From the NCBI RefSeq assembly GCF_009729855.1, contig NZ_WODA01000025.1:744001-808000 (forward strand): a stretch of 64,000 nucleotides of DNA. Direction: 5' to 3'. Source of the stretch: Agromyces luteolus (GTDB lineage Bacteria; Actinomycetota; Actinomycetes; Actinomycetales; Microbacteriaceae). Below, one piece after another: positions 1 through 64,000 of this stretch. Each line of letters starts with the position of its first letter. Position 1 is the first letter of the stretch. Below the pieces are notes generated by a model that saw nothing but the letters and a program-made list of their open reading frames with translations, did not search any database and was not told where the DNA came from. Made by a program: the position numbers and the translations under genes.

Positions 1-253
1 GCCGGCCGCGCGGCGCGGCCTCGCGTCCCACCGCCACGCGGGCGACGGGCGACGCCAGCTCCGCCACGAGCACGGCTCGCGCGCGTCCCAGCGCGTCGCG
101 CCAGGCCTCCGCCGCGCCGCGGCCCTCGGCGTCGGGATAGCGCGACGGATGCCGCAGCCACAGCTCTCGCTGGTAGGCGGCGTCGATCAGCTCGAGCGAC
201 AGCGGCGCATCGGGCGGGATCTGGAGGGTCGTGCGTGCGGCGATCGGGTCCAC
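1..253 (-). CDS. J-domain-like hypothetical protein, N-terminal part only
   Basis: The frame opens with GTG at 253 and reads through the left edge of the window, so only the first 84 residues are visible. Residues 17-60 read as a short helix pair with LRHPSRYPDAEGR between them, and the following EAWRDALGRARAVL resembles the last helix of a J-domain. The usual HPD tripeptide would here be HPS, so normal DnaK stimulation is doubtful. The remainder is off the window. The family is an inference from the local pattern only. A neighbouring ATG at 264 lies in another frame with no protein-like sequence. Confidence 0.55.
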   Translation of the reverse strand, partial: MDPIAARTTLQIPPDAPLSLELIDAAYQRELWLRHPSRYPDAEGRGAAEAWRDALGRARAVLVAELASPVARVAVGREAAPRGR

Positions 254-431
254 AGCGCGATCATAGGGACGACCGCCGATGCGCGGCATCCGGTGGACGC
301 CCCGCGCGTGCACCCGAGACGGGATCGATACGTCCTGATCGGGCTGCTGCTGCTCTGCACCCGCGGGGCGAACGAGTTCCTCCGCCGTCGACCGCGGCGG
401 ACGCATGCCGCCCGGCGCATGCGTGTTCGCA

Positions 432-437
432 TAGGGT
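432..437 (+). promoter_or_regulatory. -10 box TAGGGT for the acyltransferase gene
   Basis: TAGGGT ends 6 nt before the ATG at 444, so transcription would start at or next to the start codon (leaderless mRNA). A short inverted repeat, CGCATGC at 402-408 and GCATGCG at 417-423, lies just upstream and could be an operator. Confidence 0.4.
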
Positions 438-443
438 TGCCGG

Positions 444-1037
444 ATGCTCCGACGACTCGCCTCCCGCGTCTACTGGGCCTTCAGCAGGTGGTCGCTCGCG
501 GGCGAGGCCGCACCGGGCCGGCCGTCCGTGCTGATCGGCGCCCCGCACACGTCGAACTGGGACTTCGTGCTGATGCTCGCCATCGCCTGGCACTACGGCA
601 TCGACGTCCGCTGGCTCGGCAAGAAGAGCCTGTTCCGCGGATGGCGCGGCCCGATCATGCGACGCCTCGGCGGCATCCCCGTCGACCGCGACGACCCGAG
701 TCGCGTCGTCGGCGAGGTCGTGGGTCGGATCCGGGCGGGCGAGGTGTTCGGCCTCGTCGTGACGCCGGACGGCACGCGCGGCTCGAACGCGTACTGGAAG
801 TCGGGCTTCTACCGCATCGCCCGGGAGACGGGCATGCCGGTGACGCTCGGGTTCGTCGACCGCACGACGATGACGACGGGCCTCGGCCCGACGTTCGAAC
901 TCACGGGCGACGTGGCCTCCGACATGGACCGCATCCGGGCGTTCTACGCCGACAAGGCGGGCGTGCGCCCCGAGCTGCGCACGGAGCCCCGCCTGCGGAA
1001 CGAGCCGAGCGACGACGCCACGGCCGGACTCGGCTGA
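444..1037 (+). CDS. 1-acyl-glycerol-3-phosphate acyltransferase-like (PlsC family)
   Basis: A 197-residue protein of the PlsC/LPLAT fold, expected to transfer an acyl chain to a lysophosphatidate-type acceptor at the membrane face. The catalytic HX4D motif is visible as HTSNWD (H35, D40), and the substrate-phosphate motif as TPDGTRG near residues 108-114 (EGTR in most relatives). A GGIPVDRD block lies between them, as is usual. The protein is shorter than typical PlsC (about 240) and has no obvious membrane helix, which fits the small 1-acylglycerol-phosphate acyltransferases annotated in actinobacteria. The exact acceptor cannot be told. It stands alone, with the dodecin gene convergent on its 3' side. 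Confidence 0.8.
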   Translation: MLRRLASRVYWAFSRWSLAGEAAPGRPSVLIGAPHTSNWDFVLMLAIAWHYGIDVRWLGKKSLFRGWRGPIMRRLGGIPVDRDDPSRVVGEVVGRIRAGEVFGLVVTPDGTRGSNAYWKSGFYRIARETGMPVTLGFVDRTTMTTGLGPTFELTGDVASDMDRIRAFYADKAGVRPELRTEPRLRNEPSDDATAGLG

Positions 1038-1100
1038 CATCCGACCGGCCGACGCCCGGTCGGGCCGGCCGCCCGGCTCGGCCCTCCGCCGCCCCGCGTC

Positions 1101-1310
1101 CTACTCCTCGAGTCGGAACCCGACCTTCAGCGTGACCTGGAAGTGCGCGACCCCGCCGTCCTCCACGACGCCCCGGGTCGAGACGACCTCGAACCAGTCG
1201 ACGTGACGCAACGTCGAGGTCGCTCGCGCGATGGCGTTGCGGATGGCGGTGTCGGTGCCCTCCGGCGAACTCCCGACGATCTCGGTGACTCGGTAGACGT
1301 GATCGCTCAT
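1101..1310 (-). CDS. Dodecin family flavin-binding protein
   Basis: A 69-residue protein starting [18 protein letters not shown] and ending [13 protein letters not shown], the full length and both signature ends of dodecins. Dodecins assemble as hollow dodecamers that store flavins or related cofactors in the cytoplasm. W39 in HVDWFEV is the aromatic residue that stacks on the flavin in this family. The gene is monocistronic: it converges with the acyltransferase gene and lies about 95 bp downstream of the membrane-protein gene on the same strand. Confidence 0.9.
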
Positions 1311-1405
1311 GTGCCTCGGCTCCCCCTCCCGCACCGGCGCGGGATGCCTCGACCCTAGCCGCATCGCCGGGGCGCCGACAGGTCGGCCGGTCGCGCGCGT
1401 GCGGG

Positions 1406-2755
1406 CTATCCCATGGAGAAGTCGAGTCGCTCGTCGGCGACCGCGACGACCGACCACGCACCGCCGTCGGAGTCCGTGAACTCGAACGCCGGGACGACCA
1501 GCACGCTGCCGTCGGGCTGCCATTGGCTCGCGAGTCCGAGCCGTGCCTCGACGATGTCGACGTCGTTCACCGGCCACGAGAGCGGGGTGCCGGCCGACGG
1601 GACGGCCGGCGGGTCGGTCGGCGGCACCCACTCCGCGACCTCGTCGCTCGCCTGCTCGCGCACCGCGAAGGGCATGATCGTCATCTGCGCGCCGAACCGG
1701 GGGTCCGAGAGCCGTTCGAACGCCTCCTGCTCGCTGACGACCGGGTAGTCGCCGAGCGGAACGAGCTCGGCGAGCGCGCCGTACGCGCTGTACAGGCCGT
1801 CGTCCGTGACCTCGACCGACCAGCCGGTGTCGATGCGCTGCCCGTCGACCACCGGCCACGCGGAGGCCGTGCGCGTCACCGCGCCCTCCCACGTCTCGGA
1901 GGAGAACTCGTACGCGCCCGGGTCGCGGCCCGCCGACGCGAGCAGGTCGCGCAGCGCGTCGATCGCGGCATCCTCGCTCGGGATGTCGCCGGACGGCTCG
2001 CACACGTCGGCGCCCTCCTCGCACATCCACGGGTCCAGGCCCGGGTCGGAGTACGAGAAGCTCATCGTGCCGTCGAGCGACACCCACAGCGTCGGCGCGG
2101 TGCCGTCCTGCGGGCCCACGGTCCACGCGCCGTCGGCGAGCACGGGCTCCCCCGCGACGCCGAGCGCCGCGGCGAGCGCCGCGATCGTGCCGGGGTCGGA
2201 TGCCGCGGGCGCGTCGAACGCGTACGCGGCGGCCGTGCCGGCGGTGGTCGACAGCCCGTCGGCGTGGAAGGCGTTGCGGCCGAAGCCGTAGGGGTACGAC
2301 AGGTCGGCGGCGCCCGGTCCGGCCATCCGCTGGTCGACCGCCCCGGGTTCGACGAGGCTCCCCTCGAGCGCCCCGGCGCCGGCCTGCCCCTGCAGCGAGA
2401 TCGGCGGGGCGGCGGCGTCCGCGAGGTTCGCCGGCTGCCCGGTCGCCGCCCCGACGCCGTATCCGACGGCGCCGACGACGGCGAGCGAGGCCGCGACCGC
2501 GGCCACCGGAATCCACCGCGGCCGGCGGCGCGTGCGCTCGGCCCCGAGGTCGGCGACCGGCGGCCGGGCGGATGCCGCGGCATCCGTCGTCTCGGGCTCG
2601 GCCACGGGCGATGCCGCGCCGGCGGTCTCGGCCGCGACGCGCGCGACGACCTCGTCGGCGAAGCCCTCGCGCGGCTCGATGCCCGCGGCCGGGTCGGCGG
2701 CGCGCAGCTCCTCGATCGGATCGCGGCGGTCCTCGTCGTCGCCCATCTCGCTCAC
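1406..2755 (-). CDS. Single-pass membrane protein, likely anti-sigma partner
   Basis: A 449-residue protein with an acidic cytoplasmic N-terminus, an arginine cluster (RTRRRPRW) before one membrane helix at about residues 81-104, and a large extracytoplasmic part rich in Ala, Gly, Ser and Asp. It follows a sigma-factor gene on the same strand after 68 bp, the usual place for an anti-sigma factor. The short N-terminal part ([17 protein letters not shown]) resembles the small intracellular segment of actinobacterial anti-sigma-like proteins, but there is no HxxxCxxC zinc motif. The outer domain has two cysteines close together (about residues 250-258) and otherwise matches nothing I recognise. 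GTG start at 2755 with upstream GGAAGG; ATG at 2746 is an alternative. Confidence 0.6.
2569..2586. repeat. Perfect palindrome CGGATGCCGCGGCATCCG
   Basis: An 18-bp perfect palindrome made of GGATGCC and its complement GGCATCC joined head to head. It lies inside the coding region of the membrane protein, in the linker before the membrane helix. Identical copies occur at 17537-17554 and 28049-28066, also in low-complexity linkers. Confidence 0.85.
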
Positions 2756-2823
2756 CCTCGTTCGCCTTCCTGCCGGACTGTCTCACCCATGCATGTGTGC
2801 CCGGACGGCGGAACCTTGCAGGA

Positions 2824-3354
2824 CTAGAACGACAGGCGCTCGCCCCACGCGTCGCGGAGGCGCTTGCGGGCTCGCGAGAGCGCGGCATCCGCCCCGGATC
2901 GGGAGATGCCGAGCACCTGCGCGAGGGCCTCGCCGTCGAGGCCCTCCCACGCGTGGAGCAGGATGATGCGCCGGTCGCGTTCGCCGATGCTCTCCAGCGC
3001 GCCTCGGAGTTCGGCGTCGAAGAGCACGCTGAGCTCCGGATCCTCGTCGACGCGCGAGGTGCCCGCGTCGGGCACGTGCTCGACCGGGAGGTCGACGAGC
3101 TTGCGGCGGTGGTTGGCGAGCGTGAAGCCCGCCGTGCGGTACAGCCACGGCAGCACCGCCTCGCGCGGGACGTCGTCGCGTCGACGCCAGGCCGTCGCGA
3201 AGACCTCGGCGGCGAGGTCCTCGGCGTCCTGGCGCGGACCGCGCCGTGCGAAGTACTTCACGAGCGCGGTCGAGTGCTCGTGCACGACGCCCGTGAACCA
3301 CTCGAGTCCGTCGTCGCGCGCCGTCATCGCAGGCGGTTCCGCGGCGTCGGGCAT
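2824..3354 (-). CDS. RNA polymerase sigma factor, sigma-70 family (ECF type)
   Basis: A 176-residue protein with only regions 2 and 4. Region 2 spans about residues 20-85 ([19 protein letters not shown], then [17 protein letters not shown]), and region 4 about 115-170 ([22 protein letters not shown], then the helix-turn-helix [19 protein letters not shown]). It should direct RNA polymerase to a small regulon. The start is ATG at 3354 because AGGGGGT precedes it; the open frame extends further upstream, and ATG at 3327 has no Shine-Dalgarno sequence. The next gene on the strand encodes a membrane protein that is the probable regulator. I could not identify target promoters in the window. Confidence 0.9.
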
Positions 3355-3531
3355 CGCCACCCCCTGGGTCGTGTCGGCGTCTGCGGCGTCGGTGCTGGCG
3401 ATCCTCACGCCCTGCTTGTGTCGCGACTGGTGCGAGTCTTGCACGCGACGGGGCACGGGGTGATCACGGAATCGTCGCGATCGCGCGGGACCGCCGATGG
3501 CCCGAGGCCGGCGAATCTCCCCAGACAGCCT

Positions 3532-3569
3532 GAAAGGCCTCGGCGTCTGTCGACTCGTCGGGGCCTTTC
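3532..3569 (+). terminator. Orphan hairpin GAAAGGCC...GGCCTTTC
   Basis: Arms GAAAGGCC (3532-3539) and GGCCTTTC (3562-3569) pair perfectly around a 22-nt loop. The ascending arm starts with purines and the descending arm ends in TTTCT, like a weak intrinsic terminator read on the plus strand. No plus-strand gene ends here, so it may terminate a small RNA or a read-through transcript. Function not established. Confidence 0.4.
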
Positions 3570-3699
3570 TATGCCGGAGCGTCCTCCGGTGGTGAAGACG
3601 ATTCTACGCCGCTCCGCGCGGGACGCAAGGGTTTCATGATGTTTGCTCATGTTCATCGCGTGCGATCTCCGGGGACTGCCGGATGGCGCGCGATCGGCG

Positions 3700-3730
3700 T
3701 AGCCTCTGGGCGGCGCCTCCGTCGGGCGCC
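3700..3730 (+). promoter_or_regulatory. Candidate -10 box and leader hairpin of the monooxygenase gene
   Basis: TAGCCT at 3700-3705 is followed by the inverted repeat GGCGCC (3712-3717), 7-nt loop, GGCGCC (3725-3730), and then GAGGAAG before the start codon. The CHAT-like gene at 7556 has the same order: TAGCCT at 7483-7488 and then paired GGGCGCCC blocks. The -35 region is not clear. Confidence 0.35.
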
Positions 3731-3756
3731 GATCCAGCGCGAGGAAGCGGTGCGAC

Positions 3757-4050
3757 ATGGCCATCACGGTGATCGTCGAGATGAAGGCCCGACCCGGCCT
3801 GCGTGACGAACTGAAGCGACTGCTCGACGAGCTCGTCGCCACGCGCGGGCACGGGCGACGCGGGTTCCTGGGCAGCGCCCGCTACGAGGTGCTCGACGAC
3901 CCCGACATGCTCGTCGAGATCGCCGACTGGGACTCGGTCGAGGCCCGGATGGAGCACCTGGAGGAGGCGATGGCCACGAACGCCTTCGGACCGCTGGCGG
4001 AGCTCATGGCCGAGCCGTTCCGGGTGACCGTGGTCAGCCCGCTGGAGTGA
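3757..4050 (+). CDS. Antibiotic biosynthesis monooxygenase (ABM) domain protein
   Basis: A 97-residue protein of the ferredoxin-like ABM fold, opening with AITVIVEMKARPG and carrying the conserved middle block GFLGSARYEVLDDPDMLVEIADWDS. Relatives are small cofactor-free quinol monooxygenases or heme-degrading enzymes and act as dimers. The His/Asn residues that mark heme degraders are not obvious, so a quinol-type or unknown substrate is more likely. GAGGAAG lies 9 nt before the ATG. The gene is alone; the hydrolase gene converges on it. Confidence 0.75.
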   Translation: MAITVIVEMKARPGLRDELKRLLDELVATRGHGRRGFLGSARYEVLDDPDMLVEIADWDSVEARMEHLEEAMATNAFGPLAELMAEPFRVTVVSPLE

Positions 4051-4081
4051 CGGCGGCCGGAGCACATCGCGGCCCCTGTAT

Positions 4082-4660
4082 TCACGCGAGCGCGGGCGAG
4101 GCGAGGAACGCCCTCACGCGCTCCATGAGCAGGGCGGATGCCTCGGGGTCGTACGCGTCGAGCGAGGAGTCGGCGAAGAGGTGCTGGTCGCCCGGGTAGA
4201 GGAAGAGCTCGGCATCGTGCGTGGAGGCGACGAGTTCGCGTGCCGCGGGCAGGTCCTCCTCGAAGAACTCGTCGCCCTCCTTGCCGTGTATCTGCACCGG
4301 CACGCCATCCGGCCACGCTTCGCCGAACTCGGAGACGGGGATGCAGGAGTAGAGCAGCAGGGCGCCCCGGGCACCCGGTCGCGTCTGCGCGAGCCCCTGG
4401 GCGATCATCACGCCGAACGAGAACCCGGCGTAGACGAGCCCCTCGCCGAGTTCGTCGGCCGCGGCGCGGCCGAGTTCCGAGAGGGCGTCGAAGCCCGTGT
4501 CTCGCACGAACGCGGATCCCTCCTCGATGCTGGCGAAGGTACGACCGTCGAACAGGTCGGGCGTATGCACGACATGGCCCTCCCGTCGCAGCTCGTCGGC
4601 GAAGGCCCGCACCCCGTCGGTCAGGCCCTGGATGTGGTGGAACAGCAGCACTTCGGCCAT
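4082..4660 (-). CDS. Dienelactone hydrolase family protein
   Basis: A 192-residue alpha/beta hydrolase. The nucleophile elbow is GFSFG with Ser81, where classical dienelactone hydrolases have Cys. The acid is probably Asp130 (HGKEGDEFF) and the base His160 (PGDQHLF), all in the right order and spacing for the family. It is expected to be a soluble hydrolase for a small ester or lactone; the substrate is unknown. It is transcribed divergently from the ArsR-type regulator gene at 4728, and an imperfect inverted repeat lies in the 67-bp gap, so control by that regulator is likely. Confidence 0.85.
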   Translation of the reverse strand: MAEVLLFHHIQGLTDGVRAFADELRREGHVVHTPDLFDGRTFASIEEGSAFVRDTGFDALSELGRAAADELGEGLVYAGFSFGVMIAQGLAQTRPGARGALLLYSCIPVSEFGEAWPDGVPVQIHGKEGDEFFEEDLPAARELVASTHDAELFLYPGDQHLFADSSLDAYDPEASALLMERVRAFLASPALA

Positions 4661-4680
4661 GTCAGCGGTCTCCTCGCCTC

Positions 4681-4727
4681 ATTGATCGACTAATCTCGAA
4701 CATTCCGTGATGCTAGTCTGATCGATT
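4681..4727. promoter_or_regulatory. Imperfect inverted repeat in divergent promoter region
   Basis: ATTGATCGACTA (4681-4692) and TAGTCTGATCGATT (4714-4727) are imperfect inverted copies. The right arm contains a -10-like TAGTCT (4714-4719), 8 nt before the regulator's ATG. The placement suggests an operator for the adjacent winged-helix regulator, acting on both genes. It is also a local dip in GC content. Confidence 0.45.
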
Positions 4728-5291
4728 ATGGCGGACAACCCCCCGGACTACGAGCTGGCGGATCGGATCGTGCTGACCCGGCCGGCCCAGGTGCGGGCCA
4801 TCGGCCATCCGCTCCGCACGACGATCCTGCAACTCCTCCACGAGCGGGCCGCCACGGTCACCGAGCTCGCGACCGCCGTCGAACGCCCCAGGAGCACGGT
4901 CGCGCACCACGTCGACGTGCTGGCGAGGAACGGGCTGCTCCGGGTCGTTCGGACGCGGAAGGTGCGCGCGATCGAGGAGCGCTTCTACGGCCGGACCGCC
5001 CGCATGTTCACGATCGCCCTCGAGCACCCGTCCGGGAACCATGCCGCGACGGGTGATTTCAACGACTTCGAGGTGGCGGCGCGCGAATCCGCGGGCGCCT
5101 TCGAACAGGGTCGGCTCTGGGGGTTCATCCGCCACGGACGCATCTCGGAGGAGCAGGCCTCGACGTTCTGGGAACGGATGGCCGAGCTGGTCGACGAATT
5201 CGACCGGATGCCGCGCGCGGGCGACACCACGTACGGGTTCGCCATCGGCATCTACCCGACGGACCACCCGAGGCTGCCGCCGGCCGAGTGA
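4728..5291 (+). CDS. ArsR-type winged-helix transcriptional regulator
   Basis: A 187-residue protein with an N-terminal winged helix at about residues 20-95: IGHPLRTTILQLLHERAATV, the recognition region RPRSTVAHHVDVLARNGLL, and the wing with VRTRKVRAIEERFYGRTAR. The C-terminal half is an alpha-helical region without metal-binding cysteines, so it probably senses something other than arsenite. It starts at the end of a repeat-rich promoter region, with the dienelactone-hydrolase-like gene divergent. The pairing suggests a repressor of that hydrolase; ligand unknown. Confidence 0.8.
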   Translation: MADNPPDYELADRIVLTRPAQVRAIGHPLRTTILQLLHERAATVTELATAVERPRSTVAHHVDVLARNGLLRVVRTRKVRAIEERFYGRTARMFTIALEHPSGNHAATGDFNDFEVAARESAGAFEQGRLWGFIRHGRISEEQASTFWERMAELVDEFDRMPRAGDTTYGFAIGIYPTDHPRLPPAE

Positions 5292-5308
5292 TCGGCCGCC
5301 GGCCGCGA

Positions 5309-6382
5309 CTACACGTTGAAGCGGAACTCCACGACGTCGCCGTCCTGCATGACGTAGTCCTTGCCCTCCATGCGGGCCTTGCCCTTGGCGCGCGCCTCGG
5401 CGACCGAGCCCGTCTCGACGAGGTCGTCGAACGAGATGACCTCGGCCTTGATGAAGCCCTTCTCGAAGTCGGTGTGGATGACGCCGGCCGCCTGCGGGGC
5501 CTTCCAGCCCTTGCGGATGGTCCAGGCGCGCGACTCCTTCGGGCCGGCGGTGAGGTAGGTCTGCAGGCCCAGCGTGTCGAAGCCGACACGGGCGAGCTGG
5601 TCGAGGCCCGACTCCTCCTGGCCGGTCGAGGCGAGCAGCTCCGCGGCATCCGCCGGGTCGAGGTCGATGAGCTCCGACTCGATCTTGGCGTCGAGGAAGA
5701 CCGCCTCGGCGGGCGCGACGAGTGCGGCGAGCTCCGCCTTGCTGGCGGCATCCGTCAGCACCGCCTCGTCGACGTTGAAGACGTAGATGAACGGCTTCGC
5801 CGTGAGCAGGCCGAGCTCGGCGATCGGCGAGATGTCGACCTTCGAGGCCGACAGCGGCGTGCCCTTCTGGAGCTCCTCCTGCGCCTCCTTCGCCGCGGCG
5901 AGCACCGACGGGTCGAGCTTCTTCGCCTTGACCTCCTTCTCGTAGCGCGTGATGGCGCGCTCGAGGGTCTCGAGGTCGGCGAGGATCAGCTCGGCGTTGA
6001 TCGTCTCCATGTCGTTCTTCGGGTCGACCTTGCCGTCGACGTGCACGACGTCGGAGTCCTCGAAGCCGCGGACGACCTGCGCGATCGCGTCGGCCTCGCG
6101 GATGTTCGCGAGGAACTTGTTGCCGAGGCCCTCGCCCTCGGAGGCGCCCTTCACGATGCCCGCGATGTCGACGAACGACACGGCCGCGGGCAAGATGCGC
6201 TCGGAGCCGAAGATGCCGGCGAGCGTCTCGAGTCGGGGGTCGGGCAGGTTCACCACGCCGATGTTCGGCTCGATCGTCGCGAACGGGTAGTTCGCGGCGA
6301 GCACCGTGTTCTTGGTGAGGGCGTTGAAGAGGGTCGACTTGCCGACGTTCGGGAGTCCGACGATTCCGATGGTGAGTGCCAC
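5309..6382 (-). CDS. ychF: Redox-regulated, ribosome-binding ATPase YchF (Obg family)
   Basis: A 357-residue protein, full length for the family. Motifs: P-loop GLPNVGKST (residues 9-17), switch region with [19 protein letters not shown], a coiled-coil insert around residues 125-170, the G4-like block NVDEA replacing NKxD (typical of YchF, which prefers ATP), and a C-terminal TGS-type domain ending [14 protein letters not shown]. It binds ribosomes and affects translation and oxidative-stress responses in other bacteria. GTG start at 6382. It lies 11 bp downstream of the EamA transporter gene on the same strand. Confidence 0.96.
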
Positions 6383-6393
6383 GGGCGACCAGT

Positions 6394-7359
6394 CTACCGG
6401 GGCAGTGGCACCGGGCCGGTCGTCGTGGAGCCCGCGGTCTCGCCCTCCGGGCCGGGCAGATCGTCGCCCGCCGGCTCCGCCGGGACGCCTCGGGTGCGCG
6501 GCACGCGCACCGTGAGGTAGACGCCCGCGAGCACGACCGCCCCGCCGACGATCGCGGCCGGGTCGATCGGCCGCCCCAGCAGCAGCGCGATGACGACCGT
6601 GAAGACGGGCAGCAGGTTGAGGAACACCCCGGCGCGTGCAGGGCCGACGCTCGCCGAGCCGGCGTTCCAGAGCGCGTACCCCGCGACCGAGGGCAGCAGC
6701 ACGATGTAGGCGATCGCGAGCGTGCCGCCGAGCTCGGTGGGCACCGTGAGCCCCGTGAACCCGATGACCGGCAGCATCGTGACCGTGGCGAACACGGCCT
6801 GCAGCGCGGTCGCCGTGATCGGCGGCGTCGCGAGACGCCGCGCGATGATCGAGTAGGCGGTCCAGGCGAGCACCGCGCCGAGCACGAGCAGGTCGCCGAC
6901 CCCGAACCCCTGCGCGAACGCCGCGACCGGGTCGCCGCCGGTGAGCACCACCGCCACCCCGATGAACGCGAGCACGATGCCGAGGCCCTGCGTCCGCGAC
7001 ATCCGCTCGCCCAGCAGGAGCGCCGCGGCGAGCGCGATCGTCGCCGGGTTGATCGCGCTGATGACGGATGCCGTCACCGAGCCGGTCATGCCGATGCCCG
7101 CGTACAGCAGCAGCGCGTACCCGGTCAGGCCGAAGGCCGATTGCACGAGGTGCCAGCGCCATTCGCGCGCCGCGGCGCGCCAGTCGGGACGCTCCGCGAT
7201 CCACGCCACGACGAGGAGCGGGAGCGCGGCGAGCGACCACCGCCAGAACGTCAGCGACACCGGATCGACCTGCTCCGCGATGATCGCGGAGAAGACGAAG
7301 TTCCCCGCCCAGAAGAGGTTGGCGAGGGAGAGCAGGACGAACGCGCGGCGACGTGGCAC
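6394..7359 (-). CDS. EamA-family (drug/metabolite) transporter
   Basis: A 321-residue membrane protein with about ten hydrophobic helices in two repeated EamA halves. Each half has the helix-end pattern seen in the family (WAGNFVFSAIIAEQVDP in the first; LGAVLAWTAYSIIARRL in the second), and the first ends with PATIALAAALLLGERMS. It is expected to be an exporter of a small metabolite in the cytoplasmic membrane; the substrate cannot be deduced. A 40-residue Pro/Gly/Glu-rich tail follows the last helix. It is transcribed toward ychF with an 11-bp gap and diverges from the CHAT-like gene. Confidence 0.9.
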   Translation of the reverse strand: MPRRRAFVLLSLANLFWAGNFVFSAIIAEQVDPVSLTFWRWSLAALPLLVVAWIAERPDWRAAAREWRWHLVQSAFGLTGYALLLYAGIGMTGSVTASVISAINPATIALAAALLLGERMSRTQGLGIVLAFIGVAVVLTGGDPVAAFAQGFGVGDLLVLGAVLAWTAYSIIARRLATPPITATALQAVFATVTMLPVIGFTGLTVPTELGGTLAIAYIVLLPSVAGYALWNAGSASVGPARAGVFLNLLPVFTVVIALLLGRPIDPAAIVGGAVVLAGVYLTVRVPRTRGVPAEPAGDDLPGPEGETAGSTTTGPVPLPR

Positions 7360-7555
7360 CGGGGAATGCTACGGCCTCGGCGACTGAGCGGACGCCGTGA
7401 GACGGAACCGTCCACCCACCGGCGGTTTCACGGCCGAACCGAGCTCGGTGCCCGCCCTGAGGCGGCGGCGGCCGAGGCGACGTAGCCTCCATCCGCGGGC
7501 GCCCACTCGGGCGCCCGGACGTCTGTACGGCCGAGTGCCGTCGAAGGGGGAACGC

Positions 7556-8812
7556 ATGCCGCAGGACGGACGCGTCGCACAGGGTGTCGCAGCGGCGCAC
7601 CTGCAGGCCGAGCTCACGCCGATCGTGACGGTGGGGTCGACGGCGACGCTCACGGTGCGGCTGGTGCGAGCGGATGCCGCGTCGACGCCGGGCGCGCCGG
7701 CACCGGTGGACGGCGAGGCCGGCCGGATCGCCGCCGGGGGCCCGGTCACGGTGACGGTCGTGCCCCGCGGACTCCGGTTCCTCGTCGGCGCCCGCCGCAG
7801 CCGCCTGGTCCGCCTGCCCTCCGCGACCGCCGCCGAGGCCCGCTTCACGATGCTCGCCGTCGATCGTGGTCCGGCCGAGGTGACCGTGCTCGTGCGCGGC
7901 GACGGCGAGCTGCCGCTCGCGACGCTGCGGCTCACGAGCGAGGTCGTCGGTTCGGACGATCACGACCAGGCCGGCGTGGCGCGCGCGACCGCGCGGATCG
8001 CCGCGGCCGACCCGCTGATCGCCTGCCGTCCCACGCTGCGGATCGACGAGGAGGTGGCTCGTGGTCGCTCGATCCTGCACGCGGCCCTCTGCGTCGGCGA
8101 CGAGGCGCACCGCTTCCGCATCCGCCTCGCCGACAAGGCGCGGCTCGTCGGCGAGGTGCGCGCGTCCCTCGCCCGGGCGAAGGAGGTCGGGGCGACCCTG
8201 CCCGCGGCCGAGCGCGCGGACGCGGTCGAGCGCGGCCTGCGTGAGGTCGGGGCAGGGCTCGCCGACCGCCTGCTCGACCGGCGCGCGCGCGACCTGCTCT
8301 GGGCGCACCGCGACCGCCTCGACGGACTCGTCGTCCAGACGACGGGCGAGACCGAACTGCCGTGGGAGCTCCTCGTCGTGCGTCGCCCCGGCGCGGCGGC
8401 GACCGATGCCGACGCGTTCCTCGGCGAGTTCGGCCTCACCCGCTGGCTGTACGACGTGACGCCTCCGGCCGCGGTGCGCCTGTCGTCGACGACGGATGCC
8501 GCGGGCGGGCGCCCCGCGACGGCGGTCGCCTCGGCATCCGTCGTCGCCCTCGGTTCCGACGAGGGAGCGGCCGAGGGAGCGGCCGCCGCGATGCGGAACG
8601 GTGCGGGCGTCGTCGTCGAGTGCGGCGGCAGCGGTGGACGGAGCGCCCTCTCGGAGACCTTCCTCGCGACCTTCTCCGCCGAGCTGGCCGGCGGCGCGCC
8701 CGTCGACCGGGCGTCGCGCCGGGCCCGCGAGGCGGCGCGCGCGGCCGGCGAGGCGTGCGCGGTCGCCTATGCGGTCTACGGTCACCCGGACGCGCGGGCG
8801 CGCGCCGCCTGA
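7556..8812 (+). CDS. CHAT-related protein lacking the protease core
   Basis: A 418-residue protein. Residues 1-135 look like a beta-rich domain. Residues 240-310 match the entry to CHAT (caspase HetF associated with TPRs) domains: LLWAHRDRLDGLVV, LPWELLVVRRPG, FLGEFGLTRWLYD. Residues 345-412 match the CHAT exit: GAGVVVECGG, FSAELAGGAPVDRASRRARE, AVAYAVYGHP. The roughly 100 residues that normally lie between, including the catalytic His (xHFxGHG) and Cys (NACxS), are missing and replaced by a 35-residue Ala/Gly-rich linker (about 8483-8590). It is therefore probably a non-catalytic pseudoprotease. GAAGGGGG precedes the ATG. No TPR or partner-protease genes are nearby. Family assignment is from memory of motifs. 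Confidence 0.6.
   Translation: MPQDGRVAQGVAAAHLQAELTPIVTVGSTATLTVRLVRADAASTPGAPAPVDGEAGRIAAGGPVTVTVVPRGLRFLVGARRSRLVRLPSATAAEARFTMLAVDRGPAEVTVLVRGDGELPLATLRLTSEVVGSDDHDQAGVARATARIAAADPLIACRPTLRIDEEVARGRSILHAALCVGDEAHRFRIRLADKARLVGEVRASLARAKEVGATLPAAERADAVERGLREVGAGLADRLLDRRARDLLWAHRDRLDGLVVQTTGETELPWELLVVRRPGAAATDADAFLGEFGLTRWLYDVTPPAAVRLSSTTDAAGGRPATAVASASVVALGSDEGAAEGAAAAMRNGAGVVVECGGSGGRSALSETFLATFSAELAGGAPVDRASRRAREAARAAGEACAVAYAVYGHPDARARAA
8487..8546. repeat. 15-bp perfect inverted repeat built on GGATGCC
   Basis: CGACGACGGATGCCG (8487-8501) and CGGCATCCGTCGTCG (8532-8546) are exact complements separated by 30 bp. The repeat sits precisely in the linker of the CHAT-related gene where the catalytic core is missing. 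Confidence 0.8.
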
Positions 8813-8838
8813 GCGCTCCCGATCGGCCTCGGGCCGCG

Positions 8839-9633
8839 TCAGCCCCGGACGGTCCGGAAGCAGTACGTGACGTAGGGCACCGCGAGCTCGTCGGCGCCCG
8901 CGACGTCCGGATGCGTGACGAGCAGCGTCTCGACGGCGGCGAGCACCGTGCGCTGCTCGTCGGGCGGCGCGGTCAGCCACGGGCTGCGCGAGCGGACCAG
9001 GTCGAGGAACCGCGCACGCGACATCCGCTGGACCCACTCGACGCGGTGCGACTCGACCGGGCCGAACGGGCCGCCGACGCGCACCGACGAGGCGAACGCC
9101 GCCGACGGGTCGAGCCGGTCGTGCATGATCTCCCCCGCCGCACGGAGCCAGTCGGGGCTCGTGTCGCGGCGATTCCAGACGAGGCCGAGCACGCCGCCGC
9201 GACGGAGCACCCGCGCGATCTCGGGCACCGCGCGCTCGCGCTGGAACCAGTGCCACGCCTGCCCCGCGACGACCGCGTCGACCGAGTCGTCCTCGACGGG
9301 GAGGTCCTCGGCGGTGCCGAGGATGCGCGGAACGCCGGGCACGCGGATCTCGAGCTCCTCCAGCATCTCCTCGACGGGGTCGACCGCGACGACGTCCCGG
9401 TCGAGTTCGACGAGCGCCTCGGTCAACCGGCCGGTGCCCGCGCCGAGGTCGAGCACCCGTCCGGCGTCGCCGACGAGCCACTCGACCGCCTCGGGCGGGT
9501 ACCCGGGCCGCGCCGCAGCGTAGACGGATGCCACGGCGCCGAACGAGCGCGCCGCGCGGCGCATGTCGGGGTCGGCCGGGTCCACGACGAGCCCGCCGGC
9601 CGCGCCCGCCGACCTGTCGTCCCCACCAGCCAT
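8839..9633 (-). CDS. Class I SAM-dependent methyltransferase
   Basis: A 264-residue protein with a Rossmann-type methyltransferase domain: motif I VLDLGAGTGRLTEAL, an acidic residue after strand 2 (VVAVDPVEEML), motif post-II GTAEDLPVEDDSVDAVVAGQAWHWF, and a post-III block EIARVLRRGGVLGLVWN. The pattern AWHWF and overall length resemble ubiE/trans-aconitate-like methyltransferases; the substrate is unknown. I chose ATG at 9633, preceded by GGGGGTGGG, rather than an upstream in-frame start at 9669. It diverges from the exonuclease gene. Confidence 0.9.
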   Translation of the reverse strand: MAGGDDRSAGAAGGLVVDPADPDMRRAARSFGAVASVYAAARPGYPPEAVEWLVGDAGRVLDLGAGTGRLTEALVELDRDVVAVDPVEEMLEELEIRVPGVPRILGTAEDLPVEDDSVDAVVAGQAWHWFQRERAVPEIARVLRRGGVLGLVWNRRDTSPDWLRAAGEIMHDRLDPSAAFASSVRVGGPFGPVESHRVEWVQRMSRARFLDLVRSRSPWLTAPPDEQRTVLAAVETLLVTHPDVAGADELAVPYVTYCFRTVRG

Positions 9634-9758
9634 CGCCCACCCCCGGATGCCGCCCACCGGACATTCCACGCCACGCGGGCACGCGCGTCAATGGCCGGGG
9701 CGCGCGGCGCGCCGGTCCGGTCGTCGGGGGCGTCGGCGGCGCGTGCGAGGATGCGGCC

Positions 9759-10376
9759 GTGCCAGTGAGCTTCACCGCGATCGACTTCGAGACCGCCAAC
9801 CCCTCCCCCGCCTCCGCGTGCTCGATCGGACTGGTGAAGGTCGTCGACGGCCGCGTCGTGGAGCGCGAGCACCGGTACATCCGCCCGCCGTTCCCGCACG
9901 GCGAGTTCTCGCCGTGGAACGTGCGGATCCACGGCATCACCCCCGACCTCGTCGAGCACGCCGACGGGTGGGAGGCGCACCTGCCGTTCCTCCGCGAGTT
10001 CGCCGGCGACGACTGGCTCGTCGCGCACAACGCCGGGTTCGACATGGGCGTCATCCGGGCGACCTCCGAGGCGCTCGGCCTCGCCGTGCCGGACTTCCGC
10101 TACGTGTGCAGCCTCCAGGTCGCGCGCAGCACGTACCACCTCGACTCGTACCGGCTGACCTCGGCCGCCGCGGCGGCGGGGTTCGACGACTTCGCGCACC
10201 ACGACGCGCTGGCCGACGCCGAGGCGTGCGCGGCGATCATCGTGCACGCCGCGAAGCGGCACGAGGCGGGCGACCTCGAGCGGCTCGCGCACGTGACGCG
10301 CGTGCGGGTCGGCGCGATCGGCGCGGCGGCCTCGCGCGCCCGCGCCTCGCTGCACGGCCCGATGGCGCTGCAGTAG
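9759..10376 (+). CDS. 3'-5' exonuclease, DEDDh type (DnaQ-like)
   Basis: A 205-residue protein with an Exo I motif near the N-terminus (FTAIDFETAN), Exo II (LVAHNAGFDMGVI) and Exo IIIepsilon (HHDALADAEACA), i.e. the four acidic residues plus the catalytic His of DEDDh nucleases. It would remove nucleotides from 3' ends of DNA or RNA with two metal ions. There is no BRCT or GIY-YIG extension, so it is a stand-alone epsilon-like exonuclease rather than the polymerase III proofreading subunit. GTG start at 9759; no clear Shine-Dalgarno sequence, and a weak -10 (GAGGAT) lies 6 nt upstream. rmuC follows on the same strand after 85 bp. Confidence 0.88.
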   Translation: MPVSFTAIDFETANPSPASACSIGLVKVVDGRVVEREHRYIRPPFPHGEFSPWNVRIHGITPDLVEHADGWEAHLPFLREFAGDDWLVAHNAGFDMGVIRATSEALGLAVPDFRYVCSLQVARSTYHLDSYRLTSAAAAAGFDDFAHHDALADAEACAAIIVHAAKRHEAGDLERLAHVTRVRVGAIGAAASRARASLHGPMALQ

Positions 10377-10461
10377 GCGGCGACGGCGCTCGACGTCCGG
10401 TCGGGCGGCCTGCCGGTCCGCTTCACGACGGATGTCGGGGGCCGCTGCCACACTGAGCGCC

Positions 10462-11958
10462 ATGGACATCCTCCTCCTCGTCATCGGGCTCGTCGTCGGC
10501 GGCGTCCTCGGCGCCCTCGTCATGCACGTCGTCGCGCAGCGCCGCACCCCGGGCGAGGTGGTCCCCGTCGAAGACCCGGCGCTCGTCGAGGCCCGGCACG
10601 AGCGCGCGCTGCTCGAGCAGCGCGCCGCCGCAGACACCGAGCGAGCACGGGTGCTCGCCGAGCAGCAGGCCGTCCAGGCGGCGCTTCGCGCCGAGCTCGC
10701 GGCCGCCGAGGCGGCGGCGGCGGGGCTGCGCGAGCAGGTGGAGGAGCAGGGGCGGCGACAGCGCGAGCTCCTCGAGCAGCAGCGGCTCGACCAGGCCGAG
10801 CGCAGCGAGCGCGAGCGTCGCGAGAGCGCCGTGCTCCAGGCGCTGAGTCCCGTGCGCGAGACCCTGTCGACGATGCAGCGCAAGGTGTCCGAGCTCGAGC
10901 AGCAGCGCAGCGAGCAGTACGGCTCGATCGCCGAGCAGCTCAAGCGCGCGCAGCTCTCCGACGCCGAGCTCCGTGCCACGACCGAGTCGCTCGCGAGCGC
11001 GCTCCGCAACAACAGCACGCGCGGCGTGTGGGGCGAGACGCAGTTGCGCCGCGTCGTCGAGGCCGCCGGCCTCACGCAGCACGTCGACTTCGAGCTGCAG
11101 ACGCAGGTCACGACCGACCAGGGCCGCGGGCGCCCCGACATGGTCGTGAACCTGCCCGGCGGCAAGTACATCCCGCTCGACTCGAAGGTGCCGCTCGAGC
11201 ACTACCTCGAGGCGTCCAGCATCCCCGAGACCGCCACCGGCGAAGAGGGCGCGCGGCGCAAGGCGCTCATCGAGAAGCACGTCAAGGCCATGCGGTCGCA
11301 CATCGACGCGCTCGGCAAGAAGACCTACTGGGAGGGCCTCGCCGCGAGCCCGGAGTTCGTGATCGCGTTCATCCCGAACGAGTCGCTGCTGTCGGCCGCA
11401 CTCGAGGCCGACGCCGGGCTGTTGAACTACGCCTTCGAGCGTCGCGTCGCGCTGGCCTCGCCCGTCAACCTGTTCGCGGTGTTGAAGACGATCGACTACG
11501 CGTGGCAGCAGCAGGCCGTGTCCGACGAGGCGAAGAAGCTGTTCGACCTCGGCACCACGCTCTACCAGCGCATCGGCGTGCTGGCGGGCCACGCCGACTC
11601 GCTGCGCAAGGCCATCGAGCGCACGGTCGACAGCTACAACAAGTTCGCCAGTTCGCTGGAGTCCCGGGTGCTCGTGACCGCTCGCCAGTTCCCGGGGATC
11701 AACGAGACCAAGCTCTCCCTGGTCGAGGAGCCGGCGCCGATCCACGAGTCGCCCCGACGACTGTCGGCGCCCGAGCTCACCGAGCGCGATCCGTTCGGAT
11801 CCGCCTCGGAGCCGTCTCACGCGCTCGGGGCCGACTCCGGCGATGCCGGACCGGACGCCGACGCCTCCGGCGACCCCGACGATGTCGCGCTGCCCATCGA
11901 CGACGGCTTCGACGGCGCCGATCTCGACGAGCACATCCGTCGGTCCGCCTCGTCCTGA
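10462..11958 (+). CDS. rmuC: DNA recombination protein RmuC
   Basis: A 498-residue protein with an N-terminal membrane anchor (residues 2-25), a long Glu/Arg/Gln-rich coiled coil (about 35-170), and the RmuC nuclease-like domain (about 180-400) containing SLASALRNNSTRGVWGETQL, RGRPDMVVNLPGG, IPLDSKVPLEHY and PEFVIAFIPNESLLSAAL. RmuC limits inversions at short inverted repeats in E. coli, which is of some interest in a genome full of short palindromes. The C-terminal 90 residues are acidic and low in complexity. The gene follows an exonuclease gene, consistent with a DNA-metabolism pair. Confidence 0.93.
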   Translation: MDILLLVIGLVVGGVLGALVMHVVAQRRTPGEVVPVEDPALVEARHERALLEQRAAADTERARVLAEQQAVQAALRAELAAAEAAAAGLREQVEEQGRRQRELLEQQRLDQAERSERERRESAVLQALSPVRETLSTMQRKVSELEQQRSEQYGSIAEQLKRAQLSDAELRATTESLASALRNNSTRGVWGETQLRRVVEAAGLTQHVDFELQTQVTTDQGRGRPDMVVNLPGGKYIPLDSKVPLEHYLEASSIPETATGEEGARRKALIEKHVKAMRSHIDALGKKTYWEGLAASPEFVIAFIPNESLLSAALEADAGLLNYAFERRVALASPVNLFAVLKTIDYAWQQQAVSDEAKKLFDLGTTLYQRIGVLAGHADSLRKAIERTVDSYNKFASSLESRVLVTARQFPGINETKLSLVEEPAPIHESPRRLSAPELTERDPFGSASEPSHALGADSGDAGPDADASGDPDDVALPIDDGFDGADLDEHIRRSASS

Positions 11959-12007
11959 TCGCCGTTCGGTTCCCGGTCGCGCGACCCCGGGAACGGATGC
12001 GGGACCC

Positions 12008-12403
12008 CTACCCCGCGAGCACGCTGAGCACGTTGCCGGCCGGGTCGCGGAACCACGCGATGTCCGGTCCCATCCCCGTCGCCGAACCGCGGTTGATGCC
12101 CCGCTCGTCGGTGCCGTACGACTCCTCGCCCGAGTAGATCTTCGTGTTCACACCGGCCGCGTTCAGTTCGTCGACGGCGCGGTCGATGTCGTCGACGACG
12201 AGGTTGAGCATGGTGTACCTCGCCGGCTCGTGGGCGTCGGTCGGGTAGAGCAGCACGCCCTGCCCGGACGGCAGGCGGACCGTCAGCCCGCCGGCGCCCG
12301 GAGCGTCCTCGACCGCCAGCCCGAGCGTGGTCCCGTAGAACTCGCGGGCCGCATCGACGTCGTCGACGCTGAAGCCCGAGAAGGCGTCCCGAATGGTGAT
12401 CAT
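12008..12403 (-). CDS. VOC-family (glyoxalase-fold) protein
   Basis: A 131-residue protein with the two beta-alpha-beta-beta-beta halves of the vicinal-oxygen-chelate fold: DAFSGFSVDDVDAAREFYGTTL, then MLNLVVDDIDRAVDELNAAGV, and the closing WFRDPAGNVLSVLAG. Conserved metal-binding positions of glyoxalase I are not clearly present, so it may be a binding or resistance protein rather than a dioxygenase. Substrate unknown. It converges with rmuC. The MFS gene on the same strand lies downstream, 97 bp beyond its 5' neighbour region. Confidence 0.85.
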   Translation of the reverse strand: MITIRDAFSGFSVDDVDAAREFYGTTLGLAVEDAPGAGGLTVRLPSGQGVLLYPTDAHEPARYTMLNLVVDDIDRAVDELNAAGVNTKIYSGEESYGTDERGINRGSATGMGPDIAWFRDPAGNVLSVLAG

Positions 12404-12500
12404 CGTCGCTCCTCCGCATCGGTGTGCACCCAGCCTGCCAGAGCCGCCCCCACCGGATCAGGGGGTTGCGCGTTGCGGCGGGCCGGCGACGCCGGATCGG

Positions 12501-13913
12501 TCACTCCTCGTCGGCCCCGACCGCACGCCCACTTCCGGATCCGTCGGCCCCGGCCGACGGATCACGCCCCGGGTGCGACTCGTCCACCGGCGGCGCGAAC
12601 CCCGCTGCCGCTTCCGCGCCCGTCACCTGGGTGGCATCCATCGGGCCGTCGTCGAGCGGATGCGCGAGCTCGTCCTGTCCGAGCCGGGCCGTGGCGAGCG
12701 TCACGATCGCGAGGATCGGCGGCACGATCCCGGCGATGAGGAACGCCGGCGCCAACCCGAGCCACTCGCCGACCGGCCCGGCGATCGCCATGGACAGCGG
12801 CATCAGGGCGAGCGAGACGAAGAAGTCGAGGCTCGAGACCCGCCCGAGCATCGCGGGCGGCACGCGCCGTTGGAGCAGCGTGCCCCACACGACCTGCGCC
12901 GCGTCGAAGAGGAAGCCGACGACGAACGTCGCGACGACCATCACCCAGAGCCACGGGGTCACCCCGATGACGGCGAGCGGCAGGCAGCCGAAGCCCCACG
13001 CGAGGATCATGAGCGTGAGGTAGCGTCTCGGGAGCCGGAACGACGACACGAGCAGCGAGCCGACGGCGCCGCCGATGCCGAACGACGCGAGCACGAGCGC
13101 GAACTCCCCCGCTCCGCCGCCCGTCTGGTCGCGCACGGCGAACGGGATGAGCACCTCGATCGGCCCGATCACCACGAGCACGAGCAGGATGGAGAACGCG
13201 AGCGTCGCGAAGAGCCATCGCGTCCGCAGCAGGTAGGCGAAGCCGTCGCGCAGGTCGACCGCCATCTGCCTGAGCGGGTGGGCATCGGATGCCTCCAGGT
13301 CGCGCCGCAGCGGCGTGGTCCGCATGACGGCGAGCGCGACGATGGCGACGACCTGCAGCCCGCCGACGACGAGGAACGCGAGCCACGGCGCCTGCACCGC
13401 GATGAGCACGCTCGCGAGGGCCGGTCCGGCGGCGTTCTGCGCGACGGGCCGAAGCACGCCCTCCACGCCGTTCGCCGCGAGCAGCTGCTCGGCCGGCAGC
13501 AGCGCCGGCAGCCAGGCCGAGTAGGCGGGATAGAAGAACCCGTCGGCGACGCCCAGGACGAACGAGAGCACCGCCAGCTGCCACACCTCGATGAGCCCCG
13601 TCGCGGCGAGGAACCCCGCGACCGCGAAGACCACGGCCCGCGCGGTCTCGATGGCGAGGAGGATGCGCCGCTGGGGCACGCGATCGGCGACGACGCCGCC
13701 GACGAGCACGGCCAGCACGAGCCCGAGGCTCGCGCCGACCGCCACGATCGACAGGTCGATCGGCGTACCGCCGAGTTCGATGACCTGCCACGCGGCAGCG
13801 ACGATCCACGCCCCCGCCGAGAGCAACGATGCGGCGAGGGCGACGACCAGTCGTCGATACTGGGCCGAGGAGAACGGCCGCAGCGCGCGCGGCATCCGGG
13901 TCTCGGAGGTCAC
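12501..13913 (-). CDS. MFS transporter, macrolide/drug-efflux type
   Basis: A 470-residue, roughly 12-helix membrane protein of the MFS_3/MefA-like group: LVGGVVADRVPQRRILLAIETARAVVF is the loop 2-3 signature, and VLRPVAQNAAGPALASVLI is also characteristic. It is expected to export a small molecule by proton antiport; no specific substrate can be assigned. The C-terminal 55 residues are hydrophilic. I place the start at GTG 13913, because CAGACT ends 6 nt upstream as a possible -10 of a leaderless mRNA; the frame is also open to a GTG at 13931. No regulator is adjacent. Confidence 0.85.
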   Translation of the reverse strand: MTSETRMPRALRPFSSAQYRRLVVALAASLLSAGAWIVAAAWQVIELGGTPIDLSIVAVGASLGLVLAVLVGGVVADRVPQRRILLAIETARAVVFAVAGFLAATGLIEVWQLAVLSFVLGVADGFFYPAYSAWLPALLPAEQLLAANGVEGVLRPVAQNAAGPALASVLIAVQAPWLAFLVVGGLQVVAIVALAVMRTTPLRRDLEASDAHPLRQMAVDLRDGFAYLLRTRWLFATLAFSILLVLVVIGPIEVLIPFAVRDQTGGGAGEFALVLASFGIGGAVGSLLVSSFRLPRRYLTLMILAWGFGCLPLAVIGVTPWLWVMVVATFVVGFLFDAAQVVWGTLLQRRVPPAMLGRVSSLDFFVSLALMPLSMAIAGPVGEWLGLAPAFLIAGIVPPILAIVTLATARLGQDELAHPLDDGPMDATQVTGAEAAAGFAPPVDESHPGRDPSAGADGSGSGRAVGADEE

Positions 13914-14016
13914 CCGACCAGTCTGCGGCACACCCCCGACATCGCACCGGTACGCCGCTCACGGCAGCGTGGCGCGCAGCGGTTTCCCGTTGCGCCTCGC
14001 GCTCAGCCGGCGACGG

Positions 14017-15018
14017 TCACCGGTCGGCGTCGTCGAGCCACTTCTCGACGAGGTGGTCGGCGACGATACGGCGGATGGTGCCCGACTTGCCGCGCAGCAC
14101 GATCGACTCGGTGCGGATGATCGGGCCCTTCTTGCGCACGCCGTCGACGAGCTCGCCGTCGGTCACGCCCGTCGCGACGAAGAACGTGTTGTCGCTTCGC
14201 ACGAGGTCGTCGAGCTCGTACACCTGGTCGCAGTCGAGGCCCGCGGCCTCGCCGCGTGCCCGCTCCTCGTCGTCCTTCGGCGCGAGCCGGCCCTGCATGA
14301 ACCCGCCGAGCGCCTTGATCGCGCACGCCGTCGTGATGCCCTCGGGGCTGCCGCCGATGCCCACGCACATGTCGATGCGCGACTCGTACCGCGCCGCGTT
14401 GATACCGCCCGCGACGTCGCCGTCGGAGATCAGGCGGGTGCCGGCCCCCGCCTCGCGGATGTCGGCGATGAGCTGCTCGTGCCGGGGACGGTTCAGGACC
14501 GCGACGCGCAGCTCCCCGACCTCCTTGCCCTTGGCCTTCGCCAGCGCGCGCAGGTTCTCGCCGATCGGCTTGCGGATGTCGACGACGCCGATGCCGGAGG
14601 CATCCGTCACGATCTTGTCCATGTAGAAGACTGATGACGCGTCGAGCATCGTGCCGCGGTCGGCGACCGCGATCACCGACAGCGCGTTCTGGCGCCCGGC
14701 GGCGGTCAGGGAGGTGCCGTCGATCGGGTCGACCGCGATGTCGCAGGCCGGCCCGCGCCCGTTGCCGACGCGCTCGCCGTTGAAGAGCATGGGCGCCTCG
14801 TCCTTCTCGCCCTCGCCGATCACCACGACCCCGTCGAAGTTCACCGTGCCGAGGAACGCGCGCATCGCATCGACCGCGGCCCCGTCGGCGGCGAGCTTCT
14901 CGCCGCGACCGATCCACGGGTACGAACGGATGGCGGCCGCCTCGGTCGCCCGGACCAGCTCGAGCGCGATGTTGCGGTCGGGGTGCAGGTAGAGGCTGTC
15001 GTGTTCGCTGCTCGCCAT
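14017..15018 (-). CDS. glpX: Class II fructose-1,6-bisphosphatase GlpX
   Basis: A 333-residue enzyme that hydrolyses fructose-1,6-bisphosphate to fructose-6-phosphate in gluconeogenesis. Motifs of the inositol-monophosphatase-like metal site are intact: VVIGEGEKDEAPML (Glu and Asp ligands), DIAVDPIDGTSLTAAG, and the substrate loop GIGGSPEGITTACAIKALGG. The C-terminus has the usual GTIRRIVADHLVEKW block. GGAGGATCC precedes the ATG at 15018. A second, shorter paralogue lies just upstream on the same strand, separated by a strong hairpin. This copy is the orthodox one. Confidence 0.95.
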   Translation of the reverse strand: MASSEHDSLYLHPDRNIALELVRATEAAAIRSYPWIGRGEKLAADGAAVDAMRAFLGTVNFDGVVVIGEGEKDEAPMLFNGERVGNGRGPACDIAVDPIDGTSLTAAGRQNALSVIAVADRGTMLDASSVFYMDKIVTDASGIGVVDIRKPIGENLRALAKAKGKEVGELRVAVLNRPRHEQLIADIREAGAGTRLISDGDVAGGINAARYESRIDMCVGIGGSPEGITTACAIKALGGFMQGRLAPKDDEERARGEAAGLDCDQVYELDDLVRSDNTFFVATGVTDGELVDGVRKKGPIIRTESIVLRGKSGTIRRIVADHLVEKWLDDADR

Positions 15019-15203
15019 CGAGGGATCCTCCTGGTTCGTGGGTACCGCGCCCGCACGGCTCGAACGGCCGGGACGCCTGCCTTCGAGCCTACTGACGGGG
15101 CTGACGGAACGCGCCGGTGCGACCGCGATCGGTCGTGAAAGTTCGTGCATTCTTAACGGCGCCTGCGAACACCGCTGCGTCCGTTGCCGATCCCCGACCG
15201 CCC

Positions 15204-15253
15204 GGATTCGCGACGGGTGCGCAGACGCGGACTCGCGCACCCGTCGCGAATCC
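15204..15253 (-). terminator. 19-bp-stem hairpin after the second glpX-like gene
   Basis: GGATTCGCGACGGGTGCGC (15204-15222) and GCGCACCCGTCGCGAATCC (15235-15253) are perfect complements around a 12-nt loop. Read on the minus strand it starts 24 nt after the stop codon of the 15278-16231 gene. There is no T tract, as is common in high-GC actinobacteria. It probably ends that transcript and separates the two glpX-type genes. Confidence 0.75.
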
Positions 15254-15277
15254 GCGCACCCGGCGAATCGGGCACGC

Positions 15278-16231
15278 TCAGCTGATCCCGACGTCCGACC
15301 CGATCCGCCAGGAACGCCCCGGATCCAGCCGAGCGCCGGGCCCGAGGTCGCACGGCGTCACCGCGGTGAGGAACACCGCCACGGGCTCGGCGCAGAGCTC
15401 GTCGAGCCCGACGACGTGACCGAGGGGGATGCTCGCAGCCGCGAGCCGCTCGGACTCCCCCGCCGACTGGGGGGCCAGGCGCGCCTGCATCCATCCGCCG
15501 AGCGCGCGGACGGCGGCGGCGGTGAGCACGCCCTCGGGTGCGCCGCCGATGCCGATCACGAGGTCGAGGTCGCCGTCGGCGCGCGCGGCGCGCAGGCACC
15601 GCTCGACGTCGCCGTGCACGAAGCGCTCGACGTTCGCCCCGGTCGCCTCGGCCGCCTCGGCGATCGCCTCGTTCCGCGGCCGGTCCTGCACCGCGACCCG
15701 CACGTCCGACACCGGCACGCCGCGAGCCTCGGCGATGCGCGCGATCGCCTCGCGGACCGGCGCGTCGATCTCGAGCCCCGGCACCCGCGAGACGAGCTTC
15801 GCCATGTAGTGCGCCGGCCCGATGTCGAGGAACCCGTCGCGCGGCGCGACCGCGAGGATGGCCATCGCGCCGGGCAGGCCCTCCGCGGCGAGGCTCGTGC
15901 CGTCGACCGGGTCGACCGCGACGTCGACGGCCGGACCGTCCCCGTTCCCGAACCGCTCGCCGAGGTGGAGCATCGGCGCTTCGTCCTTCTCGCCCTCGCC
16001 GACGACGACGCGGCCGTCGACGGCCAGCCCCGCGAGCGCCGATCGCATCGCCGCGACCGCGGCGCCGTCGACCGCGTCGCGGTCCCGCGATCCGACGAAC
16101 GGCACCGCGGCGAGCGCGGCGACTCGCACCGCTCCGGCGAATCCGTCGATGAGCGCCGCATCGCGGACGTCGAGCGGCGTGGCGGTCTCGCTCGGGCGGT
16201 CGGGGTCGTTGGGTCCTGCATCCTGCTGCAC
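15278..16231 (-). CDS. Second, divergent GlpX-like bisphosphatase
   Basis: A 317-residue paralogue of the neighbouring GlpX. The metal-site motifs are kept: VVVGEGEKDEAPML, VDVAVDPVDGTSLAAEG, and GIGGAPEGVLTAAAVRALGGWMQ. The C-terminal region differs. After FLTAVTPCD it ends with LDPGRSWRIGSDVGIS and lacks the GTIRRIVADHLVEKW block of the first copy. The N-terminus is also different and Pro/Asp-rich. It should be an active sugar bisphosphatase, but the preferred substrate may differ (for example sedoheptulose-1,7-bisphosphate or another sugar diphosphate). GTG start at 16231. It is divergent from the class II aldolase gene. Confidence 0.85.
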   Translation of the reverse strand: MQQDAGPNDPDRPSETATPLDVRDAALIDGFAGAVRVAALAAVPFVGSRDRDAVDGAAVAAMRSALAGLAVDGRVVVGEGEKDEAPMLHLGERFGNGDGPAVDVAVDPVDGTSLAAEGLPGAMAILAVAPRDGFLDIGPAHYMAKLVSRVPGLEIDAPVREAIARIAEARGVPVSDVRVAVQDRPRNEAIAEAAEATGANVERFVHGDVERCLRAARADGDLDLVIGIGGAPEGVLTAAAVRALGGWMQARLAPQSAGESERLAAASIPLGHVVGLDELCAEPVAVFLTAVTPCDLGPGARLDPGRSWRIGSDVGIS

Positions 16232-16284
16232 GCGTCAATCCTGCCGCGCGAGCCGCGGCATCCGGCACCCCTTGCGAATCGCAC

Positions 16285-16313
16285 CTGAGGCGATCTCGAC
16301 ACGTCGGTAGACT
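16285..16313 (+). promoter_or_regulatory. Promoter of the class II aldolase gene
   Basis: CTGAGG (16285-16290) and TAGACT (16308-16313) are 17 bp apart and precede the aldolase gene by 35 bp, leaving room for its GAAGGAG ribosome site. Confidence 0.5.
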
Positions 16314-16348
16314 CGTGCCGATCCCACTCACCTCCGAAGGAGCAAGGT

Positions 16349-17380
16349 ATGCCCATCGCAACGCCCGAGCAGTACGCCGAGATGCTCGACACCGCCAAGG
16401 CCAAGGGTTTCGCCTTCCCGGCGATCAACGTCTCGAGCTCCCAGACGCTCAACGCGGTGCTGCAGGGCCTCACCGAGTCGGGTTCCGACGGCATCATCCA
16501 GGTGACCACGGGCGGCGCCGACTACTTCGCCGGCCACACGGTCAAGGCCCGCGCCGCCGGCGCCCTCGCGTTCGCTCGGTTCGCGCACGAGGTCGCGAAG
16601 GCCTACCCGGTGACCGTGGCACTGCACACCGACCACTGCCCGAAGAACGCGCTCGACGACTTCGTGTACCCGCTCATCGCCGCCTCGGAGGAGGAGGTGA
16701 AGGCCGGCCGCAACCCGATCTTCCAGTCGCACATGTGGGACGGCTCGGCCGTGCCGCTCGAGGAGAACCTCGAGATCGCGAAGGAGATCCTCCCGCGCAT
16801 GAAGGCGATCGACGCGATCCTCGAGGTCGAGATCGGCGTCGTCGGCGGCGAGGAGGACGGCGTCAAGCACGAGGGCTCGAACGAGGCCCTCTACACGACC
16901 CTGAACGACGCGATCGCGGCCGTCGAGGCGCTCGGCCTCGGCGACCAGGGCCGGTACATGGCGGCCCTGACGTTCGGCAACGTGCACGGCGTCTACGCGC
17001 CCGGCAACGTGAAGCTCCGCCCCGCGCTGCTCAAGGAGATCCAGGACGGCCTCGCGGAGAAGTACGGGACGGGCGAGAAGCCGCTCGACCTCGTCTTCCA
17101 CGGCGGCTCGGGCTCGACCGACGCCGAGATCGCCGAGGCGGTCGCCAACGGCGTCGTGAAGATGAACATCGACACCGACACGCAGTACGCCTTCACGCGC
17201 TCGGTCGCCGGCTACATGTTCGGCAACTACGACGGCGTGCTGAAGGTCGACGGCTCGGTCGGCAACAAGAAGCAGTACGACCCGCGCGCGTGGGGCAAGG
17301 TCGCCGAGTCGGCCATGGCGGTCCGCGTCGGCGAGGCCACGCGTCAGCTCGGCTCGGCCGGCAACTCGCTCACGGCGTAG
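16349..17380 (+). CDS. fbaA: Class II fructose-bisphosphate aldolase
   Basis: A 343-residue zinc aldolase that interconverts fructose-1,6-bisphosphate with dihydroxyacetone phosphate and glyceraldehyde-3-phosphate. Motifs: the zinc and catalytic site ALHTDHCPKNALDD, LEVEIGVVGGEEDG, the zinc His in FGNVHGVYAPGN, FHGGSGS (phosphate loop with zinc His), and VKMNIDTDTQYA. GAAGGAG lies 8 nt before the ATG. The gene sits next to two glpX-type genes, so aldolase and bisphosphatase, which are consecutive steps of gluconeogenesis, are encoded back to back. The downstream membrane-protein gene starts 9 nt after the stop. Confidence 0.97.
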   Translation: MPIATPEQYAEMLDTAKAKGFAFPAINVSSSQTLNAVLQGLTESGSDGIIQVTTGGADYFAGHTVKARAAGALAFARFAHEVAKAYPVTVALHTDHCPKNALDDFVYPLIAASEEEVKAGRNPIFQSHMWDGSAVPLEENLEIAKEILPRMKAIDAILEVEIGVVGGEEDGVKHEGSNEALYTTLNDAIAAVEALGLGDQGRYMAALTFGNVHGVYAPGNVKLRPALLKEIQDGLAEKYGTGEKPLDLVFHGGSGSTDAEIAEAVANGVVKMNIDTDTQYAFTRSVAGYMFGNYDGVLKVDGSVGNKKQYDPRAWGKVAESAMAVRVGEATRQLGSAGNSLTA

Positions 17381-17388
17381 GGCGACGG

Positions 17389-18009
17389 ATGACGCAGGAC
17401 GAGGCCGCTCGGAACGGGACGCCGGAGCGCGCCGACGACGGCGCCGCTCCCCCGCCGCGCGACGAGCGGCCTCGCCCGCAGTACGGCGAGTACGCGCCCG
17501 AGGGCTGGTCGTGGCAGCCGCCGGGTGACGACCGAACGGATGCCGCGGCATCCGCACCGGCCACGCCGCCCCCGCCGCCCGCCGCCACGCCGGTCGGCGC
17601 GCCCGGATCGGGAGCGGCCGACGGGGCGGCCCGACCGCCGCGCACGATCGACCGGTTCTTCACGATCCTGCTGCTGGCGCTCGGCGCGATCGGGGCGTGG
17701 AACACGTCGGTGAGCCTGCAGCAGCTCCCCGGCGCCATCCAGGGCGTCTACACCGACCAGGGGGTCGGCACCTACTCGCCGCAGCCGTGGCTGCCGACGC
17801 TCGCCCTGATCGGCACCGTCTTCATGCTGGCGCTCTACGCGGCCGTGCTCGGCTGGTCGATCATGCGCCTCCGCGCGCGCAGGCTCGCGTTCTGGGTGCC
17901 CCTCGTCGGCGGTGCCGTGGCGTTCCTCGCGACGATGGTGCTGACCTCGATCGTGTTCTTCACCGACCCGACGTTCCAGTCGTACCTGGAGCGCATGACG
18001 GGCGTCTGA
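17389..18009 (+). CDS. DUF6264-like membrane protein
   Basis: A 206-residue protein. Residues 1-85 are a Pro/Ala/Asp-rich cytoplasmic segment with the block RPQYGEYAPEGW, which I recall from actinobacterial DUF6264 proteins. Then come three hydrophobic helices (about 88-108, 130-155, 165-188) with a Gly/Tyr loop between the first two. No catalytic motif. It starts 9 nt after the aldolase stop codon, so it is probably co-transcribed. Function unknown. A perfect GGATGCC palindrome (17537-17554) encodes part of the linker (TDAAAS). Confidence 0.7.
   Translation: MTQDEAARNGTPERADDGAAPPPRDERPRPQYGEYAPEGWSWQPPGDDRTDAAASAPATPPPPPAATPVGAPGSGAADGAARPPRTIDRFFTILLLALGAIGAWNTSVSLQQLPGAIQGVYTDQGVGTYSPQPWLPTLALIGTVFMLALYAAVLGWSIMRLRARRLAFWVPLVGGAVAFLATMVLTSIVFFTDPTFQSYLERMTGV
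17537..17554. repeat. Perfect palindrome CGGATGCCGCGGCATCCG
   Basis: Second identical copy of the 18-bp palindrome, inside the linker-coding part of the DUF6264-like gene. It encodes D-A-A-A-S with GAT and GCA codons that are otherwise avoided here. Confidence 0.85.
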
Positions 18010-18021
18010 CGCCGCCCACGT

Positions 18022-19107
18022 TCAGGCGTTCGCGCCCGCCCGGTTGCGCCCGCCGATCGCGCGTGCGTCGCGGTTGCCCTGCAGGTCCTTGCGGAGCTCC
18101 TTCGGCAGCGAGAACATGAGGTCCTCCTCGGCCGTCTTGACCTCTTCGACCTCGCCGAAGCCGGCGTCCTCGAGCTCGAGGAGCACCTCCTTCACGAGTC
18201 CCTCGGGCACCGACGCGCCGCTCGTGACACCGACCGTCTCGACGCCCTCGAGCCACTCCTGCTTGACCTCGGTCGAGTAGTCGACCCGGTACGCGGCCTT
18301 CGCGCCGTACTCGAGGGCGACCTCGACGAGGCGCACGCTGTTGGACGAGTTGGCGGAGCCGACGACGATCACGAGATCGGCGCTCTGCGCGACCTTCTTG
18401 ATCGCGACCTGACGGTTCTGCGTGGCGTAGCAGATGTCGTCGGAGGGCGGATCCTGCAGGTTCGGGAACCGCTCGCGCAGGCGCCGGACGGTCTCCATGG
18501 TCTCGTCGACGCTGAGCGTGGTCTGCGAGAGCCACACGACCTTCTCGGGGTCGCGCACCTCGATGTTCGGCACGTCGTCGGGGCTGTTCACGAGCGTGAC
18601 GTGGTCGGGCGCCTCGCCGGCGGTGCCCTCCACCTCCTCGTGTCCCTCGTGGCCGATGAGCAGGATCTCGTAGTCGTCGCGGGCGAAGCGCACGGCCTCG
18701 CGGTGCACCTTCGTGACGAGCGGGCACGTCGCGTCGATCGCGTGCAGGCCGCGCTCGGCGGCCGAGTTCACGACCGCGGGCGAGACGCCGTGGGCGCTGA
18801 AGACGACGTGAGCGCCCTCGGGCACCTCGTCGACCTCCTCGACGAAGATCGCGCCGCGCTTCTCGAGTTCGGTCACGACGTGGATGTTGTGCACGATCTG
18901 CTTGCGCACGTACACGGGCGCGCCGTAGTGGTCGAGCGCCTTCTCGACGGCGATCACGGCCCGGTCGACGCCCGCGCAGTAGCCGCGCGGCGCCGCGAGC
19001 AGCACCTTCTTGGGTCCTCGGGCGGGGATATCCTTGAGCCGGCCGCGCACGCTCGGGATCCGAGGCATGCCGAGGTCGATTCGCGGGGCATCCGTCAAGC
19101 TCGTCAC
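18022..19107 (-). CDS. ispH: 4-hydroxy-3-methylbut-2-enyl diphosphate reductase
   Basis: A 361-residue Fe-S enzyme, the last step of the MEP isoprenoid pathway (HMBPP to IPP and DMAPP). The three cluster cysteines are visible in [28 protein letters not shown] and [11 protein letters not shown]. Substrate-binding [12 protein letters not shown] and [12 protein letters not shown] are also present. I choose GTG at 19107 because TAGGAT (19120-19115 on the minus strand) ends 7 nt upstream, the leaderless pattern common in this window; ATG at 19116 overlaps that box. It is divergent from xseA. The prenyltransferases at 26304 and 62542 depend on its product. Confidence 0.96.
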
Positions 19108-19153
19108 GGAGGCCATCCTACGCGGGCGGTGATGACGGGCTGCTGGGAGGCGC

Positions 19154-20377
19154 ATGGCACAGGGTCCCACCACCCGAGAGTCGCCCTGGCCGGTCTCGGT
19201 GCTCTCGGCGAAGCTGAAGGAGTACCTCGACCGCCTCGGCACGGTGTGGATCGAGGGCGAGATCACGCAGTGGGGCGTGTCCGCCGGCAACGTCTACGGC
19301 AAGCTGAAGGACCTCGAGACGGATGCCACGGTGTCCTTCACGATCTGGTCGTCGACGCGCGCGAAGCTCACCGAGCAGTTCAAGGCGGGCGACCACGCCG
19401 TCGGCCTCGTGAAGCCCAACTGGTGGGTCAAGGGCGGCTCGCTCACGATGCAGGTCTTCGACCTCCGCCACGTCGGACTCGGCGACCTGCTCGAGCGGCT
19501 CGAGCGGCTGCGCGCGCAACTGGCCGCCGAGGGCCTGTTCGCCGCCGACCGCAAGCGGCCGCTCCCGTTCCTGCCGCGCGTCATCGGCCTGGTCACCGGC
19601 AGGGACAGCGATGCCGAGACGGACGTCGTGCGCAACGCCCGCCTGCGCTGGCCCGCCGTGGAGTTCCGGACGGCGTACGCGGCGGTGCAGGGCGACCGGT
19701 GCGCGCCCGAGGTGGCCGGCGCCATCCGTCGCCTCGATGCCGATCCCGAGGTCGACGTCATCATCGTCGCGCGCGGCGGCGGCGACTTCCAGAACCTGCT
19801 GGGGTTCAGCGACGAACGCGTCGTGCGGGCCGCGGCCGCGGCATCCACCCCCATCGTCAGTGCGATCGGCCACGAGGCCGACCGCCCCCTGCTCGACGAG
19901 GTCGCCGACCTCCGGGCGTCGACGCCGACGGATGCCGCGAAGCGCGTCGTGCCCGACGTCGCCGAGGAGCTCATCCGCGTCGAGCAGGCCCGCACGCGCC
20001 TGCGCATGCGGGTCACCACGCTCGTGAACCACGAGATCGACCGGCTCGGGCACCTGCGGAGCCGGCCGGCGCTCGCCGACCCGGGCTGGATGATCGACCG
20101 GCGCGCCGAGGAGGTCACGCGGTGGGTCGCGCGCGGCAGCGAGCTCGCCGAACGCGCGATCGAGCGCGCGTCCGTCCGCACCGCCGAGCTGCGGTCGCAG
20201 CTGCGCGCCCTGTCCCCGCTCGCGACCCTGCAGCGCGGGTACGCGATCGTGCAGCGCGAGCACGACGGCGTGCTCACGAGCCCCGAGCAGGCGCCGGACG
20301 GCACCGCGCTGCGGATCACGCTCGCCGAGGGCCGTCTCGCGGCGACATCTCGGGGAGCGGTCGGCGAGGCCGAATAG
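19154..20377 (+). CDS. xseA: Exodeoxyribonuclease VII large subunit
   Basis: A 407-residue catalytic subunit that degrades single-stranded DNA from both ends. It has an N-terminal OB fold ([27 protein letters not shown]), a middle domain with [20 protein letters not shown], the conserved [19 protein letters not shown] and [23 protein letters not shown], and a C-terminal coiled-coil ending [23 protein letters not shown] precedes the ATG. The next gene, xseB, starts at its stop codon, so the two subunits are made together. Confidence 0.96.
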
Positions 20378-20387
20378 AATGCCCTCC

Positions 20388-20672
20388 ATGCCCCCCACTT
20401 CGACGGATGTCGCCGAGCTCAGCTACGAGCAGGCGCGCGACGAGCTCGTGCGCGTCGTCGCCGAGCTCGAGCAGGGTTCCGCGACGCTCGAGCAGTCGCT
20501 GGCGCTGTGGGAGCGGGGCGAGGCGCTCGCGCAGCGGTGCGAGGAGTGGCTCGTCGGGGCGAAGGCGCGCCTCGACGCGGCGCGTGCCGGCGCGACGGCC
20601 GCGGCAGGCGCCGGCGGCGCTGCCACCGCCACGGCACCCGACGCACTCGACCTCGACGGCGGCGAGGCCTGA
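20388..20672 (+). CDS. xseB: Exodeoxyribonuclease VII small subunit
   Basis: A 94-residue protein with the XseB core [43 protein letters not shown], which forms the helical bundle that binds the XseA coiled coils. A 30-residue Ala/Gly tail follows. Two in-frame ATGs exist at 20379 and 20388. TAGAAT at 20375-20380 overlaps the xseA stop and ends 7 nt before the second ATG, so an internal leaderless promoter would start translation at 20388. Its TGA overlaps the ATG of the next gene (TGATG). Confidence 0.93.
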
Positions 20673-21313
20673 TGGCCGCGCGCGCACCGCGGGTCGTCGC
20701 CGAGCTCGGCCGCCCCGAGACCCCGCAGGAGACCGCCGACCGCAAGGCCGAGCAGTCCCGCAAGCACCGCGAGCGCCAGACGCTGCGCAACCTCATCGGC
20801 TCCCTCCTCGCGTGCGTCGCCGTCGTCGCGCTCATCGTGCTGCTCGTGCCGCGCAGCGACACCCCGATCGAGCGCGACATCGACGTGGCATCCGTCGCCG
20901 ACCAGGCGCAGGTCGGCATCGACGAACCGCTCGCCGTGCCCGAGCTGCCCGACGGCTGGCGGTCGAACGCGGCCGAGCTCCGCACGCGCGACGCCGACGG
21001 CATCACCGCGTGGTACGCCGGCTACCTCACGCCGACCGACGAGTACGCGGGCATGTACCAGGGGCTCGGCGCGAACCCGACGTGGACCGCCGAGCTGCTG
21101 AAGAACACGATCGCCACGGGGGTCGTCTCGATCGACGGCGTCGAGTGGACCGTCTACGACAACCGCGACACCGACGCCGACGTCGGCAACGCGCGGTACG
21201 GACTCGTGGCCGAAGCGGGCGAGAGCACCTTCGTGCTGCTCGGCACCGCGACCCCCGAGGAGTTCGAGACCCTCGCCGGCGCGCTCGCGCCGGCGATCGA
21301 CGCGCAGCGCTGA
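20672..21313 (+). CDS. DUF4245-family membrane-anchored protein
   Basis: A 213-residue protein with a charged N-terminus (DRKAEQSRKHRERQTLRNL), one membrane helix at about residues 42-63, and an extracytoplasmic domain with LPDGWRSNAAELRTRDADGITAWYAGYLTP and GVEWTVYDNRDTDADVGNARYGLV. This matches the DUF4245 family that lies near xseB, fum and glpX in mycobacteria. Function unknown; the conserved outer domain suggests an envelope role. It overlaps xseB by 1 nt, and the carbonic anhydrase gene follows after 11 bp. Confidence 0.8.
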   Translation: MAARAPRVVAELGRPETPQETADRKAEQSRKHRERQTLRNLIGSLLACVAVVALIVLLVPRSDTPIERDIDVASVADQAQVGIDEPLAVPELPDGWRSNAAELRTRDADGITAWYAGYLTPTDEYAGMYQGLGANPTWTAELLKNTIATGVVSIDGVEWTVYDNRDTDADVGNARYGLVAEAGESTFVLLGTATPEEFETLAGALAPAIDAQR

Positions 21314-21324
21314 GAGGAGCGGCC

Positions 21325-21978
21325 GTGAGCAAGCCCGCATCCGCACGACCGAACACCCCCGCCGAGACGTGGCGCGAGCTGCGTGCCGGCAACGCCCGGT
21401 TCGTGGCCGGGGCGCCCATGCACCCGAGACAGGACGTCGAGCGCCGCACCGAGCTGGCCAACCACCAGCGCCCGCTCGTCGCGATCTTCGGCTGCAGCGA
21501 CTCGCGCCTCTCGGCCGAGATCATCTTCGACGTCGGCCTCGGCGACGCGTTCGTCGTGCGCAACGCCGGGCAGGTGCCCTCCGACTCCGTGCTCGGGTCG
21601 CTGGAGTACGCCGTCGCGGTCCTCGGCGTCCCGCTCATCCTCGTGCTCGGACACGACGAGTGCGGCGCCGTGCGCGCCGCGATCGACTCGCAGGCCGAGG
21701 ACGCGGCTCCGCTGCCGGCGCACATCCGGGGCATCGTCGACGAGATCGTGCCCGCCGTGCGCAAGGTCGCGGGCATCGACGAGGGCGCGATCGCGACCGA
21801 CCACATCGACGCCGGGTACGTCGGGCGCGAGCACCTCCGCAACACCGTGGCGCAGCTGCTCGAGCGCTCCGAGGTGATCAGCGACGCGATCGCAGCGGGT
21901 ACGCTGGCTGTCGTCGGCGCGAACTACCGCCTGCTCGAGGGCCGCGCCGAGACCGACGTCGTCGTCGGTCGCATCTGA
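21325..21978 (+). CDS. Beta-class carbonic anhydrase
   Basis: A 217-residue zinc enzyme interconverting CO2 and bicarbonate. Zinc ligands and the catalytic dyad are intact: C57 and D59 in [10 protein letters not shown]110 and C113 in LGHDECGAV. The R61 partner of D59 and the loop VVRNAGQ are also present. It is a typical length for beta-class enzymes and has no signal peptide, so it is cytoplasmic. GTG start at 21325 with GAGAGGAGC just upstream. It lies between the DUF4245 gene and fumC in one run of plus-strand genes. Confidence 0.93.
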
Positions 21979-22036
21979 CGCCGCCGGCGGCATCCCACCG
22001 CCGCGCCGCACGTTCCGAATCGAAGGGGAGCACACC

Positions 22037-23452
22037 GTGGTGGACAACGCCGCCGACTACCGGATCGAACACGACACGATGGGCGAGGTGCGGGTCCCCG
22101 CAGCGGCGCTCTATCGCGCCCAGACGCAGCGCGCGGTCGAGAACTTCCCGATCTCGGGCTCCGGCCTCGAGCCCGCCCAGATCGCCGCGCTCGCCCGCAT
22201 CAAGAAGTCCGCGGCGCTGGCCAACGCACGTCTCGGGGTCCTCGACCGGCAGCTCGCCCAGGCGATCGCCGACGCCGCCGACGACGTCATCGCCGGCGCG
22301 CACGGCTTCGCCGAGCACTTCCCGGTCGACGTGTACCAGACGGGCTCCGGCACGTCCTCGAACATGAACATGAACGAGGTGCTGGCGACGATCGCGACGC
22401 AGAAGCTCGGCAGCGCCGTCCACCCGAACGACCACGTCAACGCCTCGCAGTCCTCCAACGACGTCTTCCCGACGTCGGTGCACATCGCCGTGACCGCCGC
22501 GCTCATCGACGATCTCATCCCGGCGCTCGACCACCTCGCGGTGGCCCTCGAGTCCAAGGCGGAGGCCTGGGCCGGCGTGGTGAAGGCCGGTCGCACGCAC
22601 CTGATGGACGCCACGCCCGTCACCCTCGGCCAGGAGTTCGGCGGCTACGCCCGGCAGGTCCGCCTCGGCATCGAGCGCGTCCGCACGGCGCTCCCCCGCG
22701 TCGCCGAGGTCCCGCTCGGCGGAACGGCGGTGGGCACCGGCATCAACACGCCCGCCGGCTTCCCCCAGCTCGTGATCGAACTGCTCCAGCAGGAGACCGA
22801 ACTGCCCATCACCGAGGCGGCCGACCACTTCGAGGCGCAGGCCAACCGCGACGGCCTCGTCGACGCGTCGGGCGCGCTGCGCACGATCGCGGTGAGCCTC
22901 ACGAAGATCTGCAACGACCTCCGGTGGATGGGCTCGGGCCCGAACACCGGGCTCGGCGAGCTGTTCATCCCCGACCTCCAGCCCGGCTCGTCGATCATGC
23001 CCGGCAAGGTCAACCCCGTCGTCCCCGAGGCCGTCCTCATGGTCGCCTCGCGCGTCGTCGGCAACGACGCCACGATCGCGTGGGCCGGCGCCTCCGGGTC
23101 CTTCGAGCTCAACGTGCAGATCCCCGTCATGGGCACCGCCCTGCTCGAGTCGATCCGCCTGCTCTCGAACTCGGTTCGCGTGCTCGCCGACAAGACCGTC
23201 GACGGCCTCCAGGTGAACGAGGCCCGCACGACGGCGCTCGCCGGCATGTCGCCCTCGATCGTCACGCCGCTCAACAAGATCATCGGCTACGAGGCCGCGG
23301 CGAAGATCGCGAAGCACTCGGTCGCCAAGGGCATCACGGTCCGCGAGGCCGTGATCGACCTCGGCCACGTGGAGCGCGGCGACCTCACCGAGGCCCAGCT
23401 CGACGAGGCGCTGCACCTGCTCTCGATGACTCGGCCGCCGCAGCAGGGCTGA
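22037..23452 (+). CDS. fumC: Class II fumarate hydratase
   Basis: A 471-residue TCA-cycle enzyme converting fumarate and malate, homotetrameric and cytoplasmic. Signatures: [35 protein letters not shown], the active-site [16 protein letters not shown], and the C-terminal superfamily signature [15 protein letters not shown] start at 22037 with GAAGGGGAG upstream. It is the last gene of the xseA-fumC run, and a long symmetrical hairpin follows 27 bp after its stop codon. Confidence 0.97.
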
Positions 23453-23479
23453 GCCCGCGGCATCCGCTCGCCCCTGACG

Positions 23480-23522
23480 ACGACGGCCCCGGAATCCGCG
23501 TTCGCGGTTCCGGGGCCGTCGT
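23480..23522. terminator. Bidirectional terminator between fumC and phoH
   Basis: ACGACGGCCCCGGAA (23480-23494) and TTCCGGGGCCGTCGT (23508-23522) pair perfectly over 15 bp, with a further 3-bp stem inside the loop. It lies between two convergent genes and is symmetrical, so it can end transcription from both sides. No T tract. Confidence 0.85.
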
Positions 23523-23562
23523 GCGTCCGTCGGGCCGTCGGGCGCCGGACGGGCGCCGGACC

Positions 23563-24951
23563 TCAGGCGAGCTCGGCGCCGTCGAGCATCTCGGAGACCA
23601 GTGCGGCGATCGCCGAGCGCTCCGACCTCGTGAGCGTGATGTGGGCGAAGAGCGGATGCCCCTTCAGCGTCTCGATCACGCTCGCGACGCCGTCGTGGCG
23701 GCCGACGCGCAGGTTGTCGCGCTGGGCGACGTCGTGCGTGAGCACCACGCGCGAGTTCTGCCCGACGCGGCTGAGGACCGTGAGCAGGACGTTCCGCTCG
23801 AGCGACTGCGCCTCGTCGACGATCACGTACGCGTCGTGCAGCGAACGGCCGCGGATGTGCGTGAGCGGCAGCACCTCGAGGATGCCGCGGTCGACGACCT
23901 CGTCGAGCACGTTGTCGGAGACGAGTGCGCCGAGGGTGTCGAACACCGCCTGCGCCCAGGGGTTCATCTTCTCGCCCTGGTCGCCGGGCAGATAGCCGAG
24001 CTCTTGGCCGCCCACCGCGTACAGCGGCCGGAAGACCATGATCTTCTTGTGCTGCTGCCGTTCGAGCACGGCCTCGAGCCCCGCGCAGAGCGCGAGCGCC
24101 GACTTGCCGGTCCCCGCCCGACCGCCGAGCGAGACGATGCCGATCTCGGGGTCGAGCAGCAGGTCGATGGCCAGTCGCTGCTCGGCCGAGCGGCCGTGCA
24201 CGCCGAACGCCTCGCGGTCGCCGCGGACCAGGCGCACCTCGCGGTCGCCGACGACCCTGGCGAGTGCCGACCCGCGGTCGGATTGGATCACGAGGCCGGT
24301 GTTGACGGGCAGGCCCGCGGCCGCGGCCGTCTCGAGGCGCTCGTGCTCGTAGAGCTTCGCCATGTCGTTCGAGCCCAGGGCGACCTCCGCCATGCCGGTC
24401 CACCCCGAGTCGACGGCGAGCTCGGCGCGGTACTCCTGCGCGTCGAGGCCGATCGAGGCGGCCTTGATGCGAAGCGGCAGGTCCTTGGAGACGACCGTCA
24501 CCGCGACGCCGTCGTTCGAGAGGTTCATCGCGCACGCCAGGATGCGAGAGTCGTTGTCGGCCAGCTGCAGCCCGCTCGGCAGCACCGACAGGCTCGAGTG
24601 GTTCAGTTCGACCCGGAGGGACCCCCCGTCCCCGACGGGGATGGGGAAGTCGAGCCGTTCGTGCTGCACGCGCAGGTCGTCGAGCAGCCGCAGCGCGGCC
24701 CGGGCGAAGTACCCGATCTCGGGGTCGTTGCGCTTGGCCTCGAGCTCCGTGATGACGACGACCGGCAGCACCACCGGGTGCTCCGCGAATCGGAACAGGG
24801 CACGCGGGTCCGAGAGCAGCACCGACGTGTCGAGCACGTAGGTCCGTTCGTCCTGCGCGGCACCCCCGGGTGACGCCTCGCCCGGACGGCGCTCGTGCTG
24901 CGCGTCCGGCTCGACCGGTCCGAGGGGCTTGATGGGATCGACAGAGGTCAC
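23563..24951 (-). CDS. phoH2: PhoH2: PIN-domain ribonuclease fused to PhoH ATPase
   Basis: A 462-residue two-domain protein. Residues 36-165 form a PIN nuclease domain with acidic positions D41 (VLDTSVLL), E69 (ITELEAKR), D134 (ADNDSR) and D157 (SKDLPL). Residues 250-460 form a PhoH ATPase with Walker A GRAGTGKS (277-284) and Walker [12 protein letters not shown]. In mycobacteria PhoH2 is an ATP-dependent RNA helicase/ribonuclease paired with an antitoxin-like phoAT; I see no antitoxin gene upstream here. GTG start at 24951, with GGAGCGG before it. The 172-bp gap upstream shows nothing distinctive. Confidence 0.92.
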
Positions 24952-25123
24952 GACCGCTCCTGCCCCGAGCTCTCGCTCGGCTCACACGCCGGCCGGCGAT
25001 CCTCCCACGAGCGGTTCACGAGCCGACTCGACCGGGCGCCTTGCCCGATGTCCTGACGGTACGTCCGACCGGCGACATCCGCCCAAGCGACACGCGGCGC
25101 GACATCCGCTGTTCACAATCGGG

Positions 25124-26242
25124 TCAGTAGGAGGCGGCGGTGTTGAACGAGACGAACGCGCCGCGCAGCATCTCGACGGTCTCCTCGTCGAGCGCCGCGT
25201 GCACGCTGAGCCGGACGGTCGCGAGCCGCGTGGTCGTGGTGAGTCCGTGGTTGTGCATCGACGCGGTGAGCACCGTCACCTGCTCGGGCTCGGGCTCCAG
25301 CACCACGATCCCGGCGCGCTCGCGCTCGTCGCGGGAGCTCACGACGGGCACCGCGAACTCGTCCGCGAGGTCGATCACGCGACTGACGTTCTCGGCGACG
25401 CGCGCGTTGACGGCCTCGACGCCGACCTCGGCGAGCTCCTCGAGCGCCGCCGCGAAACGCGCCCCGGCGATCGGGTCGGGATTCGACACGCGGAAGGCGC
25501 GAGCACCGGCCGCCGGCGGCGGCACCTCGTCCCACACCTCGTCGTCGTCGGTGCCGGTGAACCCGGAGAACACGGGCGTGAGCCGCTCCGCCGCACGCTC
25601 GGACAGGGCCATCACGCCCGTGCCCCACCCGGCGCGGCACCACTTCTGCCCGCCGGTGACGACCACGTCGGCGGCCTCCCACGGCGCGTCGACGATGCCG
25701 AACCCCTGGATCGCGTCGACGACGAGCAGCCGGTCGCCGATCACCTGGCGGATGCCCTCGAGGTCGCACAGGTAGCCGGTGCGGCTGTCGACGAGGCTCA
25801 CCGCGACCGCCGCGACGTTCGCCTCGAGCTGGTCGCGGATCAGCCCAGGGGTCACCTTGCCGTGGTCGGTCTCGAGCCACGCCGGCTGCACCGAGTGCAG
25901 TGCCTCGTTCGCACGCACCGCGGCGATCGGGACGCTCGGGAACTCCCCCGGGGAGAGCAGCACCGTGCCCGTGAGGCCGAACATCGCGTGCATGAGGCCC
26001 GTGGTCGTGTTCGGGATCGCCACGATGCGATCGGCCGCGACGCCGGTCAGGGCGGATGCCGCGTCGCGGAGCCTGCGGTCCTGGTCCCGGAACGCGTCCA
26101 TGCTCCCGTGCCGGGCGCGCTCGAGCACCTGCGCGAACGCCAGGTCCTCCTCGACCGCGACGCGCGCGAGCGGACCGACGCGCGCGTAGTCGAGGTAGCC
26201 GGGCTCCTCGCCGAATCCGGCCAGGTAGTCGTCCATGCTCAC
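25124..26242 (-). CDS. Class V aminotransferase-like PLP enzyme
   Basis: A 372-residue fold-type I PLP protein. The PLP lysine lies in VVVTGGQKWCRAGWGTG; the cofactor Asp in LLVVDAIQGFGIVD, and NTTTGLMHAMF is the phosphate region. It resembles selenocysteine-lyase/isopenicillin-epimerase-like members of the class V family; the reaction cannot be decided from sequence. The start is GTG at 26242 or ATG at 26236. It stands alone on the minus strand, downstream of the prenyl synthase gene. Confidence 0.82.
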   Translation of the reverse strand: MSMDDYLAGFGEEPGYLDYARVGPLARVAVEEDLAFAQVLERARHGSMDAFRDQDRRLRDAASALTGVAADRIVAIPNTTTGLMHAMFGLTGTVLLSPGEFPSVPIAAVRANEALHSVQPAWLETDHGKVTPGLIRDQLEANVAAVAVSLVDSRTGYLCDLEGIRQVIGDRLLVVDAIQGFGIVDAPWEAADVVVTGGQKWCRAGWGTGVMALSERAAERLTPVFSGFTGTDDDEVWDEVPPPAAGARAFRVSNPDPIAGARFAAALEELAEVGVEAVNARVAENVSRVIDLADEFAVPVVSSRDERERAGIVVLEPEPEQVTVLTASMHNHGLTTTTRLATVRLSVHAALDEETVEMLRGAFVSFNTAASY

Positions 26243-26303
26243 GGGCGGTGCCCCCTTCTCCGAGGCATATCCTGACAGAATCCTGATCGATTCGTGAGCG
26301 GGA

Positions 26304-27089
26304 TCAGCTGCCGAAGCGCCGGTGGCGACGCGTGTAGTCGCGTATGGCCCGGAGGAAGTCCACCTCTCGGAGGTCCGGACCCAGCGCCTCGACGAAGTAG
26401 AACTCGCTGTGCGCGGCCTGCCACAGCATGAAGTCGCTGAGGCGCTGCTCGCCCGAGGTGCGGATCACGAGGTCGGGGTCGGGCTGGCCGCCGGTGTAGA
26501 GGTGCTCCCCGATCAGCTCGGGCGTGAGCGACTCGGCGAGGTCCTCCAGGCTCCGGCCCTCGGCATGGTGGGATGCCACGATCGAGCGCATCGCGTCGGT
26601 GATCTCGCGGCGTCCGCCGTAGCCGACCGCGAGGTTGACGTGCAGGCCCCGCTTGCCCTCGGTGCGGTGCTCCGCGGCGTCGAGCGCGGCGACGAGCGGC
26701 TCGGGCAGTCCGGCGTCCGACCCGACGTGCTGCACCCGCCAGTCGCGGTAGTGGCTGAGCTCCTCGGCGAGTTCGGCGATGATCTCGATGAGGTCGGCGA
26801 GCTCCTCCGACGTGCGATTGCCCAGGTTGTCGGACGAGAGCAGGTAGAGCGTCACGACCGAGATGCCGAGGTCGTCGCACCACTCGAGGAACTCGCGCAT
26901 CTTCGCGGCGCCGGCGCGGTGGCCGTGGGCTGCGGACTCGTACCCCAGCTGCCTCGCCCACCGGCGGTTGCCGTCGATGATCATCGCCACGTGTCGTGGC
27001 AGTTCCGCCTCGTCGAGTTCCCGGCGGAGCCGATTCTGGTAGAGCCGATAGAGAAGGCCGCGACCGGGGCGCTGATCGCTCGTCTGCAC
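26304..27089 (-). CDS. Z-isoprenyl diphosphate synthase (Rv1086-type)
   Basis: A 261-residue cis-prenyltransferase that condenses isopentenyl diphosphate onto an allylic primer. The catalytic Asp39 lies in AMIIDGNRRWARQLG. VTLYLLSSDNLGNR, LHVNLAVGYGGRREI and the diphosphate site DLVIRTSGEQRLSDFMLWQ follow. DGNRRWA, instead of the DGNGRWA of undecaprenyl synthases, and the opening LLYRLYQNRLR match the short-chain Z-farnesyl diphosphate synthase Rv1086. It may make a short precursor, or serve as the undecaprenyl synthase here. TAGCGT ends 6 nt before the GTG start, so the mRNA is probably leaderless. Divergent from trhA, as in mycobacteria. Confidence 0.9.
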   Translation of the reverse strand: MQTSDQRPGRGLLYRLYQNRLRRELDEAELPRHVAMIIDGNRRWARQLGYESAAHGHRAGAAKMREFLEWCDDLGISVVTLYLLSSDNLGNRTSEELADLIEIIAELAEELSHYRDWRVQHVGSDAGLPEPLVAALDAAEHRTEGKRGLHVNLAVGYGGRREITDAMRSIVASHHAEGRSLEDLAESLTPELIGEHLYTGGQPDPDLVIRTSGEQRLSDFMLWQAAHSEFYFVEALGPDLREVDFLRAIRDYTRRHRRFGS

Positions 27090-27095
27090 CCGACC

Positions 27096-27158
27096 ACGCT
27101 ACTCCCCCGCGCGCGTTCGGACACTCACAGCCAGCCGTGATGGGGCTGCACCTACGCT
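27096..27158. promoter_or_regulatory. Divergent leaderless promoters of prenyl synthase and trhA
   Basis: On the minus strand TAGCGT occupies 27101-27096, 6 nt from the GTG at 27089. On the plus strand TACGCT occupies 27153-27158, 6 nt from the ATG at 27165. Both genes would be transcribed from their first codon. The 51 bp between the boxes must hold both -35 regions. Confidence 0.5.
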
Positions 27159-27164
27159 GTCACC

Positions 27165-27962
27165 ATGACCCAGCGCGAACCCGAGGACGTCGCCGAGCAC
27201 CTGCACCGACCGGCGGCCGAACTCGATCGCGCGGACGCCGCGGTCGCCGCCGACGAGCGCCTCGGCCCCGACATCCCGAACCTGCCCCTCATCGACGCGT
27301 CGCCGGAGCATCCGGCCGACCTCAAGCCCAGCTGGCGGGGATGGATCCACGCCGGCACGTTCCCCCTCACGATCGCCGCGGGCATCGTGCTCATCGTGCT
27401 GGCGGACGGCGCCGCGGCGAAGTGGGCGTCGGCGGTCTTCATGCTGACGTCGATGCTGCTCTTCGGCAACTCGGCGCTGTACCACCGGTTCAACTGGAAG
27501 CCGCGCACGAAGGTGATCCTGAAGCGCATCGACCACGCGAACATCTTCCTCCTGATCGCGGGCACCTATACGCCGCTGTCGATCCTCGCGCTCCCGCCCG
27601 AGAAGGGGCTCATCCTGCTGGTGCTGGTCTGGGGCGGCGCGCTCATCGGCATCGCGTTCCGCGTCTTCTGGATCGGGGCGCCGCGCTGGCTCTACGTCCC
27701 GATCTACGTGCTGCTCGGCTGGGCGGCCGTGATGTACCTCGGCGACCTGCTCGCGGCGAGCGTCGCCATGATGGTCCTCGTGATCGTGGGCGGCGTGCTC
27801 TACACGATCGGCGCCGTGGTCTACGGGCTGAAGAGGCCGAACCCGTGGCCCGGGCACTTCGGGTTCCACGAGATCTTCCACGTGTGCACGGTACTCGCGT
27901 TCATGTGCCACTGGACGGCGACGCTGCTCATCGCGATCGATCCGGCGTACCACGGCGGCTGA
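27165..27962 (+). CDS. trhA: Hemolysin III / PAQR-family membrane protein TrhA
   Basis: A 265-residue protein with a 60-residue hydrophilic N-terminus and seven membrane helices. PAQR metal-site residues are visible: GNSALYHRFNW (helix 2, Ser and His), KRIDHANIFLLIAGTYTP (Asp and His), and the C-terminal GFHEIFHVCTVLAFMCHW with two His. Bacterial members affect membrane homeostasis and are probably not toxins. The gene diverges from the Z-prenyl synthase gene, the same pairing as Rv1085c and Rv1086 in mycobacteria. Confidence 0.9.
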   Translation: MTQREPEDVAEHLHRPAAELDRADAAVAADERLGPDIPNLPLIDASPEHPADLKPSWRGWIHAGTFPLTIAAGIVLIVLADGAAAKWASAVFMLTSMLLFGNSALYHRFNWKPRTKVILKRIDHANIFLLIAGTYTPLSILALPPEKGLILLVLVWGGALIGIAFRVFWIGAPRWLYVPIYVLLGWAAVMYLGDLLAASVAMMVLVIVGGVLYTIGAVVYGLKRPNPWPGHFGFHEIFHVCTVLAFMCHWTATLLIAIDPAYHGG

Positions 27963-28016
27963 CGCTCCACCGCCTCGACGGCTCGACCGGGCTCGGACGG
28001 CGTCGCGGCCGGGCCG

Positions 28017-28337
28017 CTACCGCTCGTCGCGGTCGACGGGCGGGGTCTCGGATGCCGCGGCATCCGTCTGCGGTGCGTCCGCGTCGCCGGGCGAGACGTC
28101 GCCGTCGGCAGCCGCCTCGGCTGCGGCGGCCTCCTCGGCGGCGAGGCGCTCCTGCGCCTCGGCCCGGTAGTTCACGCGGCGGATGCGGCGGACCATGTCG
28201 AGCACGAGCAGCAGCACCGCGACCATGATGAGGATGGTGGCGATGAAGCCCACCACGCCCGGAGTGACGTCGTTCGGGTCGAACTCCTCCTCGGCGGCCG
28301 CGACGAGCGTGATCGCCGACGCGAGCGCGGGGCTCAT
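28017..28337 (-). CDS. Small single-pass membrane protein, unknown function
   Basis: A 106-residue protein. A short N-terminal segment (VAAAEEEFDPNDVTPG) precedes a membrane helix at about residues 27-48, followed by basic RRIRRVNYRAEAQER and an acidic Ala/Asp tail. Position between greA/DUF4307 and trhA matches small proteins such as Rv1083 of mycobacteria, where it accompanies the mycothiol conjugate amidase gene mca; no mca is present here. Its tail coding region contains a perfect GGATGCC palindrome. Function unknown. Confidence 0.7.
   Translation of the reverse strand: MSPALASAITLVAAAEEEFDPNDVTPGVVGFIATILIMVAVLLLVLDMVRRIRRVNYRAEAQERLAAEEAAAAEAAADGDVSPGDADAPQTDAAASETPPVDRDER
28049..28066. 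repeat. Perfect palindrome CGGATGCCGCGGCATCCG
   Basis: Third identical copy of the 18-bp palindrome, in the coding region for the C-terminal tail of the small membrane protein. Confidence 0.85.
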
Positions 28338-28403
28338 CGGCGGTCTCCGCGAGTGGTGACGGCGGGCGCGACGAGCATCGGATTCCCTTCAGGGACGGCG
28401 GGT

Positions 28404-28423
28404 TAGGCTGGGAGCCAAGCCTA
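28404..28423. promoter_or_regulatory. Back-to-back -10 boxes TAGGCT-N8-AGCCTA
   Basis: TAGGCT on the plus strand (28404-28409) and TAGGCT on the minus strand (28423-28418) form a 6-bp inverted repeat between divergent genes. Each can serve as a -10 box: the plus one for the DUF4307 gene, the minus one for the small membrane protein gene. Confidence 0.4.
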
Positions 28424-28451
28424 GACGATCCACCCGGGAAGGAGCCGCGCG

Positions 28452-28970
28452 GTGCCCCCACGCGAGTCCGCCGACGCGGCGGCCGAGGACGCCGCACTCG
28501 ACGGCTCTCCCGCACCCGCCGGCGCACCCGCAGCCGCCGCCGAGCCGTCGTCCGCGGGCGCGAGCCGGTCGGCGGCCCCGCCCGACCTCGCCGGGCGCTA
28601 CGGCCGCACGCCCGCCAGGCGGCGCCGTGACCGGTCCATCCTCATCGGCGGCGCGATCGCCTTCGCGGTGGTCCTCGTCTCGTGGGTCGTCTGGGCCGGG
28701 CTCGACGGCAGCAGGCCGCTCGTGCAGGCCACCGACCTCGGCCACGAGCTGCTCGACGCGCGCTCGGTCGAGGTGACGTGGCGGCTATCGGTCCCGTCGG
28801 GGAACGCGACCGCGTGCGCCGTCCAGGCGCTCAACGAGGACTTCACCGTCGTCGGCTGGAAGGTGGTGGAGATCCCGGCGTCCGAGCGGCCGCTCCGCAC
28901 GTTCACCGAGACCGTGCGGACGGCGCAGCCGGCCAACACCGGTTTGATCTCCCACTGCTGGCTTCGGTAG
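28452..28970 (+). CDS. DUF4307-family membrane protein
   Basis: A 172-residue protein. Residues 1-55 are Ala/Pro-rich and end with AGRYGRTPARRRRDR, the DUF4307 entry motif. One membrane helix lies at about residues 58-80, then an outer beta domain with VQATDLGHELLDARSVEVTWRLS, CAVQALNEDFTVVGWKVVEIP and LISHCWLR. Function unknown; in actinobacteria the family is typically next to greA, as here (and Rv1081c-Rv1080c). GTG start at 28452 with GGAAGGAG. The greA promoter lies inside its last codons. Confidence 0.85.
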   Translation: MPPRESADAAAEDAALDGSPAPAGAPAAAAEPSSAGASRSAAPPDLAGRYGRTPARRRRDRSILIGGAIAFAVVLVSWVVWAGLDGSRPLVQATDLGHELLDARSVEVTWRLSVPSGNATACAVQALNEDFTVVGWKVVEIPASERPLRTFTETVRTAQPANTGLISHCWLR

Positions 28971-28973
28971 AAT
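28944..28973 (+). promoter_or_regulatory. Strong promoter of greA
   Basis: TTGATC (28944-28949) and TAGAAT (28968-28973) with an 18-bp spacer give a near-consensus vegetative promoter. The -10 box overlaps the stop codon of the DUF4307 gene; the leader to the greA ATG is about 50 nt. Confidence 0.75.
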
Positions 28974-29030
28974 TGGTGATTCGCCCCGGCAGACGCTGGG
29001 GCGACACGTCTATTCACGGGAGTGTGCACC

Positions 29031-29522
29031 ATGGCGCAGGACGCCACCGTCACCTGGCTCACTCAGGAGGCCTACGACCGCCTGAACGCCGAACTCGAGC
29101 ACCTCTCCACCACCGGCCGGGAAGAGATCGCCAAGCGCATCGAGGCCGCGCGTGAGGAGGGCGACCTCAAGGAGAACGGCGGCTACCACGCCGCCAAGGA
29201 CGAGCAGGGCAAGCAGGAGGCCCGCATCCGCCAGCTCACCGAGCTGCTCCGCCACGCCGAGGTCGGCGAGGCGCCGACCTCGAGCGGCGTCGTCGAGTCG
29301 GGCACCGTCATCACCGCCGTCGTCGCGGGCGACGAGGAGCGGTTCCTCATCGGCAGCCGCGAGATCGCCGGCGACTCCGAGCTCGACGTCTTCAGCGAGC
29401 AGTCGCCGCTCGGCGCGGCGATCCTCGGCCTGAAGGTCGGCGACTCGACCTCGTACACCGCCCCGAACGGCCGCGAGATCGCCGTCGAGGTCACGGGCGT
29501 CGAGACCTGGTCGGGGCAGTGA
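29031..29522 (+). CDS. greA: Transcription elongation factor GreA
   Basis: A 163-residue factor that enters the RNA polymerase secondary channel and stimulates cleavage of backtracked RNA. The N-terminal coiled coil carries the catalytic acidic tip in EAAREEGDLKENGGYHAAK (residues 43-61). The C-terminal FKBP-like domain ends FSEQSPLGAAILGLKVGDSTSYTAPNG. Start at ATG 29031, with CGGGAGTG upstream. It has its own promoter and is followed 21 bp later by a perfect terminator hairpin, so it is a monocistronic unit. Confidence 0.97.
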   Translation: MAQDATVTWLTQEAYDRLNAELEHLSTTGREEIAKRIEAAREEGDLKENGGYHAAKDEQGKQEARIRQLTELLRHAEVGEAPTSSGVVESGTVITAVVAGDEERFLIGSREIAGDSELDVFSEQSPLGAAILGLKVGDSTSYTAPNGREIAVEVTGVETWSGQ

Positions 29523-29543
29523 CGCGCTGACCGCCCGAACGTC

Positions 29544-29573
29544 GAACGGCCCCTCCGACCGGAGGGGCCGTTC
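29544..29573. terminator. Terminator between greA and ilvA
   Basis: GAACGGCCCCTCC (29544-29556), a GACC loop, and GGAGGGGCCGTTC (29561-29573) form a perfect 13-bp hairpin between convergent genes; it can act in both directions. Confidence 0.9.
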
Positions 29574-29596
29574 CGCGTCACGGGGCCGTCATCTGG

Positions 29597-30880
29597 TCAC
29601 TCGGCGATGATCTCGGGCTCGTAGCCGGCACGTCGCAGGATCGCGACGACCTCCTCGCGGTGCGCGGGGCCGCGCGTCTCGACCGAGAGCTGCAGCGCGA
29701 CCTCGGAGATCTGCATGCCCGCGCCATGGCGGGTGTGCAGCACCTCGACGACGTTCGCGTTCGCCGCGGCGAGCAGCTCCGAGATGCGCGCGAGCTGGCC
29801 CGGACGGTCGGGCAGCCCGATCCGCAGGGTCAGGTAGCGGTCGGATGCCGCGAGCCCGTGCGCGATCACGCGCTGCATGAGCAGCGGGTCGATGTTCCCG
29901 CCGGACAGCACGACCACGAGCGGCCCGTCGGAGCGCACCCTGCCGGTCATGAGCGCCGCGACCCCGACCGCGCCGGCCGGCTCGACGACCAGCTTCGCCC
30001 GCTCGAGCAGCACGAGCAGCGCCCGCGCGATGTCGTCCTCGCTCACCGTGACAACCTCGTCGATCGCGTCCCGGATGATCTCGAAGTTCAGCTCACCCGG
30101 CTTGTACACCGCGATGCCGTCGGCGATCGTCGGGACGACGGGAACCGCGACCGGTTCGCCCGCGGCCAGCGAGGGCACGTAGGGCGAGGCGTTCTCCGCC
30201 TGCACGCCGATCACGCGGATCGACCGGCCGAGCGCCGCGGCCTTCTGCTTGGCCGCGCTCGCGATCCCGGAGGCGAGCCCGCCGCCGCCGATCGGCACGA
30301 CGATGGTCGTGGCATCCGGGGCCTGCTCGAGGATCTCGAGGCCGAGCGTGCCCTGCCCGGCGATGACGTCCCCGTGGTCGTAGGGCGGGATCACGGTCGC
30401 GCCGGTCTCCGCCGCGAAGCGGGCCGCGGCCTCGAGCGTCTCGCCGATCGAGTCGCCGCGGAGGACGACGTCGGCGCCGTAGGCCTTGGTCGCCTCGAGC
30501 TTGGGAAGCGCGACGCCGACGGGCATGAAGATGATCGCGCGGATGCCGAGCTCGCGCGCCGCGTACGCGACGCCCTGGGCGTGGTTGCCGGCCGACGCCG
30601 CCACCACGCCCCTGGCACGCTCCTCGGCCGTGAGCGCGGAGAGGCGGTTGAACGCGCCGCGGAGCTTGTACGACCCCGTCCGCTGGAGGTTCTCGCACTT
30701 CAGGTGCACGGGCACCCCCGCGATCGCGCCGAGGTGGCGGGAGGTCTCCATCGGGGTGCGGCGCGCGATGGCGGCGACCGTGCGCTGGGCGTGCTCGAAC
30801 TCCGCGAGGGTCGGGCCGGGGAGCGCCGCTCCCGTGGCTCCGCTCGGCGCGGTGGAGGTGGTGTCGAGGGCGTGGTTCAT
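29597..30880 (-). CDS. ilvA: Threonine ammonia-lyase (threonine dehydratase)
   Basis: A 427-residue PLP enzyme converting threonine to 2-oxobutanoate and ammonia, the entry to isoleucine synthesis. The PLP lysine lies in RTGSYKLRGAFNR; the phosphate-binding glycine loop is VVPIGGGGLASGI; SAGNHAQGVAYAA is also diagnostic. A single C-terminal ACT domain starts near residue 345 (LRIGLPDRPGQLARISELL). One ACT domain instead of the two regulatory repeats of E. coli IlvA puts it among the shorter TdcB/IlvA-like forms. The ATG is 1 nt after the stop of the AI-2E-family gene, so the two are co-transcribed. Confidence 0.93.
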   Translation of the reverse strand: MNHALDTTSTAPSGATGAALPGPTLAEFEHAQRTVAAIARRTPMETSRHLGAIAGVPVHLKCENLQRTGSYKLRGAFNRLSALTAEERARGVVAASAGNHAQGVAYAARELGIRAIIFMPVGVALPKLEATKAYGADVVLRGDSIGETLEAAARFAAETGATVIPPYDHGDVIAGQGTLGLEILEQAPDATTIVVPIGGGGLASGIASAAKQKAAALGRSIRVIGVQAENASPYVPSLAAGEPVAVPVVPTIADGIAVYKPGELNFEIIRDAIDEVVTVSEDDIARALLVLLERAKLVVEPAGAVGVAALMTGRVRSDGPLVVVLSGGNIDPLLMQRVIAHGLAASDRYLTLRIGLPDRPGQLARISELLAAANANVVEVLHTRHGAGMQISEVALQLSVETRGPAHREEVVAILRRAGYEPEIIAE

Positions 30881-30881
30881 G

Positions 30882-32117
30882 TCACCGTCCGTATCCGGGT
30901 CGCTGGGGTACCGTGCGCCACAGCGGAGAGCGGATCTCGGCGGGCGGGGGCGGTTCGGCCTGCTTCCAGGCCCCGCCCGAGATGTACATGATCATGACGT
31001 TGGCGACCGCGGCGACCGGCACCGCGAAGAGCGCGCCCGGGATGCCCGCGAGGAGCGACCCCGTGGCGACCGCGACGACCACGCCGAGCGGGTGCACCTT
31101 GACGGCCGTGCCCATGATGAGCGGCTGCAGCACGTGTCCCTCCACCTGCTGCACGAGGAGCACCACGCCGAGCATCGCGAGCGCGATGCCCCAGCCGTTG
31201 TAGACCAGGGCGACGAAGACCGCGAGCGCACCCGTCACGACCGCACCGACGATCGGGATGAACGATCCGAGGAAGACGAGCACGGCGATCGGGATGGCGA
31301 GCGGCACGCCGAGCAGGAGGGCGCCGAGGCCGATGCCGACGGCGTCGATGGCGGCGACGAAGATCTGCACGCGGACGAAGTTCTCGAGGGTCGCCCAGCC
31401 CGACCGGCCCGCCCCGTCGATCGCGGCGCGCGCGCGCCGGGGGAAGATCCCGACGATCCACGCCCAGATGCCGCGTCCGTCGATGAGGATGAACAGCGTC
31501 GCGAAGAGCGCGAGCAGCAGCCCGGCGAGGAAGTGCCCGATCGACGAGCCGACGGACAGCGCGCCCGACACGAGCACGCCGCTCTGCTGCTGCGCGGCCT
31601 CGGTCACCTGCTGCACGACCTGGTCGATCTGCTCCGGCGTGACGTGGAGCGGACCCTCCAGCAGCCAGGCCCGGAACTCCTCCCAGGCGATGACGCTCTG
31701 CTCGGCGAGGTCGGCCGAGCCGCGCACGATCTGCGAGATGCCGAGCGTGAACAGGCCGCCGACGAAGGCCAGGGTCGCGACCATCGCCGCGGCGACCGCG
31801 AGTCCCTTCGGCCAGCGGTGCCGCTGGAGGAACGCGGAGAACGGGACGAGGAGCGCCGAGATGAGGATCGCCACGAGCACCGGGATGATCACCAGCCGGA
31901 GCTGGATGATGAGGAAGATCACGACCGCGAGCACGCCGCCGACGAGCAGCAGCCGCCACGACCAGGCGGCGGCGACTCGCATCGAGTAGGGCACGGACGC
32001 CGCGGCATCGCGCACGGGCTCGGCATCGCGCGGTGGCTGCTCGGCCGCCCGCTCGGACGTGGAGGATCGGCGCACGCGCATCCGCCGCGCACGCGAGGTC
32101 CCCTTCGCCTCGGTCAC
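30882..32117 (-). CDS. AI-2E family transporter (PerM/TqsA-like)
   Basis: A 411-residue membrane protein with about eight helices and the family signature region FVRVQIFVAAIDAVGIGLGALLLGVPLAIP, then FIPIVGAVVTGALAVFVAL and LQPLIMGTAVKVHPLGVVVAV. Members export or pass small solutes; some are Na+/H+ antiporters, and the autoinducer role holds for few. TAGACT (32129-32124 on the minus strand) ends 6 nt before GTG 32117, so I start there rather than at GTG 32123, which abuts the box. It overlaps nothing but is 1 nt from ilvA downstream. Confidence 0.88.
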   Translation of the reverse strand: MTEAKGTSRARRMRVRRSSTSERAAEQPPRDAEPVRDAAASVPYSMRVAAAWSWRLLLVGGVLAVVIFLIIQLRLVIIPVLVAILISALLVPFSAFLQRHRWPKGLAVAAAMVATLAFVGGLFTLGISQIVRGSADLAEQSVIAWEEFRAWLLEGPLHVTPEQIDQVVQQVTEAAQQQSGVLVSGALSVGSSIGHFLAGLLLALFATLFILIDGRGIWAWIVGIFPRRARAAIDGAGRSGWATLENFVRVQIFVAAIDAVGIGLGALLLGVPLAIPIAVLVFLGSFIPIVGAVVTGALAVFVALVYNGWGIALAMLGVVLLVQQVEGHVLQPLIMGTAVKVHPLGVVVAVATGSLLAGIPGALFAVPVAAVANVMIMYISGGAWKQAEPPPPAEIRSPLWRTVPQRPGYGR

Positions 32118-32188
32118 CGTCACAGTCTAGGCGCGGGTCCATGCTCGGACGGCCATGTGTCGGCGGTCGCCGCTAGGGTCGAGGGACC

Positions 32189-33421
32189 ATGGTCGACCAG
32201 GTCTCCCCCGCCCTCGCACGTCGTATCGCCCTCGCCGCGCAGGGCTTCGGCCGCACCGGGGCGGCGACGCCCGGCACGCGGCAGCTCGCGGGCGTCGTCG
32301 ACCGCCTCGGGCTCCTGCAGATCGATTCGGTGAACGTGTTCGAGCGCAGCCACTACCTCCCGGCGTTCAGCCGCCTCGGGCGGTACGACCGGGGCCTGCT
32401 CGACCGGATGGCGTGGGGCCGGCAGGGCCGCCTGGTCGAGTACTGGGCCCACCAGGCGGCCTTCATCCCGCGCGAGCTGTGGCCGCTGTTCGAGTTCCGT
32501 CGGGCCGAGTACCGGCGGGAGGGCACCTCCGAATGGGGTGGCTGGCTGAGCGAGAACCCCGGGCTCGCCGCCTGGTTGCGCGCCGAGCTCGCCGAGAACG
32601 GGCCGATGCCGGCGAGCGCGATCGAGCACGACGCGAACGAGCGCCGCGGGCCGTGGTGGGGCTGGTCCGACGCCAAGCGCACCCTCGAGTGGATGTTCCG
32701 CACCGGCGAGGTCGTGTGCGTCGAACGCCGGCGGTTCGAGCGCGTGTACGCGCTCCCCGAGCAGGCGCTCGAACCGCACCTGCTCGAGCACGGGCCGTCC
32801 GAGCCCGACGCGGTGCGCGTCCTCGTCGAGCGCGCCGCAGCCGCGCTCGGCATCGCGACCGCCGCGGACCTCGCCGACTACTGGCGCATGCGGCAGGCCG
32901 AGGTGCGCCCCGCGATCGCCGACCTCGTCGATGCGGGCGTGCTGGTGCCCGTGGAGGTGCCGGGCTGGGGCAACGGCGGCCGGGCCGCGACGGCCTGGAT
33001 GCATCGCGACGCCCGACGGCCGCGACGTCTGGAGGGCGTCGCCCTGCTCTCCCCGTTCGACCCCGTCGTGTGGTTCCGGCCCCGCACCGAGCGGCTGTTC
33101 GACTTCCACTACCGCATCGAGATCTACACGCCCGAACCCCAGCGCAAGTTCGGCTACTACTCGCTCCCCGTGCTCGTCGACGACCGCGTGGTCGGCCGCG
33201 TCGACCTGAAGAGCGATCGCAAGGCGGGCGTGCTGCGCGTGCAGTCGGCGTGGGCCGAGCCGGGCGCTCCCTCCGACACCGCGGAGCGGCTCGTCCCGGT
33301 GCTCCGCGAGGCGGCCGACTGGCAGGGCCTCGACGAGGTCGTGGTGGCCGGTCGCGGCGACCTCTCCCCCGCGTTGAGCGCCGCGCTCGGGCGATCGTCG
33401 GCTGCGCCGGAGGCCGTCTAG
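32189..33421 (+). CDS. YcaQ-type winged-helix DNA glycosylase (HTH_42)
   Basis: A 410-residue protein of the HTH_42 family, whose members AlkX/YcaQ and AlkZ unhook DNA interstrand crosslinks. The catalytic QxD motif of the YcaQ branch is Q44-I45-D46 in GLLQIDSVNVFERSHYLPAFSRLG. Other family blocks are LVEYWAHQAAFIPRELWPLFEFR and LLSPFDPVVWFRPRTERLFDFHYRIEIYTP. It may protect against a crosslinking agent, self-made or environmental; no biosynthetic genes are nearby. TAGGGT lies 9 nt before the ATG. Its stop codon overlaps that of convergent htpX by 4 nt. Confidence 0.88.
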   Translation: MVDQVSPALARRIALAAQGFGRTGAATPGTRQLAGVVDRLGLLQIDSVNVFERSHYLPAFSRLGRYDRGLLDRMAWGRQGRLVEYWAHQAAFIPRELWPLFEFRRAEYRREGTSEWGGWLSENPGLAAWLRAELAENGPMPASAIEHDANERRGPWWGWSDAKRTLEWMFRTGEVVCVERRRFERVYALPEQALEPHLLEHGPSEPDAVRVLVERAAAALGIATAADLADYWRMRQAEVRPAIADLVDAGVLVPVEVPGWGNGGRAATAWMHRDARRPRRLEGVALLSPFDPVVWFRPRTERLFDFHYRIEIYTPEPQRKFGYYSLPVLVDDRVVGRVDLKSDRKAGVLRVQSAWAEPGAPSDTAERLVPVLREAADWQGLDEVVVAGRGDLSPALSAALGRSSAAPEAV

Positions 33422-34290
33422 AAGCTGCGCCCCATCTCGTGCAGGCGCTTCACGCGCTCCGGGATCGGCGGGTGCGTCGCGAACAGGCGGTCGATCACGC
33501 CCGGCTTCAGCGGGTCGGCGATCCAGAGGTGCGCCATCGACGAATTCTGCCGGCGCATCGGGCGACCGTACTGCTCGAGCTTCAGCAGCGCACGGGCGAG
33601 GGCGTCGGGGTGCCGCGTGGTCATCGCGCCCGTGGCATCCGCCAGGTACTCGCGCTGCCGCGAGATCGCGAGCTGCACGAGGCTCGCGACGAGCGGCGCG
33701 ATGAGCATCGCGACGAGGCCGAACACGATGACGACGGGGTTGCCGTTGCTGTTGCGGCCGAAGAAGGCCATCCGCACGAAGATGTCGGAGATGAAGCCGA
33801 CGGCGACGACGAGGCCGAACACGATCATCGACAGCCGGATGTCGTAGTTGCGCACGTGCCCGAGCTCGTGCGCCATGACGCCCTCGAGCTCGGAGTCGTC
33901 CATGATCTCGAGCAGCCCGGTGGTCGCCGCGACGACCGCGTGTTCGGGGTCGCGGCCCGTCGCGAACGCGTTCGGCGCGGGATCGGAGATGACGAACACG
34001 CGCGGCATCCGGGTCCCGGTCGTGATCGAGAGGTTCTCGACCGTGCGCCAGAGCCGCGGATGCTCCGACACGCTGTGGATCTCGACCGCGCCCGACATCG
34101 CCAGGGCCTGCCGGTCCGCGGTGAAGTACTGGAACAGGGCGTACGCCGTCGCGATCACGAGCGTGATCACCACGATCGTGAGGTCCTGGTAGATCACCGC
34201 GGCGAGGTAGCCCAGCCCGCCGACGATGGCGAGGAAGAGGATGATCGTGAAGACGGAGTTGCGCTTGTTCCGGGCGATCGCTCGGTACAT
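33418..34290 (-). CDS. htpX: M48-family membrane metalloprotease HtpX
   Basis: A 290-residue zinc protease of the cytoplasmic membrane involved in quality control. Two N-terminal helices (about residues 13-55) precede the zinc motif VMAHELGHVRNYDIRL; the third ligand Glu lies in QREYLADATGAM. Two further helices lie between. The C-terminal WIADPLKPGVIDRLFATHPPIPERVKRL is typical. It is downstream of lemA on the same strand, the usual partner, with a 74-bp gap holding a palindromic repeat. The 3' ends of this gene and the YcaQ-type gene share CTAG. Confidence 0.95.
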   Translation of the reverse strand: MYRAIARNKRNSVFTIILFLAIVGGLGYLAAVIYQDLTIVVITLVIATAYALFQYFTADRQALAMSGAVEIHSVSEHPRLWRTVENLSITTGTRMPRVFVISDPAPNAFATGRDPEHAVVAATTGLLEIMDDSELEGVMAHELGHVRNYDIRLSMIVFGLVVAVGFISDIFVRMAFFGRNSNGNPVVIVFGLVAMLIAPLVASLVQLAISRQREYLADATGAMTTRHPDALARALLKLEQYGRPMRRQNSSMAHLWIADPLKPGVIDRLFATHPPIPERVKRLHEMGRSF

Positions 34291-34301
34291 CTATCGGCCC
34301 T

Positions 34302-34343
34302 GGGTCTCGATACGCGTCGCGCTTCGCGCGTCGCTACTCGACC
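34302..34343. repeat. REP-like palindromic element between lemA and htpX
   Basis: A 42-bp imperfect palindrome beginning GGGTCTCGATACGCGTCGCG and ending TCGCTACTCGACC. I recall very similar GGTCTCGATACG...CTACTCGACC elements scattered between genes in Microbacteriaceae. The outer arms GGTC and GACC and the inner GTCGCGC/GCGCG blocks pair with small mismatches. It fills most of the gap between two genes expected to be co-transcribed, so it may act on mRNA stability or attenuation. It is the only copy I see in the window. Confidence 0.6.
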
Positions 34344-34364
34344 TCGCCGCGTGCTTCGCTCGCA

Positions 34365-34931
34365 TCAAAACTGCACGCGCGGGGGCTCGGCGATGGCCGC
34401 CGCCTCCGTCACCTCGAAGAACTCCCGCTCGTGGAAGCCGAGGCCGCGCACGAACAGCGTGTTCGGGAAGACCTTGATCTTCGTGTTGAGCTCGCGCACG
34501 CCGCCGTTGTAGAACCGGCGCGACGCCTGGATCTTGTCCTCCGTGTCGACCAGCTCGGACTGCAGCTGGAGGAAGTTCTGGCTCGCCTGCAGCTGCGGGT
34601 ACGCCTCGGCGACCGCGAAGATCGACTTCAGCGCCTGCTGCATGTGGTTCTCGGCGGCGGACGCCTCGGCCGGTCCCGACGCGGAGAGCGTCTCGGCACG
34701 CGCCTTGGTGACGTTCTCGAAGACGGCCTTCTCGTGGGCGGCGTAGCCCTTCACCGCCTCGATGAGGTTCGGGATGAGATCGGCGCGACGCTTCAGCTGC
34801 ACGGTGATGTCGCTCCAGGCCTCGTCGACCCGGACGTTGAGCGTGACGAGCGAGTTGTAGGTCGCCCACAGGTAGATGCCGATCACCAGGACGAGGACGA
34901 CGACGATGATGAGCGGGATCAGCCATTCCAT
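34365..34931 (-). CDS. lemA: LemA family protein
   Basis: A 188-residue protein with an N-terminal membrane helix (residues 3-25) and a long helical bundle containing VDEAWSDITVQLKRRADLIPNLIEAVKGYAAHE and YPQLQASQNFLQLQSELVDTEDKIQASRRFYNGGVRELN, the LemA signature. LemA proteins are membrane-attached with an outer helical domain; function is unclear. The pairing with htpX is conserved in many bacteria and suggests a shared envelope role. Confidence 0.95.
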   Translation of the reverse strand: MEWLIPLIIVVVLVLVIGIYLWATYNSLVTLNVRVDEAWSDITVQLKRRADLIPNLIEAVKGYAAHEKAVFENVTKARAETLSASGPAEASAAENHMQQALKSIFAVAEAYPQLQASQNFLQLQSELVDTEDKIQASRRFYNGGVRELNTKIKVFPNTLFVRGLGFHEREFFEVTEAAAIAEPPRVQF

Positions 34932-35050
34932 GGCGGGGACTCCTGAGGCTTCGGCGACGAATTCACTGGACGCTCAATCCTAACGATCGGGCCTGCGAAG
35001 CGCCTCAACTCCCATGAGACTCGAAGCGAGCGGAGGCGTCCCTCCGGGCG

Positions 35051-35056
35051 TAGGCT
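35051..35056 (+). promoter_or_regulatory. -10 box TAGGCT of the ABC exporter operon
   Basis: TAGGCT ends 7 nt before the GTG at 35064, consistent with a leaderless transcript of the two-gene ABC operon. Confidence 0.45.
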
Positions 35057-35063
35057 CGGCCTC

Positions 35064-35885
35064 GTGGACGAGTCCCCGTCGCCGCACGCGCGGCATCGTG
35101 CATCCACGGAATCGGTCGCGGTTCCCGCCGTCGCCGCCGATGCCTCGGACGCCGTCATCGTGATCCGCGACCTGCACGTGCGGCGTGCGAAGACGCCCGT
35201 GCTGCACGGGCTCTCGCTCACGGTGCGGCCGGGCCGGATCGTCGGCCTCCTCGGCCCGAGCGGCAGCGGCAAGACGACGCTCATGCGCTCGATCGTCGGC
35301 GTCCAGGTCGTGCAGTCGGGCACGGTGGAGGTGCTCGGGCTCCCGGCCGGGTCGCGCGAGCTCCGCAGCCGCGTGGCGTACGTGACCCAGCAGCCGAGCG
35401 TCTACGACGACCTGACGGTCCGCCAGAACCTCGCCTACTTCGCGCGCGTGCTGGGCGTCCCGAAGGCGAGGGTCGACGAGGCGATCGCCCGCACGCACCT
35501 CGGCGACGTCGAACGTCGCCTCGCGGGCTCGCTGTCGGGAGGCCAGCGGGGCCGGGTCTCGCTCGCCGCGGCGCTCCTGGGCGACGCCGAGCTGCTGGTG
35601 CTCGACGAACCCACCGTCGGCCTCGACCCGGTGCTGCGCGTCGAGCTGTGGGAGCTGTTCCACCAGCTCGCCGACGAGGGCGCGACGCTCATCGTCTCGA
35701 GCCACGTGATGGACGAGGCGAAGCGGTGCGACCAGCTGCTGCTCATGCGCAACGGGGAGCTCCTCGCCGACGCATCCGTCGCGAGCGTGCTCGCCGCGAC
35801 CGGCACCGACGACATGGAGACCGCGTTCCTCACGCTCATCGAGCGCGCTACCACGCCGATGACCGACGAGGAGGCGCCGCGATGA
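35064..35885 (+). CDS. ABC-2 type exporter, ATP-binding subunit
   Basis: A 273-residue ATPase. Walker A GPSGSGKTT (about residues 69-77), Q-loop VTQQPSVYDDL, signature SLSGGQRGRVSLA, Walker B LLVLDEPTVGLDP and switch His in VSSHVMDEA are all intact. The arrangement is that of DrrA/NatA-like exporters of drugs, lipids or ions. A 30-residue Ala/Ser-rich N-terminus precedes the domain. The start is GTG at 35064. The permease ATG overlaps its TGA (ATGA), so the two are translationally coupled. Confidence 0.92.
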   Translation: MDESPSPHARHRASTESVAVPAVAADASDAVIVIRDLHVRRAKTPVLHGLSLTVRPGRIVGLLGPSGSGKTTLMRSIVGVQVVQSGTVEVLGLPAGSRELRSRVAYVTQQPSVYDDLTVRQNLAYFARVLGVPKARVDEAIARTHLGDVERRLAGSLSGGQRGRVSLAAALLGDAELLVLDEPTVGLDPVLRVELWELFHQLADEGATLIVSSHVMDEAKRCDQLLLMRNGELLADASVASVLAATGTDDMETAFLTLIERATTPMTDEEAPR

Positions 35886-36616
35886 CGCCGATGCGCACGC
35901 TCGCCACGGCCGGTCGGGTGCTGACCCAGATCCGCCACGACCCACGCACGATCGGGCTGCTGCTCGTCGTGCCGAGCCTGCTCATCGGCCTCGTCGCGTG
36001 GATCTTCACCGACACCGACGTCTTCGCCGACATCGGCCCGGCGATGATCGCGCTGTTCCCGTTCATCGTGATGTTCCTCGTGACCAGCATCGCGACCCTC
36101 CGCGAGCGGCGCTCGGGCACCCTCGAACGGCTCTTCTCGATGCCGCTCGGCAAGGGCGACTTCATCCTGGGGTACGCGCTGGCCTTCGGTCTCCTCGCGA
36201 TCTTCCAGACGGCGATCGCGGTGTCTTGGGCCGTCTGGGTGTGCGGCCTCGAGATCGAGGGATCGATCTGGCTCCTGTTCGCGGTGGCGGTCTCCGACGC
36301 GCTCCTCGGCACGGCACTCGGCCTGCTCGCGAGCGCGTTCGCCCGGACGGAGTTCCAGGTCGTGCAGTTCATGCCCGTCCTGGTGTTCCCGCAGATCCTC
36401 CTCGGCGGGATCTTCCTGCCCCGCGACCAGCTGCCCGAGGCCCTCCAGGCGATCGGCGACGCCCTGCCGCTCAGCTTCGCGATCGACGCCCTCACGGCGG
36501 TGGCCGACGGCTCGGAGGATGCGGCGTGGATCTGGGGCAAGGTGCTCGTGATCGGAGCTTGGATCGTCGGATCGATCGTGCTCGGGTCGATCACGCTTCG
36601 CCGTCGAACGCCCTGA
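35882..36616 (+). CDS. ABC-2 type exporter, permease subunit
   Basis: A 244-residue membrane protein with six helices. The ABC-2 signature is clear: RERRSGTLERLFSMPLGKGDFILGYALAF after helix 2, then MPVLVFPQILLGGIFLPRDQLPEALQAIGDALPLSFAIDAL. It pairs with the ATPase just upstream (4-nt overlap) to form an exporter of unknown substrate. Its 3' end overlaps the convergent lactone oxidase gene by 26 bp. Confidence 0.9.
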   Translation: MTPMRTLATAGRVLTQIRHDPRTIGLLLVVPSLLIGLVAWIFTDTDVFADIGPAMIALFPFIVMFLVTSIATLRERRSGTLERLFSMPLGKGDFILGYALAFGLLAIFQTAIAVSWAVWVCGLEIEGSIWLLFAVAVSDALLGTALGLLASAFARTEFQVVQFMPVLVFPQILLGGIFLPRDQLPEALQAIGDALPLSFAIDALTAVADGSEDAAWIWGKVLVIGAWIVGSIVLGSITLRRRTP

Positions 36617-37949
36617 CCTCCGAGCGTCCGCCGCTCCCGTCGGCTGCGCCGAGCACGCGTCCGAGGTACGCGTTCGCGAAGCGCCGTTCCGGATCGAGTC
36701 GGTGGCGCACCTCGAGGAACTCGTCGAAGCGCGGGTACGCGGCACTGAGCGTCTCCGCCGTCTGCGTGTGCATCTTGCCCCAGTGCGGCCGGCCGCCGAA
36801 GGCGCGCATGATCGCCTCGACGCCCGCGAAGTACGCGGCCGGGTCCTCGCGGAAGTAGCGGTGCACGGCGATGTACCCGGTCTCCCGCCCGTACGCGGTC
36901 GAGAGCCAGTTCTCGTCGGGTGCCGCGGCGCGCACCTCGATCGGGAAGCTGATGCGCCATCCCCGTGACTCGATGAGCGAGCGGATGGCTCGGAACGCCT
37001 CCGGGATCGCCTCGAGCGGGATCGCGTACTCCATCTCGCGGAAGCGGACCGACCGATTCGTCGTGAACACGTTCGGCGAGAAGTCGCTGAAGTCCCGGTT
37101 GCCCGTGAACCGATCGACGAGGCGGGCGAGCGGCGGTGTGACCGGAGGCACCGCCCGGCCGACCGCGCACATCGCACGGTAGACGCCGTTCGCGAGCACC
37201 TCGTCGGAGAGCCAGCGTTCGGCGCGACCGAGCGGCGTGCGGTGCGCGTCGCCGGGCAGCCGCGTGTTCGTCTTCGTCAGGGCCGTCGCCGTGTGCGGGA
37301 ACCAGTAGAACTCGAAGTGGTCGTGCTCGCGGACCCGCGGCATCCACTCGTCGAGCACGACGTCGAGCGGCTCGGTCCGCTCGACCGCGTGCAGGACGAA
37401 GCGGGGCACGAGCTGCAGCGTGATCGCGGTGAGCACGCCGAGCGCGCCGAGGCCGAGCCGCACGGCGGGCAGCAGCTCGGGGCGCTCGGTCTCGCTCACC
37501 GTGATGAGCTCGCCCGTGCCGGTGACGAGCCTCGCGCCGACGACCTGCGTCGCGAGGCCGCCGAAACCGAGACCGGTTCCGTGGGTGCCGGTCGAGGTCG
37601 CGCCGGAGATCGTCTGGCGGTCGATGTCGCCCATGTTCGGCATCGCGAGGCCGTAGGGCTCGAGCAGGTGCGGGAGTCGATGCAGCCGCGTGCCGGCCCC
37701 CATCGTGACACGGCCGGCGGCGGCATCCGCTGCCAGCACGCCCGAGAGATCGGCGAGATCGAGCTGGATGTCCGGAGCCGCCGCGATGCCCGTGAAGCTG
37801 TGGCCCGATCCGACGGGCTTGATGCGGCGACCCTCCGCCGCGACGACCGCCCGCTGCACGGCGCCCTCGTCGGCCGGACGCTCGATCCGGTTCGGGCGCA
37901 CCGATTCGGTGCGCGCCCAGTTGCGCCAGACCGCTCCGCTCGCCGTCAC
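36591..37949 (-). CDS. D-arabinono-1,4-lactone oxidase-like FAD enzyme
   Basis: A 452-residue flavoprotein. The N-terminal FAD_binding_4 domain has VGSGHSFTGIAAAPD, MGAGTRLHRLPHLL and MGDIDRQTISGATSTGTHGTG. The C-terminal ALO domain has FYWFPHT, FSPNVFTTN and WGKMHT, and closes with RHRLDPERRFANAYLGRVLG. Relatives oxidise aldono-lactones or alditols with oxygen or another acceptor. GTG start at 37949, overlapping the upstream stop as GTGA. It is the third gene of a tetR - PLP aldolase/deaminase - oxidase operon; the shared substrate is unknown, perhaps a sugar acid or hydroxy-amino acid. The 3' end overlaps the ABC permease gene. Confidence 0.88.
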   Translation of the reverse strand: MTASGAVWRNWARTESVRPNRIERPADEGAVQRAVVAAEGRRIKPVGSGHSFTGIAAAPDIQLDLADLSGVLAADAAAGRVTMGAGTRLHRLPHLLEPYGLAMPNMGDIDRQTISGATSTGTHGTGLGFGGLATQVVGARLVTGTGELITVSETERPELLPAVRLGLGALGVLTAITLQLVPRFVLHAVERTEPLDVVLDEWMPRVREHDHFEFYWFPHTATALTKTNTRLPGDAHRTPLGRAERWLSDEVLANGVYRAMCAVGRAVPPVTPPLARLVDRFTGNRDFSDFSPNVFTTNRSVRFREMEYAIPLEAIPEAFRAIRSLIESRGWRISFPIEVRAAAPDENWLSTAYGRETGYIAVHRYFREDPAAYFAGVEAIMRAFGGRPHWGKMHTQTAETLSAAYPRFDEFLEVRHRLDPERRFANAYLGRVLGAADGSGGRSEVRAFDGEA

Positions 37950-39220
37950 AGGAAGGCCATCCCCTCTCCACGATACGTCGGCACGGTGCCGACGACCTCG
38001 TCGCCGTCCACCACGGCGAACCCGTTCAGGTGCTCGGCGAGCTCGCCGGACTTCGCGTGCCGCAGCCAGAGGCGATCGCCGACGCGCAGCCGTCCGGCGG
38101 CGCGGCCGGTCACGGGGGTCTGGACCTCGCCCGCGCCCTCCCGCGCCAGCATGCGCAGCCCCTCGGGCCACGCGATGCGGGGCGACCGGTCGGCGCCGTG
38201 AGGGCCGGACGCGAGCCAGCCGCCGCCGAGGACCGTCGCGTGACGCGGGCTCGGCGAGCGCACGACGTCGAGGGCGAACGCGGCCGCCGGCGCGGGCGTG
38301 AAGTGCGCGTAGCCGTCGAACAGGTGGCCCGCGAGGATGCCGGAACCCGCGCCGAGCTCGGTGACCGCCGGGTCGGCCGCGGTCGCCTCGAGCGAGCCGG
38401 TGCCGCCGCCGTTCACGAACTCGAGGTCCGCATGACGGCGCACGGCGGCGACGGCGCGGCCGCGCCGCTCGACGAGCTCGGGCATCGAGCGGGACTGCAT
38501 CCACCGATTCACGACGCCGTCGACCGGCCGCCCGCTCGGCGCGTTCGCGATGCCGGCGACCTGCGCCTCGTACGCCATCAGCCCGACGACGCGGAAGCCG
38601 GGGCGGCCGCCGACGTACGCCGCGAGCGCACCGGCGTGCTCGGGTTCGTGGACGGGCGACCGGCGCACGCCGAGGTGGCCCAGCACGGGCGCACGCCACG
38701 ATGCGTCGAGCTCGAGGCACACGCGGAGCTCCTCGCGACGGCCCGGCGGGACGATCGAGTCCACGAGGTCGAGCTGCCCGGGCGAGTCGACCATGAGCGT
38801 GATGCGACGCGCCAGGTCGGCGTCGGCCGCGAGCCGGCGGATGCCCGCGCTCTCCGCGGTCGGATAGCCCACGACGAGGTCGTCGAGTCGCGGCATCCGC
38901 TCGGCCAGCCAGATCGCCTCGGCGAGCGTGTACGCGAGCACGCCCCGGTACCCCGGCAGGGCGAGCAGGGCCTCGACGACCGAGCGGACCCGGATGGACT
39001 TCGTGGCGATCCGGATGGGCGTTCCGGCGGCGCGGCGCAGCATCTCGTGCGCGTTCCAGCGGAGCGCCCCGAGGTGCAGCGCGCCGAGCGGCGCGTCGAG
39101 GTGGCGCGTGGCCTCGGTGAGCGCCGGCCAGTGCACCGTCGGGTCGAGCCAGGGTCGCGCCCCCGCGGCACCGGTCGACGACGCCTCCGGACCGCGCAGG
39201 TCGATCTCGGTGCGGGTCAC
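37946..39220 (-). CDS. Amino acid deaminase/aldolase, alanine-racemase fold
   Basis: A 424-residue fold-type III PLP protein. The PLP lysine lies in GTPIRIATKSIRVRSVVEALL. A TIM-barrel follows with VVGYPTAES, MVDSPGQLDLVDS, CLELDASWRAP and the phosphate-binding GGGTGSLEAT, then a C-terminal metal-binding beta domain with TPAPAAAFALDVV and RVGDRLWLRHAKSGELAEHL. Such proteins are D-threonine-aldolase or D-serine-deaminase-like. Substrate unknown. GTG start at 39220 overlaps the tetR stop (GTGA), and its own stop overlaps the oxidase start in the same way, so the three genes are translationally coupled. Confidence 0.85.
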   Translation of the reverse strand: MTRTEIDLRGPEASSTGAAGARPWLDPTVHWPALTEATRHLDAPLGALHLGALRWNAHEMLRRAAGTPIRIATKSIRVRSVVEALLALPGYRGVLAYTLAEAIWLAERMPRLDDLVVGYPTAESAGIRRLAADADLARRITLMVDSPGQLDLVDSIVPPGRREELRVCLELDASWRAPVLGHLGVRRSPVHEPEHAGALAAYVGGRPGFRVVGLMAYEAQVAGIANAPSGRPVDGVVNRWMQSRSMPELVERRGRAVAAVRRHADLEFVNGGGTGSLEATAADPAVTELGAGSGILAGHLFDGYAHFTPAPAAAFALDVVRSPSPRHATVLGGGWLASGPHGADRSPRIAWPEGLRMLAREGAGEVQTPVTGRAAGRLRVGDRLWLRHAKSGELAEHLNGFAVVDGDEVVGTVPTYRGEGMAFL

Positions 39221-39813
39221 CGGGGGGCCGCCATCCGCGAGAGGGCGTCGGCGGCCGCGCGCGCGGCCGCCAGGGCGGCGCGGTCGTCGCGGTGGACCAG
39301 CCAGTTCAGCGTGATCCCGTCGGAGAACGCGATGAGCACGCTCGCCACCTCCGGCACGGGCACCCGCCAGGTGGCACCGGCGCGCTCGGCGGCCAGCGTG
39401 AGGGCCTCCTCGGCGAGGTCGGCGTAGCGTCGGTACTGGGCGACGGCGAGCGGATGCCGCTCCGGCGCCCGCAGCGCGTGCTGCGTCAGCTCGAGCATGG
39501 CCTGCTCGTGCGCCGGATCGGCCCGGAGGTGGTCGAGGTAGCGCACGAGCCCCGCCTCGACGACCTCGCGCATGTCGCCGCCCGCCTCCGGCAGCGGCAG
39601 GACGGCCTGCGACTCGCGTGCGACGACCGATGCGGTCAGCTCGTCGAGGAACGCCTCGCGCGATTCGAACGCGTAGTGGAAGCTCGCGAGCGACATCCCC
39701 GCCTCGGCGACGATGGCCCTCGTCGAGGCGCCGGCGATGCCCTCGCGCGCGATGACGCGCACGCCGGCCTCGATGAGCACCGGACGGCGCTCGGCGGCGG
39801 ACATACGGGACAC
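39217..39813 (-). CDS. TetR-family transcriptional regulator
   Basis: A 198-residue regulator with an N-terminal DNA-binding region RPVLIEAGVRVIAREGIAGASTRAIVAEAGMSLASFHYAFESREAFLDEL and an all-helical C-terminal ligand domain containing two Trp-bearing helices (GATWRVPVPEV, ITLNWLVHRDD). GTG at 39813 is chosen because GAGAGGAGC lies at the right distance; ATG at 39804 is in frame. It is the first gene of a three-gene operon with GTGA overlaps. A perfect 11-bp inverted repeat upstream (39872-39897) is its likely autoregulatory operator. Confidence 0.92.
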   Translation of the reverse strand: MSRMSAAERRPVLIEAGVRVIAREGIAGASTRAIVAEAGMSLASFHYAFESREAFLDELTASVVARESQAVLPLPEAGGDMREVVEAGLVRYLDHLRADPAHEQAMLELTQHALRAPERHPLAVAQYRRYADLAEEALTLAAERAGATWRVPVPEVASVLIAFSDGITLNWLVHRDDRAALAAARAAADALSRMAAPR

Positions 39814-39833
39814 GGCGCTCCTCTCGGCCCGAG

Positions 39834-39868
39834 GTCGACGTCGTCGACGTCGCGTCGACGTCGCGTCG
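39834..39868. repeat. Tandem GTCGACGTC repeats in tetR leader
   Basis: GTCGACGTC is repeated three times in direct tandem (the last two as 11-bp units GTCGACGTCGC), followed by GTCGG. The unit is itself built on the SalI-like palindrome GTCGAC. It lies between the TetR operator and the tetR ribosome site, in the transcribed leader. Confidence 0.7.
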
Positions 39869-39871
39869 GCG

Positions 39872-39897
39872 CGAACTGGGACACTCGTCCCAGTTCG
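39872..39897. promoter_or_regulatory. Operator of the TetR regulator
   Basis: CGAACTGGGAC (39872-39882), ACTC, GTCCCAGTTCG (39887-39897): a perfect 11-bp inverted repeat with a 4-bp spacer. A further half site, ACCCAGT, follows at 39898-39904. On the minus strand a -10-like CATACT (39907-39902) would place the tetR start site inside the operator. ppx starts 55 bp to the right, so it might also be affected. Confidence 0.75.
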
Positions 39898-39951
39898 ACC
39901 CAGTATGCACGCAGCGCGCGGCTCGCACCAGCCTCCCGGTACGCTCGCCTC

Positions 39952-40878
39952 ATGCGCCTCGGGGTTCTCGACGTCGGATCCAACACCGTCCACCTGCTGG
40001 TGGTCGACGCCCACCCCGGCGCGCGGCCGATCCCGGCCGCCTCGCACAAGGCGGTGCTGCGGCTCATGCGATACCTCGACGACGACGGCGCGATCAGCGA
40101 GGCCGGCGTCGAGGCGATCCTCGCGGCCGTCCGCGAGGCATCCGCCGTCGCGAAGGAGTCCGGGATCGACGAGCTCCTCGCCTTCGCGACCTCGGCCATC
40201 CGCGAGGCGACGAACGGCGCAGAGGTCCTGGCGCTCATCGAGGAGGCCGCCGGGATCCACCTCGACGTGCTGAGCGGGGCCGACGAGGCTCGCATCACGT
40301 TCCTCGCCGTCCGCCGCTGGTACGGCTGGTCGGCGGGTCGCATCCTGCTCTTCGACATCGGCGGAGGCTCGCTCGAGATCGCCCACGGCGGCGACGAGGT
40401 CCCCGACCACGCGCGATCGGTCCCCCTCGGCGCGGGACGCTCCACGATCGAGTACCTCTCGACCGACCCGCCGACCGACGAGCAGGTCGACGCGCTCCGC
40501 GCGCACGCGCGCACCGTCCTCCGGTCGACGGTCGACGAGATCGGCGGCATCCCCGAGGTCGACCACGTGGTCGGGTCGTCGAAGACCATCAGGTCGCTCG
40601 CCCGCCTCGCCGGGAGCACCGAGGAGGGGGTCGGCTCGGAGGAGCGCAGCATCCTGAAGCTCTCACGACTCGACGACTGGATCCCGCGGCTCGCCCGGAT
40701 CCCGGCCGACGCGAGGCCGAACCTCCCCGGCATCACCGCGGACCGCACGTTCCAGATCGTCGCGGGAGCGGTCGTGCTCTCCGAGACGATGCGCGCATTC
40801 AAGGCGAAGACGCTCGAGGTCTCGCCGTGGGCGCTCCGCGAGGGGCTGATCCTGCGGCGGATCGACCGTCTGTCCTGA
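39952..40878 (+). CDS. Exopolyphosphatase / pppGpp phosphohydrolase family (Ppx2-like)
   Basis: A 308-residue protein of the ASKHA fold: phosphate-1 motif LDVGSNTVHLLVVD near the N-terminus, LLAFATSAIREATN, phosphate-2 motif LLFDIGGGSLEIAHG, and VVGSSKTIRSLARLAG. It has only the two catalytic domains, like mycobacterial Rv0496 and Rv1026, not the long E. coli Ppx. The substrate may be short polyphosphate or pppGpp. TACGCT (39940-39945) ends 6 nt before the ATG, so the mRNA is probably leaderless. In mycobacteria the ppx2 gene follows DUF501, as it does here apart from an insertion. Confidence 0.9.
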   Translation: MRLGVLDVGSNTVHLLVVDAHPGARPIPAASHKAVLRLMRYLDDDGAISEAGVEAILAAVREASAVAKESGIDELLAFATSAIREATNGAEVLALIEEAAGIHLDVLSGADEARITFLAVRRWYGWSAGRILLFDIGGGSLEIAHGGDEVPDHARSVPLGAGRSTIEYLSTDPPTDEQVDALRAHARTVLRSTVDEIGGIPEVDHVVGSSKTIRSLARLAGSTEEGVGSEERSILKLSRLDDWIPRLARIPADARPNLPGITADRTFQIVAGAVVLSETMRAFKAKTLEVSPWALREGLILRRIDRLS

Positions 40879-40950
40879 ACGCCCGGCGGCCCGGCGGCCC
40901 GGCGCCGCGGCTCGCGAGGGGCACCGCCCTCGATGCCGCATCCGAATCGC

Positions 40951-40968
40951 CATAGGCTGTCGTCTATG
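40951..40968. promoter_or_regulatory. ArsR-type operator overlapping the start of the fusion gene
   Basis: CATAGGC (40951-40957), TGTC, GTCTATG (40962-40968). It has the same layout and nearly the same bases as the operator at 41934-41951. The -10 box TAGGCT (40953-40958) lies inside it and the right arm includes the ATG start codon, so bound repressor would block initiation directly. Confidence 0.7.
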
Positions 40969-41853
40969 GATGCCACCGCGGAGGCCGCGCGCGAGTTGAG
41001 GGTCGTCGCCGACCCCACGCGGGCGAGCATCCTCCGGTCCATCCTCGAGGCGCCGGACGGCCGCGTGCTGACCGGGCGACTCGCCGAGGAGCTCGGCCTT
41101 CGCCAGCCCACGGTCAGCCACCACTTGAGGGCGCTCCTCGACGAGGGGCTCGTGGAACGGCAGCCCGACGGGCGTCGCACGTGGTACTCGATCCCCGGGG
41201 AACGCGTCGATCGACTGGCAGCCGTCCTGCGTACCGAGGAGGCGACGGGTTCGCCCGACACGAGCGTCGACCACATCATCGACAACCTGGCGTTCCGGTT
41301 CCACGGCACGTTCGGGCGCGAGACGATCGAGCAGTACGTGCGGGAGAGCTACGACCTGCTGGCGGCGCGTCCGAGCCCCGGACGCCACCTCCCGTCGAAT
41401 GCCGCCTCGTTCGCCGCCGACCGCCTCGACGCGCTCGCCCGGGAGCAGGCGCACCCCACGGGCGGGGCCCCGGAGGTGCTCTTCGTGTGCGTGCAGAACG
41501 CCGGGCGGTCGCAGATGGCCTCGGCGATCTTCCGGCATCTCGCCGGTGATCGCGTGCACGTGCGGACGGCCGGCTCCGAACCCGCCGGGGAGGTCCGGGG
41601 GACGATCGTCGCCGCCCTGGACGAGATCGGCGTCCCGCTCGCCGGCGAGTACCCGAAGCCGCTGACCGACGAGGTCGTCCGAGCCGCCGACGTGGTCATC
41701 ACGATGGGCTGCGGCGACGCGTGCCCGATCTATCCGGGCCGCCGCTACCTCGACTGGGACCTCGACGATCCGGTCGATCGGCCGATCGCGGACGTGCGGC
41801 GGATCCGCGACGACATCGATCGTCGGGTCCGAGACCTGCTCGCGAGCCTCTGA
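40966..41853 (+). CDS. ArsR regulator fused to arsenate reductase-like phosphatase
   Basis: A 295-residue fusion. Residues 5-80 are an ArsR winged helix (VVADPTRASILRSIL, LRQPTVSHHLRALLDEGLV, RRTWYSIPGE). Residues 98-162 are a three-helix domain also found in fused arsenate reductases. Residues 169-295 are a low-molecular-weight phosphatase fold with the P-loop FVCVQNAGRSQM (C175, R181) and ITMGCGDACPIYPGRRYLDWDLDDP. It may sense and reduce arsenate, or regulate in response to it. I place the start at ATG 40966, 7 nt after TAGGCT (leaderless). A separate arsC follows 106 bp downstream under a matching operator. No arsenite exporter gene is present. Confidence 0.88.
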   Translation: MDATAEAARELRVVADPTRASILRSILEAPDGRVLTGRLAEELGLRQPTVSHHLRALLDEGLVERQPDGRRTWYSIPGERVDRLAAVLRTEEATGSPDTSVDHIIDNLAFRFHGTFGRETIEQYVRESYDLLAARPSPGRHLPSNAASFAADRLDALAREQAHPTGGAPEVLFVCVQNAGRSQMASAIFRHLAGDRVHVRTAGSEPAGEVRGTIVAALDEIGVPLAGEYPKPLTDEVVRAADVVITMGCGDACPIYPGRRYLDWDLDDPVDRPIADVRRIRDDIDRRVRDLLASL

Positions 41854-41924
41854 CGCCTCGCGTCGGACGCGCTCCGCCCGTCACGAACTTCGCGATCGCG
41901 TGGGTCCCGCCATCCTCGTCGCCG

Positions 41925-41953
41925 TTGGAAATTCATAGACTTTTGTCTATGCT
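41925..41953 (+). promoter_or_regulatory. arsC promoter with embedded ArsR operator
   Basis: TTGGAA (41925-41930) and TATGCT (41948-41953) are spaced by 17 bp. Between and over them lies the perfect inverted repeat CATAGAC (41934-41940), TTTT, GTCTATG (41945-41951). A regulator bound there would cover the promoter spacer and the -10 box. The ATG follows at 41960, 6 nt after the -10 box. Confidence 0.8.
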
Positions 41954-41959
41954 ATTGCC

Positions 41960-42379
41960 ATGTCCATCGACACGCCCTCCGTCCTGTTCGTCTGCGTCCA
42001 CAACGCCGGCCGTTCCCAGATGGCGGCCGGGTACCTGCGCGAGCTCGGCGCCGGCCGCATCGAGGTCCGCTCCGCCGGCTCTGCGCCGAAGGACGAGATC
42101 AACCCGGTCGCCGTGGAGGCCATGGCCGAGGACGGGATCGACATCGCCGGCAACACCCCCAAGGTCCTCACCGTCGACGCCGTGAAGGAGTCCGACGTCG
42201 TGATCACGATGGGCTGCGGCGACGCCTGCCCCGTCTTCCCCGGCAAGCGCTACGAGGACTGGGAGCTCGACGACCCCGCCGGCCAGGGCATCGCGGCCGT
42301 GCGACCGATCCGCGACGAGATCAAGCGCCGTGTGACGGAGCTCGTGGCCGAGCTCCTCCCCTCGAGCGCGACGGCCTGA
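41960..42379 (+). CDS. arsC: Arsenate reductase, low-molecular-weight phosphatase type
   Basis: A 139-residue protein reducing arsenate to arsenite. P-loop FVCVHNAGRSQMAAGYL (C12, R18); GNTPKVLTVDAVKESDVVITMGCGDACPVFPGKRYEDWELDDP carries the second reactive Cys pair and the catalytic Asp. It is the actinobacterial form, likely coupled to mycothiol/mycoredoxin or thioredoxin. It is about 60% like the phosphatase half of the upstream fusion by eye, so the pair looks like a duplication. Short 6-nt spacing from TATGCT suggests leaderless transcription. Confidence 0.93.
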   Translation: MSIDTPSVLFVCVHNAGRSQMAAGYLRELGAGRIEVRSAGSAPKDEINPVAVEAMAEDGIDIAGNTPKVLTVDAVKESDVVITMGCGDACPVFPGKRYEDWELDDPAGQGIAAVRPIRDEIKRRVTELVAELLPSSATA

Positions 42380-42424
42380 ACCGGCCGGCCCGTCGTCAGG
42401 TCGAGCATCAGCCGAGGAATACGG

Positions 42425-42498
42425 TGCTCCCGCTGGGATTCGAACCCAGACTGAGGCGAGTTTAAGTCGCCTGCCTCTGCCGATTGGGCTACGGGAGC
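42425..42498 (-). tRNA. tRNA with UAA anticodon (nominally Leu), short variable arm
   Basis: Read on the minus strand: acceptor GCTCCCG pairs with CGGGAGC (7 bp), D arm GCCC...GGC, anticodon stem GGCGA/TCGCC, 7-nt loop CTTAAAC giving anticodon TAA, variable region TCAGT (5 nt), T arm CTGGG-TTCGAAT-CCCAG, discriminator A. CCA is not encoded (ACCG follows). Length 74. The anticodon reads UUA (leucine), but leucine tRNAs normally have a long variable arm; this one has the ordinary short form. See findings. Confidence 0.85.
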
Positions 42499-42543
42499 GC
42501 GGTGCCGGCCGATGGCCGGCACCGCGTCACAGCATAGAACGCG

Positions 42544-43965
42544 CTACTTGGCGGCGACGGCCTTCTCGACCGGCTTCGCAGACTTCGCAGCGGGCTTCCG
42601 GGCCTCGGACTTCGCCGGGGCGGGCGGCGCCGCGACCTCGCCGGCCGGCTTCGGGCGAGCAGCGAAGCGCTCGAACTCGGCGCGTGGGTGCTGCACGGCG
42701 CTGAGCGACACGATGTCGCGGCCGAGCCAGAAGTTGTTCCACCAGCCCCAGAAGACGCGGAACTTGCGCTCCCACGTGGGCATGGCGAGACCGTGGTAGC
42801 CGCGGTGCGCGAACCAGGCGAGGAGGCCCGTGATCGCGATCTTGCCGGACTGGAACGCACCGGAACCGAGGCCGAGGCCGGCGACGGCACCGAGGTTCTT
42901 GTGGACGTAGTCCTTCGGCTCCTCGCCGCGGAGGACCGCGACGATGTTCTTCGCCATGAGCTTGCCCTGGCGCACCGCGTGCTGCGCGTTGGGCACGCAG
43001 TAGCCGCCCACGCCGCCGCCCGTGAGGTCGGGCACGGCGGCGATGTCGCCGGCCGCCCAGGCGTCGGGGACGATGTCGTCCTCGTCGCCCACGCGGAGGT
43101 CGGGGCGGGCCTTGATGCGTCCGCGCTCCTCGACGGGCAGGTCGCTCGTCCGCACGATCGCCGGGTTCGCCATGACGCCGGCGGTCCACACGATGAGGTC
43201 GGTCTCGAAGGTCTCACCAGTCGAGAGCTCGATCCGGCCGTCGACCGCGCTCGTGAGCTGGGTGTCGAGGTGGATCTCGGCGCCCCGCTGTGCGAGGTGC
43301 TTGATCACCCAGTGGCTCGTCGGCAGCGACACCTCGGGCATGATCCGGCCCATCGCCTCGATGAGGTGGAAGTGCGTGTCGTCGAACGAGAGCTGCGGGT
43401 AGAACTCGAGCAGCGCGCTCGCGAACGAGCGGAGCTCGGCGAACACCTCGATGCCGGCGAAACCGCCGCCGACGACGACCACCGTGAGCAGTCGATCGCG
43501 CTCCGGGCCGGCGGGGAGGTTCGCGGCCTTGTCGAAGTTCGTGAGCAGGCGGTCGCGGATCGCGACGGCCTCCTCGATCGTCTTCAGGCCGTAGGCCTGG
43601 TCGGCGACACCCGGGATGGGGAACGTGCGGGAGACGGCGCCGCCGGTGACGACGACCACGTCGTAGTCGAACTGCCACGACTCGCCGGCCTCGGGCGTGA
43701 TGGTGGCGGACTTCGACGCGTGGTCGATGCCGGTCACCTTCGCCGTGATGACGTTGGTCTTCTTCAGGTGCCGGCGCAGCGACACCACCGAGTGGCGGGC
43801 CTCGATCGAACCCGCGGCCACCTCGGGCAGGAAGGGCTGGTAGGTCATGTACGGCAGCGGGTCGACGACGGTCACCTCGGCCTCGCCGGGACGCAGCCAC
43901 TTCTCGAGCTTCCACGCCGTGTAGAACCCCGCATAGCCGCCACCGACGATCAGAATCTTGGGCAC
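42544..43965 (-). CDS. ndh: Type II NADH dehydrogenase (NDH-2)
   Basis: A 473-residue FAD enzyme of the membrane face that passes electrons from NADH to quinone without pumping protons. Two dinucleotide folds: ILIVGGGYAGFYTAW (FAD) and LTVVVVGGGFAGIEVFAELR (NADH). Other blocks are PLPYMTYQPFLPEVAAGSIEARH, VVVTGGAVSRTFPIPG, and AWAAGDIAAVPDL (FAD). A C-terminal amphipathic part (FWGWWNNFWLGRDIVSL) likely attaches to the membrane. The last 50 residues are Ala/Lys/Pro-rich. GTG start at 43965, with AGGAG upstream. The subtilase gene lies 38 bp upstream on the same strand. Confidence 0.93.
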   Translation of the reverse strand: MPKILIVGGGYAGFYTAWKLEKWLRPGEAEVTVVDPLPYMTYQPFLPEVAAGSIEARHSVVSLRRHLKKTNVITAKVTGIDHASKSATITPEAGESWQFDYDVVVVTGGAVSRTFPIPGVADQAYGLKTIEEAVAIRDRLLTNFDKAANLPAGPERDRLLTVVVVGGGFAGIEVFAELRSFASALLEFYPQLSFDDTHFHLIEAMGRIMPEVSLPTSHWVIKHLAQRGAEIHLDTQLTSAVDGRIELSTGETFETDLIVWTAGVMANPAIVRTSDLPVEERGRIKARPDLRVGDEDDIVPDAWAAGDIAAVPDLTGGGVGGYCVPNAQHAVRQGKLMAKNIVAVLRGEEPKDYVHKNLGAVAGLGLGSGAFQSGKIAITGLLAWFAHRGYHGLAMPTWERKFRVFWGWWNNFWLGRDIVSLSAVQHPRAEFERFAARPKPAGEVAAPPAPAKSEARKPAAKSAKPVEKAVAAK

Positions 43966-44003
43966 GGTGAATGGACTCCTTGGATCTGTGATGCCTGCGT
44001 CGC

Positions 44004-45323
44004 CTACGCGTCGGACCGCGTGGAACGCCTGATGTGCCGAGTGGCGCCGATGCCCAACAGCGCTGCTAGCGTACCAAACCCGGCGACCAGCGAGAGCGGC
44101 ACCGTGATATAAGACATCGTCCACGGGGTCGGCAGCAGGGTCTTCGCGCTGTCCGCACGCGGCGCCGGCGGGTCGGCGATCGGCACGATCTCCTGATCGT
44201 CGGCGCCCTCCGCGCCGTCGGCGCTCGGCAGGTCGGCGCGCCGGTGAACGTGGATCCACTCCTCGAGGCTGCCGAGCGGATTCTGCTCCACGGCCTCGAC
44301 CTCGGCCGTGAGCGCGGCGACCGGATCGATGATGCCGTACCCGTAGAGCGGCCCGGGCACCTCCTCGCCCTTGGGGTCGGCGGTGCGGATGATGCGGTTG
44401 ATCACGTTCGCGGCATCCAGCTCCGGATACGCGGCGCGCACGAGCGCGACGAGGCCCGAGACCAGCGGTGCTGCGGCGCTCGTACCGGACCACACGACGT
44501 GGCTGCCGTCGGGGAGCACGCCCACCAGGTCCTCGCTCGGCGCGGCGACGGCGATCGTGATGCCCTGCGAGCTCGCGTCGAAGCTCGCGTTCTGGTCGCG
44601 GTCGACGCCGGCCACCGCGAGCACGCCGGGGATCGTGGCCGGTGCGCCGACCTGGGTCGTCCCCGACCCGCGGTTCCCGGCTGCGGCGACCACGACCACG
44701 TCGTGCTCGAACGCGTAGAGGAACGCGTCGTCCCAGCTCTCCGGCCAGTCGGGCGTGTTCCGGGTGAGCGACATGTTGATCACGTCGGCCCCGTTGTCGA
44801 CCGCCCATACGACGGCCTCGGCGATCTGCTCGTCGTTCGTCTTGTCCGCGCCGGTCTCGAGTCCGAAGGCGACGGATGCCGTGAGCAGGTCGGCATCGGG
44901 AGCGACGCCGATCACGCCGTTGCCCTCGCCGGTGCCGCGGCCGGCCAGCAGGGAGGCGACCATCGTGCCGTGCTCCTCCTCCTCGCCGACGGGCGCCTGA
45001 CCGTCGGGCGAGCCGATGCCCGAGACATCCGTGCCGCCGATCACGACGCCCTCGAGTTCGGCGACATCGCCGTTCACCCCGGTGTCGATGATCGCGACGG
45101 TGACGTCGTCGCCCCGCGACATGGTCCACGCCTGGGTGAAGCCGTAGTCGTTCAGCCAGTACTGGAGGTCGCGGACGGTGTCGGCCTGCGCGGGCGCGGC
45201 GCCCGACAGGGCGAGGACGCCGGCGACGAGGGCGGCGCCCCCCGCACGCCACCACGGTCGGCGGCGCGCGCTCGCGCCCGATCGGCCGGCCGGCCGAGCG
45301 TGACGGGTGCGCGCGGAGCTCAC
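44004..45323 (-). CDS. S8-family subtilisin-like serine protease, membrane-anchored
   Basis: A 439-residue secreted protease. An N-terminal signal-like helix (about 26-46, ending AAPAQA) is followed by the catalytic domain with triad D80 (AIIDTGVNG), H118 (EEHGTMVASLLAG) and S282 (SGTSAAAPLVSG), and oxyanion N217 (AAAGNRG). A Pro/Asp-rich linker and a C-terminal membrane helix (about 405-428) with a basic tail follow. This layout is shared with mycosins of ESX secretion, but no ESX genes are here. GTG start at 45323 overlaps the DUF501 stop (GTGA), so it is co-translated with ftsB-DUF501. Substrate unknown; an envelope or division target is possible. Confidence 0.88.
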   Translation of the reverse strand: MSSARTRHARPAGRSGASARRRPWWRAGGAALVAGVLALSGAAPAQADTVRDLQYWLNDYGFTQAWTMSRGDDVTVAIIDTGVNGDVAELEGVVIGGTDVSGIGSPDGQAPVGEEEEHGTMVASLLAGRGTGEGNGVIGVAPDADLLTASVAFGLETGADKTNDEQIAEAVVWAVDNGADVINMSLTRNTPDWPESWDDAFLYAFEHDVVVVAAAGNRGSGTTQVGAPATIPGVLAVAGVDRDQNASFDASSQGITIAVAAPSEDLVGVLPDGSHVVWSGTSAAAPLVSGLVALVRAAYPELDAANVINRIIRTADPKGEEVPGPLYGYGIIDPVAALTAEVEAVEQNPLGSLEEWIHVHRRADLPSADGAEGADDQEIVPIADPPAPRADSAKTLLPTPWTMSYITVPLSLVAGFGTLAALLGIGATRHIRRSTRSDA

Positions 45324-45859
45324 GCCGTCACCTCCGCATCGACGTCGTCGACCCCGTAGTCGGGGCATCGGCAGACGTCGGGCGACCAGGTCGAGCGCTC
45401 GAGCGCCAGCTCGCCGATCGGGTTCACTCCGGGGCCGGCTGCGAGCGCGTGGCCGGCGAGCGCGTGCAGGCACTTGACGCGGGTCGGCATGCCGCCCGCC
45501 GAGACGCCGGCGATCTCCTCGACGACCCCGAACATCTCGCGGTCCGCGAGGTACTGCTCGTGCGCGGCGCGATACGCCGCCCGCACCTCCTCGTCGCGTA
45601 CGAGCAGCTCGGTGTACTCCACCATGAGCTGCGCGGCCTCGAGGAACGACATCGCGGCCGTCGCCACCGGATGGGTGAGGTAGTAGAACGTCGGGAACGG
45701 CGTGCCGTCGGACAGGCGGGGTCGCGTGGAGACGACCGTCGGCGCGCCGCACACGCAGCGCGCCGCGATGCCCACGACGTCGCGGGCCGGTCGCCCGAGC
45801 TGCACCGAGACGATCCGGAGGTCGCGCTCGGTGACGGGGTCGAACGGCGGGCGGGTCAT
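45320..45859 (-). CDS. DUF501 domain protein
   Basis: A 179-residue protein of unknown function, with conserved features RDLRIVSVQLGRPARDVVGIAARCVCGAPTVV, FPTFYYLTHPVATAAMSFLEA, and GGMPTRVKCLHALAGHALAAGPGVNPIGE. Cysteines occur as CVCG, C in VKCLH and CRCP, suggesting a metal site. It lies between eno-ftsB and a downstream gene in most actinobacteria (Rv1025), in line with a role linked to division or metabolism. Its ATG overlaps the ftsB stop by 4 nt and its stop overlaps the protease start. Confidence 0.9.
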   Translation of the reverse strand: MTRPPFDPVTERDLRIVSVQLGRPARDVVGIAARCVCGAPTVVSTRPRLSDGTPFPTFYYLTHPVATAAMSFLEAAQLMVEYTELLVRDEEVRAAYRAAHEQYLADREMFGVVEEIAGVSAGGMPTRVKCLHALAGHALAAGPGVNPIGELALERSTWSPDVCRCPDYGVDDVDAEVTA

Positions 45860-46500
45860 CGGTTCCCCTCATCGGCGGGTCGGTCGGTCGGGTCGGGCTC
45901 GGTTCCGGCCGGGTCGGCAGCCTCCCTCGCGGCATCCGTCGCACTGGGAGCGAGCCCGGCGGTCATCACCGAACGGAGCATGGTCTGCATCCAGTCGCCG
46001 CGCGCCTCGGTCACCTCGGCGGACACCGCCCGGTCGGCGGTGATCGCGGCGGCGGGGTCGCGGTCGTCGATCACGAGGTAGCTCACCTCGCCCGGGAGCA
46101 CGTAGTAGAGCCGCTCGCGGGCCTGCGTGACGATGAAGGTCTCGTCGTTCCACCGTTCGCGTTCGGCGGTGAGGCGGGCGACCTCGGCTTCCTGCCGGGC
46201 GACGTCGGCCTTCAGCTCCGCGATCTGCTGGCGCTGCGCGGCGTACGCCGCGATGCTCGGCGCGAGCACGACCACGGCCAGCACGAGGACGCCCATCATG
46301 ATGATCGAGAACCCCGAGAAGCGGATGCCGGCGAGCCAGGTCTCGGCGACCTGCCGGATCGACTGGCGCGGCCGGCGCTTCGGGCCGCTCTTGCTCGTGG
46401 GGCCGTTCTTGCTCTTTGCGCCGCTCTTGCTCGTGGGGCCGCTCGTGCCCTTGGGGCCGTTCGGGCTCGTCGGACGCGAGGGACGACGTGCAGCGTTCAT
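45856..46500 (-). CDS. ftsB: Septum formation initiator, FtsB/DivIC-like
   Basis: A 214-residue single-pass membrane protein. A 55-residue basic Lys/Gly/Ser/Pro N-terminus contains repeated TSKSG and KNGP units. A membrane helix (about 64-88) precedes a coiled coil (QRQQIAELKADVARQEAEVARLTAERERWND) and the conserved FIVTQARERLYYVLPGEVSYLVID. It should act with FtsL and FtsQ to activate septal wall synthesis. GGAGGTGAGGAGG precedes the ATG. It lies 73 bp after eno, as in mycobacteria (Rv1023-Rv1024), and overlaps DUF501. Confidence 0.9.
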   Translation of the reverse strand: MNAARRPSRPTSPNGPKGTSGPTSKSGAKSKNGPTSKSGPKRRPRQSIRQVAETWLAGIRFSGFSIIMMGVLVLAVVVLAPSIAAYAAQRQQIAELKADVARQEAEVARLTAERERWNDETFIVTQARERLYYVLPGEVSYLVIDDRDPAAAITADRAVSAEVTEARGDWMQTMLRSVMTAGLAPSATDAAREAADPAGTEPDPTDRPADEGNR

Positions 46501-46573
46501 CGTCCTCCTCACCTCCTGGAACGACCGACGGGGGCGGCCACCGGCCACCCCCGTCGTGCGTCTCAGGTACGCG

Positions 46574-47914
<1,341 letters not shown>

Positions 47915-47966
47915 CTAGGACCCCGGTTCCGAGGGCCGCTCGCGTATGTCGCCGCGGACGCCGCGA

Positions 47967-49022
47967 TCACCGCGCGGTGCCGACGAGCCCTCGTTCGACG
48001 GCGATCGTGCGATGCTCCGCGACCCCGACTGACCCGGGCACGGGCCGCCGCCAGCGCCGGAGCGGCCTCAGAAGGGCGCGGTGCGCGAGGCCGTCGGCGA
48101 TGCGCACCAGCCCCTCGACGAGGCGGCCGCGGGCCAGCAGCGCCCGCCCCTGCGCGATCTTGCGGACGGACGTGCGGCGCTGATGGGTCCGCCAGACTCG
48201 GGCGAGCAGCGCGGCATCCGCCCGAGTGTTCTCCCCGGAGTAGTACGCGGTCGCCCAGATCCGACGCACGGTTCGCACGTTGCGCGCGTGATTACCCGAG
48301 GCGTTGCCGCTGTGCCGGCGATACCGCACCAGCGCCCTGTCCACGACGACGAGCGGCGCACGGCGCGCCAGCCGGATCGTGAAGTCCCAGTCCTGACCAA
48401 CGGCGAACGTCGGATCGAATCCACCGGTCGCCTCGTAGGCCGACCGTCGCACGAGCAGCGCTCCCATCGGCACCACCGGGGTCGCGAGGAACACCTGGTC
48501 GATCCCTCGATAGTGTCCGGACACGGCGCCGTCGGCGAGGCCGAGCTCCTCCCGCGAGACCATCTGGCTGCGGAACGCGCGACCGTGCATAGGCCCGCCG
48601 TCGGCGTCGATGTACTCCCCGCGAGCGAACGCACCCGACGCGGCGGGATGGGCCTCGAGGGCTTCGACCAGCGCGGAGATCAGGGCGGGCTCGCAGACGT
48701 CATCGTCGTCCATGAAGGCGATGAACTCGCTCGAGCCCGCGGCGAAGGCGGCCCCGGCGTTGCGAGCCGCGGCGGCGCCCCCGTGCGAGCGCAGCACGAG
48801 AGTGACCCTGGGGTCGTCCAGGAAGCCGCGGACGACGTCGGGGCCGTCGTCGGTCGACGCGTCGTCGACGACGATGACCTCGATCCGTGCGAATCTCTGA
48901 GCGAGCACGCTTCGCATCGTCTCCGCGATGTACCGACCGCGGTCATGGAGCGGGATCACCACGGTGACGCGCGGATCGGCGTCCCCGCCGGAGCGGAGAG
49001 GGGTCGAGGCGTCCGAGACCAT
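47967..49022 (-). CDS. Family 2 glycosyltransferase
   Basis: A 351-residue GT-A fold enzyme. The nucleotide-sugar site is VTVVIPLHDRGRYIAETMRSVLAQ, IVVDDASTDDGP and the metal motif FMDDDDVCEP; the acceptor-side acid is probably in VGQDWDFTIRL. No membrane helix. It would transfer one sugar to a wall polymer or lipid carrier; donor and acceptor are unknown. It sits alone between hisS and eno, with no other sugar genes nearby, so it looks like a lineage-specific insertion into a conserved neighbourhood. The ATG at 49022 has no strong Shine-Dalgarno sequence. Confidence 0.9.
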   Translation of the reverse strand: MVSDASTPLRSGGDADPRVTVVIPLHDRGRYIAETMRSVLAQRFARIEVIVVDDASTDDGPDVVRGFLDDPRVTLVLRSHGGAAAARNAGAAFAAGSSEFIAFMDDDDVCEPALISALVEALEAHPAASGAFARGEYIDADGGPMHGRAFRSQMVSREELGLADGAVSGHYRGIDQVFLATPVVPMGALLVRRSAYEATGGFDPTFAVGQDWDFTIRLARRAPLVVVDRALVRYRRHSGNASGNHARNVRTVRRIWATAYYSGENTRADAALLARVWRTHQRRTSVRKIAQGRALLARGRLVEGLVRIADGLAHRALLRPLRRWRRPVPGSVGVAEHRTIAVERGLVGTAR

Positions 49023-49071
49023 GCGATGAGCATGCCACGAACGACACCCTCGAGCTGGGGACGGCCGCGCG

Positions 49072-50391
49072 CTACTCGCCGAGGTCGCGGAACGCCAGCG
49101 ACGCGGCATCCGTCGTCTCTGCGCCGACGGGCGCCCAGGCGTCGAAGCCGTCGGCGGTCACGCGGTCGAGGAGCCCGCGCAGGTTCTTCGCGCGCCGCTC
49201 GAAGCGCACGCGCATGCCGGATGCCACGAGCTCGTGCTTGAGCGCGAGCAGCGCTGCGGGCTCGAGGTCGCGGTCGTGCACGAGCACCACCGAGCGCGGG
49301 CGCCCCTCGTCGCGCACGGCGAGCAGGTCGACGATGCGCTCGAAGCCGATCGAGAACCCGCACGCGGGCACCTCGTGCCCGAGGAAGCGGCCGATCATGT
49401 GGTCGTAGCGTCCGCCGCCGCCGAGCGAGTAGCCGTGATCGGGGTGCGCGATCTCGAAGATCGTGCCCGTGTAGTAGCCCATGCCGCGCACGAGGGTCGG
49501 GTCGAAGTCGATCGGCGTGCCCGGCAGCGCCTCGCGCAGCGCGAGCAGGTCGCGGTACGCTTCGAGGTCGAGCCATTTGGGCGGGTTCGGAGGCCACGTC
49601 TCTGCGGGTTGAAGGGCGAAAGCCAACTCATTCGGCGCCCCCCGCGGCACCGAATCCATCAGGTGCCAGTCGGCGTTCGTGAGGGCGTCGAGCTCGTCGG
49701 CGATGCCCGGCCGGTCGACGCCCAGCGTCGCGAGCTCGGCCGCGACGCCGTCGGGACCGATCTTGTCGAGCTTGTCGATGGTGATGAGCGCGCGCTCGCG
49801 GAGTTCATCCGGCACGCCCCACGAGCCGAGGATGCCGGCCAGGATGCGCCGGTCGTTCAGCCGGATGCGGCACCCCTCGAGTCCGAGCGCGTCGAGCGCG
49901 CCCACGGTCGCGGTGAGCAGTTCGAGCTCGGCGAGGGGTCCGGCCTCGCCGATGATGTCGATGTCGCACTGCACGAACTGCCGGTAGCGGCCCTTCTGCG
50001 GGCGCTCGGCGCGCCACACCGGCGCGATCTGGATCGCGCGGAACACCGGCGGCAGGGCGGCGCGGTGCGTCGCGTAGAACCGGGCGAGCGGCACGGTGAG
50101 GTCGTAGCGCAGGCCGAGGTCGGCGAGCGAGAGGGCGTCGCCGGATGCCGCGGCCGCCGCCAGGTCGTCCGGCGTGAGCCCGCGCTTCATGACCGCGAAT
50201 GCGAGCTTCTCGTTGTCGCCGCCGAGGCCGGCGTGCAGTCGCGACGAGTCCTCCATGACGGGGGTCTCGATCTCGTCGAAGCCGTGCGTCGCATACACCC
50301 CGCGGATCACCGAGAGCGCGTGCTCGCGGCGGGCCTTCTCGGCGGGCAGGAAGTCGCGCATGCCGCGCGGGGGCGTCACGGTCTGGGCCAT
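49072..50391 (-). CDS. hisS: Histidyl-tRNA synthetase
   Basis: A 439-residue class II synthetase charging tRNA-His. Motif 1 region PPRGMRDFLPAEKARR and DEIETPVMEDSS; motif 2 APVWRAERPQKGRYRQFVQCDIDIIG; histidine-binding LVRGMGYYTGTIFEI and SLGGGGRYD; motif 3 ACGFSIGFERIV; then the anticodon-binding domain. Between residues about 245 and 285 there is a segment with ALQPAETWPPNPPKW whose DNA (49575-49640) is less GC-rich than its surroundings. ATG 50391 is preferred (GGAAG 11 nt upstream); ATG 50400 is also in frame. Confidence 0.96.
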   Translation of the reverse strand: MAQTVTPPRGMRDFLPAEKARREHALSVIRGVYATHGFDEIETPVMEDSSRLHAGLGGDNEKLAFAVMKRGLTPDDLAAAAASGDALSLADLGLRYDLTVPLARFYATHRAALPPVFRAIQIAPVWRAERPQKGRYRQFVQCDIDIIGEAGPLAELELLTATVGALDALGLEGCRIRLNDRRILAGILGSWGVPDELRERALITIDKLDKIGPDGVAAELATLGVDRPGIADELDALTNADWHLMDSVPRGAPNELAFALQPAETWPPNPPKWLDLEAYRDLLALREALPGTPIDFDPTLVRGMGYYTGTIFEIAHPDHGYSLGGGGRYDHMIGRFLGHEVPACGFSIGFERIVDLLAVRDEGRPRSVVLVHDRDLEPAALLALKHELVASGMRVRFERRAKNLRGLLDRVTADGFDAWAPVGAETTDAASLAFRDLGE

Positions 50392-50573
50392 GCGTCCCAT
50401 TCTTCCAGCAGCGGATGCCGCGTCCCGACCGCGGCACGGAACGGCCGGCGGCCCCGAGCGGCCGCGCCATCCGGATGAGGTTCTCCACATCCTGCGCGTT
50501 CCTCGGCCGTGCGTGGTCGCCGCGCCGCTAGGCTCGCGTCTCGTCGGCGCCGCGCCGACCCGAGGGAGGTCGG

Positions 50574-51497
50574 ATGGCCGGCATCGAGGTGTCCGGGGTC
50601 GCCCGCGCGTTCGGCGACGTGCATGCCGTGCGGAACGCGACGTTCACCGTCGAGCCCGGCCACGTCGCCGGGCTCATCGGCCCGAACGGGGCAGGGAAGA
50701 CCACGCTGCTGCTCATGCTCGCATCACTGCTCCGACCCGACGCGGGCACGATCCGCGTCGCGGGCTTCGACCCGGTGACCGATCCCGCCGAGGTCCGGGC
50801 CCGCATGGGCTGGATGCCCGACCTGCTCGGCTCGTGGGCCTCGCTCACGGTGCGGGAGGCGCTCGTGACCAGCGCACGGCTGTACGGGCGTTCGACGGAC
50901 GCCGCGAGGGCGCGCGCCGACGACCTGATCGGGCTCGTCGACCTCGACGAACTCGCGGATCGCCCGACCCGGGTGCTCTCTCGCGGGCAGAAGCAGCGAC
51001 TGAGCCTCGCCCGGGCGCTCGTCCACGACCCGGAGGTGCTGCTGCTCGACGAGCCCGCCTCCGGGCTCGATCCGGTCGCGCGCGCCGGTCTCCGGGCACT
51101 CGTCCGTCGTCTCGCGTCCGAGGGCCGGACGGTGCTCGTCTCGAGCCACGTGCTCGCCGAGCTCGAGGAGATGGCCGACCAGGCCGTCTACCTCTCCGGC
51201 GGCGTGACGGCGGCGGCCGACGAGATCGAGCGCGCGGCGCGCACCGCGCGCGACTGGCGGGTCCGGTCCCTCGACCCCGAGCGGCTCCGGACCGCGCTCG
51301 ACGCCGCGGGATGGGGCGAGGTGGCGCGCATCGACAACCTGGGCGCGATCGTCCCGCTCGCGTCCGAGGAGGACGCCGCGCAGCTCATCGCCCACCTCAT
51401 CGGGTCCGGCGTGCCGATCTCGTCGTTCGCCCCGGCGGTCGGCGACCTCGAGCACGTGTTCCTCGATCTCAGCCGCAACGGGGAGGAGGACGCATGA
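50574..51497 (+). CDS. ABC-2 type exporter, ATP-binding subunit
   Basis: A 307-residue ATPase: Walker A GPNGAGKTT (about residues 37-45), Q-loop region MGWMPDLLGSWASLTVREAL, signature VLSRGQKQRLSLARAL (SRGQ rather than SGGQ), Walker B VLLLDEPASGLDP and switch His in VSSHVLAELE. A 90-residue C-terminal extension follows. TAGGCT at 50529-50534 is a likely -10 box, and GGGAGGTCGG the ribosome site. The next gene overlaps by 4 nt and encodes the permease. Substrate unknown. Confidence 0.92.
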   Translation: MAGIEVSGVARAFGDVHAVRNATFTVEPGHVAGLIGPNGAGKTTLLLMLASLLRPDAGTIRVAGFDPVTDPAEVRARMGWMPDLLGSWASLTVREALVTSARLYGRSTDAARARADDLIGLVDLDELADRPTRVLSRGQKQRLSLARALVHDPEVLLLDEPASGLDPVARAGLRALVRRLASEGRTVLVSSHVLAELEEMADQAVYLSGGVTAAADEIERAARTARDWRVRSLDPERLRTALDAAGWGEVARIDNLGAIVPLASEEDAAQLIAHLIGSGVPISSFAPAVGDLEHVFLDLSRNGEEDA

Positions 51498-52573
51498 CCG
51501 GCTTCCTGCAGGGCCTCTGGCTCGTCGTGACGCTCGACCTCCGCCAGCGCGTGCGCACCGTGGCCTGGTACGTGCTCCTCGGGGTGTTCGTGGTGCTCGT
51601 CGCGGGCGTCACCGTGCTGCTGGTGCTCGCGACGAACGCCTTCCTCGACGGCGGCGGCGGGGTCTTCTCGTCGATCGTGTTCTTCGTGCTGCTGCTCGGC
51701 ACGCTCGTCTCCCCCGCGCTCAGCGCGAACGCGATCAACGGCGAGCGCGACGCGGGCACGCTCGCCACGACCCAGGTCACGCTCGTCACGACGACCCAGA
51801 TCGTGCTCGGGAAGTGGCTCGCGGCGTGGATCACCGCGCTCGCGTTCCTGGCCGCCGCCCTGCCCTTCCTCGTCTTCGCCGTCACGCTCGGCGAGGTGCC
51901 GGCGTCGACGATCCTCGTCTCCACGCTCGTGACGGCCCTCGAGCTCGGCGTGGTCGCCGCGATCGGCGTCGGGCTCTCGGGCCTGCTGAACCGTCCGCTC
52001 TTCTCGGTCGCGGTGACCTACCTCGTCGTCGCCGCGCTCTCGATCGGCACCCTCATCGCGTTCGGGCTCGGCGGCGCGTCGGCGCAGTCCGAGGTTCGCA
52101 CGACCAACCACTACGTCGACTGGATGGCCGTCGAGCGCGACGGGGTGCCGCCCGGCGAGGAACCGCCATGCCTCCCGGCCCAGACCTGGACGTACGACGT
52201 GCCGCGGTTCGACTACGTGTGGGGGTTCCTCGCCGCGAACCCGTACGTCGTGGTGGCGGACGCCGCGCCCGCGAGCTTCGACTCGCGCGGCACCCCGACC
52301 GACCTGTTCACGTGGATCGCGGTCGGGGTCCGTCAGGCGCAGCACGCCCCGGAGCTCGAGGTCGAATACGACGAGTGCGCGAACTGGACCCCGAGCGGGG
52401 AGGTGCTGCAGGACGACTCCGACACACCCGAGGAGGTCTACGAGCGGTCGGTGCCCTCGTGGTTCGTCGGCCTCGCGATCCACCTGCTGCTGGCGGCCGG
52501 GGCGCTCGTATGGGCGGTGCGCCGAACCAGCACCCCGGCGCATCGACTCCCCCGCGGCAGCCGGATCGCCTGA
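51494..52573 (+). CDS. ABC-2 type exporter, permease subunit
   Basis: A 359-residue membrane protein with about six helices. LLLGTLVSPALSANAINGERDAGTLATTQVTLVTTTQIVLGKWLAAW is the ABC-2 permease core. A roughly 120-residue extracytoplasmic loop (about 200-325) with several Trp and two Cys lies before the last helix, unusual in length. It overlaps the ATPase gene by 4 nt (ATGA) and forms an exporter with it. Substrate unknown. Confidence 0.88.
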   Translation: MTGFLQGLWLVVTLDLRQRVRTVAWYVLLGVFVVLVAGVTVLLVLATNAFLDGGGGVFSSIVFFVLLLGTLVSPALSANAINGERDAGTLATTQVTLVTTTQIVLGKWLAAWITALAFLAAALPFLVFAVTLGEVPASTILVSTLVTALELGVVAAIGVGLSGLLNRPLFSVAVTYLVVAALSIGTLIAFGLGGASAQSEVRTTNHYVDWMAVERDGVPPGEEPPCLPAQTWTYDVPRFDYVWGFLAANPYVVVADAAPASFDSRGTPTDLFTWIAVGVRQAQHAPELEVEYDECANWTPSGEVLQDDSDTPEEVYERSVPSWFVGLAIHLLLAAGALVWAVRRTSTPAHRLPRGSRIA

Positions 52574-52628
52574 GCCGCGCGGCGTCGGTCGACCTCGCGA
52601 CCACGCCGCTCGCACGGCGACGGGTCCG

Positions 52629-53339
52629 TCAGGCCTCCGCGGCGCGCACGTCGTCCTGCATCGAGCGGATGGCACCGCGGAGCGCGCGCTCGGCGTCGAG
52701 GCCCTGCGCGCGGGCGGACGCGACGAGCGCCATGAGGGTGTCGCCGAGCTCGGCCTCCGTGGCCGGCGCGGACGCGGCATCCGTCGCCGCCCTCGTCACG
52801 CCGACCTTCTCGGCCTTGCCGAGCAGCTTCTGCGCGAGCGCGAGCGCGGGCATGCCCTGCGGGACGCCGTCGAGCACGCTCGTGCGGTGCGGCTTCTCGC
52901 TCGCCTTGAGGTCGTCCCAGAAGGCGACGACATCGGCCGCGGTCTCCGCCTCGCGGTCGCCGAAGACGTGCGGATGCCGCGCCACCATCTTCGCCGTCAT
53001 GTGGCGGGCGACGTCGTCGATGTCGTAGTCCTCGCCGGGGGTGTGCGCGGCGAGGTCGGCGTGGAACAGCACCTGGTAGAGCACGTCGCCGAGCTCCTCG
53101 ATCATCTCCTCGCGGCTGCCCGACTCGATCGCGTCGATGAGCTCCCAGCACTCCTCGACGAGGTACTGCACGAGCGACTCGTGGGTCTGGTCGGCGTCCC
53201 ACGGGCATCCGCCCGGGCCGCGCAGGCGGCCGACCATGGCCACGAGCTCGAGCAACCCGTCGCCGGCGGCCGGCGTCGCGGCCGCGGCATCCGTCGTCGC
53301 GTGCTCGCCCGCACCGTGCCCGCCGGACGTTCGCGTCAT
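52629..53339 (-). CDS. mazG: MazG-family nucleoside triphosphate pyrophosphohydrolase
   Basis: A 236-residue all-alpha NTP pyrophosphatase that cleans aberrant NTPs. The MazG motif is complete: GGCPWDADQTHESLVQYLVEECWELIDAIE, then EEMIEELGDVLYQVLFHADLA with the ExxED/EExxD metal ligands. ARHPHVFGD and a partial second region follow (EAELGDTLMALVASAR), so the second MazG domain is reduced compared with E. coli. ATG at 53339. It lies between mfd and eno, as in mycobacteria (Rv1021). Confidence 0.93.
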   Translation of the reverse strand: MTRTSGGHGAGEHATTDAAAATPAAGDGLLELVAMVGRLRGPGGCPWDADQTHESLVQYLVEECWELIDAIESGSREEMIEELGDVLYQVLFHADLAAHTPGEDYDIDDVARHMTAKMVARHPHVFGDREAETAADVVAFWDDLKASEKPHRTSVLDGVPQGMPALALAQKLLGKAEKVGVTRAATDAASAPATEAELGDTLMALVASARAQGLDAERALRGAIRSMQDDVRAAEA

Positions 53340-53508
53340 GACCCACCGCCCTCTCGGGCCGCGGCGCGACCCGTCGCTGCGAGCCTAACCGCGCCGCCCG
53401 ATAGACTCGACGCCAGGTGTGCCGGGAAGTCTGGTCGGCCGACGCGTCGCGCGTCGTCGCTGTTTCCGCACGGCTCCGTCGCCGTTCCCGACCCCCGTCA
53501 GAGGTGCC

Positions 53509-54711
53509 ATGAACTTCCTCCGCTCCGAGCGCGTCTCCGCGTCGCTCCTGCTCGCCGCCGCCGTCCTCGGCCTCGTTATCGCGAACTCGCCGATCGGGCA
53601 CGACCTCGTCGAGTTCAAGCACGCGCACCTCGCGGTCCCGTTCACGGGGCTCGACCTGTCGCTCGGGCACTGGGTGAGCGACGGACTGCTCGCCGTGTTC
53701 TTCTTCATCGTCGCCGTGGAGCTCCGCCGCGAGCTCGTCATCGGCGAGCTGAACAGCTTCTCGAAGGCCGCGCTGCCCGCCATCGCGGCGCTCGGCGGCG
53801 TCGTGGCGCCGGCGCTCGTGTTCCTGGCCTTCGCCGGGGCCGGCCCGACCGCCGACGGCTGGCCGATCCCGACCGCGACCGACATCGCCTTCGCCCTGGG
53901 CGTGCTCGCCATGTTCGGGCGGTTCATCCCGACGCGCGTGCGCGTGTTCCTGCTCGCGCTCGCCGTGCTCGACGACCTCATCGCGATCCTCATCATCGCG
54001 TTCTTCTTCACGAGCGACGCCGACCTCGCCTACCTCGGGTTCGCCGCCATCACGGTCACGCTCTTCGGCATGATGAGCCGGCTCCTCTCGCCGCGATCGC
54101 CGTACGTCCTCGCGCGACGCGCCCAGTGGCCGGTGATGGTGGCGCTATGGACGCTCGCCGTGCTGACCTGGTCGTTCGTCTACCTCTCGGGCGTGCACGC
54201 GACGATCGCGGGCGTGATGCTCGGCCTCGTCATGTCGCGTCGACCCGCGGGCCGCGCCGTGCACTCGCTCGAGCCGCTGTCGAACGCCGTCATCCTGCCG
54301 CTGTTCGCGTTCTCGGCCGCGCTCGTCGCCATCCCCGCGGTGCGCCCGAGCGAGCTCGACCCGGCGTTCTGGGGCATCCTCGTGGGCCTTCCCGTCGGCA
54401 AGATCGTCGGCATCACGCTCATCGGCGGCATCGCGACGCTCTTCGTGCACCGCCGGACGGGCATCAAGCCGCTCACCTGGTCGGACATCGCGATGGTCGG
54501 CGCGCTCGGCGGCATCGGCTTCACCGTGTCGCTGCTGATGAACGAGCTCGCGTTCCGCGAGTACCCCGAGGTGGCCGATCAGGGCGTCGTCGCCGTGCTC
54601 ATCGGGTCGGGCATCGCGATCGCGATCTCGGCGGTCTTCGTCGCCCTGAGGTCGCGCACGTACCGACGCAGCGGCGCCGCAGAGGGCGTCGGCGGACCGC
54701 TCGCGCACTGA
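53509..54711 (+). CDS. nhaA: Na+/H+ antiporter NhaA
   Basis: A 400-residue, about 12-helix antiporter. Diagnostic motifs are GLLAVFFFIVAVELRRELVIGEL, TATDIAFALGVLAMFG (unwound helix IV), and LAVLDDLIAILIIAFFF with the paired Asp ion site. The C-terminal ALGGIGFTVSLLMNELAF is also typical. It exports Na+ or Li+ at alkaline pH. ATG 53509 with AGAGGTG upstream; TAGACT at 53402-53407 is a possible -10 box about 100 nt upstream. Divergent from mazG and convergent with mfd. Confidence 0.95.
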   Translation: MNFLRSERVSASLLLAAAVLGLVIANSPIGHDLVEFKHAHLAVPFTGLDLSLGHWVSDGLLAVFFFIVAVELRRELVIGELNSFSKAALPAIAALGGVVAPALVFLAFAGAGPTADGWPIPTATDIAFALGVLAMFGRFIPTRVRVFLLALAVLDDLIAILIIAFFFTSDADLAYLGFAAITVTLFGMMSRLLSPRSPYVLARRAQWPVMVALWTLAVLTWSFVYLSGVHATIAGVMLGLVMSRRPAGRAVHSLEPLSNAVILPLFAFSAALVAIPAVRPSELDPAFWGILVGLPVGKIVGITLIGGIATLFVHRRTGIKPLTWSDIAMVGALGGIGFTVSLLMNELAFREYPEVADQGVVAVLIGSGIAIAISAVFVALRSRTYRRSGAAEGVGGPLAH

Positions 54712-54716
54712 CCGGC

Positions 54717-54766
54717 GCCGGCGCGTCAGCTCGCCGGCGCCGCGGCTCGCCGGCGCGTCAGCTCGC
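54717..54766. repeat. 18-bp direct repeat at the mfd 3' end
   Basis: GCCGGCGCGTCAGCTCGC occurs at 54717-54734 and again at 54749-54766, 32 bp apart. The second copy contains the mfd stop codon; the first is in the short gap to nhaA. It looks like a local duplication of the end of mfd, possibly with terminator function because the unit is GC-rich and partly self-complementary. Confidence 0.75.
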
Positions 54767-57700
54767 GGGGGCGGCCGCGGATGCGGTCGCCGCTTCCGCG
54801 GGGAAGATCACGCCGATCAGGTTCGACACCCACTGGATGAGGTCGGCGTCGCCCGGCGCCTCGCCGCCCGGCGTCGGGAACGGCACCAGGATCACGTCGT
54901 TCTGCGGGAACAGCTTCGCGCCCGGGTACATGCGCTCGAGCCGCACGCGACGCGAGTCGGGGAGCTTCGCCGGCGCGATGCGCAGCTTCGATCCCGTCGC
55001 GATGACGTCCGAGAGCCCTGCGAGCTGCGCCGTCCGGCGCAGGCGCGAGACCGCCACGAGGTGCTCGACCGCTTCGGGCAGCTCGCCGTAGCGGTCGACC
55101 AGCTCCTCGACGACGAGGTCGATCTGGCCGTCCTTCGCGGCGGGCCCGCTCGCGGCCGAGAGCTTCTGGTAGGCCTCGAGTCGCAGCCGCTCGCTGTCGA
55201 CGTAGTCCTCGGGGATGTGCGCGTCGACCGGCAGCTCGAGCCGCAGCTCGGTCTGCCCCTCCGCCACGTCGCCGCGGAACGCGTTCACGGCCTCGCCGAT
55301 CATGCGCAGGTAGAGGTCGAAGCCGACGCCCGCGATGTGCCCGGCCTGCTCGGCCCCGAGCAGGTTGCCCGCACCGCGGATCTCGAGGTCCTTCAGCGCG
55401 ACCTGCATGCCGCTGCCGAGCTCGTTGTTCGCGGCGATCGTGGAGAGTCGGTCGTGCGCGGTCTCGGAGAGCGGCTTGGCAGGGTCGTACAGGAAGTAGG
55501 CGTACGCGCGCTCGCGCCCGCGCCCGACGCGGCCGCGGAGCTGGTGCAGCTGCGAGAGGCCGTACTTGTCGGCCCGGTCGACGATGATCGTGTTCGCGTT
55601 CGAGATGTCGAGGCCCGTCTCGATGATCGTCGTCGAGACGAGCACGTCGAACTTGCGCTCCCAGAAGTCGACGACGATCTGCTCGAGCACGTGCTCGTTG
55701 AGCTGGCCGTGCGCGACCGCGATGCGGGCCTCGGGCACGAGCTCGGCGAGCTGCGCCGCGACCCGGTTGATCGACGAGACGCGGTTGTGCACGAAGAACA
55801 CCTGGCCCTCGCGGAGCATCTCACGACGGATGGCAGCGGCCACCTGCTGGTCGGAGTGCGGACCGACGAACGTGAGGATCGGGTGCCGGTCCTCGGGCGG
55901 AGTCGCGAGCGTCGACATCTCGCGGATGCCGGTGACGGCCATCTCGAGCGTGCGCGGGATCGGCGTCGCGCTCATCGCGAGGATGTCGACGTTGGTCTTG
56001 AGCTTCTTCAGCTGGTCCTTGTGCTCGACGCCGAAGCGCTGCTCCTCGTCGATGATCATGAGGCCCAGGTCCTTGAACACGACCTTCTCGGTGAGGATCC
56101 GGTGCGTGCCGATGACCATGTCGACGGTGCCGTCCGCGAGGCCCGCGACGGTCTCGCGGACCTCCTTGTCGGTCTGGAACCGGCTGAGCGCGCGCACGTG
56201 CACCGGGAACCCGGCGAACCGCTCGGAGAAGGTCTCGAGGTGCTGCCGGACGAGCAGCGTGGTCGGCACGAGCATCGCGACCTGCTTGCCGTCCTGGATG
56301 GCCTTGAACGCCGCGCGCACGGCGACCTCGGTCTTGCCGAAGCCGACGTCGCCCGCGAGCAGGCGGTCCATCGGGATGGGCCGCTCCATGTCGGCCTTGA
56401 CCTCGTCGATGGTCTGCAGCTGGTCGGGCGTCTCGGCGTAGGGGAACGCCTCCTCCAGCTCGTGCTGCCAGGGCGTGTCCTGGCCGAACGCGTGGCCCTT
56501 GGCCGCCATCCGCGCCGAGTAGAGCTTCACGAGCTCGACGGCGATGTCGCGCACGGCCTTGCGGGCGCGCGACTTGGCCTGCGACCAGTCGCTGCCGCCC
56601 ATCTTCGACAGGCTCGGCGCCTCGCCGCCCACGTAGCGGCTCAGCAGGTCGAGCTGGTCCATCGGCACGTAGAGGCGGTCGCCGGCCTGTCCGCGCTTGG
56701 ATGGCGCGTACTCGAGCACGACGTACTCGCGCACGGTCGTCGGCGCCTGCCGGATGCCCGCGGTGCGGCTCGGCCCGGTCGGCCGGGCGCCGGCGGCGAC
56801 CTCGCGCTGCACGAGCTCGACGAAGCGGCCGATGCCGTGCGTCGAGTGCACGACGTGGTCGCCGGCCTTCAGCTGCAGCGGGTCGACCACGTTGCGCCGA
56901 CGGCTCGCGAGCTTCTTCACCTGACGCGTGTCGTACCCGGCCGAGCGACCGTAGAACTCGGCCTCGGCGATGAGCCCGAGCTTCGCCTCGGGCACCTCGA
57001 AGCCGGCCGCGGCCTGCGCCTGCACGAGGAATGCGACGCCCGGTTCGAGCTCGTCGGGCACCGACTCGACGATGCGGCCGGCGAGCCCGTGCTCGGCGAG
57101 CACGTCGCGCGCGCGCTCGACGAGCCCGTGTCCGGCGGCCGCGACGACGAGGCTCCAGCCGTCGCGCAGGCGTTCGCCGACGTGCGCCACGGCGCCCTCC
57201 ACGTTGCCCTGGAAGCTCGGCACGGTCGCCGCCGCGACGCGCACGTACGAGGCATCCGCCCCGCCCGCGGTCTCGCCGACGGCCTCGGCCGCGTCGCCCT
57301 GGTCGAAGCTCGAGAACGTCCACCACACCCGGTCGGGATCGGGCGAGCCGGGCGCGCTGAACAGCACCGACTCGCGCAGCGCGCGGAGGGTCAGGAAGTC
57401 GCCCGCGGCGAGGTCGATGGGGGCCGCGGCACCCGCGGTCGCGGCATCCCACGCCGCCGCGAGGAACTCGCGGTTCGTCTCGCCGAGGCTCACCGCGCGG
57501 CCGGCGACGCGCTCGGGCCCGACGACCGCGACCGCTGCACCCTCGGGCAGGTAGGAGGTGACGGGCACGAGCCGCTCGAGCAGCGCCGGCGCGAGCGATT
57601 CCATGCCCTCGACCGGGATGCCCTCGGCGATGCGCTCGAGCAGACCTGCGAGGTTGGGGAACTCGTGCACCATCTCGCGGGCGCGCTGGCGCACCGGCTC

Positions 57701-58426
57701 GGTGAGCAGCAGCTCGCGGCTCGGCGCGAGGAGGACCCGCTCGACCCGGTCGGGCAGCGAGCGCTGGTCGGCGACCGAGAATGCGCGCAGCTCCTCGACC
57801 TCGTCGCCGAAGAAGTCGACGCGCACCGGGTGGTCGGCGGTCGGCGGGAAGACGTCGAGGATGCCGCCGCGGACGGCGAACTCGCCGCGGCGCGAGACCA
57901 TGTCGACGCGCGCGTACGCGAGGTCGACGAGCCGCACCGCGAGGTCGGACAGGTCGTGGCCGCGGCCGCCCGCGGCGAGCTCGATCGGCGCGAGGTCGGC
58001 GAGGTTGTCGGCGACGGGCTGCAGGGCGGCGCGCACCGAGGCGACGACGACGAGCGGATGGCTCGTGCCCTCGGCGCTCCACGCCGCCATCCGGCGGATC
58101 GCGTGGAGGCGACGCCCGACCGTCTCGGCGCTCGGGCTGAGCCGCTCGTGCGGCAGCGTCTCCCACGCGGGGAACTCGAGGATCTCGGCGTCGTCGAGGT
58201 AGGGCGCGAGCGCGGTGCGGAGCGATTCGCCCTCGCGGCTCGTCGCGGTGACGACGAACAGCACGGGCGGGTGGCCCTCGGCCGCGCGCCGGCCGAGCAG
58301 GCCCGCGAGGAGCGGCGCGTCGAGCCCGGAGGGCGCGGAGAAGTCGGCGTTCCGCTCGGCCTCCGCGAGGGCTCGATCGATCGTGGAGGCGCGCGAAAGC
58401 GCCGTGTTCAAGCCCTGCAGGATCAC
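54758..58426 (-). CDS. mfd: Transcription-repair coupling factor Mfd
   Basis: A 1222-residue ATPase that removes stalled RNA polymerase and recruits UvrA. Domains in order: UvrB-like N-terminal part (FVVTATSREGESL, WETLPHERLSP, GGILDVFPPTADHPVRVDFFGDEVEE), a linker, the polymerase-interacting domain (LKAGDHVVHSTHGIGRF), and the RecG-like motor with Walker A AGDVGFGKTEVAVRAAF, DEEQ box MIIDEEQRFGVEHK and TATPIPRTLEMA-like motif III; then motifs IV-VI and the C-terminal TRCF domain. TAGACT ends 6 nt before the GTG start, so it is probably leaderless. About 50 kb of conserved neighbours match the mycobacterial order. Confidence 0.98.
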   Translation of the reverse strand: MILQGLNTALSRASTIDRALAEAERNADFSAPSGLDAPLLAGLLGRRAAEGHPPVLFVVTATSREGESLRTALAPYLDDAEILEFPAWETLPHERLSPSAETVGRRLHAIRRMAAWSAEGTSHPLVVVASVRAALQPVADNLADLAPIELAAGGRGHDLSDLAVRLVDLAYARVDMVSRRGEFAVRGGILDVFPPTADHPVRVDFFGDEVEELRAFSVADQRSLPDRVERVLLAPSRELLLTEPVRQRAREMVHEFPNLAGLLERIAEGIPVEGMESLAPALLERLVPVTSYLPEGAAVAVVGPERVAGRAVSLGETNREFLAAAWDAATAGAAAPIDLAAGDFLTLRALRESVLFSAPGSPDPDRVWWTFSSFDQGDAAEAVGETAGGADASYVRVAAATVPSFQGNVEGAVAHVGERLRDGWSLVVAAAGHGLVERARDVLAEHGLAGRIVESVPDELEPGVAFLVQAQAAAGFEVPEAKLGLIAEAEFYGRSAGYDTRQVKKLASRRRNVVDPLQLKAGDHVVHSTHGIGRFVELVQREVAAGARPTGPSRTAGIRQAPTTVREYVVLEYAPSKRGQAGDRLYVPMDQLDLLSRYVGGEAPSLSKMGGSDWSQAKSRARKAVRDIAVELVKLYSARMAAKGHAFGQDTPWQHELEEAFPYAETPDQLQTIDEVKADMERPIPMDRLLAGDVGFGKTEVAVRAAFKAIQDGKQVAMLVPTTLLVRQHLETFSERFAGFPVHVRALSRFQTDKEVRETVAGLADGTVDMVIGTHRILTEKVVFKDLGLMIIDEEQRFGVEHKDQLKKLKTNVDILAMSATPIPRTLEMAVTGIREMSTLATPPEDRHPILTFVGPHSDQQVAAAIRREMLREGQVFFVHNRVSSINRVAAQLAELVPEARIAVAHGQLNEHVLEQIVVDFWERKFDVLVSTTIIETGLDISNANTIIVDRADKYGLSQLHQLRGRVGRGRERAYAYFLYDPAKPLSETAHDRLSTIAANNELGSGMQVALKDLEIRGAGNLLGAEQAGHIAGVGFDLYLRMIGEAVNAFRGDVAEGQTELRLELPVDAHIPEDYVDSERLRLEAYQKLSAASGPAAKDGQIDLVVEELVDRYGELPEAVEHLVAVSRLRRTAQLAGLSDVIATGSKLRIAPAKLPDSRRVRLERMYPGAKLFPQNDVILVPFPTPGGEAPGDADLIQWVSNLIGVIFPAEAATASAAAPAS

Positions 58427-58531
58427 CGGAGCAGTCTACGCGCGCCCGCTGACACGGCGGCCGGAAGGACGGATCGGTCGGCGGGCGCCGATAGCATGGT
58501 CGCCGCCCGCTCCCACCGGAAGGACCACCGC

Positions 58532-59245
58532 ATGATCATCGCCGCCGCCGACGGCTCGGCCCTCGGCAATCCCGGCCCGGCGGGCTGGGCCTGGTACGTC
58601 TCCGACGACTGCTGGGCGGCGGGCGGGTGGCCCCGCGCGACGAACAACCAGGGCGAGCTGACCGCGGTCCTCGAGCTGTTCCGCGCGACCGCGCACCTCG
58701 ACGACGAGCTGCTCGTGCAGTGCGACAGCCAGTACGTGATCAACTCGGTGACGAAGTGGATGGCCGGCTGGAAGCGCAAGGGCTGGCGCAAGGCCGACGG
58801 ATCGCCCGTCCTGAACCGCGAGCTGCTCGAACAGCTCGACGCCGCGATCGCCGGGCGCCGCTACCGCTTCGAGTGGGTCCGCGGCCATGTCGGCCACCCC
58901 ATGAACGAGGCCGCCGACGAGCGTGCCCGAGCGGTCGCCGAGGCCTATCGCCGCGGCGAGGACGTCCCGACCGGGCCCGGTTGGGTCGGCGACTGCGAAC
59001 CGGCGACGGATGCCGCGGTCGCCGCGGTCCCCGTCGAGTCGGCGGCATCCGAGCCGGCCGTACCGGCCGCGGCCGCCCTCGCCGACCGCGAGACCGAGGA
59101 CGCGGCCCTCTTCGACTTCGACGAGCCCGAGGCGGACTGGCGCACCCTGTCACTCGAGCTGACCACCGAGGAGCACACGAGGCTCGTCGAGCGCGCCCGC
59201 GCCGCCGGCCTCACTCCCGAGGAGTTCCTGCGCGGGCTCATCTAG
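58532..59245 (+). CDS. rnhA: Ribonuclease HI with C-terminal extension
   Basis: A 237-residue protein. Residues 1-145 are a complete RNase HI: D7 (AAADGSALGNPGPAGWAWY), E42 (NNQGELTAVLELF), D65 (VQCDSQYVINSV), H119 (VRGHVGHPMNEAADE) and D129. It cuts RNA in RNA-DNA hybrids. Residues 146-237 are an extra region: a variable Ala/Glu linker, then an acidic stretch and TLSLELTTEEHTRLVERARAAGLTPEEFLRGLI, which looks like a small ribbon-helix-helix-type unit. GGAAGGACC precedes the ATG. It diverges from mfd. Confidence 0.93.
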   Translation: MIIAAADGSALGNPGPAGWAWYVSDDCWAAGGWPRATNNQGELTAVLELFRATAHLDDELLVQCDSQYVINSVTKWMAGWKRKGWRKADGSPVLNRELLEQLDAAIAGRRYRFEWVRGHVGHPMNEAADERARAVAEAYRRGEDVPTGPGWVGDCEPATDAAVAAVPVESAASEPAVPAAAALADRETEDAALFDFDEPEADWRTLSLELTTEEHTRLVERARAAGLTPEEFLRGLI

Positions 59246-59280
59246 CGTCGCCGGGGGTCGATGCGTCGCGATCCCGGGTG

Positions 59281-59323
59281 CGGCGCACCGGGCGCGGCGC
59301 ACCGGGCCCGGCGCACCGGCCCG
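59281..59323. repeat. Three tandem CGGCGCACCGG units
   Basis: CGGCGCACCGGGCG, CGGCGCACCGGGCC and CGGCGCACCGGCC follow each other directly in the gap between the convergent RNase HI and adenylate cyclase genes. Each unit can form a small hairpin; together they may serve as the terminator of either gene. Confidence 0.7.
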
Positions 59324-59335
59324 GCTCGCGTCCGC

Positions 59336-60883
59336 TCACTCCGAGAGCGCGTAGACGGTCACCGGGTCCCGCTTGCCCTTGATCCGCACGTCCGTCAGCA
59401 CCCGGGCGCGAAGGTCCGACTCCCCGTCGACCGCCCGGTAGGTCTCGGCGCTCACGAGGATCGGGGCGCCGACCTCCTTGGTCTTGTCCTCCAGCCGGGC
59501 GGCGAGGTTGACGGCATCCCCCATCACCGTGTACTCGATGCGCTCCCGGCCGCCGATGTTGCCGGCGATGACCGGCCCGGTCGCGATGCCGATCCCGGCT
59601 TCGAGGCGCGGGAGTCCGTCCAGGGTCTCCCGGACGTTGAAGGCCTCCAGCGCCCGGCGCATTCCGATCGCGGTCCGCACCGCTCGGCCGGCATGATCGG
59701 CCATCGGGTTCAGCGGCGTGCCGAAGACCGCCATGACGGAGTCCCCGCCGAAGCGGGTGACGACGCCCCCGTGTTCGACGACGACCGACACCATGGCGGT
59801 CATGTACCGGTTGATCACGTCGACGAGCCGCCCGGGCGGCAGCTGCTCGCTGAGCGTCGTGAAGTCGCGGATGTCCGAGAATACGACCGAGCAGTCGACC
59901 AGCGTTCCCCCGAGACCGGCCCCGGTCTCCACGGCGGCCCGGGCCACCTCGCGGCTGACGTAGAGGCCGAACAGCTCCCGCAGGCGCTCACCCTGGCGCA
60001 GTCCGTCCGTCATGACGTTGAACCGCTCGCCCAGGTATCCGAGCTCGTCGTTGGTGGTCACCACGGTCCTCGTGTCGAGCTCGTCGTCCTCGACGCGACC
60101 CATCGCCGCCTGCAACGCCTGCAGCGGACCCACGATGGCTCGCGCGACCAGGGCGGCCGTGATCACGCCGGTGACCAGGCCGACTCCCAGGATGAACAGC
60201 TGCACCACGAGGAGGTTGTCGAGGATCGCCTGCGGGTTCTCGGCGTCGAGCACGGCTCGCGTGCGCGCCTGGGTCAGCACCACGAGGAGGGTGGGCGCGA
60301 GCCCGCCGATCAGCGCGAAGGCGATCAGCAGGCGCCTCCGAACGAGCAGCCGGAAGGCGCGGACGGCGCTCAGCCTGCCGTCGGGGAAGAAGGCGGGGAC
60401 CTGCTGCCGCCAGATCAGGTCGGTGCCGAAGTAGACGATGGTCGTCCCGACCGCGCCGCCGATGGCGATGCCGACGAAGTTGCCCGGATCGTCGTACAGG
60501 ATCGAGAAGAACACGGCCGCGAGGAGGCTGCCCGCGGCGACGAGCGACGCGCCGACGAGGGGCCAGATCAGGACCAGGCGTGCGACGTTCGGCGGCAGCT
60601 CCGACGGGGGCGTGCCGGACTCGATCCTGCGCAGCCAGCTCCGGATCGGGCGTCCGAGCCAGACGACCATCGCGATCGCACCGACGAGGAGCAGTGCGCC
60701 CACGATCGCGAACGTCACGAGGCCTCCGGGGTCGAGCGAACGGACCGCCGCGTCGTCGACGGGCATCGGATCGATCAACGAGAAGTAGAGGAAGACGATC
60801 AGGGCTCCGAGGACGGTCGCTGCGGTGATGAGCGTCGCGACCCTGCGGGAGATCTCCCGCGACGACGGCGGTGGCGTGCTCAC
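59336..60883 (-). CDS. Membrane adenylate cyclase, class III, with HAMP domain
   Basis: A 515-residue protein. Six membrane helices occupy about residues 15-275. A HAMP segment (ARAIVGPLQALQAAMGRVEDDELD) leads into a class III cyclase domain: metal site VFSDIRDFTTLSEQL, VTRFGGDSVMAVFGTPL with the second metal Asp, and EYTVMGDAVNLAARLED with transition-state residues. Layout matches the mycobacterial Rv1318c-Rv1320c group. It should make cAMP in response to a membrane signal. GTG start at 60883. The pth gene lies 42 bp upstream on the same strand. Confidence 0.92.
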   Translation of the reverse strand: MSTPPPSSREISRRVATLITAATVLGALIVFLYFSLIDPMPVDDAAVRSLDPGGLVTFAIVGALLLVGAIAMVVWLGRPIRSWLRRIESGTPPSELPPNVARLVLIWPLVGASLVAAGSLLAAVFFSILYDDPGNFVGIAIGGAVGTTIVYFGTDLIWRQQVPAFFPDGRLSAVRAFRLLVRRRLLIAFALIGGLAPTLLVVLTQARTRAVLDAENPQAILDNLLVVQLFILGVGLVTGVITAALVARAIVGPLQALQAAMGRVEDDELDTRTVVTTNDELGYLGERFNVMTDGLRQGERLRELFGLYVSREVARAAVETGAGLGGTLVDCSVVFSDIRDFTTLSEQLPPGRLVDVINRYMTAMVSVVVEHGGVVTRFGGDSVMAVFGTPLNPMADHAGRAVRTAIGMRRALEAFNVRETLDGLPRLEAGIGIATGPVIAGNIGGRERIEYTVMGDAVNLAARLEDKTKEVGAPILVSAETYRAVDGESDLRARVLTDVRIKGKRDPVTVYALSE

Positions 60884-60925
60884 GATGCCTGTCCCCTTCC
60901 TCCGGGCCCCGCACCGGACCCGTGG

Positions 60926-61555
60926 CTACGCCGGCGAGTGGAAGCGCTGCTGCGCCGCCACGAGCCCGTGCTCGACGACGGCCTCGACCGCGTCCGCGGC
61001 ATCCGACAGCAGGTTCGGGAGGGCCGCGCGCTCGGGGCCGGCGAAGTCGCGCAGCACGTAGTCCGCGGCATCCATGCGACCCGGCGGGCGGCCGATGCCG
61101 ACGCGCACGCGCGTGAAGTCGGGCGAACCCGCGGCCTTCTGGATGTCGCGCAGCCCGTTGTGGCCGCCGTGGCCGCCGCCGAGCTTCAGGCGCACGGTGT
61201 CGAACGGGATGTCGAGCTCGTCGTGCACCACGACCAGGCGGTCGGCGCCGAGCGAGTAGAACTTCAGCAGCGCCGAGACCGGCCCGCCGGAGGTGTTCAT
61301 GTAGCTGTTGGGCTTCGCGAGCACGAGCTTCGGCCGGCCGGGGCCGAGGAAGCCCTCGGCGACGCGCGAGGCCGTCTTGTGGCTCTTGAAGGTCGCGCCG
61401 ATGCGCGCGGCGAGCTCGTCGGCGACCATCTGGCCGACGTTGTGCCGGTTGCCGGCGTACTGCGCGCCGGGGTTGCCGAGGCCGACCACGAGCCAGGTGT
61501 TGTCGGACACGACCTCGTCCTTCCGGCGGTGCAGGAGGCGGTCGATGAGGTTCAC
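60926..61555 (-). CDS. pth: Peptidyl-tRNA hydrolase
   Basis: A 209-residue enzyme that frees tRNA from dropped peptidyl-tRNA. Motifs: [22 protein letters not shown] with catalytic His, [13 protein letters not shown] (Asn), [31 protein letters not shown] (Asp). GTG start at 61555 with GGAGG upstream; a second in-frame GTG (VSDNTW) also has GGAAGGACGAGG before it and would give a 194-residue form of more usual length. It follows the bL25 gene on the same strand, as in mycobacteria. Confidence 0.96.
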
Positions 61556-61662
61556 GGATGCCTCCGGGCTGGGGTTGGTGGGAACGGCGGAGGGCCCGCG
61601 GCCCCGCGATCCGAGCGTACCCGGATGCGGCGCCGCGGACCCTCGCGACGAAGCGGGATCGA

Positions 61663-62304
61663 CTACTCGGCCGACTCGCCCTCGGCGGCCTCCTCGGCCT
61701 CGCCCTCGGCTGCGGCCTCGGCGGCCTCGCCCTCGGCGGCCTCGGGCTCCTCGCCCAGGTCGACCTTCTGCGGCACGTGCACGTTGACGACGAGCATCTC
61801 CTCGTCGCTGACGAGCGTCGCGCCCTTGGGCAGCTCGACGTCCTTCGCGAGCACCTGGGTGCCCTCCTCGAGGCCCTCGACCGAGACGGGGACGTTCTCG
61901 GGGATGTGCGTGGCCTCGACCTCGAGCAGCAGCGTGTGCGCGTCGAGGTCGGCGATCGTGCCGGAGACGGGCTCGCCCTCGACGTGAACCGGCACCTCGA
62001 CCTGGACCTTCTCGCCGCGCTTGATGACGATGAGGTCGATGTGCTCGATGAGCTGGCGCACCGGGTCCTTCTGCACGTCCTTGACCAGCGCGAGCTGGCT
62101 CTTGCCGCCGATCTGCAGGTCGAGCACGGCGTTGGCCTTGCGGATGAGCAGCGCGGTCTCGTGGCCGGGGAGCGTGAGGTGCTTCGGCTCGCTGCCGTGG
62201 CCGTAGAGCACGGCGGGGATCTTGTCGAGGGCGCGGATCTTGCGGGCAGCGCCCTTGCCGAACGACTCGCGCAGTTCGGCGACGACCTTGTTGTCTTCGT
62301 CCAT
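61663..62304 (-). CDS. rplY: 50S ribosomal protein bL25 (general stress protein Ctc type)
   Basis: A 213-residue protein. The N-terminal 95 residues are the 5S rRNA-binding L25 domain ([32 protein letters not shown]), and residues 96-185 form the beta C-terminal domain of the long Ctc form. The last 30 residues are a highly acidic Ala/Glu tail ([18 protein letters not shown]). GCAAGGAG precedes the ATG. It sits upstream of pth, so ribosome and peptidyl-tRNA functions are co-transcribed. TTGACA at 62357-62352 on the minus strand may be its -35 box. Confidence 0.96.
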
Positions 62305-62370
62305 GGTGATGGCTCCTTGCGGGCTCGCGGCCCAGAGTGGGTTTTCCGTTGTGTCAACTCGAACGCCCGG

Positions 62371-62386
62371 GGCTGCGCGCGCAGCC
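62371..62386. repeat. Perfect palindrome GGCTGCGCGCGCAGCC upstream of rplY
   Basis: A 16-bp perfect palindrome in the region between the divergent bL25 and prenyltransferase genes, upstream of the possible bL25 -35 box. Operator or structural element; no regulator is known to me. Confidence 0.6.
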
Positions 62387-62541
62387 AGCGTGAGGAACAG
62401 CCGTGAGTCTGATTCCACCGCGTCGATAACGGATGCCGCACCGGGACGAACCCGGCTCCGGCGGCATCCCTCGCCGAAGTTCAATGGGTCAGTCTACCGG
62501 ATGCCGCGGCCCGCTCGATGCGATGTGAGAGCATCGAGGCT

Positions 62542-63384
62542 GTGAGCACCCCGGGGGCGCTGTGGCGGTCGTCGCACCCCGGACCGACGTCGATCGTCAC
62601 CGCGCTCGCGTTGGCGCTCGGCTGGTCGGCCGGGCTCGATCCGGCCCGCATCGCGCTGCTCGCGCTCGCGGTGTTCGCGGGCCAGCTCTCGGTCGGCATC
62701 TCCAACGACGCGATCGACGCCCCGCGCGACCGTGCCGCGTCGCGGCCCGACAAGCCGATCGCGCGGGGCGAGGTGAGCCTCCGCGTCGCCTGGGGTGCGG
62801 CCCTGGCCGCGCTGGCATCCGCCCTGGTGCTCTCGGCACTGCTCGGCTGGGCGACGCTCGCAGCGCACGCGCTCGCCCTCGGGTCGGCGTGGGCGTACAA
62901 CGTCCGGCTCAAGTCGACGGCGGCTTCGATCGTCCCGTTCCTCGTGAGCTTCGGGATCTTCCCGAGCCTCGCGACGCTCTCGGCGCCGCAGCCCGCCGTC
63001 GCCCCGCCGTGGGCCTGGATCGCCGGCGCCGCGTTCGGCGCGGCCGTGCACCTGACGAACGTGCTGCCCGACCTCGAGCAGGATGCCGCGACCGGCGTCC
63101 GCGGCCTTCCGCACCGCTGGGGCCCGAGGGCGGCGACGTCGGTCGCGGCCGGAGCCGTCGTCGTCGGCGCCGTGGTCGCCCTCGTCGGATCGGCGGGCGG
63201 CGAGTGGTCGAGGGTCTCCCCGGTCTCGTGGGCGTGCTTCGCCGGGGTCGTCGCGGTCGCGACCGCGACGCTGGCCGCGGCGTTCCTGCGGCCCCCGTCG
63301 CGCAGGCTCTTCCGGCTCGTGATGCTGGCCGCGCTGCTCCTGGCCGCCCAGGTCGTCGCTGCCGGCCGGGTGCTCGCGGACTGA
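62542..63384 (+). CDS. UbiA-family prenyltransferase
   Basis: A 280-residue membrane protein with about eight to nine helices. The first Asp-rich motif is NDAIDAPRDRAASRPDKPIARG, the second NVLPDLEQDAATG. Both are needed for Mg-diphosphate binding. UbiA enzymes attach an isoprenoid chain to an aromatic or other acceptor, e.g. in menaquinone, heme O or decaprenylphosphoryl-ribose synthesis. It is shorter than MenA, and no quinone genes are adjacent, so the acceptor is open. GTG at 62542 is chosen since the family starts here with a short hydrophilic stretch (STPGALWRSSHP); the frame is open further upstream. Confidence 0.85.
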   Translation: MSTPGALWRSSHPGPTSIVTALALALGWSAGLDPARIALLALAVFAGQLSVGISNDAIDAPRDRAASRPDKPIARGEVSLRVAWGAALAALASALVLSALLGWATLAAHALALGSAWAYNVRLKSTAASIVPFLVSFGIFPSLATLSAPQPAVAPPWAWIAGAAFGAAVHLTNVLPDLEQDAATGVRGLPHRWGPRAATSVAAGAVVVGAVVALVGSAGGEWSRVSPVSWACFAGVVAVATATLAAAFLRPPSRRLFRLVMLAALLLAAQVVAAGRVLAD

Positions 63385-63408
63385 TCCGATCGGAGCGGGA
63401 GAGGGCGC

Positions 63409-64000
63409 TCAGAACATCGACGGGACGGGCCGGTCGGGGTAGAGCTCCTGCATCGCGCGGTCGTACCGGCGCTTCATCAGGAGGAGGTAGAGCAGGCGGA
63501 TCGGCGCGGGGACGTTCGCGTGGTACCACTCGTCGCGCTCGGCCTCGGGAACGCTCGCGAGGAGCAGGCCGAGCTGCAGCGACAGCACGTCCCGCGGGAA
63601 GTCGCGGCGCCGCGCCAGGAGGGTCTTCCGCGTGTGCGCTTCGAGCTGGTCCCACTCCTGCTGGGACATCACCGCGCCGGCGACCGGGAGGATGTCGTCC
63701 TCCTCGTTGCCGAGGTGCACGAGGAGCGTGTCGCGGAGGAACTCGATGTCGCCGGCGAACGCGTCGCGGAGGCCGGCATCGGCCGCCTCGAGCCAGGGGT
63801 CGAGCTGGGGCTCGATCCGGGCGAGCTGCGAGGCGACCTCGGCATGCTGCGCTCGCATGAGTTCCACGTGCACGGCGCAACCCGGCTCGCGAGCGGCGAG
63901 TCGGTCCCACAGCACGGTGTCCTCGGTGCGGTGGTGCAGGTGCAGCGCGAAGAAGTCGAGCTTCGCGTAGATCCCGACGACGCCGGCGCGTTCGACGTCG
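63409..64000 (-). CDS. Hemerythrin-domain protein, 5' end beyond the window
   Basis: The frame runs through the right edge, so the N-terminus is missing; about 196 residues are visible. Metal-binding positions of the four-helix hemerythrin HHE fold appear as LDFFALHLHHRTEDTVLW, AQHAEV, and LLVHLGNEEDDILP. The C-terminal half is an extra helical region with two Trp (QQEWDQLE, RDEWYHANVP). Actinobacterial members bind a di-iron centre and may respond to O2, NO or oxidants. An internal GTG at 63915 is not the start because the HHE pattern continues upstream of it. Confidence 0.85.
   Translation of the reverse strand, partial: DVERAGVVGIYAKLDFFALHLHHRTEDTVLWDRLAAREPGCAVHVELMRAQHAEVASQLARIEPQLDPWLEAADAGLRDAFAGDIEFLRDTLLVHLGNEEDDILPVAGAVMSQQEWDQLEAHTRKTLLARRRDFPRDVLSLQLGLLLASVPEAERDEWYHANVPAPIRLLYLLLMKRRYDRAMQELYPDRPVPSMF

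What the first reader, a model, noticed from the sequence alone, without database searches (positions are those of the whole stretch)
1..64000. Strongly over-represented word GGATGCC/GGCATCC that overrides codon preference
By eye I count about 83 copies of GGATGCC or its complement (about 40 and 43 in the two orientations). At roughly 72% GC, independent bases predict about 15. Copies are spread over the whole window, mostly inside genes and often in linkers. In frame they read GAT-GCC (Asp-Ala) or GCA-TCC (Ala-Ser), although GAC, GCG/GCC and TCG dominate elsewhere. Three copies are identical 18-bp palindromes (2569, 17537, 28049). Equal orientation use argues against a polar chromosome guide. 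A DNA-level role (uptake word, methylation target, recombination or nucleoid site) is inference; the count is direct. The word contains GGATG and GCATC, both known restriction-modification targets.
Basis: partly seen in the sequence, partly recalled or inferred. Interest (0 to 1): 0.72.

Follow-up and report, generated by a model that had tools for sequence, protein, structure and literature searches.

The report
Genome-wide repeated word in Microbacteriaceae
A seven-letter DNA word occurs about 5,000 times in this bacterium's genome and is abundant in much of its family, overriding normal codon choice, being swapped for a related word in some relatives and carried at the same density by a few phages of a related genus, which points to an unrecognised protein that reads it.

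Summary
GGATGCC occurs 88 times in the window (shuffle mean 13.8) and 4,987 times in the 3.9-Mb genome, against 306 reversed. The organism is an Agromyces. Synonymous shuffling gives 20.1 +/- 2.9 for the window's genes against 76; all six frames are enriched. The word is abundant in much of Microbacteriaceae and near background in 136 of 139 sampled genomes of other families in the order. In six of 199 family genomes CGGATCC is abundant instead or as well. Words in non-preferred codons are kept better than codon-matched controls. Six of nine sampled Microbacterium phages lack the enrichment; three related small phages carry it at host density. No methyltransferase of three families explains both words, though Type I/IIG enzymes were not tested. 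Polarity and regular spacing are absent. I commit to a self-DNA word read by a DNA-end-processing complex, Chi-like (0.35). Uptake, nucleoid and methylation/repair readings remain open; the reader protein is unknown.

The parts
2569..2586 (.). 18-bp palindrome, two converging words (2570-2576 +, 2579-2585 -)
17537..17554 (.). 18-bp palindrome, two converging words
28049..28066 (.). 18-bp palindrome, two converging words
147..153 (+). word
285..291 (-). word
672..678 (-). word
1342..1348 (+). word
1967..1973 (-). word
2198..2204 (+). word
2884..2890 (-). word
4136..4142 (+). word
5206..5212 (+). word
5645..5651 (-). word
5747..5753 (-). word
7066..7072 (+). word
7672..7678 (+). word
8494..8500 (+). 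word
8533..8539 (-). word; converging with 8494
9526..9532 (+). word
9645..9651 (+). word
12633..12639 (-). word
13287..13293 (+). word
13891..13897 (-). word
14599..14605 (-). word
16257..16263 (-). word
19087..19093 (-). word
19321..19327 (+). word
19840..19846 (-). word
19930..19936 (+). word
20887..20893 (-). word
21989..21995 (-). word
23459..23465 (-). word
23654..23660 (+). word
23880..23886 (+). word
25750..25756 (+). word
26054..26060 (+). word
26571..26577 (+). word
29843..29849 (+). word
30311..30317 (-). word
30541..30547 (+). word
31040..31046 (+). word
33634..33640 (-). word
34004..34010 (-). word
37339..37345 (-). word
37722..37728 (-). word
38335..38341 (+). word
38839..38845 (+). 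word
38892..38898 (-). word
39452..39458 (+). word
40137..40143 (-). word
40546..40552 (-). word
40968..40974 (+). word
44412..44418 (-). word
44874..44880 (+). word
45931..45937 (-). word
46323..46329 (+). word
48213..48219 (-). word
49105..49111 (-). word
49219..49225 (+). word
49830..49836 (+). word
50143..50149 (+). word
50413..50419 (+). word
50812..50818 (+). word
52776..52782 (-). word
52972..52978 (+). word
53204..53210 (-). word
53286..53292 (-). word
54373..54379 (-). word
55924..55930 (+). word (inside mfd, 54758-58426 -)
56752..56758 (+). word (inside mfd)
57251..57257 (-). word (inside mfd)
57443..57449 (-). word (inside mfd)
57616..57622 (+). word (inside mfd)
57859..57865 (+). 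word (inside mfd)
59008..59014 (+). word; converging with 59044
59044..59050 (-). word
59513..59519 (-). word
60998..61004 (-). word
61067..61073 (-). word
61556..61562 (+). word
62431..62437 (+). word; intergenic, converging with 62463
62463..62469 (-). word, intergenic
62499..62505 (+). word, intergenic
62814..62820 (-). word
63081..63087 (+). word

Best explanation
GGATGCC is the core of a longer motif, about (R)CGGATGCC followed by a base other than C, that marks the chromosome as self. It is maintained by selection at the DNA level in much of Microbacteriaceae. The reading I commit to is a Chi-like one: a host complex that processes DNA ends (the candidate is AdnAB, whose two genes lie at C18:673795-680246 in this genome) reads the word in both orientations and then spares or recombines the DNA instead of degrading it. 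The resident chromosome, and small phages that depend on host tolerance, are thereby enriched in it, while a recent island and other phages are not. Shown: enrichment, codon override, conservation against codon-matched controls, substitution by GGATCC, phage distribution in nine records, absence of polarity and of regular spacing on 808 kb, no matching methyltransferase in three families.
For: DNA level and reading-frame independence. Maintained where it costs codon preference: NNG|GAT|GCC identical in G079 in 20 of 67 sites against 1 of 30 codon-matched controls (p 0.003); NNG|GCA|TCC 15 of 62 against 4 of 71 (p 0.003). Sites one synonymous step short (CGGACGCCG) are depleted to 0.61. Substitution by a related short word: CGGATCC 5,503-6,237 copies in three g35 genomes, 6,303 in G164 (whose congener G106 has 5,599 GGATGCC), 4,111 in G126, 2,871 in G151, with GGATGCC below expectation in G164, Clavibacter loci and G109. 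Three related small phages with no integrase among their annotated genes carry 19, 23 and 24 copies in 17.4 kb against about 3.7 expected, in both orientations. A word-poor, low-GC island lies at C18:465-540 kb. AdnAB-type genes were seen in G000, G079, G164 and G279, the fetched stretches that cover them (model scores below the curated cut-offs).
Against: Known Chi words are polar along the replichore (recalled); here the 56% plus-strand share in coding DNA is close to the 54% expected from gene direction alone. CGGATCC is nearly palindromic, unlike known Chi words. Flanking bases matter (8.0-fold with C before and G after, 0.2-2.2-fold in eight of nine contexts with neither), which fits a double-strand DNA-binding protein at least as well. 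Converging close pairs exceed diverging ones 31 to 7, unexplained by Chi. GGATGCC is below the shuffle expectation also in g52, which has no substitute word, so depletion by itself is no sign of a switch. Overall conservation of words is modest: 88 kept against 73.8 expected from flank identity. Mycobacterial AdnAB is not known to read Chi (recalled). AdnAB of G106 could not be fetched, so co-variation of reader and word is untested.
Confidence: 0.35

Rival explanations
1. DNA uptake word, like DUS of Neisseriaceae and USS of Pasteurellaceae: competent cells prefer word-bearing DNA, and uptake plus recombination accumulates the word.
For: Thousands of copies at about 1 per kb, no polarity; lineage dialects (R-CGGATGCC-GCG in this genome, GGATGCCTC in G079, ACGGATGC in Cryobacterium, CGGATCC in Clavibacter), as the abstract of PMC3630211 describes for DUS; converging pairs, 9 of 31 of them noncoding, some hairpin-like; poor in an island and in six of nine phages. 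Flp-pilus-dependent natural transformation is reported for Actinobacteria (title and start of abstract of PMC4322843 in the listing).
Against: Spacing is Poisson (CV 0.93, 1-kb count variance about equal to mean), whereas uptake words are recalled to be evenly spaced; three phages carry the word at host density; most core 1-mismatch variants are not enriched. Competence genes were not surveyed.
Confidence: 0.2
2. Architectural site: a nucleoid-associated or other abundant double-strand DNA-binding protein uses thousands of copies.
For: Graded flanks and inverted CGG..CCG symmetry of both words; excess of converging pairs and 58 palindromes genome-wide against about 1.6 by arithmetic from the counts; no polarity; random spacing; noncoding density 1.6 per kb.
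Against: No candidate protein tested; rapid turnover of sites (35-41% shared at 78% identity).
Confidence: 0.17
3. HIP1-like word made or kept by a methyltransferase together with biased repair.
For: Sporadic substitute word resembles alternate HIPs (PMC4390886, abstract and the first part of section 3.4 seen). GGATCC is methylated (m6A) in Arthrobacter sp. U41 (PMC5356067, read whole). None of the 22 family genomes without a strong ortholog of the orphan MTase reaches 0.9 words per kb (highest 0.78, an incomplete genome), while dozens of the 177 with it do.
Against: G277 (GGATGCC-rich), G164 and G166 (GGATCC-rich) each have one PF01555 match and none to PF02086 or PF00145. That one enzyme is also in all ten f6 genomes sampled and several f20 genomes without a strong word. 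Genus g50 (three genomes) lacks it, yet G119 has CGGATGC 110 against 36. Within genera its absence brings no drop (G163 against G031, G105; G070 against G133, G186). The conserved Arthrobacter orphan is TTAA-specific (PMC4752239 passages), and f6 genome G279 has a TTAA cluster at C1:1452-1619, but that our enzyme is the same one was not tested. Type I and IIG enzymes not tested.
Confidence: 0.17
4. By-product of codon-pair, mutation-context or base-composition bias.
For: An order-5 Markov model predicts 70 of 88 in the window and 700 of 902 on 808 kb.
Against: High orders contain the word's own parts. Orders 1-3 and codon shuffles fail; all six frames and noncoding DNA are enriched; most core one-base variants are near expectation; relatives of similar GC such as Rathayibacter and Clavibacter lack it.
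Confidence: 0.04

Closest known systems
Chi sites (RecBCD, AddAB)
   Same: Short, over-represented, chromosomal, differing between lineages; a DNA-end-processing complex (AdnAB type) is encoded here.
   Different: No polarity on the contig read; flanks matter; the substitute word is nearly palindromic; no Chi recognised for AdnAB (recalled).
DNA uptake sequences (DUS, USS)
   Same: About one copy per kb, both strands, codon override, dialects, some inverted hairpin pairs, mainly in one family.
   Different: Random spacing; carried at host density by three phages; no uptake word known in Gram-positive bacteria (recalled).
HIP1 and alternate HIPs of cyanobacteria
   Same: Thousands of copies in and between genes, function unknown, sporadic replacement by another GC-rich word.
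   Different: GGATGCC is not a palindrome and no cognate methyltransferase was found in the families tested.
Orphan TTAA methyltransferase of Arthrobacter (Blow et al. 2016)
   Same: The only amino-MTase shared by the word-rich genomes tested may be its ortholog (inference).
   Different: Its target is TTAA, not the word.

Membership tests
Chi | over-represented in the resident chromosome | tested here: met
Chi | polarity along the replichore | tested here: not met
   (one 808-kb stretch; origin not located)
Chi | attenuates a helicase-nuclease | not testable with these tools
   biochemistry needed
DUS/USS | about one per kb, both orientations | tested here: met
DUS/USS | more even spacing than random (recalled) | tested here: not met
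DUS/USS | not expected to be enriched in phages (my expectation) | tested here: not met
   6 of 9 phages near background, 3 of 9 (related to each other) enriched five- to sevenfold
DUS/USS | inverted pairs as terminators | tested here: inconclusive
   31 converging pairs within 40 bp, 9 noncoding; 7 diverging
DUS/USS | sequence-dependent uptake in competent cells | not testable with these tools
   experiment needed; competence genes not surveyed
HIP1 | palindromic word | tested here: not met
   GGATGCC is asymmetric; only the GGATCC variant is a palindrome
HIP1 | cognate methyltransferase present | tested here: inconclusive
   no clear candidate in PF01555, PF02086, PF00145 (26, 22 and 22 genomes); Type I and IIG not tested
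restriction-modification target | site methylated in the host | not testable with these tools
   no long-read kinetics available

The most novel reading that the evidence does not exclude
Microbacteriaceae use a family-wide self word with switchable dialects (GGATGCC or GGATCC) that regulates DNA degradation and recombination, the first such word for an AdnAB-type system, and a group of minimal phages evades the machinery by carrying the host's word.
Probability: 0.25. Interest if true: 0.88.

Novelty: new variant of a known kind. Interest (0 to 1): 0.7.

Why it matters
Genome-wide words have been the key to Chi, uptake and HIP systems. A strong, family-level word with natural dialect switches inside one genus, and a few phages that carry it, gives a direct comparative and experimental route to its reader in Actinobacteria, where the searches made showed no report of such a word in this family (listings; open-access papers only). 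It also matters for transforming these bacteria and for codon design.

Tried and rejected
Methyltransferase as writer of the word: attractive at first, because the only PF01555 enzyme of this genome has strong orthologs in 177 of 199 family genomes and none in word-less g52, and none of the 22 genomes without one reaches 0.9 words per kb. Set aside, not excluded, because (i) g50 lacks it and G119 keeps the word, (ii) f6 and f20 have it without a strong word, (iii) genera with a member lacking it show no drop (G163 against G031/G105; G070 against G133/G186; G100 and G161 slightly below G020; G136 above G073/G188), (iv) its target may be TTAA. Point (iv) is weak. The TTAA-triplet pattern is not above its reversed control in most of the 31 genomes, and several genomes with the enzyme (G277, G034, G109, G031, G105, G133, G186, G020, G073) show no triplet. 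The conserved TTAACACCGTTAA element was seen in G000, G079, G142, G106 and G025; only in G106 and in the f6 genome G279 does a place near a contig start suggest dnaA. No annotation was seen, and that f6 is Micrococcaceae is inference.

D12 and C5 MTases as GGATCC writers: absent or sporadic. Multi-base replacement at word sites (3 or more mismatches in 0.30-0.33 of sites against about 0.2 in flanks, one mismatch 0.15 against about 0.3): not an artefact of gaps, but at least partly explained by saturated third codon positions, so I draw no mechanism from it. GGATCC in Arthrobacter U41: its gene number suggests a plasmid gene (inference), so it was not linked to the orphan. Plasmid searches gave nothing useful. 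Discovery in G250 (f20) failed, because my codon model found no genes there. One search translated minus-strand loci on the wrong strand and was replaced.

Caveats: gene calls come from my own codon-usage finder (704 genes, 89% of 808 kb; an earlier version found 521), not a standard annotator. Only 808 of 3,901 kb of this genome was read base by base; whole-genome numbers are pattern counts. The BLAST alignments to G079 cover about 248 kb. Sites with gaps or too near an alignment end were dropped before the mismatch tables (289 aligned words; 263 and 253). Of 45 named loci sent, 44 were searched. Scamander and PaoPu are close relatives, so the three enriched phages are not independent.


Full report
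Setting. The window is G000:C18:744001-808000 of a 3,901,165-bp draft genome in 26 contigs. The closest named relatives of its Mfd protein are Agromyces bracchium, A. kandeliae and A. binzhouensis at 96-98% protein identity, so the genus is Agromyces, family Microbacteriaceae. The tool may leave the window's own record out.

The count. GGATGCC occurs 88 times in the window, 45 and 43 by orientation; 100 dinucleotide shuffles average 13.8. In the genome there are 4,987 copies against 306 of the word read backwards, about 1.28 per kb. The three 18-bp palindromes are exact; the genome has 58 of the form GGATGCCNNGGCATCC with no reversed control, where about 1.6 would be expected from the counts if copies fell independently (my arithmetic).

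Not a codon effect. I predicted genes with a codon-usage finder (704 genes on 808 kb) and shuffled synonymous codons within genes. The 808 kb hold 763 coding copies against 277 expected; the window's 63 genes hold 76 against 20.1 +/- 2.9. Enrichment is strongest where the word needs non-preferred codons: GCA-TCC 22-fold, GAT-GCC 6-fold, and also the rare Gly-Cys (5-fold) and His-Pro (8-fold) frames. It is weak where the amino acids largely force it (Gly-Ile 1.2-fold, Met-Pro 1.9-fold). 233 of 1,594 GAT codons and 198 of 1,687 GCA codons lie inside a word. Noncoding DNA is enriched too: 137 copies against 25.6 at order 2, 1.6 per kb against 1.06 in genes. In the HtrA-type motif QTDAAINPGNSGG of a gene outside the window (C18:652437-654146), this genome uses ACG GAT GCC GCG where G079 uses ACC GAC GCG GCC for the same four residues.

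The motif. Beyond the 7-bp core, C before and G after raise enrichment to 8.0-fold; one of the two gives 4.0-4.7-fold (C before with C after only 1.7) and neither 0.2-2.2-fold, except T before with A after (5.2, 16 copies). In coding 9-mers against synonymous shuffles CGGATGCCG is 5.9-fold, final A and T are 6.4 and 11-fold, final C is 0.9. Single changes inside the core fall to 0.3-2.5-fold, and changes at T are depleted (0.61-0.75), as if such sites had been consumed. Spacing along the contig is Poisson (CV 0.93 outside the island). The plus-strand share among coding words is 0.557 against 0.537 expected from gene direction, so there is no polarity on this contig. Converging pairs within 40 bp outnumber diverging ones 31 to 7, 9 of the 31 noncoding.

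Evolution. Between this genome and G079 (78% identity over aligned DNA) the word is kept at 35-41% of ungapped sites against about 27% for flanking 7-mers; by flank identity 88 of 253 are kept where 73.8 are expected, a modest excess. In frames that cost codon preference the contrast is larger: 20 of 67 against 1 of 30 matched controls for GAT-GCC, and 15 of 62 against 4 of 71 for GCA-TCC (p 0.003 each). Where the amino acids largely force the word (GGC-ATC-C), conservation equals the control (0.56 against 0.56). Sites therefore turn over, but the word is held while it is there.

Distribution. In 199 genomes of the family (85 genera) density runs from 0.08 per kb (g52) to 1.9 per kb (G057). 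Twelve of 12 named Agromyces genomes lie at 0.91-1.52 per kb; three Leifsonia, Humibacter and Compostimonas are similar; Cryobacterium, Subtercola and Herbiconiux lie at 0.6-0.95; Rathayibacter, Clavibacter, Frondihabitans and Naasia are low, at or below 0.4 (whole genomes, loci). Among 139 genomes of other families in the order, 136 are at or below 0.47 per kb and three, all of one genus (f4, g88), reach 0.66-0.68; a fourth member of that genus has 0.39.

Dialects. Where the word is missing a related one can be top-ranked. In G164, a congener of word-rich G106, GGATGCC is 31 against 66 expected but CGGATCC is 278 against 67; in three Clavibacter loci 16 against 28 and 69 against 8. Genome-wide CGGATCC exceeds 0.9 per kb in six of 199 genomes: the three of g35 (probably Clavibacter, inferred), G164, G151, and G126, where it coexists with 6,046 GGATGCC; the next highest are about 0.66. 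Sisters G106 (1,423), G057 (880), G179 (1,135), G005 (350) and G088 (386) have far fewer, so it probably arose several times. Base-by-base samples of G109, G151 and G126 agree. Loci of Naasia and Frondihabitans show about a twofold GGATCC excess. Flanks differ also: GGATGCCTC in G079, ACGGATGC in Cryobacterium. Rathayibacter and g52 show neither word, and in g52 GGATGCC is itself below expectation (10 against 27.5, 17 against 30.5).

Mobile DNA. The lower-GC stretch C18:465-540 kb has 1-4 words per 5 kb against about 6 elsewhere. Phages: Min1 16 against 12.8 expected, five phages of M. foliorum 2-9 against about 5 each (20 kb of each read), but Efeko 19 against 3.7, Scamander 23 against 3.7 and PaoPu 24 against 3.6. 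These three are related 17.4-kb Orlajensenviridae phages with no integrase among their annotated genes, although Efeko and Scamander are annotated with a transcriptional repressor. Efeko and PaoPu share 8 of 17 aligned words at 76% identity and carry both orientations. If such phages do not reside in the chromosome (inference), slow mutation there is an unlikely source, and the word would be useful to them.

Methylation. PF01555 was searched in 26 genomes, PF02086 and PF00145 in 22. The single PF01555 enzyme of this genome (C12:78192-79052) looks like an orphan: by eye no nuclease stands beside it, and a lipoate-ligase-like gene is next to it in G164 and G106 and two genes away in G000 (names recalled, not searched). 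Its profile resembles RsrI and CcrM methylases. Strong orthologs occur in 177 of 199 family genomes and, outside the family, in all ten f6 and seven of nine f20 genomes of the order sample. None of the 22 family genomes without one reaches 0.9 words per kb, so an association exists at the extreme, but it vanishes inside genera and fails in g50, f6 and f20. Passages of Blow et al. 2016 (PMC4752239) describe a conserved orphan TTAA methyltransferase of Arthrobacter with TTAA clusters at dnaA. The f6 genome G279 has a dense TTAA cluster with DnaA-box-like sequence at C1:1452-1619, and G000, G079, G142, G106 and G025 share TTAACACCGTTAA; other genomes with the enzyme show no TTAA triplet, and counts are mostly not above the control. 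TTAA occurs only 9 times in 808 kb here. That this enzyme methylates TTAA is therefore a plausible inference, no more. G277, G164 and G166 have no other methyltransferase in the three families searched.

Mechanism. A strict core with graded flanks, both orientations, random spacing, dialect switches, retention in the chromosome and presence in small phages suggest a protein that reads the word to recognise tolerated DNA. A Chi-like role is the reading I commit to, at 0.35, with AdnAB as candidate reader. AdnAB-type genes lie at C18:673795-680246 (helicase, AddA- and AddB-like models, all under their cut-offs, the second protein cut at the locus end; the name AdnAB is recalled). They are 68-71% identical in G079; in G164 38-46%, not much above the outgroup G279 at 37-38%, one of whose matches is partial. 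Without G106 this divergence cannot be interpreted. The missing polarity is the main point against Chi; random spacing and the phages are the main points against an uptake word.

Literature. The word as a whole term appears in 2 unrelated papers (listing only); with Microbacteriaceae, inside any word, in 1 review of Clavibacter that I did not open. The listings showed no report of an over-represented word in this family. Subscription papers are not covered. Papers seen: PMC4390886 abstract and first part of section 3.4; PMC5356067 whole; PMC4752239 and PMC8259958 passages; PMC8022716 and PMC3630211 abstracts; others as listings.

Noticed in passing
G000:C18:465000-540000 (outside the window): About 75 kb of lower GC (0.65-0.71), word-poor, with many low-scoring genes: a likely genomic island.
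   Followed up: partly
L269-L277 (Microbacterium phages): GGATCC is strongly avoided in eight of these nine phages (0-4 copies in 17-20 kb against about 7-16 expected), but not in Min1 (52 against 54.7).
   Followed up: no
G000:C18 (808 kb): TTAA occurs only 9 times; an orphan methyltransferase and a TTAACACCGTTAA element shared by five genomes may point to an origin-linked methylation system in this family.
   Followed up: partly
G188:C4:1444-1491: A TTAA-rich contig with what looks like a low-GC 16S rRNA fragment in a Microbacteriaceae genome: possible contamination.
   Followed up: no
L131:10001-15108: The mfd match in Cryobacterium glaciale spans about 1.4 kb more than in relatives, as if interrupted by an insertion.
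   Followed up: no
order genomes G263, G276, G331 (f4, g88): Three genomes of one genus outside Microbacteriaceae have GGATGCC at 0.66-0.68 per kb, the only such case among 139; a fourth member, G201, has 0.39.
   Followed up: no
G119/G049/G174 (g50): Genus that lacks the orphan methyltransferase yet keeps a CGGATGC word (shown in 120 kb of G119).
   Followed up: partly
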